From assembly GCA_033439295.1 (NCBI GenBank), contig JAVTLE010000017.1:558001-622000 (forward strand): a stretch of 64,000 nt of DNA, in the 5' to 3' direction. Origin of the DNA: Deuterostichococcus epilithicus. Its lineage: Eukaryota > Chlorophyta > Trebouxiophyceae > Prasiolales > Stichococcaceae. A model generated the notes under the pieces. That model was given only the letters and a program-made list of their open reading frames with translations. It was not told the DNA's origin and ran no database searches. The position numbers were made by a program, and so were the translations under genes. Below are positions 1-64,000 of this stretch, piece by piece (within the stretch, counting starts at the first letter, position 1; each line of letters begins with the position of its first letter).

Positions 1-1218
1 GCCGAGCCACCGAGGCCTCACGGCGCACCTTGCTGTCGGCTCAGGTCACGAAGAAGTGACGGCGGCAGCACAGCTGGCCACGAGGGCAACCCTGCCCGCG
101 CCACGGCTGGTGTCCAGCAGGCGTCGCGTTACCATGCGATGAAATTCGGCACTTGCCGCCTCGGCGCGCCGCCGCCTGTCGGGGTTGCGGCACCAGGCGG
201 CCACAACATGTCGGTATCAGGTGCAGCGAGACGCACGCGAGCGGTGCTGCATTGGCAGTCCGGGCGACACAGGCGGCGGCGGGCGCCTGCGCACACGCGG
301 CGCCGACTAAGCTGCCAGCACGATGGGGCTGGAATCTCTGCAAGCGTGGCCGCAGCCGTGGGGTGAAGAACGTCCATTCCTGTGGGGACTGCAATACGGT
401 GTGGCTGGACATTAGTCGAAACCGCAAATTGTGGGTGCAGTCTATATATCTGTCACAGCAGTGCTGTCTGGGGGAGACCAGTCACAGGTGGAGCTGTTCA
501 CAAACATAGCTAGGGGCACCGTGGGACACCATGTCGGTTCACATCTGTGCCTTGTTTTGGTGTTGCTTTGATCCGTAGGGAGTGGTCGATAGCAACAAAC
601 ATTCGCGGACGGGCTGTGTGAGCGCTTGCCATTTCACAAGCCCACTTCTGGGGACCGCCGACTGAATTTCTGGTGGCAGCTCCGATCCGGAATGCCATCA
701 TGAGCCAGATGTCGATTCTGGAGTTTGAAAGCTTGAGGAGTCGTTCTTCTCCAAGGCCCCAAAGCCGAGCCTGTTAGGCCTGCATCCACACTGGTGCTCA
801 GACAATACGCGTGACCCTTATTCAGCTCGCAATGTGCAGAGGCCTTGAACAACAGGATGAACGACCTTCTCAGCATCGTGCAGGTGATTGCAGTCGCATG
901 CATGCGACGCCTGGCACGCAGGTGCTGCTGAGTGTGCATCTGCAATTGTAGTCATGTCCTGGCGTCGAAAGTCTGGCAGGACCTTCACACTCAACGTACT
1001 GATGTATTGTGCAGCCTCTCTACTGAAAGCAATGCCTCCTCACCATGCGCATGGAGAGCCACCCACGTCTCCAATGCTGTCCATCACACACCCGCGTCAC
1101 ATGGGCTACCAGTGGTCATGGCATCAGGAAAGATCAAGTTTGACTGCCACTACCACCACAGCAATGGGCTTAGTGCAACGCTGAGGTTGATGCGCGGCAG
1201 GGAAACAGACTCGACTCT
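1..1218. other. No supported gene
   Basis: This stretch has only short overlapping open frames on both strands with no recognisable domain and no consistent splice structure. It probably holds the syntaxin promoter and 5' UTR at its right end, and perhaps the tail of a gene lying outside the window at its left end. I see nothing else I can support. Confidence 0.4.
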
Positions 1219-4200
1219 ATGCTGCCGGCGTCTGATGGGAGCGGCGGCACGCCCGTTGGCGGCGGCACCGCCGCCGGCGCCAATGCGACTCCAGGCGCAG
1301 CAGTAGGTGCCGGCGCCCCCCCTGGCGACCTTGACGGCTTCTTTGCGCAGGTCGCTGACATCAAGGTGGGCAGGAGCATTGCCTCTATTGAGGGCAATGT
1401 GGAACCTATCCGCATCAGACAATGCGCGGGCAGCTGGACGACTGAACGAGTGCCGCACTGATGCGAAGCCTGCCCGCAACCCATGCATTGCCTGGCACAG
1501 CTGTTCTAAGTGCGCCGCCGCCAGGCGCATGGGCTGCCGCAATGCACCCTGTGATGGCCAGGCGGCTGGGTAGGCAGCTTCGGGACACACACAATCGGCG
1601 CGTAAACACGACAGCAGAGATGTCAAATCGGATGCAGATTTCTGCTCCCCACCGGACCGCAAGATCTGTTGCTGGATAATTGGCAGGATCCAGGCGGCGG
1701 TAACAAACTCAGGACAGGAGCAGGGCATGCATGATCTCAGCCGCTTCTTGGCACATGCTGATTGACGGGGCAGTACTGGATGCTGGATGCTGGCTGCAGG
1801 AGGTGCTGCTGGACATCCGGCGGGGGCAGGCGGCGCTGCAGGCGGCGCACGAGCGGTCGCAGGTGGTGACGCGGGATGCCGACATGCGCGCCATCCGGCA
1901 GGACATGCAGGCGACTGCACTAATATCGCCTATGAAACGTCAAACGCTGAAACAAATCTGGTTGAATACGGCAGCAGCAGGCTGTCTCTTCTGCTCTAGC
2001 CGTCGCCAAGGCTTTGCCGGTCATTTGCCTGTTATGTGCATCAGCAAGCGGGCCCTGAACCCCTGAGACGCGCGGAAACTACATCGCTGCAGATGCGAGA
2101 AATAACCCAGAGATGAATTGTCGAACGCATTGTCGAATGCCAGCGCTGCTGATCGGATCTGTGATTGCTGCTGTTTCTGCCATGCACACACGGGGCAGAC
2201 GAAGGCCGCAGAGATGAACAGGGCGGCAAGAGAGCTCCCACCACCGCGCGTTCGTCGTATTCTTGAAAAAGCTTTCAACGATCCTTTGCCGCAACGCGCA
2301 GGCAGAGATTGCAGAGGTCAACCGCGCGGCAATCATCGTCAGGGCGCGGCTCGACGCCCTCGACACGACCAATCAGGCCATCCTGCTGCTACCCGTGCGC
2401 TTGTTTGCAGTGGTAGCTCGCAGCTGACAATAGGAATGAGACGGAGGGACTATGAAGGGCCTCAGGTGCCTGAGTGTACATTCCGGATAGAAATCTGCAT
2501 TTGACTCAATGCGGCAGTGTACTTCCACGCACTGGAGACGCCCTGCGCAGGGTTGTGCCCCACAGGTGCCAGGTGCATGCAGGCAGGCGAAAAAGACTAT
2601 GTCCCCGCTGCTGACGTGTACAACATCGGGCGCAGGGCCATGGTGCAGACAGCAGCAGCGCGCGGGTGCGCTCTGCTGTGACGGCGGCGCTGCGCACGAA
2701 GCTGCGGGACCTGGTGGGCGAGTTTCAGGCGATGCGGCAACGCATCCAGGACGAGTACAGGTGTGCAGAAGTAATGGGCAATAGAGTAAACCTAAAAAGA
2801 GGACACAATTGCGCTGTAAGAGCTGGTAGTGGGCGATCTTCAGGTGCTGCGGCACCGCATCTACAACAAGTACAGGTGACTATCACACAGTTTATATAGG
2901 ATCATCACCACATCCTGCAGTTGTAGTCAGCCGAGGTCGTTGCATTGAACAGGTCCTGCATTCATGCTGTATCTTGTGCGCATCCTGCACCGTGCACTTC
3001 ATCGTGTATATATGACATTCAGCAGAGATAGAGTGCTGAGGATGCGGAAGTGACCCTTATTCGCGGGTGCCCTGAGAGACCGCCAGAGTTGGGAGGCTAC
3101 TGCTACACCTGCGTGGCTGGAGCAGAGGCGAGTCAGCGTGGCGGCAGCTCATCAGCGGCATGAGGATGAGCGTTCGATTTTAGTCCGTCAAGTGCACCTG
3201 AGAAGACCGGCGTTTGTCAAAGAACTCGCTGGCGCTCAACTTCAGCAGGCCAGTGGAAGGACGGCTGCCGAATGAGGGCAATGCATGTGTACAGTTCAGC
3301 CTCATGCTGCCGCCACGTGCAGCAGCCTACTGCTGAAAGGTGATGTGGACGGCGGCAGAGTTGCCTCCTGGCGGGGAGGTGGTACAGTGACGAGTGTGCA
3401 CGGTCCCTGGCCAGCTGCCGGAACGGACGAGCAGATCTGTGCCAGCCGCCCACTCCTGATGACCTCTTGCAGACACTGCAGTCGTTATTTCAGTCAATAT
3501 TTCTTGTTTCAGGATTCGTCGATTCATCTCGCAGAGAGGTGGTGCAGCGGCGGGTGTACACCGTCACGGGAGAGCTGCCAGAGGAAGCCAAGGTGGAGGA
3601 GCTCATCGAGACAGGCGGCAGCGAGTCGATCTTTCGGAAAGCCATCCAGGAAGGCGGCGGCGCGCAGGTGGCTATTTATTGTTTGTCCATTTTCTGATCA
3701 GATTCCTAGAATACGTCAGTAAGGCTTTGCTGGGCTCGGCTCGGCAGCCACGGCTTTGTTCTGACCAGCATGTGCCTCCCTCTTCGTCGTTGATGGCAGT
3801 GAGTGCTGCAGCAGCGCCATGATCCAGCTGAGCAGTGGTGGGTGCGCGTATGATGCCACCGCCTGTTGCATTCAGAAAGATGCAGAGGTGCCTCGTCCCC
3901 GGCAGGGGCAACGACGCCACGAGCGCGACGACTCGACACAGGAGCTGGAACCAAACGCACCTGAAGTGCATCTCTCCTCTCGTTTTGGCCCAGGTGGCGG
4001 ACATGCTGGCGGAGATCCACGAGCGCTACGACGCGGTGCAGGACGTGGAAAAGGGACTGGTGCAGCTGCAGCTGGTCTTTGCGGTGCGCAACACAATGTA
4101 TATACAGTCGAAAAACAAAGTGATTTATACGTAGTCTATTTGCTATCAGCAGTGAGTCAAAGCACAAAATGCATGCTGCAAATTTGAGCCTGCGTGCTGT

Positions 4201-5412
4201 GCACAGCCAGCAGCTGCCACAGCCGCTAGGTCGGTCTCACTTCCGCAGCAGCTGCCGATGCTGTTGCTGATGTGGAAGACTTTGGCGCGCTGCGGCAGTA
4301 GACTGCCCTGGTCGTCAGCTCTGCCTTGAACAACACTTCGTCTGTTTCACCGAACTCCGAAGCAGGTCCCTCACCCTGCAGGCGATCAACTGCTGATTTG
4401 GCTGCACAGGACATGGCGGTGCTGGTGGAGGCACAAGGCGAGATGCTCGACAACATCGAGGCCCAGGTGACTTGCCCACAGATTCACAGGTTCACCACCC
4501 AGTCATCGAATTGTACTGCTTGAAGGGTCCTGCTGAATGGATGCCCGGACCTGCCCATCAAGAGTGGGCAAAGTAGCCTTCTGTGCCAGAGGGCGCTCAA
4601 GGTCGGAGGGTTTCCGATCGGTAGGATTGGATTTTGAAAAGAATTCCGTCTAGGTTGCTGACACCGGTCGTAGGTGGGCAGGGCGCAGGAGTACGTGCAG
4701 GAGGGGACATCCGCCATCGCGGATGCCAAGGTGTACAAGAAATCATGAGGCGATGATGACGCTGTGGGTTCTGTGCATTATATGTGGCACGTCACCTTGC
4801 ATGCGAATAGTTGCGAGAGGGCCAGCAGCCCCCGCCTGCAAACACTATGTGAGAGCACGTTTCCCGCCGATTATGACACGCCTTTGCCAACCATCCACCT
4901 TGCCACGACGGAAGTCTCGTCCGTCTGCAGTGGCGAGACTTGAGGCACTGCAATTGCGTACATGGCATCCAGCCGGCTGATGGGTTAATCTGCCTCCGCC
5001 TCCACAGGGCATCCAGAAGAGGACGCACAAGATGCAGTGCTGGCTGCTGGTCATTGTAAGTCGTTGTGATGGTCAGCGCATGCTCCGTTGCGTCACGGTC
5101 TACATATCGCACGGCACAGCAGCATCCTGTGCTCATGGCAGCAATTCGCATTTGACAAAAATTTCTGGCCTGGTGCGTGTGACACAAGATATGTCAGCCA
5201 CGTACGATGGGTCCGGTCGCAGAGTGACGCTTCACCTGGGTTTGTCATCGTTGCTGCTGGTGACCTCAGGCTCATGATCCCAGGTGTTGGTCATCATCGG
5301 CATCATCGTCGGCGTCACTATGCTCGTCCTGGCGCGCAGCTTTGGACCCCTTTGCATACAACTCGCGGCACGCCACTTGCAAACCTGTCGGCGAGACATC
5401 GCAATGAGATGA
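1219..5412 (+). CDS. Plasma-membrane-type syntaxin (SYP1 family Qa-SNARE)
   Basis: Qa-SNARE of the secretory/plasma membrane, one of the four helices that drive vesicle fusion. The 10 exons I infer are 1219-1365, 1800-1910, 2302-2394, 2636-2760, 3535-3667, 3994-4083, 4410-4466, 4674-4730, 5008-5055 and 5284-5412. All phases close, giving 329 aa. The order matches plant SYP1 proteins: Gly/Ala-rich N-terminus, DLDGFFAQV, Habc helices (NRAAIIVRARLDALD), VQRRVYTVTGE, the SNARE motif with EIHERYDAV and the zero-layer Gln in VEAQGEMLDNIE, a basic juxtamembrane patch QKRTHK, then a C-terminal membrane anchor (VLVIIGIIVGVTMLVLA). Unlike most SYP1s a basic tail of about 24 residues follows the anchor, so the last exon end is less certain. 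Intron 2 uses a GC donor (1911). Introns 4 and 5 hold degenerate copies of neighbouring exons. Confidence 0.88.
2818..2875 (+). repeat. Degenerate copy of syntaxin exon 4 (3' half)
   Basis: Lies in the intron after exon 4. It would read LVVGDLQVLRHRIYNKYR, parallel to LVGEFQAMRQRIQDEYR encoded at the end of exon 4 (about 2707-2760), and ends in the same AG|GT phase-2 junction. It could be a mutually exclusive alternative exon, but it lacks a partner for the first half of exon 4, so a decaying duplicate is more likely. Confidence 0.75.
3370..3445 (+). repeat. Degenerate copy of syntaxin exon 5 (5' half)
   Basis: The bases from 3376 (GAGGTGGTACAGTGACGAGT) parallel the start of exon 5 at 3536 (GAGGTGGTGCAGCGGCGGGT), and the similarity continues through the AGCTGCC segment. 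The copy has a stop in the exon frame, so it is not a usable exon. It sits about 160 bp upstream of the real exon, inside the same intron. Confidence 0.7.
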
Positions 5413-7191
5413 GTCGGCCGGATGTGCATGTTCGACGTAATGCTGATTTGGTTGCCTCCTCTGCAGGGCGTCAGCGGTGTTTTCAGCGGACACCATTAGT
5501 AAGGGCAGCAGCAAGCACAAGCACACAACTCTTTGCGTGGCATCCCCACAGACATACACATCAAAATCGTCGCGTTGCCTCGAGCGAGAATGTTGCATGG
5601 TCTTTGCGGGTGTGCCGGTGCATCACCAACAGAGAATATGCTGCAGCTGATGAGATGTCAGCAGTTGTCTGCTTCTGTGTTGTGTTATAGGGCTGTTTAG
5701 ATCTAGCTTTGAGCCTGGCCCAGCTGTCGTGCCTCAATGTATTGGCATAAACCTGGCTTTTCGCATCCTGAGGATGCTGGACGCGGCGGCATTGCTTCCA
5801 GTCGTTCGGATTGGCAGCGGCGTCACACATGCATCGAGCGCCTGGCAGCAGAGCGCCTGTGAGGCTCCTGTGATTTGCAGATTGAGAGCATCGACAGCGG
5901 AGGCCGCGGCATTTTCGGCGGTCTGGACAGCTTCTGCTCTTGACCGCTCATCAACTAGCGGAAGGCCAAGCCTTTCCGAGGGATCATGCCTACAACCTTT
6001 GGACGGGACAGGCTTGTCCGGTGACCAGGGCAGACGTGCACCCCCAGTTTTGACGAGCCTGCTGATCGAGACACATGAATGACCTGCTGATCACTGTGAA
6101 GGTGCGCCTCGCTCTGGCGGGGTCTTTGCTGTTCTTTTGTCTGCGGTGCTTCTGAGATGTTGTCGCTAGCAGCAGGCCAACTGCGAGAGATAGCACCTGC
6201 CCTGCAAGATTCCCGCAGCAGCAATGCGTCCCGCGATGATTTAGACTTGAATCTGCTGCCGCCGCTGTTGGCGGTGTGGTAAAGCAATGGCGGCAAAAGC
6301 AAGCCCGCTGACATCTGCCCAATTTTCTGCGTCAATTGCACTTTAATCGATGATGACAAGCCCTACTGTCCGTCTGTCGAAATTTGGTTTTCATGTCACC
6401 GGGTGGCCAGGGAGTCAGCGTCTGTGCCGCAAGCGGCCTCCGGTCCTCATTCGGGTGCTTGCTCCATCAGTGACCTGCGCGCTGCGCCGACAGCAAACCA
6501 ATGCGCAAGCTCTGTCTGTGCTCCCACAAGCGCCGCCTACCACGGGGGGGCAAACCGTATTCTTGAATCGGACCGCGGGTGGGGCCATGCGGCGCTAACG
6601 CTGCGCTTGGCGTCTTGCTCTGACGACTTGTCTGCCTGGTCTGTATTGCCTGTAGAACTCGACTCCAGGCGGCCAGCCCGCTCCTGGAACGAAAGCTGGA
6701 GCGGCGCGCGTTACGGCACGTGGCAGGTTGGTGCCTCTTCAACCACTTGCCACAGCTGCTCTGAACGAGAATGGGCTTGACAAATGGCTGCCCCTGCTGT
6801 ATTGTGCTTTGTGCCAGTGGGTATGAACTGTCGCTCCCCATATTTGGGACTTCCTGCGCACATCTGCATGCTGACGCCATGTGTTTGGCTTGTGCCTGCA
6901 GCAATCAACATCGCCGACATGTGCTGGAGCAACAGAATGCTGAGTTGATCCGGCCCAGTCGAGCACCTACTTGAGTTGGCGTTCGCAACAGTCTCACATC
7001 CCTTGCTCGCAAAGAGTGGCGGCTGAGATTGAGACTTTTGCGAAAACTTGAACTGTGGAACTGAGACGAAAGTCGTGCAAAACCTGATCCCAGATCACCC
7101 TCAAACCATCATTTTGACCCCCGCTTCTAAGCACAAATTCATGTCCCATTTCGTCTTCAATCTGGTGTTCAGACAAAGCAGCCAAGCAGTC
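5413..7191. other. Intergenic; no supported gene
   Basis: This includes the syntaxin 3' UTR and the 3' flank of the F-box/LRR gene. Several open frames are Ala/Arg-rich and typical of GC-rich non-coding DNA. The block 6395-6530 is repeated in diverged form near 11340-11500 and is reported separately. I see no gene. Confidence 0.4.
6395..6530 (-). repeat. Diverged copy of the 11.4-kb repeat block
   Basis: Aligns by eye over about 130 bp with 11340-11500, sharing GGGTGGCCAG, GCCGCAAGCGGCCTCC and GCTTGCTCCATCAG-like blocks. Read on the minus strand, the 11.4-kb copy stays open and ends in PLAPGHPAA-stop. This copy shows a length change that closes the frame early. Both lie next to F-box/LRR material, so they may be remains of one gene family. 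Confidence 0.6.
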
Positions 7192-9623
7192 TCACAACCA
7201 GCTGTCTAGCTTCTCGCTAAGCGGGTTGCACTGCTCGGCATCCACCTCCGGCCGCACCGTCGACCCCACGACCGAGCTGGGCAGTGTGTGAACCGCCACC
7301 TGCACCGGTGGCCCGCCCACCGCATAGCGGCCCCGCATGCCGTTCAGCAGCCCAGCCCAGGAGGCCGCACCTGCCGGTCCCATGACCTCCGCCCCGATGA
7401 GCGCCAGGTGCCGCAGCGCGGGCATGCGAGCAAACACTGTCAAACCCCGGGACAACGCCTCCGCCGTGGGCTCCTCCCGATAGCCGCAGCCACTGATGTC
7501 GAGGCACTGGCAGGCCGCCAGCCGCGTCCAGCCCTCGGGCACGAGGGCCGCATCGGCCGCGCCGCCGTGGAAGAGCTTGCTGTTCTGCCGCAGGTCCAGC
7601 GCCTTGAGGTGCGAGATGCCCCGCACATCTGCTAGCGCCTCCGCCTCCAGCGCACATGCAACCAGGTGCAGGCTGCGCAGGCAGTGGCAGGCCTCCAGCG
7701 CGGCAAGCAGCGCAGGCACCGACGGCGCCAGCCACAGCGCGTTGAAGATGGCCAGGTGCCGCAGCGCCTGCATCGCCGCCAGCTGGCGGCAGAGCGCGGG
7801 GAACTGCCCGGCCGCCCAGTCCTGCCCCTCGCACTCTAGAACTACCTTGGTGAGGCGCGCCGGGAGCGCATCCTCCCAGCACAGTGTGCTGCAGCGCAGC
7901 GTGTGCAGCTGCGGAAGCGCTGCCAGCGAGTGGCGCACCGGTACCCGGTTGCCCCTCTGACGGCCCGCAGTGTTTCGCTTGAAGGGCAGGTCCGTCACCG
8001 ACAGCATCCGCAGCGCCGCCAGCGCCGACAGGCCGTTTTGCCAGGCGTACATTGCCGTGGACTCCAGCTCGAGGCTGGTCAGGCGTGTCAGCCGCGAGAC
8101 GTCGGCACCAATGGCGCGGCCCGCGCGACCGGCGGCAAGCGAGTCGAAGCGGCACTCGTTGGCGCAAACGCTCAGCAGCCGCAGCGCGGGGCAGTGCCGC
8201 ACGGCGGCGCCCGCCAGCTGTAGCGCGTCTGGTGGATGTTTACTGGTGTTCCTCACCCAGCAATCGTCCGAGCAGGCAACGGCCAGGTCCTGCAGTGCGG
8301 TACCAAGGCATGAGACATGATGCAAGCTGGCAAAAGGAACATCTTGTTCCCCACGGCATTTTCCGACAGTGGAAAGTCAGCCCCGTTGACACATACGTTG
8401 GAGGTGAATGCTGTATGAATCCCCACGGTAGGTCACTGGGGCACCTGCCACCACAAGCGTGCCGCAACCCTGGTCTGTGTGCGATGCTCACAGCAGCATC
8501 GCCGCGCGGTACCCCCCGCATGGTGTCGCACCCATGTTGCCGCATCCGCCCTGGCGCGCTCAGCTCAGCACAGCCTCCCAGGCACCAGAGGTCGCTGCAA
8601 GGCGGCCGCCGGGTCCTACCTGCAGGTGCGGCAGGCTGCGGATGGTGTCCTGCAGGGTGGGCATCAGCTCCGGGTCCAGCTCCAGCAGGACGAGGTGCCG
8701 CAGGGTGGACCCAAATGCGGCGATGCAGCCGAGCGCCGCGCGATCCGCAAATTCGCCTGCGGCAAATTGGCGTAGCGGCGGCGGATCTTAAATGCGTTGG
8801 GGCTGGCGGTCTGAGCCGGGTGCAGGTCCAGGCGCGGACATGGAGACGGCGGACAAGTTTCCAGAGCGGAAAGGCACGACACTTGGACACGGGCTTGCTC
8901 AAGGAGAACCACCGTGGCAACGTGCCCAATCACCTGCTGTGTGGTCCAAACGAATCGCCTCCAGGCAAGGCATCGGCCCCAGCGCCGCCAGCACCGCCGT
9001 GAGGACTCCCGAACGGGATTCTGGATTGTCATCCTGCGAGGGCAAGGAACATGCTCCAGCATGCCACGAGTTGTGCCGCCACACAGCTTGCAATGACACG
9101 CGGCGCAAAGGGTGTGCCATGAACGCAACACAGGACCAACAGTTCTTCAAGCTGCAACCTGTGCCGTGGTGCTGGCGCATGCGGCAACCTGCGCACCGAG
9201 ATGACCAGCTGGGTGCTGATCTGGAGCTGGCGCAGGTGAGCGCTGTGCCGCCAGAGCCAGCAGATTAGCGACTGGAAATCTGTCGCGGTAAGCTGGTATT
9301 CGAGCGCCTCCTCCCGCTCCCCTGGGCGCCCCCGGGTACGCCGAAAGACAGCCGCATTCAGAGTCCCCAGCAGCCTTCGCCATGCCCGGCACACAGACGA
9401 GGCTATGACCCTGCACTCAAAAGTGTAGCTGGACGTCGACGTGCCGGCAGATTGTGCCGAACGCAGAGCTGTGCAGCTGCAGCGACCGTCTACGCTGCAC
9501 GCGGGTCAGAAAGGCCAGCGCACGCGAGACAGACGTCTACCTGTCTTTAAGATCGAGATGAGACGTGACACGGCCTAACAGTTCCGCGGGCAGGTCGGTA
9601 AGGCTGGAAGTCGTATTAGGCAT
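7192..9623 (-). CDS. F-box and leucine-rich-repeat protein
   Basis: Probable substrate receptor of an SCF ubiquitin ligase. The five exons I infer, in coding order, are 9623-9541, 9410-9197, 9033-8934, 8756-8620 and 8289-7192; phases close and give 543 aa. The N-terminus is a classic F-box (LTDLPAELLGRVTSHLDLKDR joined to VIASSVCRAWRRLL). The rest is a series of irregular LRR-like units: HLRQLQIST, PMPCLEAIRLDH, STLRHLVLLELD, LPHLQDLAVAC, CPALRLLSVCAN, LTRLTSLELEST, MQALRHLAIFN, CHCLRSLHLVAC, MPALRHLALIG. The last exon is long and intronless, unlike the rest. The start could lie further upstream in frame. The target is unknown. Confidence 0.82.
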
Positions 9624-10803
9624 GCCTGCAAATTCACTGCACATGCTCTGCGCTGCTCGCGGTCCCCTCTTGATGTATCCTATAGTACGACCTCTTGCGA
9701 ATGAGACGTCTGGCAGAGTCGCTGAACCTTGCGTACACGATATATGCAACTGGCAGGACATTCTGTGTGAGAGTGGGAATCCTGTCTGACAGTCCGCTGA
9801 GAATGCGGGCCGCTTTCGGCCTCCCGTCCCTCGCGAGGCTGGACGAAACTTGTCGAGCACGGTCTGGCTGAGACTGTGAAAACTCGCGCACATACCACGC
9901 CACTGTGTTGCCCCTGCGCTTCCGTCCTGATATGGAAGGCTGACCACGGTCAAACAGCACCCATTTGGGCAGGAGCTCGATATCCCAGGGTCAGCTTAGC
10001 ATGATGAAAGGGCTGCAGTGAATCACGAGATGAGAGAGCCGCTGAGTGCTGGGTTGTTGACGATGGGGTCGCAGGCCCCCGGCCCCAATGACGCCGACGC
10101 CGATGACCTTGGAAAAGAGCGCCGACACTGAGGCCGGTGACTGCGGTGATCTGCGCGGGCTGCAGCCTGGAGCCGTGATGCCGATGCCTGTATTCTAGTG
10201 ATGGGCACGACAGGGGCGTTCACGATTTAAGTGTCTGTAGGTTTCTGAAGTCTGACGCCTGTCTGACAGGTCTGAGACAGATCGGCAGGTGCAGCCGGTC
10301 GTTGCGCGACATCCTATTGTTTCGACAAACGCTCCTTAACAGAAATACATAGCACCGCATTGAAGGGACGTCTGAATGCAGCTGAGCCGGCGCAAGCTCC
10401 GGGGTGAGCTTGCCCCAGTCCGACCTGCTTCTGCATCCTGACACAGCTCGTCGATTGCCGACGGCAGCGACGTTCCTGAAGACATTCTGGTGCTTTGGAT
10501 TGCTGGGCTAGGGCTCATTCAAATAGACAAGCGCGTAGCTTATTGCACAGCTGCAAAACTCTCGATTTCTATCTCAAGGGCGCGGTGCTTCAATCCAACT
10601 GCATGCAGCGCCAGGGCGGGTTAGCTTTGCCCAACTTGTCAACTCAACTCAGAAAGATAGCGGTCCGCAGCTCCTGCGAGACTAGTACAAGGTTTGAAAC
10701 GAAAGACACCTTCATGGCCCTCCCTCCTCATCACTGGCGCCTGTAGACTCCGATTCAGAGTCAAATTCGTGCAGATAGCATAACCATCGTCGTCCTCCAG
10801 ACC
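9624..10803. other. Intergenic; promoter side of the F-box/LRR gene
   Basis: Contains the 5' flank of the reverse F-box/LRR gene and the 3' flank of the LRR remnant. Open frames here are short and unlike any family I recognise. I see no further gene. Confidence 0.35.
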
Positions 10804-11121
10804 TCAGTCATCCTCGTAATCAGCATTCGAATGAGACTCGGACCCGAGATCCAGGCACACGGCGGCCCGCAGCACGATGCCCGTCAGCTGCTGCCCCAGC
10901 AGCGGCCCTGCCGCCTCAAAGGGCAACTCCACGTCAACGCTGCCCCAGTCGAGCGATTCGATGCAGTGCGAGACCAGCCGCACGTGCGGCGGCACTGGCA
11001 GCCGCGCGGCGCGCAGCGCATTGAGCTCCCCATAACCGCTGCATTCACACCGTGCATCGACCTCGTGGCCACGATCGCCTCCAGCGCAGGCATGCGCGCC
11101 AGCACCGCCACGGCGCTGGGC
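10804..11121 (-). pseudogene. 3' fragment of an LRR gene
   Basis: Two pieces, 11121-11062 and 11038-10804, join in phase and encode a unit resembling the neighbouring F-box/LRR protein (AVAVLARMPALEAIVAT) followed by a conserved-looking tail ending in an acidic SNADYEDD-stop. The join needs a 23-nt intron, which is too short for normal splicing, so either the gene is decayed or my boundary is wrong. No F-box or 5' half is visible upstream. It may be a truncated paralogue of the gene at 7192-9623. Confidence 0.45.
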
Positions 11122-11339
11122 CTGCATGCACTTACCAATATCTGGCTGATGATGCCCTTGCACAGGGTAGGCAGTTGACAAGGGTTCGCCCACCGCGCCG
11201 CCTGGGGCATGCTTGTGATTCCCAGCGCCGACGCAGCCTGTACGCCGACTGGCATGCAAGCGTTCCATAGGCGTAGCAGAGCACATTTTTTCAAAACGTG
11301 GCACAAGCGTGGCGCGGTCAGGGCGGTTGTGCCGCTGAC

Positions 11340-11500
11340 TCATGCCGCCGGGTGGCCAGGCGCCAGGGGGTCGGTGTCTATGCCGCAAGCGGCCTCCAGA
11401 CCTAGCTCGAATGCTTGCTTCATCAGGTCACTGTGCAGACCTGCGCGTTGCGCCAACACCAACCAATAGCGCAAGACCTGTTTGTGGCAGCACTGCCTGT
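11340..11500 (-). repeat. Repeat block shared with 6395-6530
   Basis: The minus strand stays open through LRYWLVLAQRAGLHSDLM to a stop after PLAPGHPAA. The related block at 6.4 kb has lost the frame. The protein family is not recognised. It may be an exon of a lost LRR gene or a low-copy dispersed repeat. Confidence 0.55.
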
Positions 11501-11602
11501 CGGTTGCCGATGGAGGAGGGCCTTTTCAATGCATGGGCCACGCAGCGAGGACACAGCAAGGACACACAAATAGACGATACAAAATCTCTTTTGCCAAACC
11601 GA

Positions 11603-11700
11603 GCAGGCTAGAGATGCTGGCGGCGCTGGCCTGTATGCCAGTGCTGGAAGGGCTCGCTCTGAAGCGGCTCATCCCACATGCGCCGCGCGGTCGACTGCAC
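11603..11700 (+). pseudogene. Inverted LRR fragment
   Basis: The plus strand encodes EMLAALACMPVLEGLALKR, close to AVAVLARMPALEAIVATR of the reverse LRR fragment about 500 bp to the left. The two are therefore inverted copies. No flanking exons with matching phases were found, so I treat it as debris. Confidence 0.5.
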
Positions 11701-12155
11701 ACCCTGAGCTGGCTGCGAGCGGGGCGACTCGCGGCGCCGGCGGTGCGCTTGGCGCCTGGCTCTGACGACTCATATGCCTGGTTCATAGGATCAGTCTGTA
11801 GGACCTTTGAAGGCCGAGAAGATTGGACATAGACCACAACAAAGCACACCGAATGCAATGGAACCGAACCCATGCCAGCTGCTAGGCGTGGTCTGCCGAT
11901 CAACGACTGCCCACTGCTGCAGTTGGCTGCTGACACTGACGAAGTAGGGCCCCGGATGGCGGCCGACCCCCGTCACTGCTCTCGGGCCACTCCCCTACTG
12001 CACAACGTCCAAAAGACATTCCAGAAGCACGCTACAGGCGTCAGTTGCACGCTTGCACCTGCAGCCCCAGCCGCGCTACCTGCTGCCGAACCAGAATGCG
12101 GCTGTTGCTCCTACTGCCCCACCGCCGCTGCCGCTGTTGGGACCATAAGTACCTC

Positions 12156-12196
12156 GCCACAGGTGCCAGCGTCCAGCGTCCGCTGGCACCTGTGGC
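12156..12196. repeat. Perfect 16-bp inverted repeat
   Basis: Arms 12156-12171 (GCCACAGGTGCCAGCG) and 12181-12196 are exact reverse complements around a 9-nt loop. It lies 75 bp beyond the 3' end of the reverse tRNA gene. Function unknown. Confidence 0.9.
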
Positions 12197-12271
12197 ATCC
12201 GCAGGAACGTGGCAGCCTATGATAGATCTGCAGGGAAAAGTAAAAGCTTTTTTCAGGAAGTGAGTATCGCA

Positions 12272-12344
12272 GGTCTTGCCGAGGGTCGAACTCGGGACCA
12301 CCGGCTTCGGAAACCGATACGCTAATCCACTGCGCCACAAGACC
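12272..12344 (-). tRNA. trnR-CCG: tRNA-Arg (anticodon CCG)
   Basis: The 73-nt minus-strand sequence folds as a complete cloverleaf: acceptor GGTCTTG pairing with CAAGACC, D-arm GCGC...GCGT with AGTGGATTA loop, anticodon loop TTCCGAA (anticodon CCG), and T-arm CCGAG-TTCGACC-CTCGG. It reads CGG arginine codons, which are common in this GC-rich genome. No intron is present and CCA is not encoded, as expected for a nuclear gene. An internal B-box (GTTCGACC) and a TTTT run on the minus strand about 35 nt downstream suit RNA polymerase III. Confidence 0.95.
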
Positions 12345-13459
12345 AGTGTTCGATCTTCAGATCGCACTGTGCTGTGACTGACATTCCTGATGTGTCGACA
12401 TGCGCCAAAACACACTATGATCTCAAGCAAACCGCTGCCTGTTTCATCCACGGCGCCGCACCGCCAGAGGGCGCTTAGTAGCTGGCATGAGGTTCATTCG
12501 TTGCATGGGATGCAGTCTGCTTCTGTTGTGGTCTTGTTCTATCTGCATAGATTTGCGTCACGTCCTGCAGATCGGTTTGTGCTCCTCTTGGTGCGCGCTA
12601 ACGCCTGACATGCAGCTGTTGTGCGATTCACTGAGGTCTCAGGAGGTGGTTCCCCCTTTGGCCCTCCTATTTGAGTATGGCACTGGGACCCCTCCAAACC
12701 CCAAAGTGCAAGGCCGCAACACCTCGCCGGGTAGGCGGGCTACACCAAGCGCTGGCCCAGCCTGTCGCTCGCCTCATACCTACAGTGTGCCCGCAACATT
12801 GGGAACGGCGAACTCCAAATCGCTGTCGGGTCAGATCATGCAGTCAGCAGCGGGGTCGACCAGGCATGCACAGAATTGCTCGCCTCGCGGCAGCAGCGGC
12901 GGTTGCCGCTGTGTTGGCCTCTTGGATGTCTCGCCGTCCCGCCATGCACCGCTGCCCTTGGGGCCAAATTTGGGTATCACTTCTGGTCAGCTGTTCCGCA
13001 TATACACCAGCCGTTGCGTACACAACGACCCAGCAGCTTGGACGCTCGGCCCACGACGAGCTTGACTGCCCACACCATTTCTGCCGCTTCCCGACGCACC
13101 CTCGTTCTTTCTTTCCTTCTTTTTGCTCATCATGCTCCGGTAAGCCTGGGACCAATGTCGCGACAGGCAAAAGCAAAGGCTCCTGCGACCACCCCTGAGA
13201 TTGCTTGTTCTTTCAGCTGCCATCAGCTGCGTCATGCACTGGACATGCGCTGCGCCTCGAGCGCCAGCAGCTCCTCGACAGCCAGCATCAGAGTGCGCCT
13301 GCGACACATCAGAGCCCTTTGATTGTGCCTGGTGGGTTCTGCCCATCCTTGCAAGCATTTCTGCACAGCACAGCAAGCAAGCGAGCATATGGAGCCAGGC
13401 AGCAGCATTCGGTTACAGCGGCATCACACACGGCAAGCAATGGTAACCGGGCAGGCCAC
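12345..13459. other. Intergenic; no supported gene
   Basis: The 5' flank of the tRNA and the 3' flank of the ABHD10-like gene. A TTACA at 13413-13417 reads TGTAA on the minus strand, the usual green-algal polyadenylation signal, 43 nt after the ABHD10-like stop. An Ala-rich frame near 12866 looks like a signal peptide but leads nowhere. Confidence 0.4.
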
Positions 13460-16400
13460 TCACAAGTCTTCGGGTCGCGACAGCTGGTGGTCGCCGTCCT
13501 GCAATCGCACATACCAAAATCAGCCAACTCTGGTCTCCAGCGGTGATCCATATAAAGTAGTGTTTGAGCTGCAGCCTGCGACTGTGCTGCGTCAGATCCT
13601 GTGTGCTTCCCTGCTTCACCTGCGCCAGGCTACGAGTATGCGCTCCATAATTGCTCCAGGCCAGCGCAGCGCACCTTGACCAGGGTGAGGTGCACGTCCT
13701 TCGACTCCAGCCACGCCACCACCTCGTTGGCCACGAAGGGCGGCACCACTGTGTCGGCGGCGCCCTGCAGGATGCGCACCGGGCACCGCACCTGCAAGGC
13801 TTTTTAGATTTTTAGCACCAAGAGGCAGGCTTTCCAAGGCTCGTGGTTCAGGGTGCATCCTGGGTTCGCCCGAGGGAGCGGACGGCAAGAGGCTGGGGCT
13901 GCGTCACAACACAGCAGGGCGGCTGGGCAGCGGCGGCGGCGGCGGCTGTGCGCCATGCCGGGTGGAGGGGCCCGCGAGGCGCGGCGGGTGCCGCGCCGCG
14001 GCGGGGCGCTCGCACCAGGAACGATACGTGCGGACTCCATGGCGGCGCCGCAGCGCCCGCGGCCTGTACAAAACACGCAGGCCCCAGCGGCGGACACCGC
14101 CCAGGCAGCTGGCGGCGCATGACGCGGCTGTGGACGCCCAGCGCGAAAGCTGTGTGCAGGCGGACATCTCCCACTGCAGTGCATAAGGCCTGTTGAAAAT
14201 GGCTTATGTGTGGGGATGCTGCCCCACCTGTGCGTCCCGCGCTGCAACGTCCAGCAGGCAGTGGTCCGACGCCTCGTCGAAGAACGAGGTGCGCACCCGC
14301 CCACCGTACTGCGCACAGCAATGCAGAAGCAAGGCCGTGTCAGCAGCTGGGATGAGCAGAAGCCAAGCTGGCTGCAGCGTGACGGCCGCAATGGAAAGGC
14401 GAGCCCTGCGCCATGCCGAGCGGAGCGGCTCCTTCTGCGAATGGTGGCGAGTGGATTGCATCGTGTGCTGGCCTTGGGTACAGGCTCTTTTCCTGTAGAG
14501 GGCACATGTCTGCCACCAGGAAAGGTAAGCTGTAGGATCAATGTTCGATCTGACATCATGCGCACGTCTGCGGGCTGATCTTGTGAAGGCTAGCAGCCAG
14601 TGCAACAGTACATCGGAAGACTGTCTCATGAGGCTCTTAGGAGGTCACCTTGGTGCCGCCGCCCAGGGGGACGAAGCCAGTGTCGTGCGCGTCCGCTTGC
14701 TCCTGGGATGACAGGGCGTCCCACCACACCTCTGTGATGTCCACCGCCGGCGCCAGCAGCACCAGACCCTGTGGCAGAAATGTGTCCTATTTTTTGTTCA
14801 ACAATTATCAATTAAATATGAACGGGATTTGTAAGTTTGCCCGCTGCCACTCCATGATGGCGGACGTTGGCGCCAGCAGTACATCAGAGCAGGGTACCAC
14901 CACACCATTGCAGTCACAAACGCCGGTGTCAGCAGCAACAGACCCAGAATTTAGGAGACCTAAATACAGGCCTAGGCCGCACGCCCATTGGTTCCTCTAC
15001 TGGCAGCAGGTCTGCCGCCTCTGGTGATGCCTGCCGCCGACAGAGGGCACTGTGCCCTGGGCCATGCGGCCAGGAGGCAGAAGCGGACATAGCCACTCTG
15101 CATATCCTGCCCTTGATGCGCAAGCAGTAGTAACCCTGCCCCGCAAGGCCCTCTGCAGCGTGCACTGCTACTGCCGGTCATCCCAGGGAGACACGTAGGG
15201 CGCGGCCCAGAGAGCACCGCACAAGGTGCTAATTCGCTCCTTGATGCTGCCGGCAGCCCGGTCCGCCCGGCGCAGCCAGGAGGCGATAGCAAGCCTGGCG
15301 CCCGTTTCGATGAAACGCGCTGCGAGCACGCAACTGAAAGCCCATTTGGGGTGTTGCTTTCAGACTCGCCTTGATGCGTTCCCGACGCGCCGCAGCTGCC
15401 TTCAGCGCAATCCAGCCGCCGATGGAGCTGCCGACCAGGATGTGCTGCCCCGGCAGCGCCACCTGATCGATAACTGCCAGGGTATCATCGTACCTGCGCA
15501 CAGATGACATCAGACTGCGCAACGTTTGTGCAGGTACATCCAGAGGTGGGACTTTTGCCACATGGGAATGCGGTAGATGTGGACAAGAGCCATGCGTCGC
15601 GCCCCCTCCCGCGCAATGCATGGCGAGCTCCGCACAAGTGACCAGCATTGCATTCCCTCCGCAGCACATGCCGTGTGCATGAGCCAGCTGACGGCCCCAA
15701 GAACAGACTCGCTGCTGCGGATGCCGCACAAACCCGCAAACAAGGACAGCACAGCCCTTGGTCGAATCTCTGGGTCGACTTTCTTCGTAAGCTCGGAGTT
15801 CAGTCTCCGTGGGAGAAGCCCACCAATCGCCGAGCGTGGTGTCGAGGAACTCGCCGCTGCTCGCGCCGTGCCCGCGGTAGTCGAAGCGCAGGTAGGGGTG
15901 TCGATTGCGCCGTGCGTGCATTTCCAGCATCGTCGCCTTGACGCCGTTCATATTGCTGCTGAGGCCTGCATGTTGGTAGGCAGCGACAAGCGGATATTTT
16001 TCAGCTGTTTCAGAGGAGATGCTGGCTACGCCGCGCATGCCTCTCCAGAATGGTCCGTGCACATCGATAATGTTGCCAGCCAGGCCTGGCGGCATATACA
16101 GCACGATTCTTGACTCTGGGAGTCATGACCCTTCAGAAACTGTCGGGATCCGGCATTGCTCTGTTGGTTCAAACGCGGTTGTTCTTGGCAGGTTCGTTGG
16201 TGCAGCATGTTGCGTGGCCACTGCGCGTGTGCCTGCAAGAAAACAGCTGGTGGCTGCCTAGAGGGCACTTTCGGCTGTTGGGCAATGCAGAGTGCCGTGT
16301 CACATTGCACCCCCCGCCGGAGGTGACACCTCTCGCGAAGGGCGAAGGAGGGCAGGTGAAGCCTCTTTTCGTTTCCAGGGGAAGACTCGCCTCCGCAGAA

Positions 16401-16688
16401 GATGACGCCGGTCATGTGCGAGCCGCTCGCTGGGACCTGGTGGTACGCGATGCGAGCGCCATGCGCCGCATTGAGAAACTGCGGTTCCATCATGTCCGTC
16501 AGCTGCGGGTCGTCCGGCTGGGCCTGCAAGCCCGCCAGGAGGTCCTCGGGAGCATTGCCAATCGCGGCGGCCGCCTGCGCCGCGCTGCGGCCAGCCAAGG
16601 CGTGCATGGCGTGCCAGCCCAATTGGGGCGATGCTGCCGGCGCCGCGTCAGACGTACCGCTGTTGCTGAAGCAGTAGCCGGCGCCAGT

Positions 16689-16721
<33 letters not shown>

Positions 16722-16967
16722 GCGAGTGCATGCGCTGATCTGGGAAAGCATGCCAGCATGGGCATGGCTGGCGCTCGTCTTGAAACAGGCTGCATTGCTG
16801 CTGGAGTGAGCTGCAGGCTGGCCCGTCCGGCCGTCTGACCGGCGACTGAGGAAAATTCGGTCTGCAGGGGAAATTGAGCAGGCGAGGCTCATGCTGCAGG
16901 TCGCTGCTGGCGCCATGAGTGCCTGCACCGCGCTGCCCAGCTTGCCGCGTAGCACAGGCACCAACAT
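13460..16967 (-). CDS. ABHD10-like alpha/beta hydrolase
   Basis: Serine hydrolase of the ABHD10 type (mitochondrial/plastid acyl-protein or acyl-glucuronide esterases in other eukaryotes). The seven exons I infer are 16967-16391, 15965-15824, 15493-15370, 14768-14649, 14308-14228, 13791-13675 and 13498-13460; phases close to 399 aa. After a Ser/Ala-rich N-terminus with transit-peptide character come the oxyanion segment FCGGLSSNMNG, LRFDYRGHGASSG, the nucleophile elbow GSSIGG, the acid in LQGAADTVVP, and the catalytic His in GDHQLS near the C-terminus. Introns 1 and 3 use GC donors (16390 and 15369). The N-terminal poly-Ser is encoded by a pure trinucleotide tract near 16689-16716. The true substrate is unknown. 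Confidence 0.87.
14850..14955 (-). repeat. Two degenerate copies of an ABHD10-like exon end
   Basis: The segments about 14850-14888 and 14915-14955 resemble the 5' end of the exon at 14768-14649 (shared GGCGCCAGCAG and flanking pattern on the plus strand). They lie in the intron just upstream of it, about 110 and 190 bp away. Confidence 0.55.
16685..16718. repeat. CTG/CAG trinucleotide microsatellite
   Basis: About ten tandem triplets (CTG on the plus strand), coding on the minus strand for serine (AGC) in the N-terminal region of the ABHD10-like protein. Length variation here would alter only the poly-Ser linker. Confidence 0.85.
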
Positions 16968-17610
16968 GGAGCTGACGTCTCAGCACATTATTACTGTAGT
17001 CTTGCTTCGATACAACGGGCAGAATTCGCGCGTCGCGATTGCTCAAACGCAGAATTGCGACCTCTTGCGAAAGCTTATCGGAACGTGCAATTTGCGCGAG
17101 GACCTCTGCCTTGTCTTGTTCGTCAGCAATGCGCCAGCTCCTTTTGCCACAAAGTATTTCATATGCGCCGGGAAAGCTGCTCAAGGAGGCCGTGTGGGTG
17201 TGAATGTGGTCGGAGATAGAGATGCCGTGTAAAAGAAGGGCACTGACCGACCATTGCGGAAGCTGTCTGACAGAAAAGCTCTTTTTGAAGCAATTTCCAA
17301 AGCAAGCATGATGCTCGACTTCCTCGCCACTCAGCAGTTGCCAGCTCTGTGGCAGTAGTTCCAGCTAATCGGTGGCGCAAGCTCCGGGCAAGCACAGACT
17401 GCTTCGTGAGATCCAGGGATCCTGCTTTCGGACGCTGACTCTGTGCCTTGCCGGCCAGCGACGCCTATGATGCAGCTGCTGTGCAGCAGACCTTCTGCTC
17501 CGGCAAGTGGTCCCAATATGCGTGGCTGAACTGGCAACGCGACATTACCAACCTCGGTCAAACACCTCGACCTGCTCCGGTCCGAGCCTTGACCTGCCGG
17601 CCGCGGCGCC
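16968..17610. promoter_or_regulatory. Divergent intergenic region
   Basis: The 643 bp between the start codons of the reverse ABHD10-like gene and the forward DAG lipase. It probably carries both promoters. I see no recognisable motif. Confidence 0.4.
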
Positions 17611-20600
17611 ATGTCCGGCGCGGGCGTCGCTGCGGCTGGCGTGGCGGTTGCTGTGTACTTCTACAGCCGGCGTGCCGGCGGCGCCTGCGCCCCCGGTGTC
17701 ACGACAGCCGCACCAGTGGAGCGCTTTCGGCACCACAGCCATGCGCCCAACACCTGGCTTGAGTCGCTGTTCTACTTCGCCGAGGCCATCAGGCACGCTC
17801 TTCCGCAAGCTGCAGGCTGCAACCACCTTAGGAGCAAAGATGCCGTCAGCGTTGCACCGTGACCGCACAATGTATCCTGGATGCGGAGCTGGCGAGGGCT
17901 GCCAGCTGCCAGGAACAGTTTGGCACTCGCGAGGGTCTCGTGGGAAGATGGTCATTTGGCGTGCGCGCATGGCACGCACCGCCCCCGGAGGCTGTGCACA
18001 TGCTTATTGCCACCCAAGCCGTGACAGCGTTTATGCACACTGTGGTTGTTGACCCAAGCTATAGAAACAGCCAGGCAAAACATCACGAGGCGCAGGACAG
18101 CTGGAGTCCCTTGCGATCGCACGAAGTTACTGTTGTTCCTCTCCAACAGGCACATCTATGGGGAGACGCTGGGTACCTGGCGCACGGCGGACCTGCTCAT
18201 AGGGCTGGCCTACCTTGCACGACGCGAGCCGCCAGGCGGCGATGCGCTTGGCGATGTGGCGGCATCTGGGCGGCCATATGGGGAGGGCCTCGAAGGCGAG
18301 GAGAAGCGGCATGCACAGGTTGGGTTCTTGGACACGATACAGGAGCTCGGTGTATGAGGACCATAAGAAGCAGGCAGGGCACAGCGGGCGGTCGTAAGGG
18401 GAAGGACTAGAAGACAAGCGGCCACGAGACATCAACTGAATTGATGGTTGTGACGCAATCACCATCAAGTTTGATTGTCCTACTGATGATGTCTAGTCCA
18501 CCACACAAGGCTGGCGACACTGCGGCACTGCATGCCATGTCTTTAATGTGACATCCGGGCTGGCTCCGATTCCATGCACTCATCACCACCTGTGACGTCA
18601 TACAGGAGGAGCTGGCGACGCTGCGGCACTGCATGGGCTTCGGCCTAGCGCTGCGGCAGCTGCAGCCTGCCGGCCAGCTGGCCGTCTTCCGCAGCCAGGT
18701 GCGGCTTGCTTGAACCCTTGTGGAATCCTGAATGCTTGGAGAACACAGGCCTGCACAAATGCGCCTCAGCAGGCCGACCTGACAGGGCTGCAGGAGCCAC
18801 AGGGCAAGCGGGCCTGTATGCTTTCGACAGCCTTGTTCCGAACAAATTGCAAGCTTAACATCGTCATGAGCCGATTGAGGGAGTGCATGACTGTTGCCCT
18901 GCAGGGTTTTGCCGAGGAGGACTTCTTGGTGGTGCAGCAGCGCTCCGGGCTGCTGAAGCCTTCCTACTTCCTGCTGCGCGACGCCGCCATCGGCGCCATC
19001 GTGCTCCTCGTGCGCGGCACCCAGACCGTCAAGGTGGGCAGCCATGCCGTAGCCAACCTTCATCAAATTGTCACTCTTCGGAGCTACCCAGGCTGATGGC
19101 ATATATGCTTGACCACTCAATGTCAGCCAGCTGCACAGCGCACGTCACAGAACTGGTGACACCTCACATACGTCACAAGGGAAGATACAAAGGGCAGTCG
19201 GTTTTGAGAATATTCAACACGGATCAGAACCGTGTCTCAGAAGGCTGAAAGACTATATTGATGGCAGCCACCTGGGCCGGGGAGCTGTTGATGCCTCCCT
19301 GGCGCTTCCCTGACCAGGTGCTCGAGGGTCAGCATGTTCAATGTGGTAGGTACTGGTCAGCTGATGCATCTCGTGAACGAGCCTAAATGCAGCTGCTGCA
19401 GGACAGAAGAAGAGACATATCAGGTTGGCAGGATTGGTAGTGGCACAGCGATGTTGGACTGTCGTCTCTGGGCTGACGATGGCTTCCCATGCTTTCCGCT
19501 GCTTTTCGGGGGAACACACTTCACGAGCATACTGGAGCCGGCAGTGTCCGTTATCACATGAGCGACCTCCAACCTTACGTTGCTGATGTCGGCATGCACT
19601 CCGCAGCTGACACTCCCTTTCCTATCACCACTGCAGGACATGTTCACCAGCATGACCAGCGCATCGAAGCCGCACCATGTGGTGGATGCTGATGGCGTGA
19701 CGCTCGGCTACACACACTTCGGCATGTTGGCCGCCGCGCGCTGGATCCGGGCGCAGGTCTCCTTTTCGACCATTCCTTCCTTGCTGTTCAACCATTTGAG
19801 CATTTAATCAGTAGCACGAATAACTGCTGGACACCCAGACTCTGCATCCAACCAGCTACCATGCCACAAAGCTCAGGAGCATGCAGGCAGGTGAAAATTC
19901 TTGCGGCTGCATTGCATCTCTCGAGGTCAGGCCATCGGCCCGTTTGCTGGGCGCGCCAATTGGGTTTCAAGCCGCAGCAGAATATGAATTCACGGACGAC
20001 GAGCAGCAGTCCTGTGCTGGCAAACCAAAGTGCATAACACAGCAGACCACAACAAACGAGGGGTTTCATCATGCTTGATGTGTTGCCCGCGTCATCATCG
20101 CAGGTCTTGGACGAGCTGAGGGCAGCGCTTGTGGCGAATCCGGGCTTCCGCCTCCAACTTGTCGGGCACTCGATGGGCGCAGGGACGGCCGCCATCCTCA
20201 CGATGATGTGAGTAACATCTGCGTGCCACGCCCTGCTCTATGTTCTGTCGCCTGGGGCCCTGGGCAAACTGGCATCGGTGGGCCTCACGGCACGCAATCT
20301 GTGACCTCCGACCCGTGCACAGGCTAGCCCTGCAGCACCCAGCCTGTGACATCCTGACCATAGTAAGAAACGAAAACAAGTGCTGCAGGCTGCGCGAGAT
20401 GGAGGAGTTCAGGGACGTGACCTGCATCGCGATCGCGTGCCCCGCCTGCATGACGCTGCGCCTGGCGCAGTCCTGCTCCGGTTACGTCACCACCGTCATC
20501 AACAACACCGACATGGTGCATTTCCTCCTCCTCTTCTTCTTGTTTTCGTGTTGGCATGTGCCTGTTGGCAGGCCGGCAGTAGAGCGGGGCATGAGGCACT

Positions 20601-23600
20601 TTCCATTTTTCGTGACCATGCGGAGAGGCACGAGGGCTTGTCAGCCTGCCGATCGTCAGCCACGACTGGTCGCCAGCAACCACTGTGCAACAATGGGCAG
20701 GCAGCAGGCGTCACTCGCGCTGCAACCAGCCCTGGTTGGCTGGCACATCCTCCTCCCTGACACTGACCAGCTGCCGGTGCTGCGCGCAGGTGCCGACGAT
20801 GAGCCTTGGTGAGAGTGACTCCCCTTTTGGATGCTCCTGTGAAGTGGCCTGCCTCTGTGTATTGCTGCGCACAGACGCGACCACCCATGAATTGAACATC
20901 AGACAGCCCACGGTCCAATTCCTCAGACCCCCAAACCCCCGCGTGCGTCATCAATTTGGCGCAGGCACTGAGGCTGTGCATCGTTACTTTTTTTCATGGT
21001 GGTCTAATCTGGGTTTTGCCGAAACAAAATGACCAAAACCAACTTGCCGCCGCAGCCGGCATGGACGCCCTGCGGGCGGAGGTGACACAGTCGGCCTGGG
21101 CAGTAGACTTCCGGGCCGATGTGCGCTCCAGCATGGTCGTGCGCGCCGTGGAGGTGAGCCAGCCTGGTTGAGTCCAGCTCCCCTCCCTCTGCCTGTGTTG
21201 CATAGGGCTCTTTAGCTTGTTTTTCTCCCTTTTCCACAAGAGGAGCACAAAGAGCAGAAAGAACAGTGGAACTTCAAAGCAGATGCGCACTGCAAGTTCA
21301 ACAGCGGGCGTGTTGCAGAATTGGAGGTGTGCCGGGGTTCCGATACCTATTCGTGTTGTCGCCAGTAACCACGGCGGGCTGCGGGACAGCGCGCTTCGCA
21401 GCTGGCTGTGTGCTCGTACGGCTGTCGCAACCCGATGTACCTTGTGGCATTGCTGGGAGTCTCACTCGTGAATGGGACGCGGGCCATGCGGAGGCGCGTG
21501 GGTGGCTGGCTGTCTGCGGCACAGCTTGTCGGGGCAATTTGCAGCGCGTTATGGGCGCGTCTAAATCTCTGACAGAGGTATCGGAGTGCAGAGCTTGCAC
21601 CAGGTCGGCCACAGGCTGTCACCAGCGACACTGGGCACCCTTGTGGAACCCTCCACTTCATGCGCGTCCTGGCAACAACTGCCAATGTGGAACGGGCGGG
21701 AGCTCACTGCACCGTGCGGGCGGCAAGCTTCCATCGGTGGCCTTGCGCTGCGACCAAGTTGCCGTGCGAGTCCACGCCTTCCGACCCAAGCTCGCAAAGC
21801 CCTTGCTTGCTGCAATGCAGCGCTCGCTGAGCCGCGTGGGCGGCGGGCTGTCGTCCGTGGCGTTGGGCACGGCGGCAGCCACCTCCTGGACCACACAGCG
21901 CCTGTCGCAGGGGCTTAGGTGGGGGTTTCAGAACAAATCGTACAACATCCTCATATACAGCACTGCAAAAATTGGCGCGTGTGCTCACTTGTAATGAAAC
22001 TTAAACTCGCTTTGACGGCCCTGGATACCATGTCGCCACCTGCCGACAAACCTGCCACTGCGAGCCGGATCTGACCGCGTGCCGCGTGCTGCGCTGCTGG
22101 ATGCAGTGCGAAGCATGTTGGAATGAGCCGGCCTGCATGTGTTGCTCCTCCGGCGCCTGCCTAAGACGGCATTTCGCCTGGCACAGCCCCAGCTTGCATA
22201 GCAAGTCTGAGTACGAGAGTTGAGGGTTCGCATCGACTACTCATGCAGGGCATGCACCTTCCGGCGCCGGCCGGGCGCGCTGAACAAAAAGCGCAAGAGC
22301 TCTGAGAACCTTGTAGACCTCGAGGCCTGGGCCAACGCCGAGCAGGTGGCATCTGCTTCTATCGAGAGGAGTGCCCACCTTGCAGATCTACCCCTCGTCC
22401 TGTTGATGCAAGCTTTGATGTTTAGCTTTCTTCCACCTTCGACAGCAGCTGGGCACTCGCCAAAGCACTGGTTTGCCTCGCCCCGTCTGGCCGGCCGCGG
22501 CTGATGCCACTTACACCTCTTGCTGTGTTGGGAGCCGTCTCGGAGTCGGGCAGGAAACCGAATCAAGCCTTCAGGCTGTGACTTGTGTGCCGTGTCGCAG
22601 GCAGCGCGGCAGCGGCGTCCCGCAAAGAAGGCGGCCCGGGCGCAGCAGCCGGCGCAGCAGCGGCGACGCGTCGGCGGCGCCGCAGCTGGCGGCATCGTGC
22701 CTGCGAGCGGCGGCCTCGCCTTCGGCGCCCTGTCGGCGTGCACCGGGCGGCGGCGCAAGCCGCGTGCACTCGAGGCGGAGGAAGCCGCAGCCGGCGCCCA
22801 CGGCAGCGGTGGCCCTAGCGGCGGCGGCGACACTGACGGCATCGAGGACGCCAGCGACTGGATCGAGGGAGCAGACCAGGTGCTGCTGTTTGGGCTTCGG
22901 GTCGGGGAAGATTCCCATCTTTTCTGCTGCTGGCAGTTTTCTGAGATGGTGGAACAGGCAGCCTTGCTTCAATTACTGAAAGATCATTCACAGTCGATCA
23001 GCGCCAGTTGCCTTCGCCTTGGTCAACAGCTGGGCCGAGATCCATTTTGCCAATGTGAAGCTGATGCAAGGGCTCTGCCGGCGTGCGCACTCCTGCAGGG
23101 CCACGACAGCACACTCGGGGGCAGCATCCTTACAGCTGTCCAGGCGTGGGGGGACCGGTGCCGCAACTTCCTGAACCCTGCTGCCTGCTGAGGTCCGTCC
23201 TGCCGCCCTGCCGCAGGGCGACGATGGCACCTGGGGCAGCGTCATGGCGGCGTTCCAGGCGTGGGGGTGGCGGGCCGACCCACTGCTGGACCCCGCCGGC
23301 GACCCGTCGCCAAGCATCATGTCCTCCGTCGTCGCGGCTCCCGGTATGCAGCACATTTGACAAGACTTACATTTGATGGTGTAGTGAGACTGGCGCGCCG
23401 ATCCCCAGTTGAATCCCGCCGGAGGCATCATCACCGGCATCATGTCCTCTGTCATTGCGGCTCCTGATGTGCTGCATTCCACTCTCCCGTGCCATCAATT
23501 GACGGCTCTGTCTGCTAGGGGCAGTTTTGGTGCTGAGAGGGGGATGAAGCCTCCTCGGGGCCATAGCTGCTGGTGGCCCAGACCTAGCAGGGCGGGTCTG

Positions 23601-26600
23601 ATTGCCAACGCCTGCATGTTTCCTGTGCCAACCGGGCGCCAGCCTGGAGTGTCAGTTCTATAAGCACTTCGCTCGAAATGTGGAAACGAAAGTTGACATG
23701 CCGGCTTTGTCGTATGTGTCCTGTGTTCCTTCACGCGCAGTGGCGGCGGCCTCATACCTCTACCAGTGGGTGCCCAGCCTGGGGTGGGGCCGCGCCCGCC
23801 GCTCCGGCAGCGGCGGCGGCGGAAGTAGCAGCGCCGGCGACCTGCCACAGCTGCGCCGCCCGCTGAGCGTGCGCACGCAGCTGGGGCCCAAGGGCATCGC
23901 TAAGTGCGTCGCTCGATCTTTGCACTAGGCCCCGCTCGTCGGATCTGCTGGCGCCGCGGCACCCTCAAGGGCGTGCTGCATGATGCACGGCATGCAGCGG
24001 CACAGGCGCCCCATTGGGTAGGCTGGCCGTAGGCTGGCAGACAACCTGCAGCTGTTGCCTCAGCATTTGGAACCGCCTAGTGCAAACACATCCCAGGCTT
24101 GCACCCTGGGGGGGATATGTAACGACCTTTGCTTACCCTCTGCCGCCACTGACGCAATTCCAGGCGCACCGGGGACCTGCTGTCGCAAGTGTGGCTGCAG
24201 CGCGGCGCCGGCGTTGCCGGCGAGCCGGGTGCAGACTTTGCGGAGTATGCGTCCGGCACGCCGCCGGCCGGCAGCAGTCCTCGGGCAGCATCGCCGCCGC
24301 TGGGCGCGCCACCTCCGCCCCGGCCCTGGACGACGGCGCCCTGAGCCTGGACGGCGGCGGCGCCAGCCCACACGCCGGCGGCGCAGGCGGCGGCTGGGCA
24401 TCGGACGCGGTTGCCAACTCAGTGCCGCAGGCGGCCGGCCCTGACGCCTGGGCCTTCATGAGACCCGACGGTGGCGGCAGCGGCGGAGCCCGGCCGGCCG
24501 GCGGCAGCGCCGGACGGCGGCGACGCCCGCCTCGCGGGCCGCCGGCGGCGCATCGCCGTGGAGGCGCCCGCCTTTGACCCGGCGGCGCATGACGGCTTCG
24601 CCTCCGAGGACGAGTTCATGTCGGAGGACGAGCTGTTTATGTCCCCGCGCGACTTCCTGTCGCCGCTGCCCGGCGCGTCGCCGGTGGCCGGGGCAGCCCT
24701 GGGGTGCTCTCCGGTCTCGGCGCCCAGCCCCATGCACATGGGCTTCGACAGCGGCTCCGATGGCGAGGTGTGTGACTGGAATGTAGGGTATGCCCTCGAG
24801 AGTGCAGGATTTCGAGGGTCTACGATCTTGCTTGGGCGTTTCTGAGACGGGTCATGTGGAGGCCTGTCGCAGCGCAGAGGAGGATCCTGCTGCAGCAGGC
24901 GCCTGCTGCGTGGGACGGGCCGCAAGCGGCACAGCAGCAGGGCAGCTGACAGTGGAGGCGCAGCACGGCAGCCGTGGCAATTGACTGCTGTTCATGCTTC
25001 CGTGTTAGGGCGAGGAGGATGAGGAGGAGGATGACAGGGAGGCAGTGGCGAAGGAGCAGGCGGCAGCGGCAAAGGGAAAGCTATTGAGCATGCGGCTTAC
25101 ATTGCGGCTGATGAGTGCGCCATGTCTGCAGGGCGGGGAGGACATTGCTGAGGCGGTGCCAGTGGCGGAAGAGCAATTCACGATGGAGCAGAAACCCAGC
25201 GCGCCGCTTCCACCGACTGATGAGTGAACCTTGTCTGCAGGGGGGGGTGGAAGAGGAGGAGGACATTGCCGAGGCAGTCGCGGTGGCGGAGGAGCAGGTT
25301 GCGGCCGAAGAGGCCTTTGAGCGCGCCGCATCAAGCCGCCTGAGCAGCCTCGCGGGCGACTCGCCGCCCGGCTCTCCAGGTGCGAACGTGCACTCCACTG
25401 CCGATCCTCGGACTTTTGCATCTGGGCGCTCCTTTCGAAGCATGACTCGCGGCGCCCAGGCCCTTAAAAAAAGCACGGCTGGACTCTCCCCCGGGCCGAA
25501 GGCCTAAGGGGGGTGTCTGTGCTGCGCGAGCAAGCCCTCTGGGCGTTCGATGAGAGAATTCTTCCCTCTATTCTTCTGTCATTCTGTTGAACTTTGATCA
25601 CCTCCGCTCCTGCACTCCTGCGCTGGCCTGCTGCTGGTGTGGTGGTGGAACGCCAGAAGCGAAGGAATGCTGCATCGGTGGCTGCATACCAGATCTGCTA
25701 TTTTCTTGACCCTTGCATCGAGCGCGCCAGCAGGCTTACAGGCTTACACTCACGAAGCAATCTGCATCCAGCGGCCCTTGTCCACACTGCTGTCGCTACC
25801 GCGCTGATGTAGGGCGGGGCATGGACGCGGAGCCTGCTGCCGCGGACGGTCTGCCAGACACCGCCCGCGGCGCCGACATGCGGCGCACCTACCCGGCGGG
25901 GCGCATCCTGCACCTGGTGCCGGCGCGGCTCGCCTTCCCACACTTCCAGCCGCCGCAGGACTCAGGTGAGCTCCTATGAGGAGACAAGAAGAGGATGCGA
26001 GTACGCCAGTGCCCATGTGTCCGGCAGGGCACATCCTGCAACCGGTGCCTGCACGCCTCGGCCCTTCCCCCGCTTCCAGCTGCTCGACGCGCCAGGTGCG
26101 GATGCATATGTCCGGCCGCAGGCAGGCCTCTCTAACTTCCCGCTGCTGGCGTTCTGGGCGTTGTACTGGGCGCAGTGCCGTGGGCAGCTCCGAGGCGGCT
26201 GAGGATAGGACAGCTGCACTGGTGCAGAGGCCAGCGCTTTCGAAATCTCGCACGGCTCAAGATGCTGAACAATGCTTGACCATACAGTACCAGAAAGCTT
26301 GGCATTGCGAGCTTAGCTGCGAAGAGCAATTGCTGGGGAAAGTTTCGCCATTGTTGCAGTACGGCGCAGTTCGGAAGAATCATGTGTGAGGGGGCAAGCG
26401 CATCCCTCAGGCAGCTCCTCCCTCACACATTGGTTCGCATGGCCAGGTGCCAGTGACGACGGCAGCGGCGACGCATTGCAGTCCTCCTCGTCAGGCCTTG
26501 GCTCGGACGATGGCAGCGCCATCATGGTCGAGCACGACGGTGCGGCAGGCGGCGGCGGCGGCAATGGCAGCAGCGGCCGCGGCCGGCCGCTGCGCGGTGC

Positions 26601-27436
26601 CGCCCAGCATGCCGCGGCAGCACCTGCCCTGGGCAGCGCCCTGGTGGACGGCCGGTGGCAGCTACCGCCGCCGTCTGGGGCGGCGCCGAAACTAGAAGCT
26701 GCAGCGCCAGCGGCGGTTGCGTCGGTCGAGGCCGCGGCAGCTGCAGCGGCGGCGGCCGCCCCCGCCGCCGAGGCGCCGGCGCCCGGCGCCGCCTGGCCCG
26801 GCGCCGCAGCGGCGNCGGCGCCAGCGGCGCAGTCCTCGCCTCCCGAGGACACGCCGCCGCTGCTGGAGCGTGCCGCCGGGCAGACCGCTGCGGAGTTTGC
26901 CGACGAGGGCGAGCCGTACGTCCTGTTGGACGGCGTGCCCCACGAGGTCCGCTTTTCAGCCAGGGGATACCAAGTCCAGCTGCGGGTCCAAGTTGGACTC
27001 AGTATCCCCTGCACTCAGCCGCTCAGCTTGTCGATGGCGCCCCTGCGGCATTGCGCTGCAACACTTGCATGTCCACGACGAGGATGTGGGACACGTCCGG
27101 GGGGGTCGAGCGCTGGGTCGTGTTGCCACACGGGGCCTTCAGCTGCTCGGCTCTCGGCGCTCTGCACATGCGGACTCGTCGAATCTCAACTGCCAAAACT
27201 AGCGAACAGCTAATTCCTCCGATGCCGCACGGCGGCGGGCCACCTGCGGTCAAAGGTTATTAATAATATTGCTCCATGCTATGTGTTCACAGGTCTATGG
27301 CCGCATGCGCCTGTGCCGCACCATGGTGTCGGACCACTTCACCCCCGCCTACCTGCGCTCGATGCGCGCCGCCGCGGCTTCCTTCGAAGCCGGCTACGCC
27401 GATTTCGGGCCGCGCCGCGAGGCGGACTGCCGCTGA
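17611..27436 (+). CDS. sn1-specific diacylglycerol lipase (class 3, calmodulin-binding type)
   Basis: Membrane-associated lipase releasing a fatty acid from diacylglycerol. The exons I infer are 17611-17792, 18150-18318, 18606-18698, 18905-19033, 19637-19756, 20104-20207, 20389-20515, 20790-20808, 21056-21153, 21821-21918, 22249-22345, 22601-22879, 23217-23343, 23741-23903, 24164-24767 (internally unresolved), 25241-25379, 25813-25965, 26447-26946 and 27293-27436. The product is roughly 1,050-1,115 aa. Landmarks: N-terminal membrane segment (AAAGVAVAVYFYSRR), SETLG-like YGETLGTWRTADLL, nucleophile elbow GHSMGAG, then CIAIACPACMT, VINNTDMVPTMS, LRAEVTQSAWAVDF, AGRILHLVPARL, and the family tail RLCRTMVSDHFTPAYLR. 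Intron 1 has a GC donor, exon 8 is only 19 nt, and four regions carry degenerate exon copies. Between 24340 and 24470 the flanking frame contains two stops, so an intron or draft-sequence indel is likely. Confidence 0.85.
18505..18540 (+). repeat. Degenerate copy of DAG lipase exon 3 start
   Basis: GCTGGCGACACTGCGGCACT at 18511 matches GCTGGCGACGCTGCGGCACT in exon 3 (18611), 100 bp away, then diverges. It lies in the preceding intron. Confidence 0.75.
21595..21770 (+). repeat. Two degenerate copies of DAG lipase exon 10
   Basis: Segments near 21600-21650 (HRLSPATLGT) and 21705-21765 (GGKLPSVALR) resemble exon 10 (GGGLSSVALGT, about 21838-21875). Unit spacing is about 110-120 bp. The third and rightmost unit is the one whose splice phases fit the gene. 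Confidence 0.6.
23095..23190 (+). repeat. Upstream copy of DAG lipase exon 13
   Basis: Preceded by a CTGCAG acceptor, it reads GHDSTLGGSILTAVQAWG against GDDGTWGSVMAAFQAWG in exon 13 (23217-23343), and continues with NFLNPA against LLDPAG before a stop. It sits about 120 bp upstream in the same intron. Confidence 0.85.
23386..23470 (+). repeat. Downstream copy of DAG lipase exon 13
   Basis: Shows strong base similarity to the 3' half of exon 13, including CATCATGTCCTC and the GCGGCTCC end. It is about 125 bp downstream of the exon and interrupted in frame. With the upstream copy, exon 13 sits in a triplicated array. Confidence 0.85.
25010..25210 (+). repeat. Two upstream copies of DAG lipase exon 17 acidic segment
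   Basis: Acidic segments at 25013-25075 (EEDEEEDDREAVAKEQ) and 25133-25200 (GGEDIAEAVPVAEEQF) parallel the exon at 25241-25379 (EEEEDIAEAVAVAEEQ). The second copy and the real exon also share the preceding intron end (GATGAGTG...TGTCTGCAG). Which copies are retained in mature mRNA is uncertain because the first two are open in the same phase. Confidence 0.75.
26005..26100 (+). repeat. Degenerate copy of DAG lipase exon 18 end
   Basis: GGGCACATCCTGCAACCGGT at about 26026 matches GGGCGCATCCTGCACCTGGT at about 25900 in exon 18, and the similarity runs through CTTCCAGC and the end of the exon. It lies about 125 bp downstream, in the next intron. Confidence 0.8.
26962..27010. repeat. Imperfect intronic hairpin
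   Basis: AGGGGATACCAAGTCCA at 26962 and its near reverse complement TGGACTCAGTATCCCCT at 26994-27010 surround a 15-nt loop. It begins 15 nt inside the intron after the penultimate DAG lipase exon. Confidence 0.75.
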
Positions 27437-28751
27437 CGCGCGAGGCACGCTGCGGCGTCGTCCGCGGCCGGCTGCGCCAGCCCTGGGCACTGACGGCGCT
27501 GCCGGTCAGGCTGTGGCAAGGGGCTTGGGCTGCGGGACACGCGGCGCGGCAGGCTCCGAGGGGCAGCCCCCGCCGGCGCGGCCGCCGTGCCGCCGCGGTT
27601 TGATCCAGTGGTGGCTGTGCCGGGGCTTGCACAGCCGGGCAGCCAGCCGTGGGCTCCAGCTGAGGGGACGTGCCGCAGGTGGCTTCAGCGGTCCGCCTGG
27701 TGCTACGGCACTGCTATCTCCGGTGCCGCAGCAATTGTTAGGGCTTAGGTCGAGGACATTTAGACAGGTCAGCAGCTCGCAGGGATAGGTGGTGTGTGCT
27801 TCTTTCTGGCAGAAGTACACTCCGGCATAAGTAGTGATGTTTGTAGTTTTGGGAGTGATGTTTGTAGTGTTGGGAGTTCCGGCAGATGTACAGCTGTGTA
27901 GATCAGCAATGGTTCAGCCGGTGAGACACTGTGAGGTGCTGCAAGCATCCAGCAGATCTAGAAGAGTGCTGCGCCGCCGCAGAGCATCATCAGAAATCAG
28001 TGTGACTGCGAATATGTCTTGCGCTGTTGAAAACCTCTTTCGATGAATAAGCTTGCAAATGCCCTGCTGCAGCCATGAGCGATTCAAAACCGTTCATCAA
28101 TCCATCAACGGTAGAGCGCATGACCGCATGTCCTCGTCAGGTCCGGGATTTTGCGATCAGGGTTTAGCATTGTCGACGTCGACGCTGCGCGGAAGGTGGT
28201 GAGCATCGCCCGGGGTTGCCACCACTGTTGAAAATCCGAGCACTTGGACAACCAATCACTATCAACTTCTTTCTGGCAGCAGACAACCCGCGCGCTCATT
28301 CACAATGTCGATGACTATGATGAACGTCCGTGTGACGCCGTTCACAGGTGCGGCACGCTGTCTGCCGTTGTATCACGCTGTACTGTGACCAGAGACAATA
28401 GCGCGAGTATATTTATGATACGAGGACGGACTCACCCATCGGACGTCGGTCGAGTGCGCTTGCACCCGACGGTGGTCCGCACGCAGCTGTACTGGGCCAG
28501 CAGTTTAATTTCCCAATGCACCATCGATGCCCTCCTGTTTGACCCTCCGGCAAGAACGGCCCTTTGATGCATTCAAACGATCCCGAGCGAGCGACGAGTT
28601 TGCACTAGCGTTCACTGAACAATTTTCGCTGGTGCAGAAAATCGCACAGGCTGCAATTTGGAGCTTGCACCCTCACCTTTGGCTTGTGGTCGCACCCTGT
28701 GTCGCAGACAAGGACTGGATTTAAGTTGCAATTTTGCGTCTGCTGACAGCC
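27437..28751. other. Intergenic; no supported gene
   Basis: The 3' flank of the DAG lipase and 5' flank of the next gene. A short direct repeat (GTGATGTTTGTAGT) lies at 27834-27870. No coding exon could be supported, although an extra 5' exon of the 28752 gene may lie here. Confidence 0.4.
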
Positions 28752-29519
28752 ATGTGTTTCGCTGCTGCTGCAGGCGCGCAGCTCCGCACACAGCGGCCGG
28801 CGGCGCGCCGCCCGGCACGCAACGTCATCCGTGCGTCCGAGGGCCAGAAGGGCGCCAAGCGGCAGGGCAGCGAGTCCACCATGGGCGAGAACAAGCAGGC
28901 GCAGCAGAACGTGGAGAACATGGCGGCGCCCGACGGCGACCGCGCGCTCAGCGGTGAGCTCCAACTTTCTTTGTTCTGCGCTTTCACGACGTCCTACCTG
29001 CTGCAGCCTGCAGCGCTGCGAAGTCTCAATCTGCTCACTGTTGTCAGTGGTTATTACATGCCGCGGCCGTCACAGGTGGTTACACGTGCGTCTGTCTGGG
29101 ATGGTTGCAGCACAGACCCTTGCCTGGCACGCGTTGGCAAATTGTTCGAGGACGTGGTTCCGTCAAAATATCACAAGCTGTTATGTTCAACCGCTTACAC
29201 TTTGCACCTCAGACCCGTCAGCGTGAACATTAGGTTCGCTCCCGTGCTGGCTCAGCCCCTCTGCTGTGCCCGCCGCCTACCCATCTGGTGACCGTCGGTT
29301 CTTATCTGATCCGACGTCGCTGACCAGATCACCGGCTGCTTGGACTGTGCAGGCGAGAAGGCGCAGCGTGGCGGCGAGTCGACGGCGGGCCCGGGCGACT
29401 ATGACCCGCCCCACCCGGAGGGTGCCAAGGGGGCGGAGAAGACCACCCCGGCTGGCCAGGAGTCCAGCTCGGGCGTTGCCCAGGACGGAAAGTCCGACGC
29501 CGCCAAGGGCACCTTCTGA
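28752..29519 (+). CDS. Small hydrophilic protein, probable transit peptide
   Basis: Two exons, 28752-28953 and 29353-29519, join in phase 1 to give 122 aa. The N-terminus (MCFAAAAGAQLRTQRPAARR...) is Ala/Arg-rich and resembles a plastid or mitochondrial transit peptide. The remainder is strongly hydrophilic and rich in Gly, Glu, Gln, Lys and Ser (GDYDPPHPEGAKGAEK), resembling LEA-like disordered stress proteins. I do not recognise the family. A CAG acceptor lies inside the first codons, so the true start may be on an upstream exon and the mature part may begin at 28774. Confidence 0.6.
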
Positions 29520-29642
29520 TTCAGCCCCGCACAAGAAGGCGTTGTTGTTGGTCACGACGCACAAATCGTTTGAGCTGCCGCTCATGCCTGCTACAATAAG
29601 CGGGATTGTGGATGATGGGGAGCACTTTCGATCTGTGTGTGG

Positions 29643-30209
29643 ATGAGTTTGAGGGAGGAGAGACGCACATTGCGATTTTTGGCGCAGCAGGCTGTCCATG
29701 TTCAGCTCAGATTGTCGGGTCATTCATTGGGAATGATGACGACCGAACAGTTCATGGTTCTTTCAGAGTATGAGAAGATGAATGTAAGCATTGATATATC
29801 ACACAGCACACCCATACTTGCAGAAACAAACAGGCTCGACTACAACGGCCTGACCAAAGTTTCGCCGCTACCCTGCCTGGGCCGCTTGACGTCCTTGGAC
29901 ATGGGAGGCAATGCAGATGCGAAGCTGCTGCCGACGCTCAGCTGCATGGTGCAGCTGCGGCACCTGGTCCTGAGCGGCGCTGACAGCCTTGAGCTTGAGT
30001 GCAATGACGCCACATTGTTGTCGCTCCTATCCCGCCTGAAGACGATCAGCCTCCTGGAGACATCTAGCCTGAGCCCTTGCCAGCGGGCGGTTGTGCAGCA
30101 CCTTCAAGGGGCGGTCCCTAACAACATGTGGGCATTCGATGCTGAGACCCGTATGAGACTGGGCATTTGTAAAGACTTCACCGACTTCATGTTTGCATAT
30201 CTGCGCTGA
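29643..30209 (+). CDS. Single-exon LRR-like protein
   Basis: An open frame of 188 aa with two to three recognisable leucine-rich units (LGRLTSLDMGGN, MVQLRHLVLSGAD, LSRLKTISLLETSSL). They resemble the C-terminal LRR exon of the F-box/LRR gene at 7192-9623, which is also intronless. The start could instead be 29733 (MMTTEQF). No F-box is present. It may be a truncated member of the same family. It is convergent with H2B, whose 3' stem-loop starts 78 bp beyond the stop. Confidence 0.55.
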   Translation: MSLREERRTLRFLAQQAVHVQLRLSGHSLGMMTTEQFMVLSEYEKMNVSIDISHSTPILAETNRLDYNGLTKVSPLPCLGRLTSLDMGGNADAKLLPTLSCMVQLRHLVLSGADSLELECNDATLLSLLSRLKTISLLETSSLSPCQRAVVQHLQGAVPNNMWAFDAETRMRLGICKDFTDFMFAYLR

Positions 30210-30287
30210 TGCCTGGGGTCGAGGATGCGGATGAACAAGTGGCAATTTCAGCAAAGAGTTTGAGAGGGAGCGCCCGGTGTCAGTAGG

Positions 30288-30305
30288 TGGTGTTTAAAAA
30301 CACCA
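30288..30305 (-). terminator. Histone 3' stem-loop (H2B)
   Basis: Palindrome TGGTGTT-TTTA-AACACCA on the minus strand, about 50 nt after the H2B stop. It matches in form the replication-dependent histone mRNA 3' end of volvocine algae and animals, and recurs after the other three histone genes here. Confidence 0.92.
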
Positions 30306-30354
30306 GTGGGTGGAAAGGCTGCGAGCGACCGCTCAGGATTCAGCGACCGCTTGT

Positions 30355-30908
30355 TCAAGCGGAGGTGAACTTGGTGACGGCCTTAGTGCCCTCGGACACG
30401 GCGTGCTTCGCCAGCTCGCCGGGCAGGATGAGGCGCACTGCGGTCTGGATCTCGCGCGACGTCACCGTCGGCTTCTTGGAGTAGCGCGCCAGCTTGGCCG
30501 CCTCCGTCGCGATCTTCTCAAACTGGTCCTGGATGAACGAGTTGAGGATGGAGATGGCCTTGGAGCTGATGCCCGTGTCCGGGTGCACCTGCTTCAGCAC
30601 CTGCGGTGAAAGCAGAGGCATGATGTCAGGACAGGTTGCTGTCCGCAGCAGGTTCGGGCCGGTCGCTGCAGTGCTCTTCCGTTAGGCACACCAGAATACA
30701 CACTGTAGCGGACTGCCGCCGCCACACTCTGCAACCAAATGCGCTGCAGTTCGACGAACTGATACATTGCTAATTCCAGGACACCCACCTTGTAGATGTA
30801 GATCTTCCACGACTCCACGGACTTCTTCTTGCCCTTCTTGGAGCCCTTGCCCTTGGGCGCCACCGCCTTGGCGGCGGCAGGCTTTTTCTCCGATGTTTTG
30901 GGAGCCAT
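30355..30908 (-). CDS. H2B: Histone H2B
   Basis: Core nucleosome histone of 121 aa from two exons, 30908-30789 and 30600-30355. The Lys-rich tail ([20 protein letters not shown]) is followed by the histone fold: [40 protein letters not shown] and the C-terminal [16 protein letters not shown]. The intron falls after IYIYK. It is divergent from H2A across a shared 502-bp promoter. A 3' stem-loop replaces an obvious polyadenylation signal, which indicates S-phase regulated expression. Confidence 0.98.
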
Positions 30909-31410
30909 TTTCGTCCTGCAGCACAGCCCAGAAGCATATCAGCGAGGGCCAAGCTGTCACAGCTGATGTTGCGCTGGCCCTTGAGCATCCGTTGCACCAG
31001 CGCATCCGAAGGTCCCGGGAAGTTTGACATCGCTGCCTTGCAGGGCCAGCAGGAATGCAAGGCAGCGCGACGCCACGTGACCTCACCTGCTGGGATGGGC
31101 AGAGAGGCAGAGAGGTAGCCGGAGGCGTAATGGAGCTGGTTGGAGAGATTGGAAAAGAGTAAGTGTCAAGCTGAGCCGACGCGGGCGTTCAAGTCGAGTT
31201 CGACAAGGGAACCTCGACTCTAAGGACACGTTCTACTTCCGGAACGGTCGGCCAGAATTCTGCAAAATTCCCGTCATTTGAGGAACCTACATCTATACCT
31301 TCCAATACAAAGACTTCGCTCGCAGCACTCCTTCGGCACTTGCACTCTTTCCTCCTGCCTGCTGCCTCCTCCAGCCTCCGCAGCTCTCTTACCTTACCGC
31401 ACAAGCAACC
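30909..31410. promoter_or_regulatory. Bidirectional H2B/H2A promoter
   Basis: 502 bp between the two divergent start codons. Shared control of H2A and H2B is inferred from the arrangement. I could not identify a conserved element with certainty. Confidence 0.6.
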
Positions 31411-32113
31411 ATGTCGGGCCGCGGCAAGGGAAAGACCGCCAAGAAGTCGGTCAGCCAGAGCTCCAAGGCCGGCCTGCAGTTCCCCGTCGGCCGTGTCGCG
31501 CGGTGCGTCGATGCTCTCAATTTCATTGCTGTGTCTGTAAGCGCGTTTTGCGCCGAGTGGCTGTCTGGTCGTTGGTGCACAAGCTCGCTCTGCGGAAGGC
31601 GCGGGCTGTCTGCAGCGCAAGACAGCAGCAAGCGTTGAATGCTAAACCAAGCCATTCTCATGACTGCAGGTACCTGAAGAAAGGCAAGTACGCCACCCGT
31701 GTCGGTGCCGGCGCCCCTGTTTACCTGGCCGCCGTGCTGGAGTACCTCGCCGGTAAGTTCGCGCACAGCCTGTTGTGTTTGGACTTGCATCGTCCTGCAA
31801 AGCCGGCTGTGAGGTATGCACGTTACGTGGATATATCCGAGCTGCTCTTGCGCGCCCCTTTAGCATCAAATGTCGACATGCTGACATTCTGTCATATTCC
31901 AATCCTGCAGCTGAGGTGCTGGAGCTGGCCGGCAACGCTGCCCGCGACAACAAGAAGACCCGCATTGTGCCGCGCCACATCCAGCTGGCGGTGCGCAACG
32001 ACGAGGAGCTGTCCAAGCTGCTCGGCAGCGTGACCATCGCCGCCGGTGGCGTGCTGCCTAACATCCACAGCGTGCTGCTGCCCAAGAAGTCCGCCAAGAA
32101 GGAGGTCGCTTGA
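31411..32113 (+). CDS. H2A: Histone H2A
   Basis: Core histone of 125 aa from three exons, 31411-31502, 31670-31752 and 31911-32113. Typical blocks: [40 protein letters not shown], the acidic-patch [36 protein letters not shown] and a tail ending KKSAKKEVA. No SQE/D-phi motif is present, so this is not H2A.X. Two introns are unusual for a replication-type histone. The stem-loop lies 32 nt after the stop. Confidence 0.98.
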
Positions 32114-32144
32114 AGCGCTGCGCTCCGCTGAGCCCTTCACCCAA

Positions 32145-32162
32145 TGGTGTCTTTAGACACCA
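32145..32162 (+). terminator. Histone 3' stem-loop (H2A)
   Basis: TGGTGTCTTTAGACACCA, a perfect palindrome 32 nt after the H2A stop. It has the same architecture as the loops after H2B, H3 and H4, with a compensatory stem change. Confidence 0.92.
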
Positions 32163-32358
32163 CCAGTCCACCGGCACGCTCCTGAAAGCCTTTTCACTCT
32201 CCTCTCAGAAAGCAAAAGTGTCGAAAGCAAGACAGCCGCTGCCACCCATCGCGCGGTGCATGCTCGCACACCTCCCTCAGCAGGACATGACAACGACCAA
32301 CCCCAAGAGCAGCCCGAATTTCCGCCTGCCACTTGACGCCGGCCTCTTCCAGCTCCCC

Positions 32359-35300
32359 TCACGAATCGTACTGCTGCCTGCGGCAGCAGCAACCAGAACG
32401 TCTTGCTCTGCATTGCAGGCCATGCAGCGACATGGGGCTACACCTCCTTTCGGCCCGCAGGGAAGCGCTGCTTCTCCCTTGCAACCTCCGTTCTGCCGCG
32501 ACATGCAGGCCACTGCCTATGCATGTGTCGCACGCGCAGCCTGTGCACAGAACCTGTGCAGACAGCCCGGGGCCTTGTGCAACATGCTTCGCAGTGCTGG
32601 CAGCCTCCACTCAACCCAGTCGCGCACCTGAGCACCATCTCCGCCTCGCTCTTCCAGTGGCTGACGCTGCTCTGCCCGCGGCCGCGCTTCTCCTTCTCCT
32701 TGTCCTTGCGGTCCTGCCGCGCCCGCGGCAGCGCCGCGCCACCCACGCCCCTGCGCGCGGCAGCCGTTTTTCCTGAGAACAGTGGCTGGCAAAACGAAGG
32801 CTGCGGCCAGGAAGCCGCATCGCGCGCCCGGCAGTGACATGCCACCCATGTACCTGCGCGGCAGCGAGTTTTCTCGGATGACGAGAAGCAGACGCAGATT
32901 AGAGCGTCCCATTTACAGTCCCGTTCCCTTCTGGCCACGATCCTACCACAAGTGCGGCAGCGCCATGCGGCCCACGCCTCTGCGCAAAGGCGCAGCCTTG
33001 TGTGCAACCCAGATGCCACACAGGCGGCAGCGGGGCAAGCAGGAGCGCCAACCAGCCGCGGCCGTGCATCCACAGCGCCTCACAGCAGATGCACGGCGGC
33101 CGCAGTGCTCTTGTCACGCCCGCAGTGTGCAGGGGGCCAAGCAGATGCAGACTTTCCCACAGACCCGGACGGCCCCGGTCGCACACAGGATGTGCAGCGG
33201 CGCCATGAAGGCAACAGGTGTCGCCAGAACAGTGTCACAGCAGGTACAAACTTCACCTTACGGCGGGCGCCATTGAGAGGGGGACACGGGGAGCAGCGCC
33301 ATGCAGGTAAGCAGAAGCAAGGGAATGCAGAATGGCACCTGTCCAGGAATTCGGAGACGGCCATGGGACGTGTCGGCGCCTTCCTGGCGGCCGCGCCGCT
33401 TCCCGGCGGCCGCGCTGCCCCCGGCGCCGCAGGCGCCGCCTCCGCCTCCTCCCTGTAGTGCAGTGCCAACACTTCAGCGCCACCGCCACCGCTGCCGATG
33501 ACGCACACCCACACAGCATCTTGCAATCGAGATATCACGCAGGCTGCAATGGCGGATGCGCCATTCCAGTCTGAGCGCAGATGCAGCACAGGGAGGAGCT
33601 GCCAATCGCGAGCTGCAGAGGTAGCAACACTTTGAAAATTTCTCGACCTGGCGCTGCACCGAAGGAGGCTGCACATGCCCGCAGGGCAGCCACTCTTGGC
33701 ACTCCCACCATTGGTCAACAAGTGTGCGAACTGCTGCGTCGCAAAACAGCACCAGCCTGCAAAGGTCGGCGCCTGGATCACATAGGAGTACCGGCATGCT
33801 GGCGGCCGGCCAGCTGTCGACCGTCCAATACGGCAGCAGATGTTCCACCAGCAGAGCGCCGCCCAATTGGCTCGAGCACTCAGTAGAGAGGTCCAGCGAC
33901 GAGTTTGAAAGTCTCATTGAGACCGTGGCGCACCCGTCATCGGCATTGGGCTTCCACTGGCCGCCCATCAGCGCGACCTGCGCCGCGGTGACCACAAAGT
34001 CGTCCGCCGGCCGCGAGCGCTTTGCTGCCGCGGCGATGACGCCCGGCTGCTGCTTGGGCGCCTCCCCCTGCGCAAACAGGAAAGTTCATGGTTTGGGTCA
34101 GGTTGAAGGTCTCGGGCCAGGAGAGCGACCGCAGACTCGTCCAACACTCTGATGCGCTTCGCTGCCGCAGCGATGACGTCCGCCTGCTGGGGCGCCTGGC
34201 CCTGTGAGCAGTCAGGACGGTGTAGGGCCTAGAAACATCGCATTGGGCGGAAGAGCGACCAGGGAATGTGTTCCGCCGGCCGTGAAAGCTTTGCCGTCGC
34301 GGCGGTAGCAATCAGATTGCCCGGCCGCCTCGCCCTGCAGGGTTCAACACATGCACGGATCAAAACGTGTTGCTGATCCGTCACAGATCGTGCACCGGCT
34401 GCAACCGCTTTGCCGCCGCAGCGGTGACGCCCGCCTGCAAAGACGCCCCGCCCTGCGCGCAGCCAGGGTGCAGGTTTCATGGCGAGCACATCGCCTTTGA
34501 CTGCAACGCCATTCACGGCCGCTGGACAGAGGGTCGACCGCACTTCGGCAGTACTGCCGTGACCCCACGTGCTTCACAAACGGGTCTTGGCGCCAGAGCG
34601 CTCCATGACCTTGCGGTGATGCCGCGCCATGACACGCTTCCCGGCGTGCACCCTAAACAAAACCCGAAACCCCTATGGGGCACTACGCCACACCAGTTTG
34701 CCGCCTGGATGGTCAATCGCTCTACTGCCGGCACAGGTGCGGCAGAGCCCTGGCCACCTTCCAGCCTGATGTCGTGCTGGAGCATTGCTCAGCGTCCAGC
34801 CTGCCCATCGGCATGGATGCTCGGCACAACGTAGTGCACAGGCCCCAGACAGGATAGCACTGCACTGGGCCCCCACCTTTTGTTTTGGCGCCATGCTGGC
34901 GATGTCCCAGCCCGCGGGCCTCTTGTCGCCAGACCTTGCCTCTGCCGCCGCCTTTTCTCGTGCCGCCAGCTCTGCCGCCAGCTCACCGGGCTGCAAAAAA
35001 CAGAGCGCTGTCATACTCAGCAGCATGCAGATGAACACTGGGGTCGACCCCGCCACGTGCGACGCCGCCGCCATTGTCGAAGGAAGTTGTTGGTACGCTT
35101 CATGTAACTTCCGCAGAATCTTCGGGAGTCGTCTCCGGTGCCGCCAGCCCCGCTGCTACCTCCCTGGGCTGGCGGGACCACCGCCTGGCTGTGTCAATGG
35201 CATCTAGTATATGCTGTGGATCACACTGCCGAGTGCGACGCCTCCGGCATGCCGGTCCCGCGTCCTCCCACACTCAGGCGGTCCGCCGGTACAGCCAACA

Positions 35301-36746
35301 CCTCCACAATATCAGCAGAATGTTTCGGATTGGGCCACTCCCAATGCAGCATCTCAGAATCCTCATCGACAGCCAGACATCCCCGTCGCTGGCTGCATGG
35401 ACCAATGAATCGCACACGGACCCTGGCTGGCCAGCCATTACAGGTTGTGCCCTGGCGTCAGCACCGCCTCTACTTCCACATCCCCGTGGCATTCATGGAT
35501 GGTGGCCACTCGTACTGCTGCAGGATGCCGCCTGAGTAGGCCGGCGCCGTCATGCCGCCCTCCACTCGCAACTGCTGGAGAAAGCGGCCCCCACACCCAA
35601 GCTGGCGTGATGCACGTCAGAGCGCCGCTCGCGCCGTGAGCAGGCAATCCCCCTGCTCGACGGCTGTCCTCGAGGCATGCAAAAGCGGAGGAACCCCGCT
35701 CGCTCGCCGGCCGGCAGGGGCGGGTGATGCGCGCCAGCGGCCGCGTCGTCGCGGCGGCGGGCGCATGCCAGGGCCTGCACCGCTGACGCACCCCACACAC
35801 GTTTCCTGGGATCCAGAACAGCTGCCCCAGCAGCGCACCGGCCGGCCCCTGTGTATGGCGCGCGCGATCGGCCGCGTCGCCTCGGGGTCCAGGAACGCCG
35901 GCCGCCCGCCCGCCTGCCCCAGCACGTCGCCCGCCGACGGCAGCGCCGCGGGCGCCGGCGCCGCCGCTGACGCTGTGTCCTCGCCGTAATCCCGCAGCCG
36001 CGCCTCCGCCTCCCGCCGCCGCACCACAGCGCTGTCCTCGCTGCGAGGTTTCACCCGGCTTCTGAGGGAGGTGTGTTGCGCGCCAGCGCTTGCGTTCACA
36101 CAGCGCTTGCGTCCACACGGTAAGGCCACGCAAATGCGGAGACGGCTGCGCGCTCGTTGGCTTGGCTTGTCCGGCCCGTTGCTCAAGTGACCATGCGGCG
36201 CTTCTGCTGAGCGCTTGCGGCCTCAGCCGGAGAGATGACGACGAGAGCTGTAGTGCGTTGTGCTGCGCTACCGTCGAGGCAGCAGCGGTGCTGCCTGTCA
36301 CATCCCCGAGATGCTGCACATGCCACCTGGGCAACAAGTGCCCTGGTGTTTGTTGCATCACTCCGCATGATGTGCCTGGCGAGAGCGGCAATGCCCATGC
36401 GCTGTGCGCCCTGCGCATCCACCTGTCTGAGTCGGAGTTGCCGAAGTAGCTGTCCTCCGAGCCGGAGGGAGTTGCCGCGCCGCCGGCGCCGCTGGCCGTC
36501 CGCTCCGCCGGCAGCACTGGAACAACATTATAGGTAAAAGCTGGGTTGTGTCGAATGCCTCGCACTGCACAGCTCCATTGCGACAGCAGCTTGCAGCTTT
36601 GCATACAGCTGAGCGTTGCGTGGCCGCATCAATGCGCAGGTTGATGCCCCAATGACGCCACGGCAGGGCAAGCGCATGCCTGGTGGCGGAGGCGAGTCGC
36701 CGGAGGTGTTGTCTGAGTCGTTTCCATACGCAGCCAGGCCTTCCAT
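32359..36746 (-). CDS. Conserved eukaryotic protein of unknown function (345 aa)
   Basis: Ten exons, all phases closing: 36746-36680, 36516-36423, 36061-35839, 35574-35474, 35097-35049 (least certain), 34990-34877, 34067-33934, 33452-33339, 32750-32628 and 32377-32359. The N-terminus MEGLAAYGNDSDN resembles acidic starts of several nuclear/splicing proteins. The middle has LPSAGDVLGQ and GGRPAFLDP, a coiled ELAAELAAREKAAAEARS, AAAAKRSRPADDF and PMAVSEFLDRGVGG. The C-terminus (RQDRKDKEKEKRGRGQSS, then HWKSEAEMVLRQQYDS) looks strongly constrained. I recall similar C-termini in plant and animal proteins but cannot name the family. Intron 1 has a GC donor and the last coding exon is 19 nt. Three exons have degenerate copies. 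It lies between the two histone pairs but is not histone-related. Confidence 0.75.
32952..32998 (-). repeat. Degenerate copy of unknown-protein exon 9 start
   Basis: Resembles the acceptor and first 40 nt of the exon at 32750-32628 (shared TGCGGCAGCGCC, CCCACGCC and CTGCGC blocks on the plus strand). It lies about 230 bp upstream in the preceding intron and even retains the GCGCAG acceptor. Confidence 0.7.
34130..34460 (-). repeat. Three degenerate copies of unknown-protein exon 7 start
   Basis: Units at about 34138-34205, 34265-34340 and 34395-34455 each repeat the start of exon 7 (34067-33934), with the shared plus-strand pattern CGCTTTGCTGCCGC-GCGATGACGCCCG and a trailing GCGCC...CCCTG. 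Spacing is a regular 125-130 bp. With the exon this makes a four-unit array. Confidence 0.85.
34651..34673. repeat. Telomere-like intronic tract
   Basis: CCCTAAACAAAACCCGAAAC followed by CCC resembles degenerate CCCTAAA units. It lies in the intron between exons 6 and 7 of the unknown-protein gene. Confidence 0.45.
35310..35370 (-). repeat. Degenerate copy of unknown-protein exon 4
   Basis: The minus strand reads EMLHWEWPNPKHSAD against ILQQYEWPPSMNATG in exon 4 (35574-35474), with matching bases through GAGTGGCC. It sits in the next intron about 165 bp away. Confidence 0.65.
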
Positions 36747-37369
36747 CGGGCTCTTGTTGGTCAAAAGGTTCCAAACCGGTCGGTTGATGTGACTTCAGCA
36801 CAGCTCGGTCCGATCGGTTGACTGGTGAGAATGTGGTGCACGCACCAGGGGCGTGTCAAGAGCGTATGAATCCATACGAAGGTAGAGAATGCACTGGGAA
36901 ATCGAAATGATTGATTGCGGACATGTGCAATCGATCACGCAAAGAGTATGGGCAAAGGGTGGAACGGGGCTGGAAAACCGAATGTACCTTGAGTCTGACG
37001 TTGTGGGTGTTGCCATGCGAGACACACCATGTTGGACCAAGACGGGGCTGGGTAGGCACGCGAGGGTCTGCCAACCTCTAGATATATATGTGCGCTGGTG
37101 CCGGCCCTCGCACCCATTGGCCCGCGCTGCGGCGGCGGCGCTTGTGCCAACTCGCAGTTGGACTAGGTAGAGGCCCCCTTCTAAGCTTCCGAGTGGGCAG
37201 TGGTCACAGCAGCAGCACGAGTGCGGTTCATGCTGGTTTGTGAAGAGTGTGGGGAATTGGAATGTGTTTGATGGATGTTCGGGGACAACAAGATGGGGTC
37301 AGAAGCTTCCGGCGCGAAGTGGTGGTGTTTAGAAACACCAGTGGTTTGGGTCAAGACGCAGCGACAAGC
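36747..37369. other. Intergenic between unknown-protein gene and H3
   Basis: Contains the 5' flank of the reverse unknown-protein gene and, at its right end, the H3 3' stem-loop. A TATATAT stretch lies at 37081-37088, far from either start. No gene seen. Confidence 0.4.
37323..37340 (-). terminator. Histone 3' stem-loop (H3)
   Basis: TGGTGTTTAGAAACACCA (plus strand) lies 30 nt beyond the H3 stop. Same family as the loops of the other three histone genes. Confidence 0.92.
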
Positions 37370-39217
<1,848 letters not shown>

Positions 39218-39248
39218 AGACAGCAAGAGCACCTTGCAACCAAACAAC

Positions 39249-39266
39249 TGGTGTTTCTAAACACCA
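39249..39266 (+). terminator. Histone 3' stem-loop (H4)
   Basis: TGGTGTTTCTAAACACCA, a perfect palindrome 32 nt after the H4 stop. Same form as the other three histone loops. Confidence 0.93.
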
Positions 39267-39637
39267 CCACGAAACCTGGAAGCCAACACTGTACCGTAAC
39301 GATGGAGAGCAAGGCCAAAGCGCCATGGCTGCGTGCTGGCTGCATAACACACCCCCTCCACCCCTGCCGTGGTGCCCCTGCAGGATGCACCTAGGGTTGT
39401 TTGTCTGTGACCGGCCTTGGGGTTTGGCGACAAGTTAACAGTAATTGTGATTGGTGTGGTGCGCGTTCCGCACCATGCGTAGTGCAAGTTCGGCAAACAC
39501 TCTGCAAGCAAGCAAACGACACTATTTCCTGTCAGTCACGCCGCACGATGTGATCACAGTATCCATGAAATCCCCTCTCATATGCTCTTCGTCCAATTCT
39601 TCAGATCTGCGGCCAGGCAAGCGGCCATACATGTCGG

Positions 39638-40865
39638 CTAGGCTGCACCCATACAGAGCTGGCCCGCAGCGGTCTGCAGCGCATCGATCAGCGGCGGCTG
39701 TCCCCGGAAGCGCATCACGAGCTCCTGTAGAATAGTGCGATCCTCCGGCAGGGACCACTTGTGGGCCGCAGCCGACGAGGTCGCGGGCGCCGCTGAGACT
39801 GCAGCCGCTGTCGTGCGGTTGGTCTGCTGTGCAGGGGGCAGCGTTGCACCAAGCGTGCCTCCAGCGCTAGGGTGGCCGGTGATACGATGACCAGCGCCTC
39901 CTGCGTGGCAACGATAGGCGGGGCCTGCTGCGACGCCGCATGGGCTGCCCGCCGGTGTGCTGCTGCCCAGCCGATGCAGCGGCCGGCGCTGCTGCCATCT
40001 GCAGGCGGCTGCGGCCGCGCTCCTCCTGCCCGCCTGCCGGCTGCGCGGCAGCGGCGCCTGCGGGGGGAGGGATCGTCAAGTCACGGGGCAGCTGTCGTCC
40101 GCGACCGCTGGACATGACCAACCTGGACATGCATGGAGCTGGGCGGCATCGCTTCTGGCATGAACGGCCACCGGATGCACGCTGGCAGTCGGTGCCCCCT
40201 GGAAATGCACCAGTCATGCAAGAGGGTGCTTGGAATCTGCGCACCCCCGGCGGCGGCGGGGAAGTCAAACGCCATTGAAGAGCCAATGCAGCCGCACCTC
40301 CGCGTGCCGCCACGATCGCGCTGCTCCTGCTGCCGGACCGCCGGCAGCGCGGCGGCGGCGGCACCTGCTTGCAGGAGCACAACGGCTCTTGGTCAGGCTG
40401 CTGCCGCCCACTGTGCAGGAAGGGTCCGCTCTCGGAGGCTGGGCGGCAGGCCGCTCTGCAGTGCAGACGACCACAGCACATACCATGCAGGCCTGCCCGA
40501 ATCATTTATCGAACACTACATGTGTTCACAGGGTTCACACTGCACATCTGCGGCGGCGGGGATGTCGCATGGGATTGGCGATCTTGCTGCTGGACCGCTG
40601 GCTGCTTGCAGGGAAGAAGAGCTGGCAGAAAACGGCTGCTAGTCAAGCAGCTGCCTGCCGCCTATCGCCGCCTCTTGTAATGCCGAAGTTGTTGAAGTCC
40701 TGATTGGTCTGCTGGAACGATAGGCTGCTGCTTACTATATATACTGCATGCTGGGCAACCTCCGCCGCTGCTGCGCCGCCGCCGTCTGAAGCGCTGCCAC
40801 GACTACTCAGGCTCTGCAGCGCCGCGAACCCCCAAAGCCTCTCTCTAAAGACAGTCTCGATGCGC
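39638..40865 (-). CDS. Unresolved Ala/Gln-rich gene
   Basis: The best exon is 39826-39638, which reads QTNRTTAAAVSAAPATSSAA followed by HKWSLPEDRTILQELVMRFR and a stop after QLCMGAA. Upstream minus-strand segments rich in Ala, Gln and Pro (for example SLSSRGSASDGGGAAAAEVA near 40820-40760, and around 40380-39930) look like further exons, but I could not close the splice phases. The HKWS-EDRTIL stretch faintly recalls a SANT/Myb helix. No function assigned; the 5' limit is approximate. Confidence 0.35.
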
Positions 40866-41132
40866 AACAGCGGGCACGGCATTGCTCGTGCTACATGATC
40901 AAAGGAGTTTTTGACTGATGAATTCGAAATTAAGATGCTACAGGACGCTGAAGACGAAAAAGAAGCGCCAAGCGACCAGAATGGGTATAATCGGCTAGGT
41001 TGATCGTCGCTCGAAAGGGGCCAGTCGAACGGGAGCAGCCAGGTCGTTAATCAGGCTGGCCGAGGAATGATAGGACTAGGCAGCATAGACACAAGTTTGA
41101 TTCACCGAAGGTGATCAAACTCAATTCGGTGC
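40866..41132. other. Intergenic with a 3' hairpin
   Basis: The 3' flank of the secreted PEBP gene. It contains the hairpin at 41094-41121 and no coding sequence that I can support. Confidence 0.5.
41094..41121 (-). terminator. 3' UTR hairpin after secreted PEBP
   Basis: An 8-bp stem (AGTTTGAT with ATCAAACT) continues after a one-base bulge into CACC-GAA-GGTG. It starts 12 nt after the stop. The CACCGAA strand can also pair with TTCGGTG at 41125-41131, so two exclusive folds are possible. A role in 3' processing is inference. Confidence 0.55.
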
Positions 41133-42328
41133 TCACGGCCCAAGATCAGGCTGGCTTGTAAACCACTGCACCGCCACCGGCTGCCCCAGATTGTACCGAG
41201 CGGCGAATGCGTTCACGTTGAAGCTCGAGCGGCCATCCATCGGCGTCACTGGCACCGAAACCTGTCCGTTCTGCCGGAACAGCATCAAGACGTAACGGTG
41301 GATTCCCATTGGCGGCATGGGGCCATTGTACGTCGTGACCGCAGTGCCTGCAACGCAGATTCGACTCCGTCTCAAGTGGTTAACTGCACTGCCGTACAGG
41401 ACGCGAATGTCCCACTAGTGCACTGCATCATCAAGAGCTCCCAGCGCAATGCAGGGCGGTTGGCGAAGCTGCAATCAGGATGGCATCAGATGAACCTTCT
41501 TGCTGGTGCCAGCTACAGCAAGCCAGACCTTTCGTGATGCGGCCGTTGGGCGCGTTGATGACGCCCCAGTGCCAGATGTTGCGGCGGGTGGGCATCTCAG
41601 GGGACCTGCAGGCATCAGGTGCACTACGTCATTGCTGTGCGTGTTGTCCATGCATCTATGCTTTCCATGTTTTGTTATGTATGCGCAGATGCCCATCATG
41701 ATGCGTATACACGTGCTTGGATGCAGAACCTACGGCGCGTCAGGGTCGGCCATAATCAAGGTGTAGTACGTCCTCCTCGGCACCGTGCAGGCGCCAGGCC
41801 TGCAGGACACGCTGACGGTGGGCGCAGAAGCGCTCTGCGGTGGCACAAAAAACGGGTCACCACATCGCACGACGGCGTTGGCGGTGGTACTTTCGTTCAG
41901 ACCTCGGTTGCCTCGGTTGATCTGTCGCCTATCAAGCACAGGAGCATGCATAAGAACAGCTGCACAGCAGATGCAGGCCGCCATGCAAGGTGTGGCTGAC
42001 ATGCTGCCGCACATACCGCATTGATGGAGAAGAGGTTGCCGGCATCGACGGCTCCGCTAGGGAAGGCGACGTCGAATTTGAGCTTGCCGTCCAGTGATAC
42101 GCCGCTGCGGCGCAGTTCCCATTTCCCTTCACTTGGAGTTTTTAATTGCCTTACGTACCCGAGCATGGCAGACCGACATGATCCCACGCAGAAACATAAG
42201 CACCTTATGACGTCAGGCACAATCTTATTCCGCGCAAGCAGCTCAGCCGTGATGGGTGTCTGTGCTTGTGCAGCGCCGGCGCACACGGCCAGCGCCGTCA
42301 GCAGCAGGGCGGCCGCGGCCTTTGCCAT
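41133..42328 (-). CDS. Secreted PEBP-family protein
   Basis: Phosphatidylethanolamine-binding protein with a signal peptide. The five exons I infer are 42328-42204, 42131-42017 (or from 42149), 41921-41734, 41605-41529 and 41347-41133, about 239 aa. The N-terminus MAKAAAALLLTALAVCAGAA is a clear secretory signal with likely cleavage near AQA. PEBP motifs follow: KIVPDVI, the DPDAPSPEMPTRRNIWHW ligand-site segment, VINAPNG, and GPMPPMGIHRYVLMLFRQ, ending in VAVQWFTSQPDLGP. Fungal and algal secreted PEBPs exist, but the ligand here is unknown. It differs clearly from the cytosolic PEBP at 57547. Confidence 0.88.
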
Positions 42329-43313
42329 GCTCCAAACTCTGTCACGGAAGGAACTTTAATTTTGAAGCTAAATAGGGGTTATAGCGAGGCCTTGGGATTG
42401 AAGCTGAACAGGGACTGCATCGGTACGGCCTGCACACTGTCGTCGATACCGTTTCGAGCCTGACATCTGCACGCGAGACGATGCATCACGACTGACAGCA
42501 CATTGAGAGTGCAACTTCTAACTCGCGTCTTGTGCTCCATCGACGTGCGCGTGCCCAGAATATGCGGCTCGGCATGCACGCCGTTGATGAGGAAGTTTCC
42601 GCTGCCGATCGTCATGCAGATTACCATTGATCGCAGTTTTACACTGCAAGCATCATGGGTTCAGCCCTTGCATTGCTTCGGCGGAGACAGCACGCCTTTG
42701 CCGGCGTCCGGATGCATGTGGACGTTGGGGGCATCGGGCGCTTGTGCGCGGCCGGGAGCTTGTGCAGTAGTCTATCCCACCTGTAAGTCCGTGGAGCAGT
42801 GAAGTTGCAGCGCTCGAACCGCTGATCCGCGTTGATGACATCAAGAGTAATAAGAGGTCTCACGACGTCACCCAGGTTGTGCGGTCGAAACTGTGACGTG
42901 GCTGTAATGCACGTGCGAAGCTGGCCAGCTGTTGCACAAACCCTTTCTGTGCAACCTGTAGGCTGGGGCTCAGCTAGACGTACTCCAACCCGGATGCAAC
43001 AGGAAAGCTGAACTTTGCGAATGCGCGTTGGCGCACGAGATCGAAAATCTGGTCGCAGTTGAAGAGTGGATGTCGCATCGACGCGGCGCGGCTGACAAAA
43101 AGCAAACATGTGGATTACAGCAGCAAACCAGGCAAAAACCAGTAACTCAATCCAGCGCGCAGCTGAACACGGGCAATTAAGCAGATTCTGGTGTACACGG
43201 TACTTCTCTGAATCGCATACTTCACTGAGACGCCATCACCGGCGAACGGAAGCCTGCGCTTCACTGGCTGGCTGCCTTCCATCTGGAGGCTCGACCGAGT
43301 CGCTGCGACTCGG
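42329..43313. other. Intergenic; no confirmed gene
   Basis: Between the secreted PEBP start and the permease stop. Two minus-strand frames (around 42627-42379 and 43109-42639) are moderately long but show no domain or splice logic, so I leave them unannotated. TTACA at 43115-43119 reads TGTAA on the minus strand and could be the permease polyadenylation signal. Confidence 0.4.
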
Positions 43314-43314
43314 T
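43294..43314 (-). terminator. Hairpin abutting the permease stop codon
   Basis: ACCGAGTCG-CTG-CGACTCGGT forms a perfect 9-bp stem with a 3-nt loop, whose first base is the last base of the stop codon. It may act in 3' processing or mRNA stability; this is inference. Confidence 0.6.
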
Positions 43315-46300
43315 CAGGCATAGAACTTGTAGCCTTGCGCCTGCAATGCACGTGAACGAGGCATGTGGTGCCGAATACCGACTCCGCCGCACAGGACATG
43401 TTGACGCACATCGATGCCCACTGGCAAGCGCTGACAGTCCGCCAACTGGTGACTTCCCGCACTGAGTTTTTTCCTGCAAGCAGCCCCATTCGAACCAGCT
43501 GCAAACCCAACAAACGCTGGGTACTCGAACTGACGCAATGGCTCCACCTTGACGATGATGGAGCGCAGGCCGCCGATTGAGCCGAACACTGTTGTCACCG
43601 CGCCGTAGATGATGCACACCCAGCAGGCGGCCCAGTGCCAGCCATACCTCCGCGGCTCCTTGAGGATGAGCCACATGATGGACGGCAGCGCAAATGTCGT
43701 CGGCCCGAAGGCTATGGCCCTGTGGAGCAGCAGGTGGCACTTGACTTCGCTGAACGTTGAGGCGCATTGAACTGCAGGAAGGCTGTCAGTTCTGATAGCA
43801 ACTGATGACGCCATCGACAGCCGGCGCCTGCAGATACAGCAGTAGTGCATCCAGTGTGCAGCACATGCGTAGCCGGCGCAGCTTATGCGCTGCGTACCCG
43901 ATGAACCCCATGAGGTCGCTGAAGAATGGGAGGCTGATGGCCACGAATGCTGCGAGGTCGAAAAGCAACACACGACTCAAATCTTCGATCCTGCAGTCCT
44001 TCAAGCACTGTGCACGGCACTGGCACACATGCATTGCACGCAGGCATGCCCAGGGGGCGCCCCGCAGGCATGCGCACCTGTAAACACACAGTAAATGGAG
44101 CGGTACACAATGCGCGCCGGCAGGTTGTTTCGGATGCCATGCCGCACCATAACCGTCTCGATCATGTCTGCAGACACAGTGAAAAGTTTCTTCGGCTGCT
44201 GCTGCGCATGCGGCGGGGGACAATTCCGAGGTCATGCTGTGCACTTCACCATGAAAAGCAGCGGCCAGGGGACAGCCACGCAACAAGACAGATGCCAAAT
44301 TGTGCAGTCCCTGGTCCAACGACTCACCATAGATCTGCACAGACCATCAGCTCTATCAGCTCTCGCAGGCTGCTGGCAAGCATCAAGCGATATGGCAGGG
44401 TGTGTGGTGCAGGCCATGCAGTCGAACTACATATAGCACGTATGTGTGCAGGTTGCAACGGAGTGCAGCACGATCTGTCCGAAGACAAAAGGACACTAAA
44501 AAGAACTCACCGGCATCGAGTACACCTGGTATGACCCGGTCACGTGGATCAGCACCATCATCGCCGCCAGCGCAATCACGCCTCGAGGGTGGTCCAATGA
44601 AAACAGGATGTTCTCGTTGACGGTCTGCCCAAACGCCCAGTAGCCTGCAGAGGCCACGGCATAGCCGATCAAGTGTTGGGCAATGTTGACAACATGGTGC
44701 GTGCGTCTGCAGACGGGCACCGCCATGTGAGTGTGCAGCAGGCTGGCAAGACCCCCGCAGCCTGCAGGCGTAACAGGAGGACTTGCAGCCGTTGTACATG
44801 TTCCGTGCCGGGCTGTCAGCAGCCGCCTGCTCAGGTGTCAGTTCCGGCCTGTTGCAGAGCTCATGCATCAGCAGTACGCACCGGCGCAGCTGGCTGGCCA
44901 ACACAGGCAGCCGTTGCAGCTCGTGGTCACACCACGAGCTGACCGGGGCCTGCCACACGGGTTTGTTCAATCGTTCATGTCAGCTGTGCCAGCCTGGCAG
45001 TGCGGCTCGCGTGGTGCCTCGGCCGCAGGCAGGCCAAGATCCAAGCCCTGAGCCCTGCTGGGCCCTTTGTGCACAGAGGAGCTGCCAGGAAGGATGCCAG
45101 ACCTGAGAAGGCGACGCCGGCGTAGCACCAGCTCACGATGGCGTAGGCCAGGTACACGCCCCGCATGTAGGGCTTCAGCGTCGGCGGCGGGCTGGGCAGC
45201 GTGGCCTGTAAGCAAAGTAGCTGTTTTACTGATCTTGGACATGAAGTCGCCGCAGAATCACGACACATGGAGAGCAGAAACCCAATACCTCGGCTGACAT
45301 CCCTCACCCCGACCGCAGACATAAGATTACGGTGTCCGGGCAGGGTTTTGTGCGCCGCCGCATGCCCAGGACCGCCCAGGACCGCAGTTGGACATCCACC
45401 TGAGATACTAGCAGACCCCACCTGGATTTCGAGCACCACATTGTGGCCGCCGTAAGCAAATGCTATCGTGCCTGCAAGCCATGAAAGCCAGCGGTTCGGC
45501 ATCTGATGAGCATCCTCGACAGCGTACTCTGATTGCACGCCGCCCATGCCTCGAGCAGAGTGCGTCACATCACGAGCAAAAAACGCCTGAGCAGGGACCA
45601 GTTTAGCGGCTGAATCTGGTTCACACACATGCTGCCCTTCCATGCAGTGCCGTGCAGAGCCACATCGTTGCGTCCCGACTGCAGTGCAAAGGCGGAGCTG
45701 AGCCCAGAAGAGCATTTCAAAACATTGAACAGCTGTAGGTGCGCAGGAAAGCAGCCGCACCAAAAGCTGTCACGGCACCGAGGATGCCGTCTGCCAGGCT
45801 GTAGCCGTTAGGGTAAGGGTTTAGGATTTGGAGTTTAGCCGCACCAAAAGCCGTCATGGCGCCGAAGATGCCGTCTGCCAGGCTGTAGCCGTTCAGGTTA
45901 TACTCCACGCCTGGCTGCCTGCCATTTGCGATCGTAACGCCCACCTGCACGGTGCACAAGCGGATTTGAGTTTTAAGGGTTTGAGGTGGCATGAAGCAGG
46001 CCTCTGCCCTGCTGCATGGAGCACCTCCTTGGCAGCAGTGAAGCGGCAGCTTGCTTGACTGGACGAAGAAGCAGCAAAAGGATACCAAGTTGCAAGGCTT
46101 GTGTGGGGTTGAACGTGTTGGACAACAAAGGCCTGGCGTAGTAAGCTTGAAAAGACAGCCCTCATTAGGAATGTGTACGTTTGATCTGCTACAGTGCACT
46201 TGATTGGATATAAACCTGGCATGTGAAGTAAGCTGAACCCACCGCGATAGTCGAGTAGCCCAGCGACATGACCGCCGCGCCAAATGAGATGACCTTCAGC

Positions 46301-47905
46301 TGGTTGAAGTTGGGTATCTGCGTGCGAGGCACAGCTCCAGCTCACATTTGGTCGGACTCATGTTCTGCACGGTAGGGCATCTGTGGACGGCCGCAGTTGA
46401 GGCCGCAGCCTGTGCGTTCCATGCCAGTTAGAGCCGCGGCCGCTGCCGAAGCAGTCACAGATGCGGTGCAAGCGCGCTGCCGCGCCGCCGCGGGACGGCG
46501 ACCATCGGCGAACACCCGACCACCAGTATTCGGCGCTGGCACTACACGCGCGCCCGCTGTGATCGATCCCATGGCCTGCCCAAGGCTCGTGCAAGAAGAA
46601 CAGTGCAGGGAGCGGATTTGGCAGGCTCGGGAAAGGTTGTAACACAAGGAGCAAGATCACCTGGCTGAGGAACAGCTGCAGGCCGAAAAAGACCAGGATC
46701 CAGGCGGACAGGCCGAAGGGCGTCGCCTCGTTGTTGCCATACAGCTGCCACACACGCAGCATGCTGCTGCCGCCCGTGATCATGTACACTATCCCCAGGC
46801 CCGTCATGACGATGACCTGCAGTACAACGGCACAGTTGAGGTGACTGCGAGTTGCTGCAAAGCTACAGACAGGGTGTTGGGGAACAGCGACGATGACATC
46901 TGCTGCCTGTCAGGGTGCTGACAAAAAGACCCTACCGACCTGAAATGGGACAACCAGCCACATGCCGAGCTTTGGGCCTGCGGCAGCGCACAGCCCGCCC
47001 TCAGGCCTCTTCCTGCTCGGCGCAATCTTGTTGCGGGAAATTTTCAGTGACATGGCCAAGGGTCGCATGCGGTGTCTGGCAGGCTTGCCCGGCAGGCAGC
47101 CCGGGCATGCTGCCGGTGACCAGCGCGCGGAAAGCTGCGCAGGACCTCACCGAAGGTGTACTGGCCCAGCTCGTGGTACCGGTTGAAGCGTAGTCCGTCC
47201 ATCTCATGCATCGCGCACAGCTGCAGCAGCAGCGGCGGTGCCGGAAGCACACACACACCTCTCAGTTCCAGCCCAATTTGACTATGCCCAGCCTTGCTGG
47301 CGGTGCAGGATTCAGTGCCAGTGTGCACGACACAGCAGTCTGCTCAAGCCAGAAAGGCCAAGAAATGCAGCAGGCAGAGGCCCAAACCTGCCACAGGGTG
47401 TACAGTGAAGTCGTCCATGACAGCACCAGCACGATGACGCCGCCGGGCCAGGTCAGGTAGGCCATGGCATACGGCAGTCCCAGCACGCCGGCGCCCACGA
47501 TGGCCGTGACGTTGTGCACTGCCGCGGTGTGCCACCTGCCGGTGCGCTCCGCGGTGCCTGCGGCGCAGCCGCATCACATGGGCGAAAACCAGAATCAGCG
47601 TGTACGAGGGCAGCATCGTGCTGCATCAGAGCGGCACGGTGATGGAACTCGATGCACCGATCGCACACGCAGTCGCTCGTGCGACCGCTAGAACGGTATG
47701 ACACACAGCCACTGCAGGGATGACACGCAGGCGCGGCCAGACCTGGAAGGTCATACTCCTTGTCAAGCTCGTTGTTCGCTGCGATGACCGCATGATGTTC
47801 GCTACCGAAGGCGTCACGGCCCGACATGCTACTCCTGCCGTTCCCATTCTCGTTCATGGCCTGTGCCTCCAGATCGGCGTCATGCCGGCTCTCCCAGCCT
47901 TTCAT
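43314..47905 (-). CDS. Amino-acid permease (LHT-like, AAAP family)
   Basis: Proton-coupled amino-acid transporter of the plasma membrane. The 14 exons I infer are 47905-47743, 47557-47388, 47220-47151, 46977-46940, 46816-46661, 46317-46243, 45944-45845, 45471-45422, 45205-45103, 44644-44511, 44195-44078, 43949-43898, 43719-43548 and 43340-43314. Phases close to 475 aa. An acidic cytosolic N-terminus precedes TM1 (AVHNVTAIVGAGVLGLPYAM). Lysine/histidine-transporter signatures follow: LGQYTFG, GPKLGMWLVVPFQ, GTIAFAYGGHNVVLEIQATL, GYWAFGQTVNENILFSL, SLPFFSDLMGFIG, AIAFGPTTFALPSIMW and the family-typical end YKFYA. The start of the 44195 exon (PKKLFTVSADMIETVMV) lacks the usual VFDMIE join, so its boundary may shift. 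A degenerate copy of exon 7 lies at 45725-45805. Confidence 0.9.
45725..45838 (-). repeat. Degenerate copy of permease exon 7 with telomere-like tract
   Basis: The minus strand reads NGYSLADGILGAVTAFGAAA against NGYSLADGIFGAMTAFGAAK at the end of exon 7 (45944-45845). The bases between the two copies include GTTAGGGTAAGGGTTTAGGA (45807-45826), similar to green-algal telomere repeats. Confidence 0.85.
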
Positions 47906-48686
47906 GAGGCCTGCGGAATTGCCCTAGTGTTCAATTCACTTTATCTTTCCCGGACAGCCGGCGAAACACGGCCATTACGCCAGCTGCACCTCTGTGCCAG
48001 GTCAGATGACAAGCTCAGGTATCACAAGAGCTGGATAACGGCAGACTATACTGCGCAACGAGACAAGACCCAACAACAGAATGAGTGAGAGCGCTGGCTT
48101 TGCGCAGGTCTGGCCATCCGGACAATCAAGTCATGCACGTTAGTCTTTACCCGACACGGATTGTCACGCTGACTCATCACCTAGTGTTACAGCACACCTT
48201 CACGACCTCCCTGACTCTGAGACGCTCCCCAGTGCTCGCAAGCATGAATTCCCGTTTGTGCACCTCCAGTGCCAGTGCGGCAGCGTCCTGACCCCTCAAA
48301 CCTGACCCAATCAAATTGCAGTGTGCGCGGCAATGCGCCGGTCTCACACATCAGCTTGGAACCGAACAGACAGCATGCAAAGCATTGCTGAAATCTAGAT
48401 GTGCTGCGCAGAAAAGGAGACGTTCGTCCCCCGGTCAGTGCAAGTTTCCACTCCCCCACACGGTGCAAGATCCGGGTCAGCAGCGCTGGCGCTCGCCAAC
48501 GCAGGGGCAAGTTGCGTCGTGTCCCCGCGTTGCCCTCACAAAGGCTCCCGGTCGCGCTCCAAGGGCTCCATCGGATCAGTACCGCGACCCGTCCGAGCGG
48601 TGGTCCTCGCGACGACCGCACAGAATGCTGAACCCAAATGATACGTGTGTCGCCGACGCCAATCCGGCGGCTTGCCCGGAGCATCG
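47906..48686. other. Intergenic; no supported gene
   Basis: The 5' flank of the permease and the 3' flank of the adenylate-kinase-like gene. TTACA at 48187-48191 gives TGTAA on the minus strand, a candidate polyadenylation signal for the latter. No gene seen. Confidence 0.4.
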
Positions 48687-51600
48687 TCAACGGCGCGCCG
48701 GCCGATCGTAGGCATCTGCAGCGGGCGCCGCTGTCGGCGCCGCCAGGCTGCCGCTGTCACCAGTGTTTTGGGGGTGCTCAACCACCAGCCCATCCGCCAG
48801 CACCACCTGCTGCGGCGCTGCAGCCGCCGCCGCTGCCGCCTGCTGCAGGATCGCCATCGGCCCGGACGCCGCCACATGGTCGGCCTCCACTGACAGGTGG
48901 CTGCGCCCAACAACCAAGCCTTCTGAACACATCAGCTGTTTCAAACGGGCAGGTTCAATGAGCTCCGCAGTAGCGGCGGCAGAAGTCGCTCCAGTGGGCG
49001 GGCTTGCCGGCTGGCATCCATGCAGAGTCGCTGCCGCAGTCCGCTGCAGATGCTGTGCAGCCACCAAGGCAAGCTTGCGTCACTGCAAATTTTTGTGGCG
49101 CTAAGAGAAACGAATCGCACTCGGGTGCACCCGGGCACCCACCCTGAACCAGAAGCACACCCAGCAGGCTGCTCATGACGCCGGTGCCATGCATGAAGGT
49201 TATTAAGAATTTAAATAACCAATTTACAAGCCGGTGCCCGTCACTGCAGAGTTGGATCGCCGCAGAGAAGGTTGAGAGGCTGCTGGGTATGCAAGTCATC
49301 TTCCGGAACTGCCCAGGCCTGTTGCAAGGCTGCGCCTACAACCGCCGCCATATCAAGAGTCCAGCGCGGAGTGACCGATCTGCACGTTAATCTCGGCGGA
49401 ATACCACTCCCTCATCAAACCATTGCACGAGAGGCGATGGGCGTGAGACTCCAGTACGAGATTCAGTGCGTCAGTCTAGGCGAGGGCGATCGGTTTGCAG
49501 GGGCAACACATGCATGGAGGACGGCCTCACCTAGGCAGGAAGGTGTGGCCAATCGCGGCATCCTCCGGCGCAGTGGGCGCCGCGGCGCCTGCGGTTGCTT
49601 CCCTCACCCCCTGCTTCTCGAACGTGATCCTGCGGCAGAATTGGGCACAGCGCTCAGATGCCGCGCACCCAGCTTCCCGACCTGCAGTGCCTGGCGACGA
49701 GCGGGCAAAGCAGCCGCGAGCGCCTGCAGCCGCCGTCGCCAGGGCATGGATGGTGTTCACAGTGGGACAACTTCGAGCCATTGCTGCACGACAGAAACGT
49801 TGCACCTGGCCCTGTGTGGTTCCAGTCGGCCTGGCTGGCGATAGCCCAGGTCTCGGGGTCCCCGTGCATCGCCACACCCGGAAATGTCAGGTTTTGGGGT
49901 TATGACGCGTCATCAAACTGATGTGTATGTGTCACCTGAACTTGTGGATGAAGTCGGTGTGGTTGATGATGGCCCACGTGTCGGGGTCCACCCGCGCGGG
50001 GACGATGCGCTCATTGACGATGTGGGAGCCGCTGAAGCCGCGGTCGCTCAGCACGTCCAGAAGCATGTCCGGCGCCATGGGGTTGTCGATGAAAACCTGT
50101 GCAGCGAGAGAAAGAATTGGCTATGAACACCTGAGCAGCGGTGAATCAGCGGGCTTTGTGAGGACGGCAGCTCTACTCCATCAAGAGGTGATGCATTCGA
50201 CAGCATGCTGGGCGACGCCGGGTGCTTTGTGGACCCCTGCGCGGGTGTCGCAACACCATGTTGTCCGCTGAACTGTTTTGCACCTGACCCTCGTCTGCGG
50301 CAAGGTCGGGCTGCGCAATCGACTGCATGAGCGTCTGCGAGCGACAGTTGAGCGAAAGCCCAAGCCCTAAGCAGCAGTGTCATACACCATAGATCCAAAC
50401 GAATGCAGTCAGCATACGAATGGGTCGCACCTCGTCCTGCGTTTTGAACTCGGCGTGGCCCGCCAGCGAGCACTTGCGTAGCAGCGGCACCACCTGGGGG
50501 CAACCAGCAAGGGGCTCAGGCAACAGGAGTCGAGGACTGCTGCGCGATGGTCCAGGCCGCCGGCGCTGCAGCAGGTGTGCCCAACCCAGGCCCCACTTGC
50601 CGATCTCGGGTATCGCCCGCGGTCCATGGACCTTCTGTAGAAGTGTCCGAGGCCGGAGGTGCCGAGTCTAGGCTCCCAGGGGGGCAGTGCCAGGGGAGCG
50701 GCTGCGGTGCGGAAGAGTATGCAGCCCTCCGCGGTTTCGAGCGCCTGCGGATGGCATTTCCTACATTATGCGCCGCGGCCCTCACCTGCCCGTCGAGGAT
50801 GGCGAGCACGCGGCGGAAGACTGGCGCATTCTTCTTACTCATGTAGGAGTCCAGGCGGTGCACCAGCTGCTGCCGCGCCGCGCGCACCAGGTCTCGAGCC
50901 AGCGGCAGGTGCCTGCAGCGTTGCGGCGTCAAGAGGGGTTGGTTTGCCTGCAAGACTGCTCGGCTGTGAAGGGCAATGCCTTCTTGACCAGCAGCTGCCG
51001 CAGAGCAGCGCACGCGAGGTCCCGCACCAGCGGCAGGTGCCTGCAGAGGAACAAAGGCGATGAGCGAGGTTGCGTCGTCATGCAGGACGGTTGCTCGTTC
51101 CTAGCCATCTCTTCTTGCTGACAGGGTGTGAGAACAGAGTTTCCTCTCATAGCTGCGTGCGGCACCTGCTGCTAGCGAAGTTGTGACAGCGTTTCCTGTC
51201 ATCCACCTCACTCTCCAGTCACCCTTCCATTCATGCACGACCTTCAAAACTATCCTGGGTGCCTGAGAAGGTGTTCTGATGGCAGCGAAGGCGTGTTTGT
51301 CCGTGTCCACAACGACTGGCGCTGGAGAAGTTGCAAGCGCCTGGTGTTACCGAGAAGGGATTGTCGTATGCAACATTCCTAGCACACCTGATCGCGGCGT
51401 AGGTGTGCTCGTCCAGGTCCATGCTCGACTGGTAGCGCAGCTCCCGCTGGATCTGGCGGCGGCAGTCGTCCAGCGGCCCCATGGCGTCGATCAGGCTGAA
51501 GGGAAAGTGCTGCGGGGGCATGCAAGGACAGATTGCCGTCTTGCTAGAAGGTTGGGGGTCGTGAGAGGTCGAAAGTCAACCTCATTCAGGGTAGCGACAT

Positions 51601-54600
51601 TGGAGGTTCCCTGCGACGGAGCTGGCAAAGAGGCATCTCCGCTGCGGCCCGGGAATGATTGACATCGGCGTGCTTTCTGTGGGCAGACAGCTGTGCCAGC
51701 TTGCGGCAGGCATAGCAGGCAGACATGCACTCTGCGAGGTGAGGTCAAGCACCCGGCACCTGAGCAGGGCACCACTTCATGCAAAGCAGATTCCAGCAGT
51801 TTCATTATCGTTAATTTGAGCATTTCACCTGCTTGAGGCGCAGCAGCGTGCCGTAGTGCTCCCTGCAGGCACAACACCGCAGAGACAATTAGATTCTATT
51901 CTCAAACGTTTCGTTTTTCCAGCTCACCAGTGCTAAATGGGGGGCCGTCGAGCCCTGCGCACGCAGCACAGCAGGAATTTCTAATGTCAGAGGCAGCGGC
52001 TCTGCGCGTCATCTCCCAGTCGCCTGGCGGTCTGGGCATATGGAGCGGCGCGTAATCGGCGGCACCGTGCTCGGCCGTCGAGCAGCAGTAGTGTTGGCTA
52101 TCATTTGAACATGTCACAGCGCTCGGCCGGCACTTGGCCTCGTCAATGCAATTTCCCAACCAAACATGCATCCTCATTTGAGTGCAGTGCGGCGCCCCGG
52201 AGCACGTTCAGGATCTTGTTGTAGCTGAGCATTCACAGACTCACTTGAACACGGTGTAGCGCCCCCGGCACTTGGCCTCATCCACGTCCGTCGTGCGCAG
52301 CTCCCGCAGGTTGTCGCCCGTGCCCGCGTCCCTCGCGCGCCTGCAGACCATGTATACCCAATATTGTGGGTAGATCGGTCATGGTCAAGATGGCTTTGAT
52401 GAGGCGGCGGGCGGCACACCGCTGCGCAACTCACGCAGATCGTCGCCGCGTCCACATTGCGCCTGCAAGATGGTGGAAGATTTAGTGGATCTGAATACAT
52501 CCGAGAGGCACTGCTGGTGACATGAGAAGCTTTTGCAGGGCATGCTCCGCGCCCGCGACACTCCGCGCCACGGGTCAGTACTGTAGCTCTATCTCCTGTG
52601 TAACTATTGGGAACCCTGCATGGTATGCGCCTGGCCCGTCCTTGGCTGGGCAGCTGGCACAGGGCACTTCGGCATTGGCAGGAGCTCGCTGCCGGCGAGT
52701 GGCAGCACGATGGGAAACAAGCCGCCAACCGCCCGCAGTGGACCTGGCGGCACAACGCACGCCTTGCGACGACGATGCGGCATAAACACCGGAAGGCTGC
52801 AGAGACGTGTGACGCTCGAGCGCGCGAACACACTGGACATCGTGAACACATTGGACATCGTGATTCGACATCGCGATGAGCAGCCTGACGGCCACTGCAG
52901 GATTTGAAGAGGTTCCACACCCTGAGTGCTCTGGGGACTCACGTGTTGTGCAGCGCGGCAACCCGGGCGCGCGCCATCTGCCGCCGCACACTCTCCTCCT
53001 GGTCCACATACAGCACCACCACCTGCACACATCACAGGTTTTAGGGTTAAGAGTTTACCACTACAGTGTCGGGTCAGGCACCGGTAACCCCGAAGCCCCT
53101 GCTGCGAGGGACTCGGCGCCTGCCGCCGCCGCAGACTCTCCCTCCCAGTCCACCAAGCGCCACCATCTGCACCGGCGACAAGCGGCCTGGCGCCAGCACG
53201 GGCATGTGTGTCCAAGAAGGGAGGCATCCGAGGGCGCCTGAGCGTCCACCGGGCAGGAGCGTCCACGAGGCAGGAAGCAAGGGCAGTAGCGGAATTCGCC
53301 GCAGGGGAGCACGCGCCTTGAAGGAGGGGCGCGGGAAACGCGGCTCCTGCGGCGAGCCCGCATGGCGCAGGTGCAGCTCCAGCAGCTTGTCGTGCAGCAG
53401 CTTCAGGAAGTCCACCTGCACCGAGGTCAGAGGGTGCCGAGTGGCTTGGAGAGAGAGCACAGCCGGTGAGCTTGTGAGCTCGGCAGACGGGGTTCAGCCA
53501 CCGGCGCAGCAACGGCCTGGACATGGGCGAGCCAGGCAGCCCCAGTCAGCCTGCGTGTATGGCAGGTCCGCGCCGCTCCCCGCATTCGCCCAGCATTGTG
53601 TTTCGACTCGGATCGTGTCTAGGATGGGGACAGAGCAGCCGCAGGAGGCGCGGTCGTCATCAACGGTGGCCCCTTGCACCTTGCCAAACCTGGGGCCGAG
53701 CCCGTCGTGGGAATTATTGTGGCTGGAACCACGGTCGAAACGCACGCATGAATTACTTGAACGAAATCGTTACCATTGCATACATGTAATGAACACAATA
53801 TGCCAAAGCAGCACCTGCAGCGCGGTGCGGGGGAAGCCGTCGATGAGCACGCCTGAGCCGTCTGCGTGTGCGGGGTCGAAGATGTTGTTCAGCAGCGCGT
53901 CGCCGACCATGGTGTCGGGCACCAGCTCCCCCCGGTCCTTGATGGCCTTGATCTCGTCGCTGCTGTCCAGCAGCGAAGACCTGCAGGCCATGCGGGTCAG
54001 AACGATACAACCATCTGTATTTATGTGAATCATAACAGATGCGGTGCTTGATGGCCTCATTCTCGTCGCTGCTGTCCAGCAGCGAGGACCTGCAAAGCCA
54101 TGCAGGCCAGAACGAGAGGTTCAGAGCCGCATATGATTTGGTGATAATATGTCATGATAACAATAACAAACAAAACACATGGCCACTCGGTGGTGTCCAG
54201 CACTACCTCGCCCCCCGCTTGTGACGGCTTTCATCACAATGCAGCTGTCCTTGGCTCAGCCAGGCGTCCGTAGGGGTCCACATTTCCACACAATTCTGCA
54301 TCCCCACCGCTTCCGTATGTGCCGGGCCAGGTGGCTGGAGCCGGCATGCTGGAGGCATGCAGGCCATGCCGCAAGGTGAGCCGCTGCGAGTCTGTTTGTC
54401 AGATCATGGGCACCGCACGCAACGGCCGCGAGGCCTCCGGGCAATGCCGGCGTGCAGCGGCATGCACCCGCAGAGGCGCACCCGGTCCAGGAGAAGAGGT
54501 GTGGATGGGAAATGCCGCTCACATGGTGATGACGCGCAAGATGTTGTTTGGAGACTGGAAGGTTTTTAAATGCTGAATGGAGTTTTGGATGGGATCGTAG

Positions 54601-56395
54601 AAAGAGGAACACTGCTGCTCACATCGTGATGGCGCGCGAGATGCCGCGGGACTCCATGATGAAGGGCGTGTTGGCGCCTTTGCCCGAGCCGGGCGCCCCA
54701 TTCAGCCAGACCACCTCGTCCGGCGCCTGCATCGGCTGCGCAGCGGGCGGAAAAAGGCGCTTAATTTCATGCAGTATATATAGACCCAAGTAGACCACGT
54801 CGTGCTCCTTTCCGGCTCAGGTTATTATATAATTGGGCGCCCCATTCAGCCAAACCACCTCGTCAGGCGCCTGCAATGGCTGCGCAGCGGCCGGAAAGGC
54901 GCTTAGTGAGGGTGAGCACCCCTGATGGCCCCATGTCTTGCCATGCCACCTCGCTTGGTGCGTGCGTCACTTCAACCCTGAAAGCAGGAGCGTTTCAAAT
55001 CTCCTGTCGGAGCAGCGCTGGACCGCTGGTCGGACAGCTGCGTGCGCTGCGCCAGCACCGATGCGGCGGAAGGATCAGAGCCCAGGTCTGAGCGACCAGG
55101 GCTTGCACGTGCTGTTTGAACAGCCCTCGGGGCAGCGAGTCCTATGTGCCACAGCATGCCCAACAACGCCCGCGCCCGTGTAAGTCCGTGCTGCCACTAC
55201 TACCATGAGCAAGACGCCGCCTGCACTTTGCTGCAGCCTCTTGTCTTCATATGTGACCTATCTTCCCCCTGACCTTGACACGGCCTCAGCACACTCTTTA
55301 TCATTTGAGGGGGCTGAACTCCCCGCGCAACTCCATGATACAAGCTGTTGAAAGAGGTCTTGTCACAATCTCGAGTACTACCAGTTCATGGCGGATTGCC
55401 CATGCTGATCAGCGAGGCTTCCAGGTTCCGCCAGCAGGCGTGTCACGACCTGCGCCTTGATGCCAAGCTTGCCCGCGCCGTGCTTACATACTCTACAAAC
55501 CAAGCTGAGGGAATCTGACTCGCCTTGCCCATGCTGGTCAGCGAGTCTTCCAACTTCCGCCAGCAGGCGTCAAAGACGACCTGTGCCTTTATGGACACCT
55601 TGTCTGCGCCACCGATGTGGAATGCCCGCGGCCCAGAATGATCCGCCAGCGCCGCCTGCAACAAGCAGAGGGGCGGCTTTACTCAGTGCGCCGATGTGGG
55701 ACGCCCGCGGCCCAGTGAACAGTCCGCCGATCGCGGCTGCAAAGAGCGATATGTGTTGGTGGCTTCAGCTCGGCATGCTGCATTGCAGGCATTCTGTATG
55801 GGGCCAAAGATGTTGAAGGCCCGCAGTTTGAATGGTTCGCCCACGCCGCAGGTGAGGAGGGAACCATCTGGAAGGCAGTCCAACACTGTGCGGTGCGGGG
55901 TAGGCGACAATCCGGCAGCCGGCTGACAGCAAGCGCGACGATAATCAGGGATGGCGTGATGCGGCCCAAAACATTTCGCACCTGCTGCGACGAGTTCGTT
56001 CGCTGCTGCAGGTGTGCGCCGGTCTGCTGCTTCGGGGGGCTGCCGCCGTCTGGGCTGCCAGGCGCCCAGGGCTTAGCCGCCGCCGCCATCAGGGAATCGT
56101 ACCAGTAGCCCCGCTGCTGCTGGCTGCTGGCCATGCCCAGACCCGCCTGAGACGGCACATTTGGAGGTGACACACATGCATGCGAGCCAGAGATCGGTGT
56201 CGTAACCAGCAATGGCAAGTTGGTGTCGCCGTCATGGTGCACCTGTCTTCAGTAGACTAGTGCTTACGCAGTGAGCACCTGTGAGATGGCGTCCGATTGT
56301 CCGGCTGCGGTCGCATCCCCTCGCAATGCTACGCCGGTGCTGCTGAACCGCACCGCGCTGGCAGCAGCAGTGGCAGCTGTGGGAGCCGCCTGCAT
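48687..56395 (-). CDS. Adenylate-kinase-like P-loop NTPase, probably organellar
   Basis: The 15 exons I infer are 56395-56279, 56146-55982, 55655-55524, 54726-54623, 53980-53815, 53415-53317, 53022-52943, 52340-52245, 51862-51829, 51509-51388, 50912-50786, 50493-50431, 50096-49936, 49629-49608 and 48935-48687. Phases close to 578 aa. An Ala/Ser/Arg-rich N-terminus suggests a transit peptide. The kinase part has the P-loop in WLNGAPGSGKGANTPF, then SSLLDSSDEIKAIKDRGELV, the NMP-binding LIDGFPRTALQVDFL, VVLYVDQEESVRRQMARAR and a LID-like RTTDVDEAKCRGRY. After it comes a conserved plant/algal extension (HFPFSLIDAMGPL, LRYQSSMDL, VLSDRGFSGSHIVNERIVPA) of unknown role. Introns after 55524 and 53317 have GC donors. 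Exon 14 is 22 nt. The last exon is Ala/Gln-rich and its link is the least certain. At least seven exons have degenerate neighbours. Confidence 0.85.
49830..49885 (-). repeat. Degenerate copy of AK-like exon 13 segment
   Basis: TAGCCCAGGTCTCGGGGTCC at about 49843 resembles TGGCCCACGTGTCGGGGTCC at about 49970 in the exon 50096-49936, followed by CCGTGCATCGCC against CCCGCGCGGGG. It lies 127 bp away in the next intron. Confidence 0.7.
51000..51045 (-). repeat. Degenerate copy of AK-like exon 11 start
   Basis: CCAGCGGCAGGTGCCTGCAG occurs both at the exon boundary (about 50899) and here, with matching CGCGCACGCGAGGTC-like flanks. It is about 127 bp upstream in the preceding intron and includes the acceptor. 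Confidence 0.8.
52085..52150 (-). repeat. Degenerate copy of AK-like exon 8 end
   Basis: CGGCACTTGGCCTCGTCAAT resembles CGGCACTTGGCCTCATCCAC at the end of exon 52340-52245, and the flanking TTTGAACA...CAGCGC is also shared. It is about 160 bp downstream in the next intron. Confidence 0.75.
52420..52472 (-). repeat. Degenerate copy of AK-like exon 8 start
   Basis: The block ACTCACGCAGATCGTCGCC...GCGCCTGCAAG resembles AGCTCCCGCAGGTTGTCGCC...GCGCCTGCAG at the 5' end of exon 8. Exon 8 thus has partial copies on both sides. Confidence 0.7.
53038..53165 (-). repeat. Degenerate copy of AK-like exon 7 with telomere-like tract
   Basis: Segment 53110-53165 (CTGCCGCCGCCGCAGACTCT, CCCAGTCCACCA, CACCATCTGCAC) resembles exon 53022-52943 (CTGCCGCCGCACACTCT, CTGGTCCACATA, CACCACCTGCAC). 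Between them at 53038-53054 lies TTTTAGGGTTAAGAGTT, similar to TTTAGGG telomere units. Confidence 0.7.
54045..54115 (-). repeat. Degenerate copy of AK-like exon 5 start
   Basis: TCGTCGCTGCTGTCCAGCAG followed by CGAGGACCTGCA repeats the start of exon 53980-53815 (CGAAGACCTGCA) at a spacing of about 110 bp, including the acceptor and downstream AGAACGA. Confidence 0.9.
54500..54545 (-). repeat. Degenerate copy of AK-like exon 4 end
   Basis: GCCGCTCACATGGTGATGAC resembles GCTGCTCACATCGTGATGGC at the exon 4 donor (about 54615). It lies downstream in the next intron. Confidence 0.65.
54833..54897 (-). repeat. Degenerate copy of AK-like exon 4 start
   Basis: GCGCCCCATTCAGCCAAACC and the following ACCTCGTCAGGCGCCTGCA repeat the P-loop exon start (54726 leftwards) about 145 bp away, with few changes. 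It includes the acceptor. Confidence 0.9.
55375..55462 (-). repeat. Degenerate copy of AK-like exon 3 end
   Basis: CTTCCAGGTTCCGCCAGCAG and flanks repeat exon 55655-55524 (CTTCCAACTTCCGCCAGCAG) at about 130 bp spacing in the following intron. A third partial copy of the exon start lies at 55676-55725 (GATGTGGGACGCCCGCGGCC). Confidence 0.88.
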
Positions 56396-57414
56396 TGCTG
56401 CGCCATTGCTCCCACGGCACGCGTTGCAGGAGCCTGTCAGGCTGCCCGGCAGGCTGCACGAGCATGGTATCGGCAACGGCAGCGTGGCGGCAACCCACCG
56501 CCTGGCAGCGGGACTCGCCACAAACCGAAGCGATCGCCCCATCGGCGAGACTCCTTGCAACCGAGTAGCGGAGGCTCGGTGCCGCGTTCGTCAGAGCTTG
56601 GGCTCGTATTAAAGGTCTAATTTTTCGTTCGGCACTGTCCGCGCTCAGGCAGATAACAGCGCAGCCACTTGTGGTAAGCTGAATAGGGCACAGTAACCCT
56701 TCAGCGCACCAGCGTGATGTCACTGCACCGCCACATGCTTCCGGCTGCAAAACGGAGGCTTAAGTATCACTGAAACATTTTTGTTTGCGAAAAGCCGAAA
56801 AGTATATGCGACTGGTGCTACTGGGCAGTGACAGCCCCGGAATGACTGCGCAGCTGGGTCTGATGTGACAGACGTTCTTGTCTTCCAAAGCTGGAAAGCC
56901 TCGATCGATCGGCTACTTTTGCGAAGACGCTGACTGCCAAAACTGTGAAGTGGAAGCGGCCTCGTGTCTGACAGGGGGTGTGCAATCAGACTGTTGCAAC
57001 CGAGGACCGAGAACGCCTCGCCCTGTAGCGGAATGAGCGACGCAACTGCACACATGACTCCCGGGTCAATCTGATCAAGCAAGTGTTATGAGTCCAATGT
57101 TTCCAAGATTGGTGCGATAAACCAATACCGAGAGTAAACGGCCGAAGCTTGCGAGGTTGGCAAATACCAATCTAATCCGGTACAGAGCAACCGTAGCACA
57201 GGTGCGGCCGCTGGAAGTAACGTCGTCTGCGCCCGCAACTGCTCCTTCGGGCATCTCAAGTGCCCAACAACTTACTTCAGAAACATGGTGCGTTTTTCAG
57301 CGTTGCAAGCATGCAGCGGATGTCCCCATGCTTCTGCCTGATGGCCGCGCATCTACCAATCAGAAGATGGCTGCACTCAGCAAACTCAAGTTTTAAGTGA
57401 AATGCAAAGCGATG

Positions 57415-57463
57415 GCATCGTGCGCAACATTGACGATGACTCGTCAATGTTGTGCACGGATGC
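57415..57463. repeat. Long hairpin upstream of FT-like PEBP
   Basis: Arms of about 22 bp (57415-57436, GCATCGTGCGCAACATTGAC plus GA) and 57441-57463 are near-perfect reverse complements around a TGAC loop. Confidence 0.88.
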
Positions 57464-57480
57464 ATGTGGGAAGGTAGTCA

Positions 57481-57522
57481 TGCATGCAGTCGGCGCTGCA
57501 GACTGTGCAGATGAAGTCATTG
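57481..57522 (+). repeat. Degenerate copy of PEBP exon 1 segment
   Basis: GCAGTCGGCGCTGCAGACTG resembles GCAGTCGGCGCTGCAGAACT at 57588 in exon 1, 103 bp away. It begins with its own ATG. Confidence 0.75.
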
Positions 57523-57546
57523 CGGGCTTGCGTCAAGCGCTCAGTC

Positions 57547-59320
57547 ATGCAACAAGCTGACAACAACTCCTCTGCAATTGTCGCGCAGTCGGCGCTGCAG
57601 AACTCGGGCATCGTGCCAGACGTCATTGATGGAGTCGACGTGGAGGAGGCGGTGGAGATGACCGTCAAGTACCCCAAGCACACCGTCACCAATGGCAACC
57701 TCATTCCTAAGGAAGATGTGAGTTCAAAATCTGAGACCTAGACGCCGTGGTTCAAGCGACCGACCCCATCTCTGCCTTCTGCACTGGATGCTGGTAGCAG
57801 CACTGGTGACCAAGACGCGCTGGTCGATGCAAGCCACGTGCGGTGCTAGGGCTGCAAATGACGGAGGACCATGGTAGTGAGTTACGGTAGTGAATTATGG
57901 ACTGGACTGCAAATTTCAGGCACAGGAGGAGCCGAAGGTTGAGATTATGGGCAAGGGTCTCTACACCCTGGTGAGCTTTGCATCTAGGGCGCTCAAATCC
58001 CCTGAAACCTGGCGCGACCGCTATTGTTCTACCTGCTGCTGAAGGTCTTCAGGCACACCTCTTTGCGCATGATTGCAGTGAACCGATGCCTCGCCAGCAA
58101 ATGATCCGAACTCGTGAGATGACTGATGGATCGCCCACGCAGATCATGAGTGACCCAGATGCGCCCTCCCCAGGTAGAGAAGTTATTACTCGCTCCTCAC
58201 ATCTTGTGTGGCCAGCTTATTATGAAGGCTTCTTTCCTTCTTTTCTTTAGCTTTTCTTTTGAGGTTGCTTTTCTTCGCCCTCCCCAGACGACCCAAAGTG
58301 GCGAGAATTCCTGCACATGTGCGCGCTGCTCCCCCTCCTGCAACTTATCACTTGCTCTTCACATCCTGCGTGGCCAGCTCATTCTGAGGTTGACTCAGCT
58401 TTTCTTCACATCCAGGCTGATCACCAATATCCCGGACGGTGACTTGTCCAAGAGCAAGGTGCGATGCTATCATTGCCCCGTCAAAACCCTGCTGAAAGTA
58501 CTACATGTATACAACAGCTTGCTGCTTCCGCGCAGCCACTTGCCATACTACACGTCTGGGCCCCAAGGGCTGCCCCATACGTCTTTCAGAAACCAGCCGT
58601 GACTGGAAACTGCTGCTGTTCTGCGCGTCCAGGTTGTGGTGCCGTACACGGGGCCAGCGCCGCCGACGGGCACACACCGTGAGCTGTTCGTTAGCCCTGG
58701 AAAGCCGCAGCGCAGCCAGTGCCACACCCTCCCGTCCGACCATGCACATCCACGCGTGTCCTACTGTGTCATCAGTGCACGTTTATGTGTGACATGGCGA
58801 CGTGCTGTGTTGTATTATGCGCAGGGTACGTGTTCACGCTCTGGCGCCAGACCCCGTCCGGCGACCCCAACACGATCGCCAAGGAGGATTGGGACCACCC
58901 TGTCGAGGTGAGTGTGATGCCATGTATTGATACACCCACGACTTCAATGAACAAACCGAACATTGACGAGGGTGGGACCGCCCTGTCAGAGGGGGACTCC
59001 CCCGCCGACTCTCGTGACCTGTCAGCAAACAGCACATCTGCCATCTTAATTCGACTGCCGTGCTAGCATGCTGATACAGCAGCCGTCGACATGCACAAGC
59101 GCAGCGCCTGCTGGGCCTTGCCTTTGTCCAATAAACTCTTGCTTCAGCAGCAAAGATTCGCCATCTGGGAGCGCCATGCGGTTTAACAAGATTCAACAAA
59201 AATGCCATTCTGCAGGCATCGGCGCCAGAGGACCGCAAGTGCTTCAGCTCTCGCAAATTTGCCGCGGAGCACAAGCTGCGCGGCCCCGTGCGTGTCAACT
59301 TCTTCTACAGCGAGCCGTGA
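57547..59320 (+). CDS. FT/MFT-like PEBP (phosphatidylethanolamine-binding protein)
   Basis: Cytosolic PEBP of the plant FT/TFL1/MFT superfamily. Exons 57547-57717, 57920-57970, 58143-58173, 58288-58318, 58416-58458, 58633-58678, 58825-58907 and 59216-59320; phases close to 186 aa, about the family length. Motifs: SGIVPDVIDG, SDPDAPSPDDPKWREFLHM, LITNIPDGDLSKSK, YTGPAPPTGTHRYVFTLWRQ and the end RVNFFYSEP. The split of the D-P-D-A-P-S-P segment over two 31-nt exons is unusual. The start is uncertain; an earlier in-frame ATG lies in the duplicated segment at 57484. A TGTAA at 59633 may be its polyadenylation signal. Whether it signals flowering-like photoperiod responses, as algal FT-like proteins are proposed to do, cannot be said. 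Confidence 0.87.
58174..58400 (+). repeat. Tandem duplicated intron segments in FT-like PEBP
   Basis: Intron 58174-58287 and intron 58319-58415 share a core (CACATCTTGTGTGGCCAGCT against CACATCCTGCGTGGCCAGCT). Exon 3 ends in CGCCCTCCCCAG and the next acceptor is the same CGCCCTCCCCAG. The unit repeats at roughly 145-150 bp. Confidence 0.85.
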
Positions 59321-59950
59321 ACCGCGCTCTGAGCCTGGGAGCAGATCAGGCGAGCAGCATCAGCAAGCATCAGGACCTCACGGGTGGATGCGCTCTGACG
59401 CCAGCATTGGGTGCTGATTGGTGACTGGCAGCTCACCATATACGCACAAATCTTTGCTTGTGATTCGTTGCCGAGTTTTTCTTGATAGCCTACTACCTAC
59501 TGGCATTGCGTGAAACGCCTTTGGAATGCCTCTAGGGCGAAGGGACTTGGGGCTGCCGCTTTTTCGGAAAAACAAAGCTGGGTGAGCTGTTATGCTTCGA
59601 TGGCGTTGGGAGAGGGGTGCATCATGTCAGGGTGTAACAGGAATAGGGCAAACGCATTTTGCGTAGAAACGGCTAAATCTGACGTACGAGTACCGGAACA
59701 ATCAAGCGTTTTCTGTTCACTAGCAGCATGTCCGGGGGACGAGCTGGCATGCAACAAGGCCAGTGCAACCGCGCTTATTCGTAAGCCGCTAACACATCAT
59801 GCAGCTGCCATACGCCGACCTGCACTAGGTGCAAGGCCGTTCCAACAAGTGCATCTGCTCCATCCAAACAATCATCTGACGGTGGCGCGATGGGCAGCAG
59901 CAGGCTGAGCCCTGGGCTCTCCCCGGTCAGCACAGAGGCTGCCACTTCCA
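59321..59950. other. Intergenic; contains a copy of the TerC last exon
   Basis: Convergent 3' flanks of the FT-like PEBP and TerC genes. Segment 59880-59938 repeats part of the last TerC exon. No gene seen. Confidence 0.5.
59880..59938 (-). repeat. Degenerate copy of TerC last exon
   Basis: GATGGGCAGCAGCAGGCTGA and the following CCGGTCAGCACAGAGGC repeat the exon at 60090-59951 at about 90 bp spacing. It lies beyond the stop, in the 3' flank. Confidence 0.88.
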
Positions 59951-62742
59951 TCAGTCCTCGTCCGCCGGCGGCGGCACGATGGGCAGCAGCAGGCTGAGGC
60001 CCACGCCGCCGGTCAGCACCGAGGCGACCACCGCCAGACTGAGCTGCGTGCTGACGCCGACGCCTCCAAACTCCGCAACCATCTTCAGGCCTGCAGCAGC
60101 CACACGCTGCATCAAGTTCGGTGCGAAATCCTTTGGGCGCTCAAGCAGGCGTCAACAGCCGCCAGATGTGAGAGTCCTCCTCGGCAGCAGGGTGCTCCAG
60201 CAGGCCCAGCGCACAATACACCAAATGCAGCTCGTCGGCGGATACGCCGTCAGAGGGAGGCAAACTCACCAGCTTGTTCAGGAAGCGCATGATGTGGCAG
60301 ACAGCAGGCAAGACCTTGGTGCACGGTTGGGCTGGAAAGCACTTTCAAATGGGCTCTTTCAATTACAGATAAGAGCTCACCCACAAAGCCCAAAACGAGG
60401 GCCACCGCCTTGTTGAGGAAGCGCAGCTCGCCCATGATGCCCGCCACGAAGCTGTACAGTCCCCGCAGGCTGAGGATCGCAAACAGGTTGGAGCTGTACA
60501 CGATGAAGGGGTCCTTCGTGACGCCAAACACCTGCGGGGAAACACAGGGGGTTTCAGCAATTGGTGCGCAGCAACTCGCAACAGCCGGGAAAATGGCTGG
60601 AACCTTGCACACGATGAAGGGGTGCGTCGTGACGCCAAGTCACCTGCGGGGCGGCAGAAACGATGGGAAATCTGCCAGGCTGTCAGGTGGTAAAGCTGTC
60701 ATGCGGTTATGCAGTGGGGCAGTCGAGCAGCAGGAGCGCTGCGCGGGGGCTGGCACAGGGGGGGGCGGCGCAGAAGGGGGCCTTCCATGTCAGGCGCATC
60801 TAATCGGCCGAACCGGTTCGAGCGCATACAGCCTCAGGGTTGTCATGTGCAACGTGTCGCGGGGGATGCCAGACGTGCACAGCACAGTGCGTCGGGCCGA
60901 GGCGGCATGCAGCAAAAGTGCAAGGACACCTGAAGCGCCAACACCGAGTTACACGCAAATCACACGCCGTTTGACAGCTCCATGACCGCAAGCACTGGTG
61001 TAAGACGGCGACCAACATGCAGTCGAGCGGGGGGGCACCCACCGCCGGCACCGAGTCGACGGCAAAGACGACATCCGACAGCTCAATGACCGCGAGCGCC
61101 AGCAGCAGCGGCGTCGCGATGCGCTGCCCGTTTTGCACCGTGAAGAAGTTGTCGCCGTCGTAGGTGTCGGACACCGGGATGAAGCGTCTGCAGAAAAGTG
61201 CGGAAGTAGACCTCAGCCTTGGCGAGAGGCAGGGCGCGGCTCTGTGATGGCGTCAGCCATCATGGGAGGGGAGCTAGGTCCCAGGTTTGCATGGCAAGCT
61301 GCAGCCCATAGCCCGCACGCGGGTTGCAGTGGACTGAGCGCCCTGGTGGACGGCAGCAGCAGCCAGTCAAGCGCTGCGAGTCCGGCAGGGCGCTCAGAAC
61401 CTATTTCTGCCTACCGGCAAGTCTTCACGATGAAGTTGTCCGTCAGGTCCTCGTCTTCATCCTCCTCGCCCGCCGTCAGCAGCTTGACGGCGGAGAAGAT
61501 GAGGACACCCGCGAAAACGAGCAGGATCGGCTGGAAGTTGGCGATGAGCTCCGAGCCGACCAGGATCATGATTGCACGCAGCACCGCCGCGGAGATGAGC
61601 CCGTAGGACAGCACCTGGAGGGGATTGGGTTCAAGGTTTAGGGCACCCGGCGGCGTGGAGGACTGCGTCTGCCACTGCCAGAGGCCAGTGCTGCCAGGGC
61701 TGTTATGTACACCTGGATTGCGGCACACCGCATCGTGGTGCAGCGCCGCATCTGCACCTCAACCACAGATGCGCCAGTGCAGATGAGCATGTGCAGCCAA
61801 CATTGCCGTGCATGGCATGCCGTGGTGTGAAGGCCGCTCGCTCAAAAACTTCCATCTGCACGCCGCCAGAGGCTACAGTACACGCCCCTCTGTCCACCTC
61901 CCATCCGCTGTGGAACAGCCAGCCAGCAATGTGTCAGTGCCAGCAGCGTTTTGCACCACTCACCTTGGGCTGGTCCTCGCTCGGAACCTTGAGGTAGTTG
62001 AAGACCAGGATGAAGACAAACAGGTTGTCCACGCTGAGGCTCTGCTCCAGCAGATATCCCGCAAAGTACTCCGCCCCCTTCTCCGGTCCCAACGTGTACC
62101 AGACTCCGGCGCCGAACGCAATCGCAGCGGCAACGAGACCAAAAACGAGCTCGCCGCGGTCTTCGATTATGATCTCGGCGCTGGAGACGCTCTCCAGCGC
62201 CTCGATCTCCTCCGCCGTCGACATGAGGGCGGGCCGAGGCCGGCTGCCGTTGGCGTGCTGCCGCACGGGCACATCCGCCGCCGCTGGCCATGCGGCGCTG
62301 TCAGCGTCTGCGGGCGCGCCGCTGTTGGTGGCTGTCGAGTCCGCCTCCCGCTGCGGTGCGGCGGCGCACGCCAGCAGACCGCCTGGCTGCTGCCTCGTGG
62401 CCCGAATCTGAACCACACGACCAGAGCACCATTTGCACCAGATGTGATGTGGACAAACACGACTCGACGATCAAACGGTGCTCGTCCACGCGTCTCAGAC
62501 GACAGAGAATGAGCGTGTGATATGGGACTGAAGCGGCAGTGGAGCGCAACAGGAAACGGGCGTTAGCTCGCCTGGCTGCGGGTGGCTGCGAGTGCACTGG
62601 TCGTACACGGCCTGCTGCTGCTGCGGGCGACGCCGGAGCCGCAGCATTGCTGCAACTGGTTCTCTGAGGCTGACGGCAGGCTCAGCCTCTGATGGTGCCG
62701 CAGCAGCGTCGCTGCTGCGTTTGTCACAGCGAGGGCTGCCAT
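59951..62742 (-). CDS. TERC: Chloroplast TerC-family integral membrane protein
   Basis: TerC-domain protein of the plastid; the land-plant homologue is needed for thylakoid biogenesis, and related bacterial proteins move metal ions. Exons 62742-62572, 62407-61964, 61614-61415, 61187-61043, 60531-60381 and 60090-59951; phases close to 416 aa. The N-terminus (MAALAVTNAAATLLRHHQRL...) is a clear transit peptide. The TerC core follows: GYLLEQSLSVDNLFVFILVF, LRAIMILVGSELIANFQPIL, VFAVDSVPAVFGVTKDPFIV, LRGLYSFVAGIMGELRFL and a last helix VVASVLTGGVGLSLLLPIV. The paired acidic motifs in the two repeats (SVDN and FAVDS) are intact. An acidic loop EEDEDEDLTD separates the halves. Intron 1 uses a GC donor (62571). 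Degenerate exon copies lie near 60267, 60612 and 59880. Confidence 0.93.
60260..60300 (-). repeat. Degenerate copy of TerC exon 5 3' segment
   Basis: CCAGCTTGTTCAGGAAGCGC resembles CCGCCTTGTTGAGGAAGCGC in exon 60531-60381, about 135 bp away in the next intron. Confidence 0.7.
60608..60660 (-). repeat. Degenerate copy of TerC exon 5 start
   Basis: CACGATGAAGGGGTGCGTCG followed by TGACGCCAAGTCACCTGCGGGG repeats the 5' end and acceptor of exon 5 (60500-60540) at about 110 bp spacing. Confidence 0.88.
61628..61647. repeat. Telomere-like intronic tract
   Basis: GGTTCAAGGTTTAGGGCACC contains one perfect TTTAGGG unit. It lies just upstream of TerC exon 3. A single unit could occur by chance. Confidence 0.3.
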
Positions 62743-63104
62743 GTCTTTGAAACAAAACGCAGTGCTGTGGACACCGCCCTTTTTCGATGCAAGCTCTTGC
62801 ACACGAAGCGTCCAAGATCGAAGGAAAGCACTGTTCCGAACGCTTCCGCAGTAATCAAGCAAAATCTGGTGCAAATGAGCGACGGTCATCAGTGGACAGC
62901 GACGTGACGCCTAGCTGTGCTTTATGACCACTACGATTACAGATGTTGCATTGCCGAATTTGATGAACCCTCCGAACGGAAGTTTGAGTCTCTAAGTATC
63001 GAAGCGGGAGCCCACGTCGCAGCCAGCGGTCGGCCTGCTGTTGGACCTCCATTTCTGGCCGCGCTGGCCGCGCAGCCCCTGGCGCCCCTGGCGCCCCTGG
63101 CGAG
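62743..63104. promoter_or_regulatory. Divergent region between TerC and ankyrin genes
   Basis: 362 bp between divergent start codons, probably a shared promoter region. A tandem GGCGCCCCT repeat lies at about 63079-63102, just before the ankyrin start. No motif identified. Confidence 0.45.
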
Positions 63105-64000
63105 ATGTCGCTCACCTTTGACGAGCCCAGGCTGGCCGAGCTGCTGGTGCAGAAATGCTTGCACGGCAGCGTGTCAGACGCTTTGGGCCTGCTGCTCGAA
63201 TTCTCGCGGCACCCGCCGCTGATCCAAAACACAGTCAACGCCGCTGCAGCCGGCGGCTGGACGCCGCTGCTGGCGGCGTCGCGAAATGGCACCGCGCAGC
63301 TGGCTTCTGCCTTGGTGCGTCGACTGGAGGATCATGTCAAATGTCGTTACGGGACGGCTCGCGTGCTTCTAGCAGGACTGCCGCATGGTCGCAACTCATG
63401 TTGTGGCGCATTGCCGCATTCGGCCACAGCAAGGGTTCTCAGAGAGCTGTCTGCAGAACCCAGTCATATGCAGCCGACAAAATCCTGTGGTGAATCGTGC
63501 AGCTGTGCGCAAAAGCTGACGTCCGCGTCGTGCGGGAAGGCACTGGCAACTCCGCGTTGCACTGTGCGCGCCTCCGCCCCTGATGTACCATTGAATCACT
63601 CAGTTCAGAAGGCTTTCGCGCTGATGAAGAGTTTCCCATTACGAGTCCTGTACATGTTTCAAAAGCTGTGTGGGGCTCAAGCATGGCTCTAAGATGCATG
63701 TGGCGGGTGTAGATGCTGCTCTCGGCGGCCATGTTGGCGTGCTCAGGCTGTTGCTGGGCGCGCCCCACGCTGAGGCCGATGTCGCCAGCGCCTCCGGTGC
63801 GCGGCGTCCCCGTGCATTCTGTTGCCTCACTGCACCGACCATGAGCATGGGTCTTGGTGGCTGCTGTGTGCCCGGACACGGCCAGGCGATGTGTGGCTTT
63901 TGGCACAGGTGACACGCCGCTGCTGTTTGCGGCGTCCGGTGGGCAGCTGGGAGCCGTGGCTTTGCTGGCCAAGGTGAGATTCGATTTTGGAGATCCGATT
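63105..64000 (+). CDS. Ankyrin-repeat protein (5' part)
   Basis: Exons 63105-63314, 63503-63563, 63713-63796 and 63909-63973, with closing phases; the gene continues past the window edge. It encodes at least three ankyrin units: GGWTPLLAASRNGTAQLASA, GNSALHYAALGGHVGVLRLL and GDTPLLFAASGGQLGAVALL. The N-terminal 40 residues (SLTFDEPRLAELLVQKCLHG) are helical and may cap the repeats. Ankyrin arrays bind proteins; partners and any C-terminal domain lie outside the window. Confidence 0.85.

What the first reader, a model, noticed from the sequence alone, without database searches (positions are those of the whole stretch)
1219..62742. Widespread degenerate partial copies of exons beside their own exons
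Almost every multi-exon gene here has diverged fragments of its own exons in the adjoining introns or 3' flank. I found about 25 by eye in syntaxin, ABHD10-like, DAG lipase, the unknown 345-aa gene, the permease, the AK-like gene, FT-like PEBP and TerC. Spacing is usually 100-150 bp, the copies often include the splice acceptor, and some form arrays of 3-4 units. Most have lost frame, so they are not classical mutually exclusive exons. This points to a continuing local tandem-duplication process that feeds intron growth or intron gain. I know of no described system that matches it exactly, though tandem-duplication models of intron birth are established.
Basis: partly seen in the sequence, partly recalled or inferred. 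Interest (0 to 1): 0.85.

Follow-up and report, generated by a model that had tools for sequence, protein, structure and literature searches.

The report
Exon-edge copies lodged inside neighbouring introns
In this alga-like genome short stretches that straddle an exon-intron border are often duplicated right beside themselves, and the spare copy seems to decay harmlessly inside the intron and lengthen it.

Summary
In 244 kb (window plus 18 loci; two low-complexity loci dropped) 47 distinct local direct pairs were refined, 18 of them in the window. Shifts peak at 100-140 bp. Inverted matches, shuffles and swapped flanks give almost none.

Most pairs join an exon edge to a copy in adjoining noncoding DNA. 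Of 720 self-predicted exon edges, 62 carry a copy at 60-180 bp, against 9, 5 and 6 in three equal control bands. Donor and acceptor edges are about equal. The copies show no coding constraint: 24 of 29 pairs have frame-shifting gaps. The signal is uneven: 44 of 268 edges on the window's contig, 19 of 528 elsewhere.

Best reading: short local duplications straddling splice sites, probably from break repair, survive because splicing hides the spare copy. They appear to lengthen introns; intron gain is not shown. The geometry is published for one potato gene (PMC4974935). The abundance and the centring on splice sites are unusual. Homology covers mainly the exon-side half of each unit, and noncoding-noncoding pairs are too rare; a plain tandem duplication does not fully explain either.

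The parts
2691..2763 (+). syntaxin-gene exon 3' end with donor; intronic copy at 2810-2878
   Evidence: same frame as the Pfam Syntaxin match, whose second stretch is not located there; matches the exon of the L021 paralog
2810..2878 (+). decayed intronic copy of the syntaxin exon edge
   Evidence: (id 0.74)
3368..3422 (+). decayed intronic copy of the next syntaxin exon start (exon copy 3528-3582)
   Evidence: id 0.75
3528..3582 (+). syntaxin acceptor plus exon start, partner of the copy at 3368-3422
   Evidence: Pfam Syntaxin best stretch is 3527-3646
14712..14769 (-). exon start; intronic copy at 14890-14945
   Evidence: id 0.74
18510..18534 (+). noncoding copy of exon start 18611-18635
   Evidence: id 0.96, 25 bp
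23078..23476 (+). local repeat, shift about 117-123, about 64% identity
25108..25338 (+). acceptor-side tandem pair 25108-25215 / 25217-25338; homology spans nearly the whole shift
25893..26098 (+). donor-side pair 25893-25968 (exon end) / 26021-26098 (noncoding by reading of frames); the inferred intron to about 26126 would be only about 32 bp without the unit
   Evidence: reading of frames, no RNA; the HMM calls part of the copy coding
32718..32872 (-). acceptor-side pair 32718-32770 (exon) / 32821-32872 (copy)
   Evidence: id 0.76
33990..34467 (-). exon start 33990-34081 with an array of copies at shifts of about 137, 269 and 388
45753..45900 (-). probable amino-acid transporter exon end 45837-45900 and copy 45753-45815; spacer 45816-45836 is telomere-like (CCTAAACCCT)
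   Evidence: telomere AAACCCT; Aa_trans matches on both sides
49803..49997 (-). donor-side pair 49933-49997 (exon) / 49803-49867 (copy)
   Evidence: id 0.73
50862..51084 (-). acceptor-side pair 50862-50952 (exon) / 50987-51084 (copy)
   Evidence: id 0.71
53933..54115 (-). adenylate-kinase-like acceptor plus exon start 53933-54005; intronic copy 54042-54115
   Evidence: id 0.88; Pfam ADK match 53815-53961 overlaps the exon
54508..54643 (-). donor-side pair 54606-54643 (exon) / 54508-54543 (copy)
   Evidence: id 0.84
54691..54905 (-). P-loop-like exon start 54691-54763 (acceptor plus about 45 bp of exon) and intronic copy 54835-54905; 71-bp unique spacer
   Evidence: beyond this pair neither part was found elsewhere in the genome
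55396..55610 (-). donor-side pair 55525-55610 (exon) / 55396-55479 (copy)
   Evidence: id 0.80
58180..58406 (.). noncoding-noncoding pair 58180-58247 / 58342-58406
59859..60025 (-). donor-side pair 59947-60025 (exon) / 59859-59939 (copy)
   Evidence: id 0.75
60481..60651 (-). TerC-gene acceptor plus exon start 60481-60539 and intronic copy 60590-60651
   Evidence: id 0.82; Pfam TerC match 60370-60531 overlaps the exon

Best explanation
Short stretches (about 80-180 bp, typically 120) that straddle a splice site are duplicated in place, in direct orientation, probably when a staggered break is filled in and rejoined (inferred). Splicing keeps using the outer, original site, so the spare exon-edge copy falls into the intron (inferred; no RNA). 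There it is invisible to the mRNA, lengthens the intron by about one unit (supported, not proven) and decays without coding constraint (shown). Duplications inside an exon would break the frame and are lost; those wholly in noncoding DNA fade faster because both copies drift (inferred). The size and centring would then come from a filter: each splice site needs about 45 bp or more of normal intron beside it (inferred).
For: Direct only, local, sized. 62 of 720 exon edges against 9, 5 and 6 in equal controls; donors and acceptors alike. Mismatches in 29 exon-noncoding pairs by codon position of the exon: 73/497, 72/499, 110/499, as if the copy branch were unconstrained; 24 of 29 have frame-shifting gaps. 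In 36 of 62 hit edges the noncoding gap is longer than under the same rule elsewhere (372 against 257, P about 0.001). Some pairs match over nearly the whole shift, as a tandem duplication should (25108, L012 8946, L024), and the first two spacers of L021's three-copy array match (z 6.0). Spacers are unrelated to each other and the one searched is single-copy, so no mobile element. Exon part of the match: median 54 bp, quartiles 44-62; the copy lies a median 67 bp from its edge, at least 45 bp in 26 of 29. Precedent in potato. Breaks with complementary overhangs give small tandem duplications (PMC8355091, passages).
Against: In most pairs the spacer shows no match to the flank of the noncoding copy, even at 88-90% copy identity (54691, 53933). 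In one search only 5 of 37 beat all six controls (5.3 expected), although the mean is raised (t 3.1) by a few pairs (L021 6959, 54508, L017 9222). Noncoding-noncoding pairs are too few: 5, against 29 exon-noncoding pairs, where a simulation under uniform births expects 1.46 to 1. The exon share of the unit is above 0.67 in 1 of 29 pairs, where uniform break points expect 0.36; the filter offered for this is a guess, weakest for donors. Over all 62 hit edges the gaps are not longer. No kin genome and no RNA were available.
Confidence: 0.58

Rival explanations
1. Staggered-break repair with filler: two nicks 25-110 bp apart, both ends filled in, unrelated filler joined between them. The result is duplicate-filler-duplicate, not a plain tandem repeat.
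For: Sharp ends and unrelated spacers in high-identity pairs. One spacer is telomere-like, CCTAAACCCTTACCCTAA, and 2 of 4 contig starts carry AAACCCT repeats.
Against: Match length and spacer length are negatively correlated over 47 pairs (-0.36), as if the total were fixed, though the shift limits of the search favour such a sign. Some spacers are homologous to the flank. It does not by itself explain exon edges.
Confidence: 0.25
2. Old tandem duplications whose exon-side halves are refreshed by short-tract gene conversion from the conserved exon, so that the copy looks younger than the spacer and noncoding pairs vanish.
For: Spacers look older than copies (L021 6959: copy 95%, spacer poorly alignable). 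The same syntaxin exon carries copies at shift 114 in one paralog and 115 in the other; in L021 they are 92-93% like their own exon while the two exons are 84% alike.
Against: The window's intronic copy is about as like the L021 exon (0.83 ungapped, 8 gaps) as its own exon (0.79), so conversion is not visible there. Independent duplication is equally possible.
Confidence: 0.2
3. The copies are functional alternative (mutually exclusive or decoy) exons.
For: Read by eye, the splice dinucleotide is intact in the noncoding copy in 28 of 33 pairs that I could call (uncontrolled, and biased by where alignments end).
Against: No codon constraint; 24 of 29 with frame-shifting gaps. Many copies end mid-exon.
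Confidence: 0.05
4. A mobile element (introner-like) carrying or generating the repeats.
For: Narrow size range, many loci.
Against: 39 spacers of 18 bp or more share nothing but one 10-base match between two of them, and none matches elsewhere in 264 kb except 22 bases beside its own place in L014. The one spacer searched in the whole genome is single-copy. The duplicated part is the local exon.
Confidence: 0.02
5. Assembly artefact (haplotypes joined end to end).
For: No reads were available to exclude it directly.
Against: Copies span 66-96% identity, carry frame-shifting gaps, form arrays of 3-4 and recur at similar shifts.
Confidence: 0.03

Closest known systems
[quoted passage not shown] abstract and results section read)
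   Same: The duplicated unit holds the 3' part of an intron and the 5' part of the next exon, with putative branch site, pyrimidine tract and AG copied. An 83-bp tandem duplication inside intron 1 is also reported.
   Different: One gene, with the second copy kept as exon and a new intron. Here many exon edges, donors as well as acceptors, and the spare copy appears lost into the old intron.
AGGT tandem-duplication model of intron creation (Rogers, named in PMC4974935; Hellsten, Gao and Lynch, cited in PMC3443670, passages read)
   Same: Local duplication of exon sequence.
   Different: There the new intron equals the shift and coding sequence lies on both sides. Here the outer flank of the copy is noncoding in most pairs.
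Small tandem duplications at breaks with complementary ends (PMC8355091, passages read; it cites Vaughn and Bennetzen 2014 for rice, not held)
   Same: Short direct local duplications with a plausible enzyme route.
   Different: Introduced there as insertions under 100 bp, and the passages seen name no link to exon edges; here most shifts are 100-140 bp and at exon edges.
Newly gained introns in Daphnia (PMC4202315, search listing only)
   Same: Recalled: duplicated sequence flanking inserted sequence at repaired breaks.
   Different: Recalled: the repeats there are only a few bp and the insert becomes a new intron.

Membership tests
Tandem genomic duplication across an exon-intron border | Two local direct copies containing a splice site | tested here: met
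   splice sites read from HMM and sequence, no RNA
Tandem genomic duplication across an exon-intron border | Copies adjacent, homology over the whole shift | tested here: inconclusive
   Met in a minority (25108, L012 8946, L024, L017 6736, part of the L021 array); not seen in most
AGGT intron-creation by duplication | Shift equals intron length, coding on both outer sides | tested here: not met
   As a general rule: outer flank of the copy noncoding in most pairs; gap exceeds shift by more than 20 bp in 36 of 62 hit edges. Single cases are not excluded (25893).
Mutually exclusive exons | Both copies open and under coding constraint | tested here: not met
Mutually exclusive exons | Both copies spliced into mRNA | not testable with these tools
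   no RNA data
Introner or other mobile element | Shared sequence at many places | tested here: not met
   one spacer and one copy searched genome-wide
Staggered-break fill-in | Duplicate ends with unrelated filler | tested here: inconclusive

The most novel reading that the evidence does not exclude
A mutational process aimed at splice junctions: a unit of about 120 bp centred on the exon-intron border (about 54 bp exon plus about 67 bp intron) is copied again and again into the intron, at donors and acceptors alike, with chromosomal hot regions. Exon-intron borders, or the splicing machinery working on them, would then be a target of DNA breakage and a steady engine of intron growth.
Probability: 0.2. 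Interest if true: 0.85.

Novelty: new variant of a known kind. Interest (0 to 1): 0.52.

Why it matters
Intron growth is usually credited to mobile elements (recalled). Here a compact genome shows another likely source, visible at about 4% of exon edges outside the window's contig and 16% on it: pieces of the gene's own exon borders. Because the exon gives the starting letters, the copies can be dated, so the genome offers a clock for small local duplications and a test of whether splice junctions attract breaks. It also warns annotators, since such copies look like exons.

Tried and rejected
Mobile element as source: rejected in this sample. Coding constraint on copies: rejected. Intron creation by AGGT duplication as the general rule: not met. 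Plain tandem duplication for all pairs: not supported, because spacers lack homology in most. Recent paralogs to read ancestral states: none for L017; the larger window query was not scored. The syntaxin paralog in L021 gave one comparison. Edges that seem to begin at the branch point (an idea of reverse-transcribed lariats) were seen by eye in a few acceptors and dropped: constraint on the working splice site explains them as well. An early impression of no shifts under 80 came from BLAST and was corrected. A first length test of introns kept only gaps longer than the shift among hits; one search repeats it with the same rule on both sides, the difference shrinks but stays (P about 0.001), and over all 62 hits there is none. 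Contig-wide enrichment: only one C15 locus (L017) is independent of the finding's own region, so a whole-chromosome effect is open. Thresholds were set after seeing the data; the held-out check (1 of 76, 0 in controls) is too small to confirm. Literature: nine searches and passages of the Coccomyxa genome paper (PMC3446292; 12 of 15 places shown) gave no report of genome-wide exon-edge copies in introns of an alga; most subscription papers are not held, the Chlorella genome paper among them.

Rows dropped: L020 and L023 (low complexity) from the pair and edge counts, L023 alone; two duplicate rows of the 49; 18 of 47 pairs left out of the codon test by the coding rule; 26 of 62 hit edges left out of the length test. 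Exon edges come from a self-trained HMM. Pfam confirms only a few exons: no family, in 2 of 3 frames, in 5 of 6 and in 1 of 6.

Full report
What was examined. The window is bases 558001-622000 of contig C15 in a 46.8-Mb, 21-contig genome with no kin held. I took 16 loci of 10 kb from 16 contigs, four more including both neighbours of the window, four contig starts and three held-out loci. Two of the four contig starts carry AAACCCT repeats. Together with GC content and gene set this suggests a green alga, but that name is recalled, not tested.

The repeats are real. Self-comparison of the window and 16 loci gave 29 direct matches of at least 40 bits at shifts of 80-180 and 10 at 200-400. At shifts of 20-400 it gave no inverted ones, and three local shuffles gave none. 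Because BLAST can drop near-diagonal matches, I repeated the search without gaps. With L023 left out, the count per 10 bp of shift is 12-18 at 100-140, 3-8 at 50-100, 1-5 at 140-240 and about 0.3 at 600-1000; below 50 simple repeats dominate. Refinement gave 49 rows, 47 distinct, in 244 kb with L020 and L023 left out. Matched stretches are 25-150 bp, and spacers 0-121 bp.

They sit at exon edges. A seven-state coding HMM was trained on the genome itself. Of 47 pairs, 29 join an exonic to a noncoding copy, 13 were exonic in both by the HMM (read by eye, several of these are misread copies or in-frame repeats), and 5 were noncoding in both. A scan of all 720 confident exon edges found a copy at 60-180 bp in 62, with 9, 5 and 6 in three equal further bands and 0 in a narrower one. 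It found 35 of 356 acceptor and 27 of 364 donor edges, and 53 of 70 shifts at a slightly lower threshold lay at 100-140. Flanks swapped between edges gave 0 of 2130, and reverse-complemented flanks 1 of 720.

They look like passengers. Between exon and noncoding copy, mismatches fall at 73/497, 72/499 and 110/499 for codon positions 1, 2 and 3 of the exon. This fits free decay of the copy plus some silent change in the exon; 24 of 29 pairs have a gap that breaks the frame. Where the noncoding gap beside the exon exceeds the shift by more than 20 bp (36 of 62 hit edges) its median is 372 bp, against 257 bp for other edges held to the same rule (P about 0.001). Taken over all 62 hit edges the gaps are not longer (217.5 against 233.5), in part because the HMM calls some copies coding and so cuts the gap. 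Lengthening by about one unit is thus supported, not proven.

Anatomy. At acceptors the matched part is up to about 60 bp of intron end, the AG, and about 50 bp of exon; at donors it is about 50 bp of exon and up to about 30 bp of intron. Over 29 pairs the exon part has median 54 bp (quartiles 44-62) and the shift 119 (104-130). The exon share exceeds two thirds in only 1 of 29, where random break points would give about a third. The copy lies a median 67 bp from its exon edge (quartiles 53-76), at least 45 bp in 26 of 29 (my sums from the rows). Base composition agrees: GC is low in the first 60 bp beside 469 edges and rises at 60-100 bp. Protein families confirm the syntaxin exon at 3528-3582, the adenylate-kinase-like exon at 53933-54005 and the TerC exon at 60481-60539. 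The syntaxin exon at 2691-2763 rests on the HMM, the frame and its paralog.

How it works. Local duplication of a stretch spanning the border leaves the mRNA unchanged if the outer site stays in use, so such events can drift to fixation. Events inside exons mostly cannot. Events in noncoding DNA lose their likeness on two branches. This accounts in part for the exon edges and for neutral decay. It does not fully account for two facts. First, spacers rarely match the flank of the copy, even where copies are 88-90% alike. They do in the first two spacers of L021's syntaxin array (z 6.0; the other pairs of that array 2.9 and -1.5), in L021 6959 and in nearly gapless tandem cases such as 25108. 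Second, a simulation expects 1.46 noncoding pairs per exon-edge pair, and there were 5 against 29. Both say that noncoding likeness vanishes faster than twice the rate of the copy, or that part of the unit is filler, or that exons refresh their copies. One spacer, 45816-45836, is telomere-like, as filler at a break could be. I cannot choose among these without relatives.

Uneven over the genome. Edges with a copy: 38 of 233 in the finding's region, 6 of 35 at 1.0 Mb on the same contig, 18 of 452 on other contigs, and 1 of 76 held out. On the other contigs the excess remains (18 against 3, 0 and 4 in the control bands). Base composition and gene density of C15 loci are not unusual.

Known or new. 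The potato RdRp paper (abstract and results section) describes one duplication with the same geometry, where it made a new intron. The review PMC3443670 and PMC8355091 (passages) give the duplication and break-repair models. In nine searches I found no report of a genome-wide set of exon-edge copies in introns. I file it as a new variant of a known kind: the kind of event is known; its number, its two-sided centring on splice sites and its apparent outcome (growth rather than gain) are not in what I read.

Noticed in passing
L021:5851-9284 and window:1258-4469: A second syntaxin-like gene lies about 5 kb upstream of the window's own, in the same orientation. Its matching exon has three copies with unit 114 while the window's gene has two at 115.
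   Followed up: partly
contig C15 (window, L017, L021, L022): Exon-edge copies are about five times as frequent as elsewhere (44 of 268 against 19 of 528). Only L017 is independent of the finding's own region.
   Followed up: partly
L023:890-3880: A 3-kb run of proline-rich coding repeats that swamps local repeat scans; L020 also has low-complexity repeats.
   Followed up: no
window 45816-45836; L019:86; L020:2455; L022:3631; L014:8617: Short internal telomere-like stretches (TTTAGGG type), one of them in the spacer of a duplication.
   Followed up: partly
window 25893-26126: The inferred 160-bp intron would be about 32 bp without its duplicated unit, so here the duplication may have made the intron (by reading frame only).
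   Followed up: partly
469 exon edges in 244 kb: GC dips in the first 60 bp of noncoding DNA beside exon edges and rises again at 60-100 bp on both sides.
   Followed up: partly
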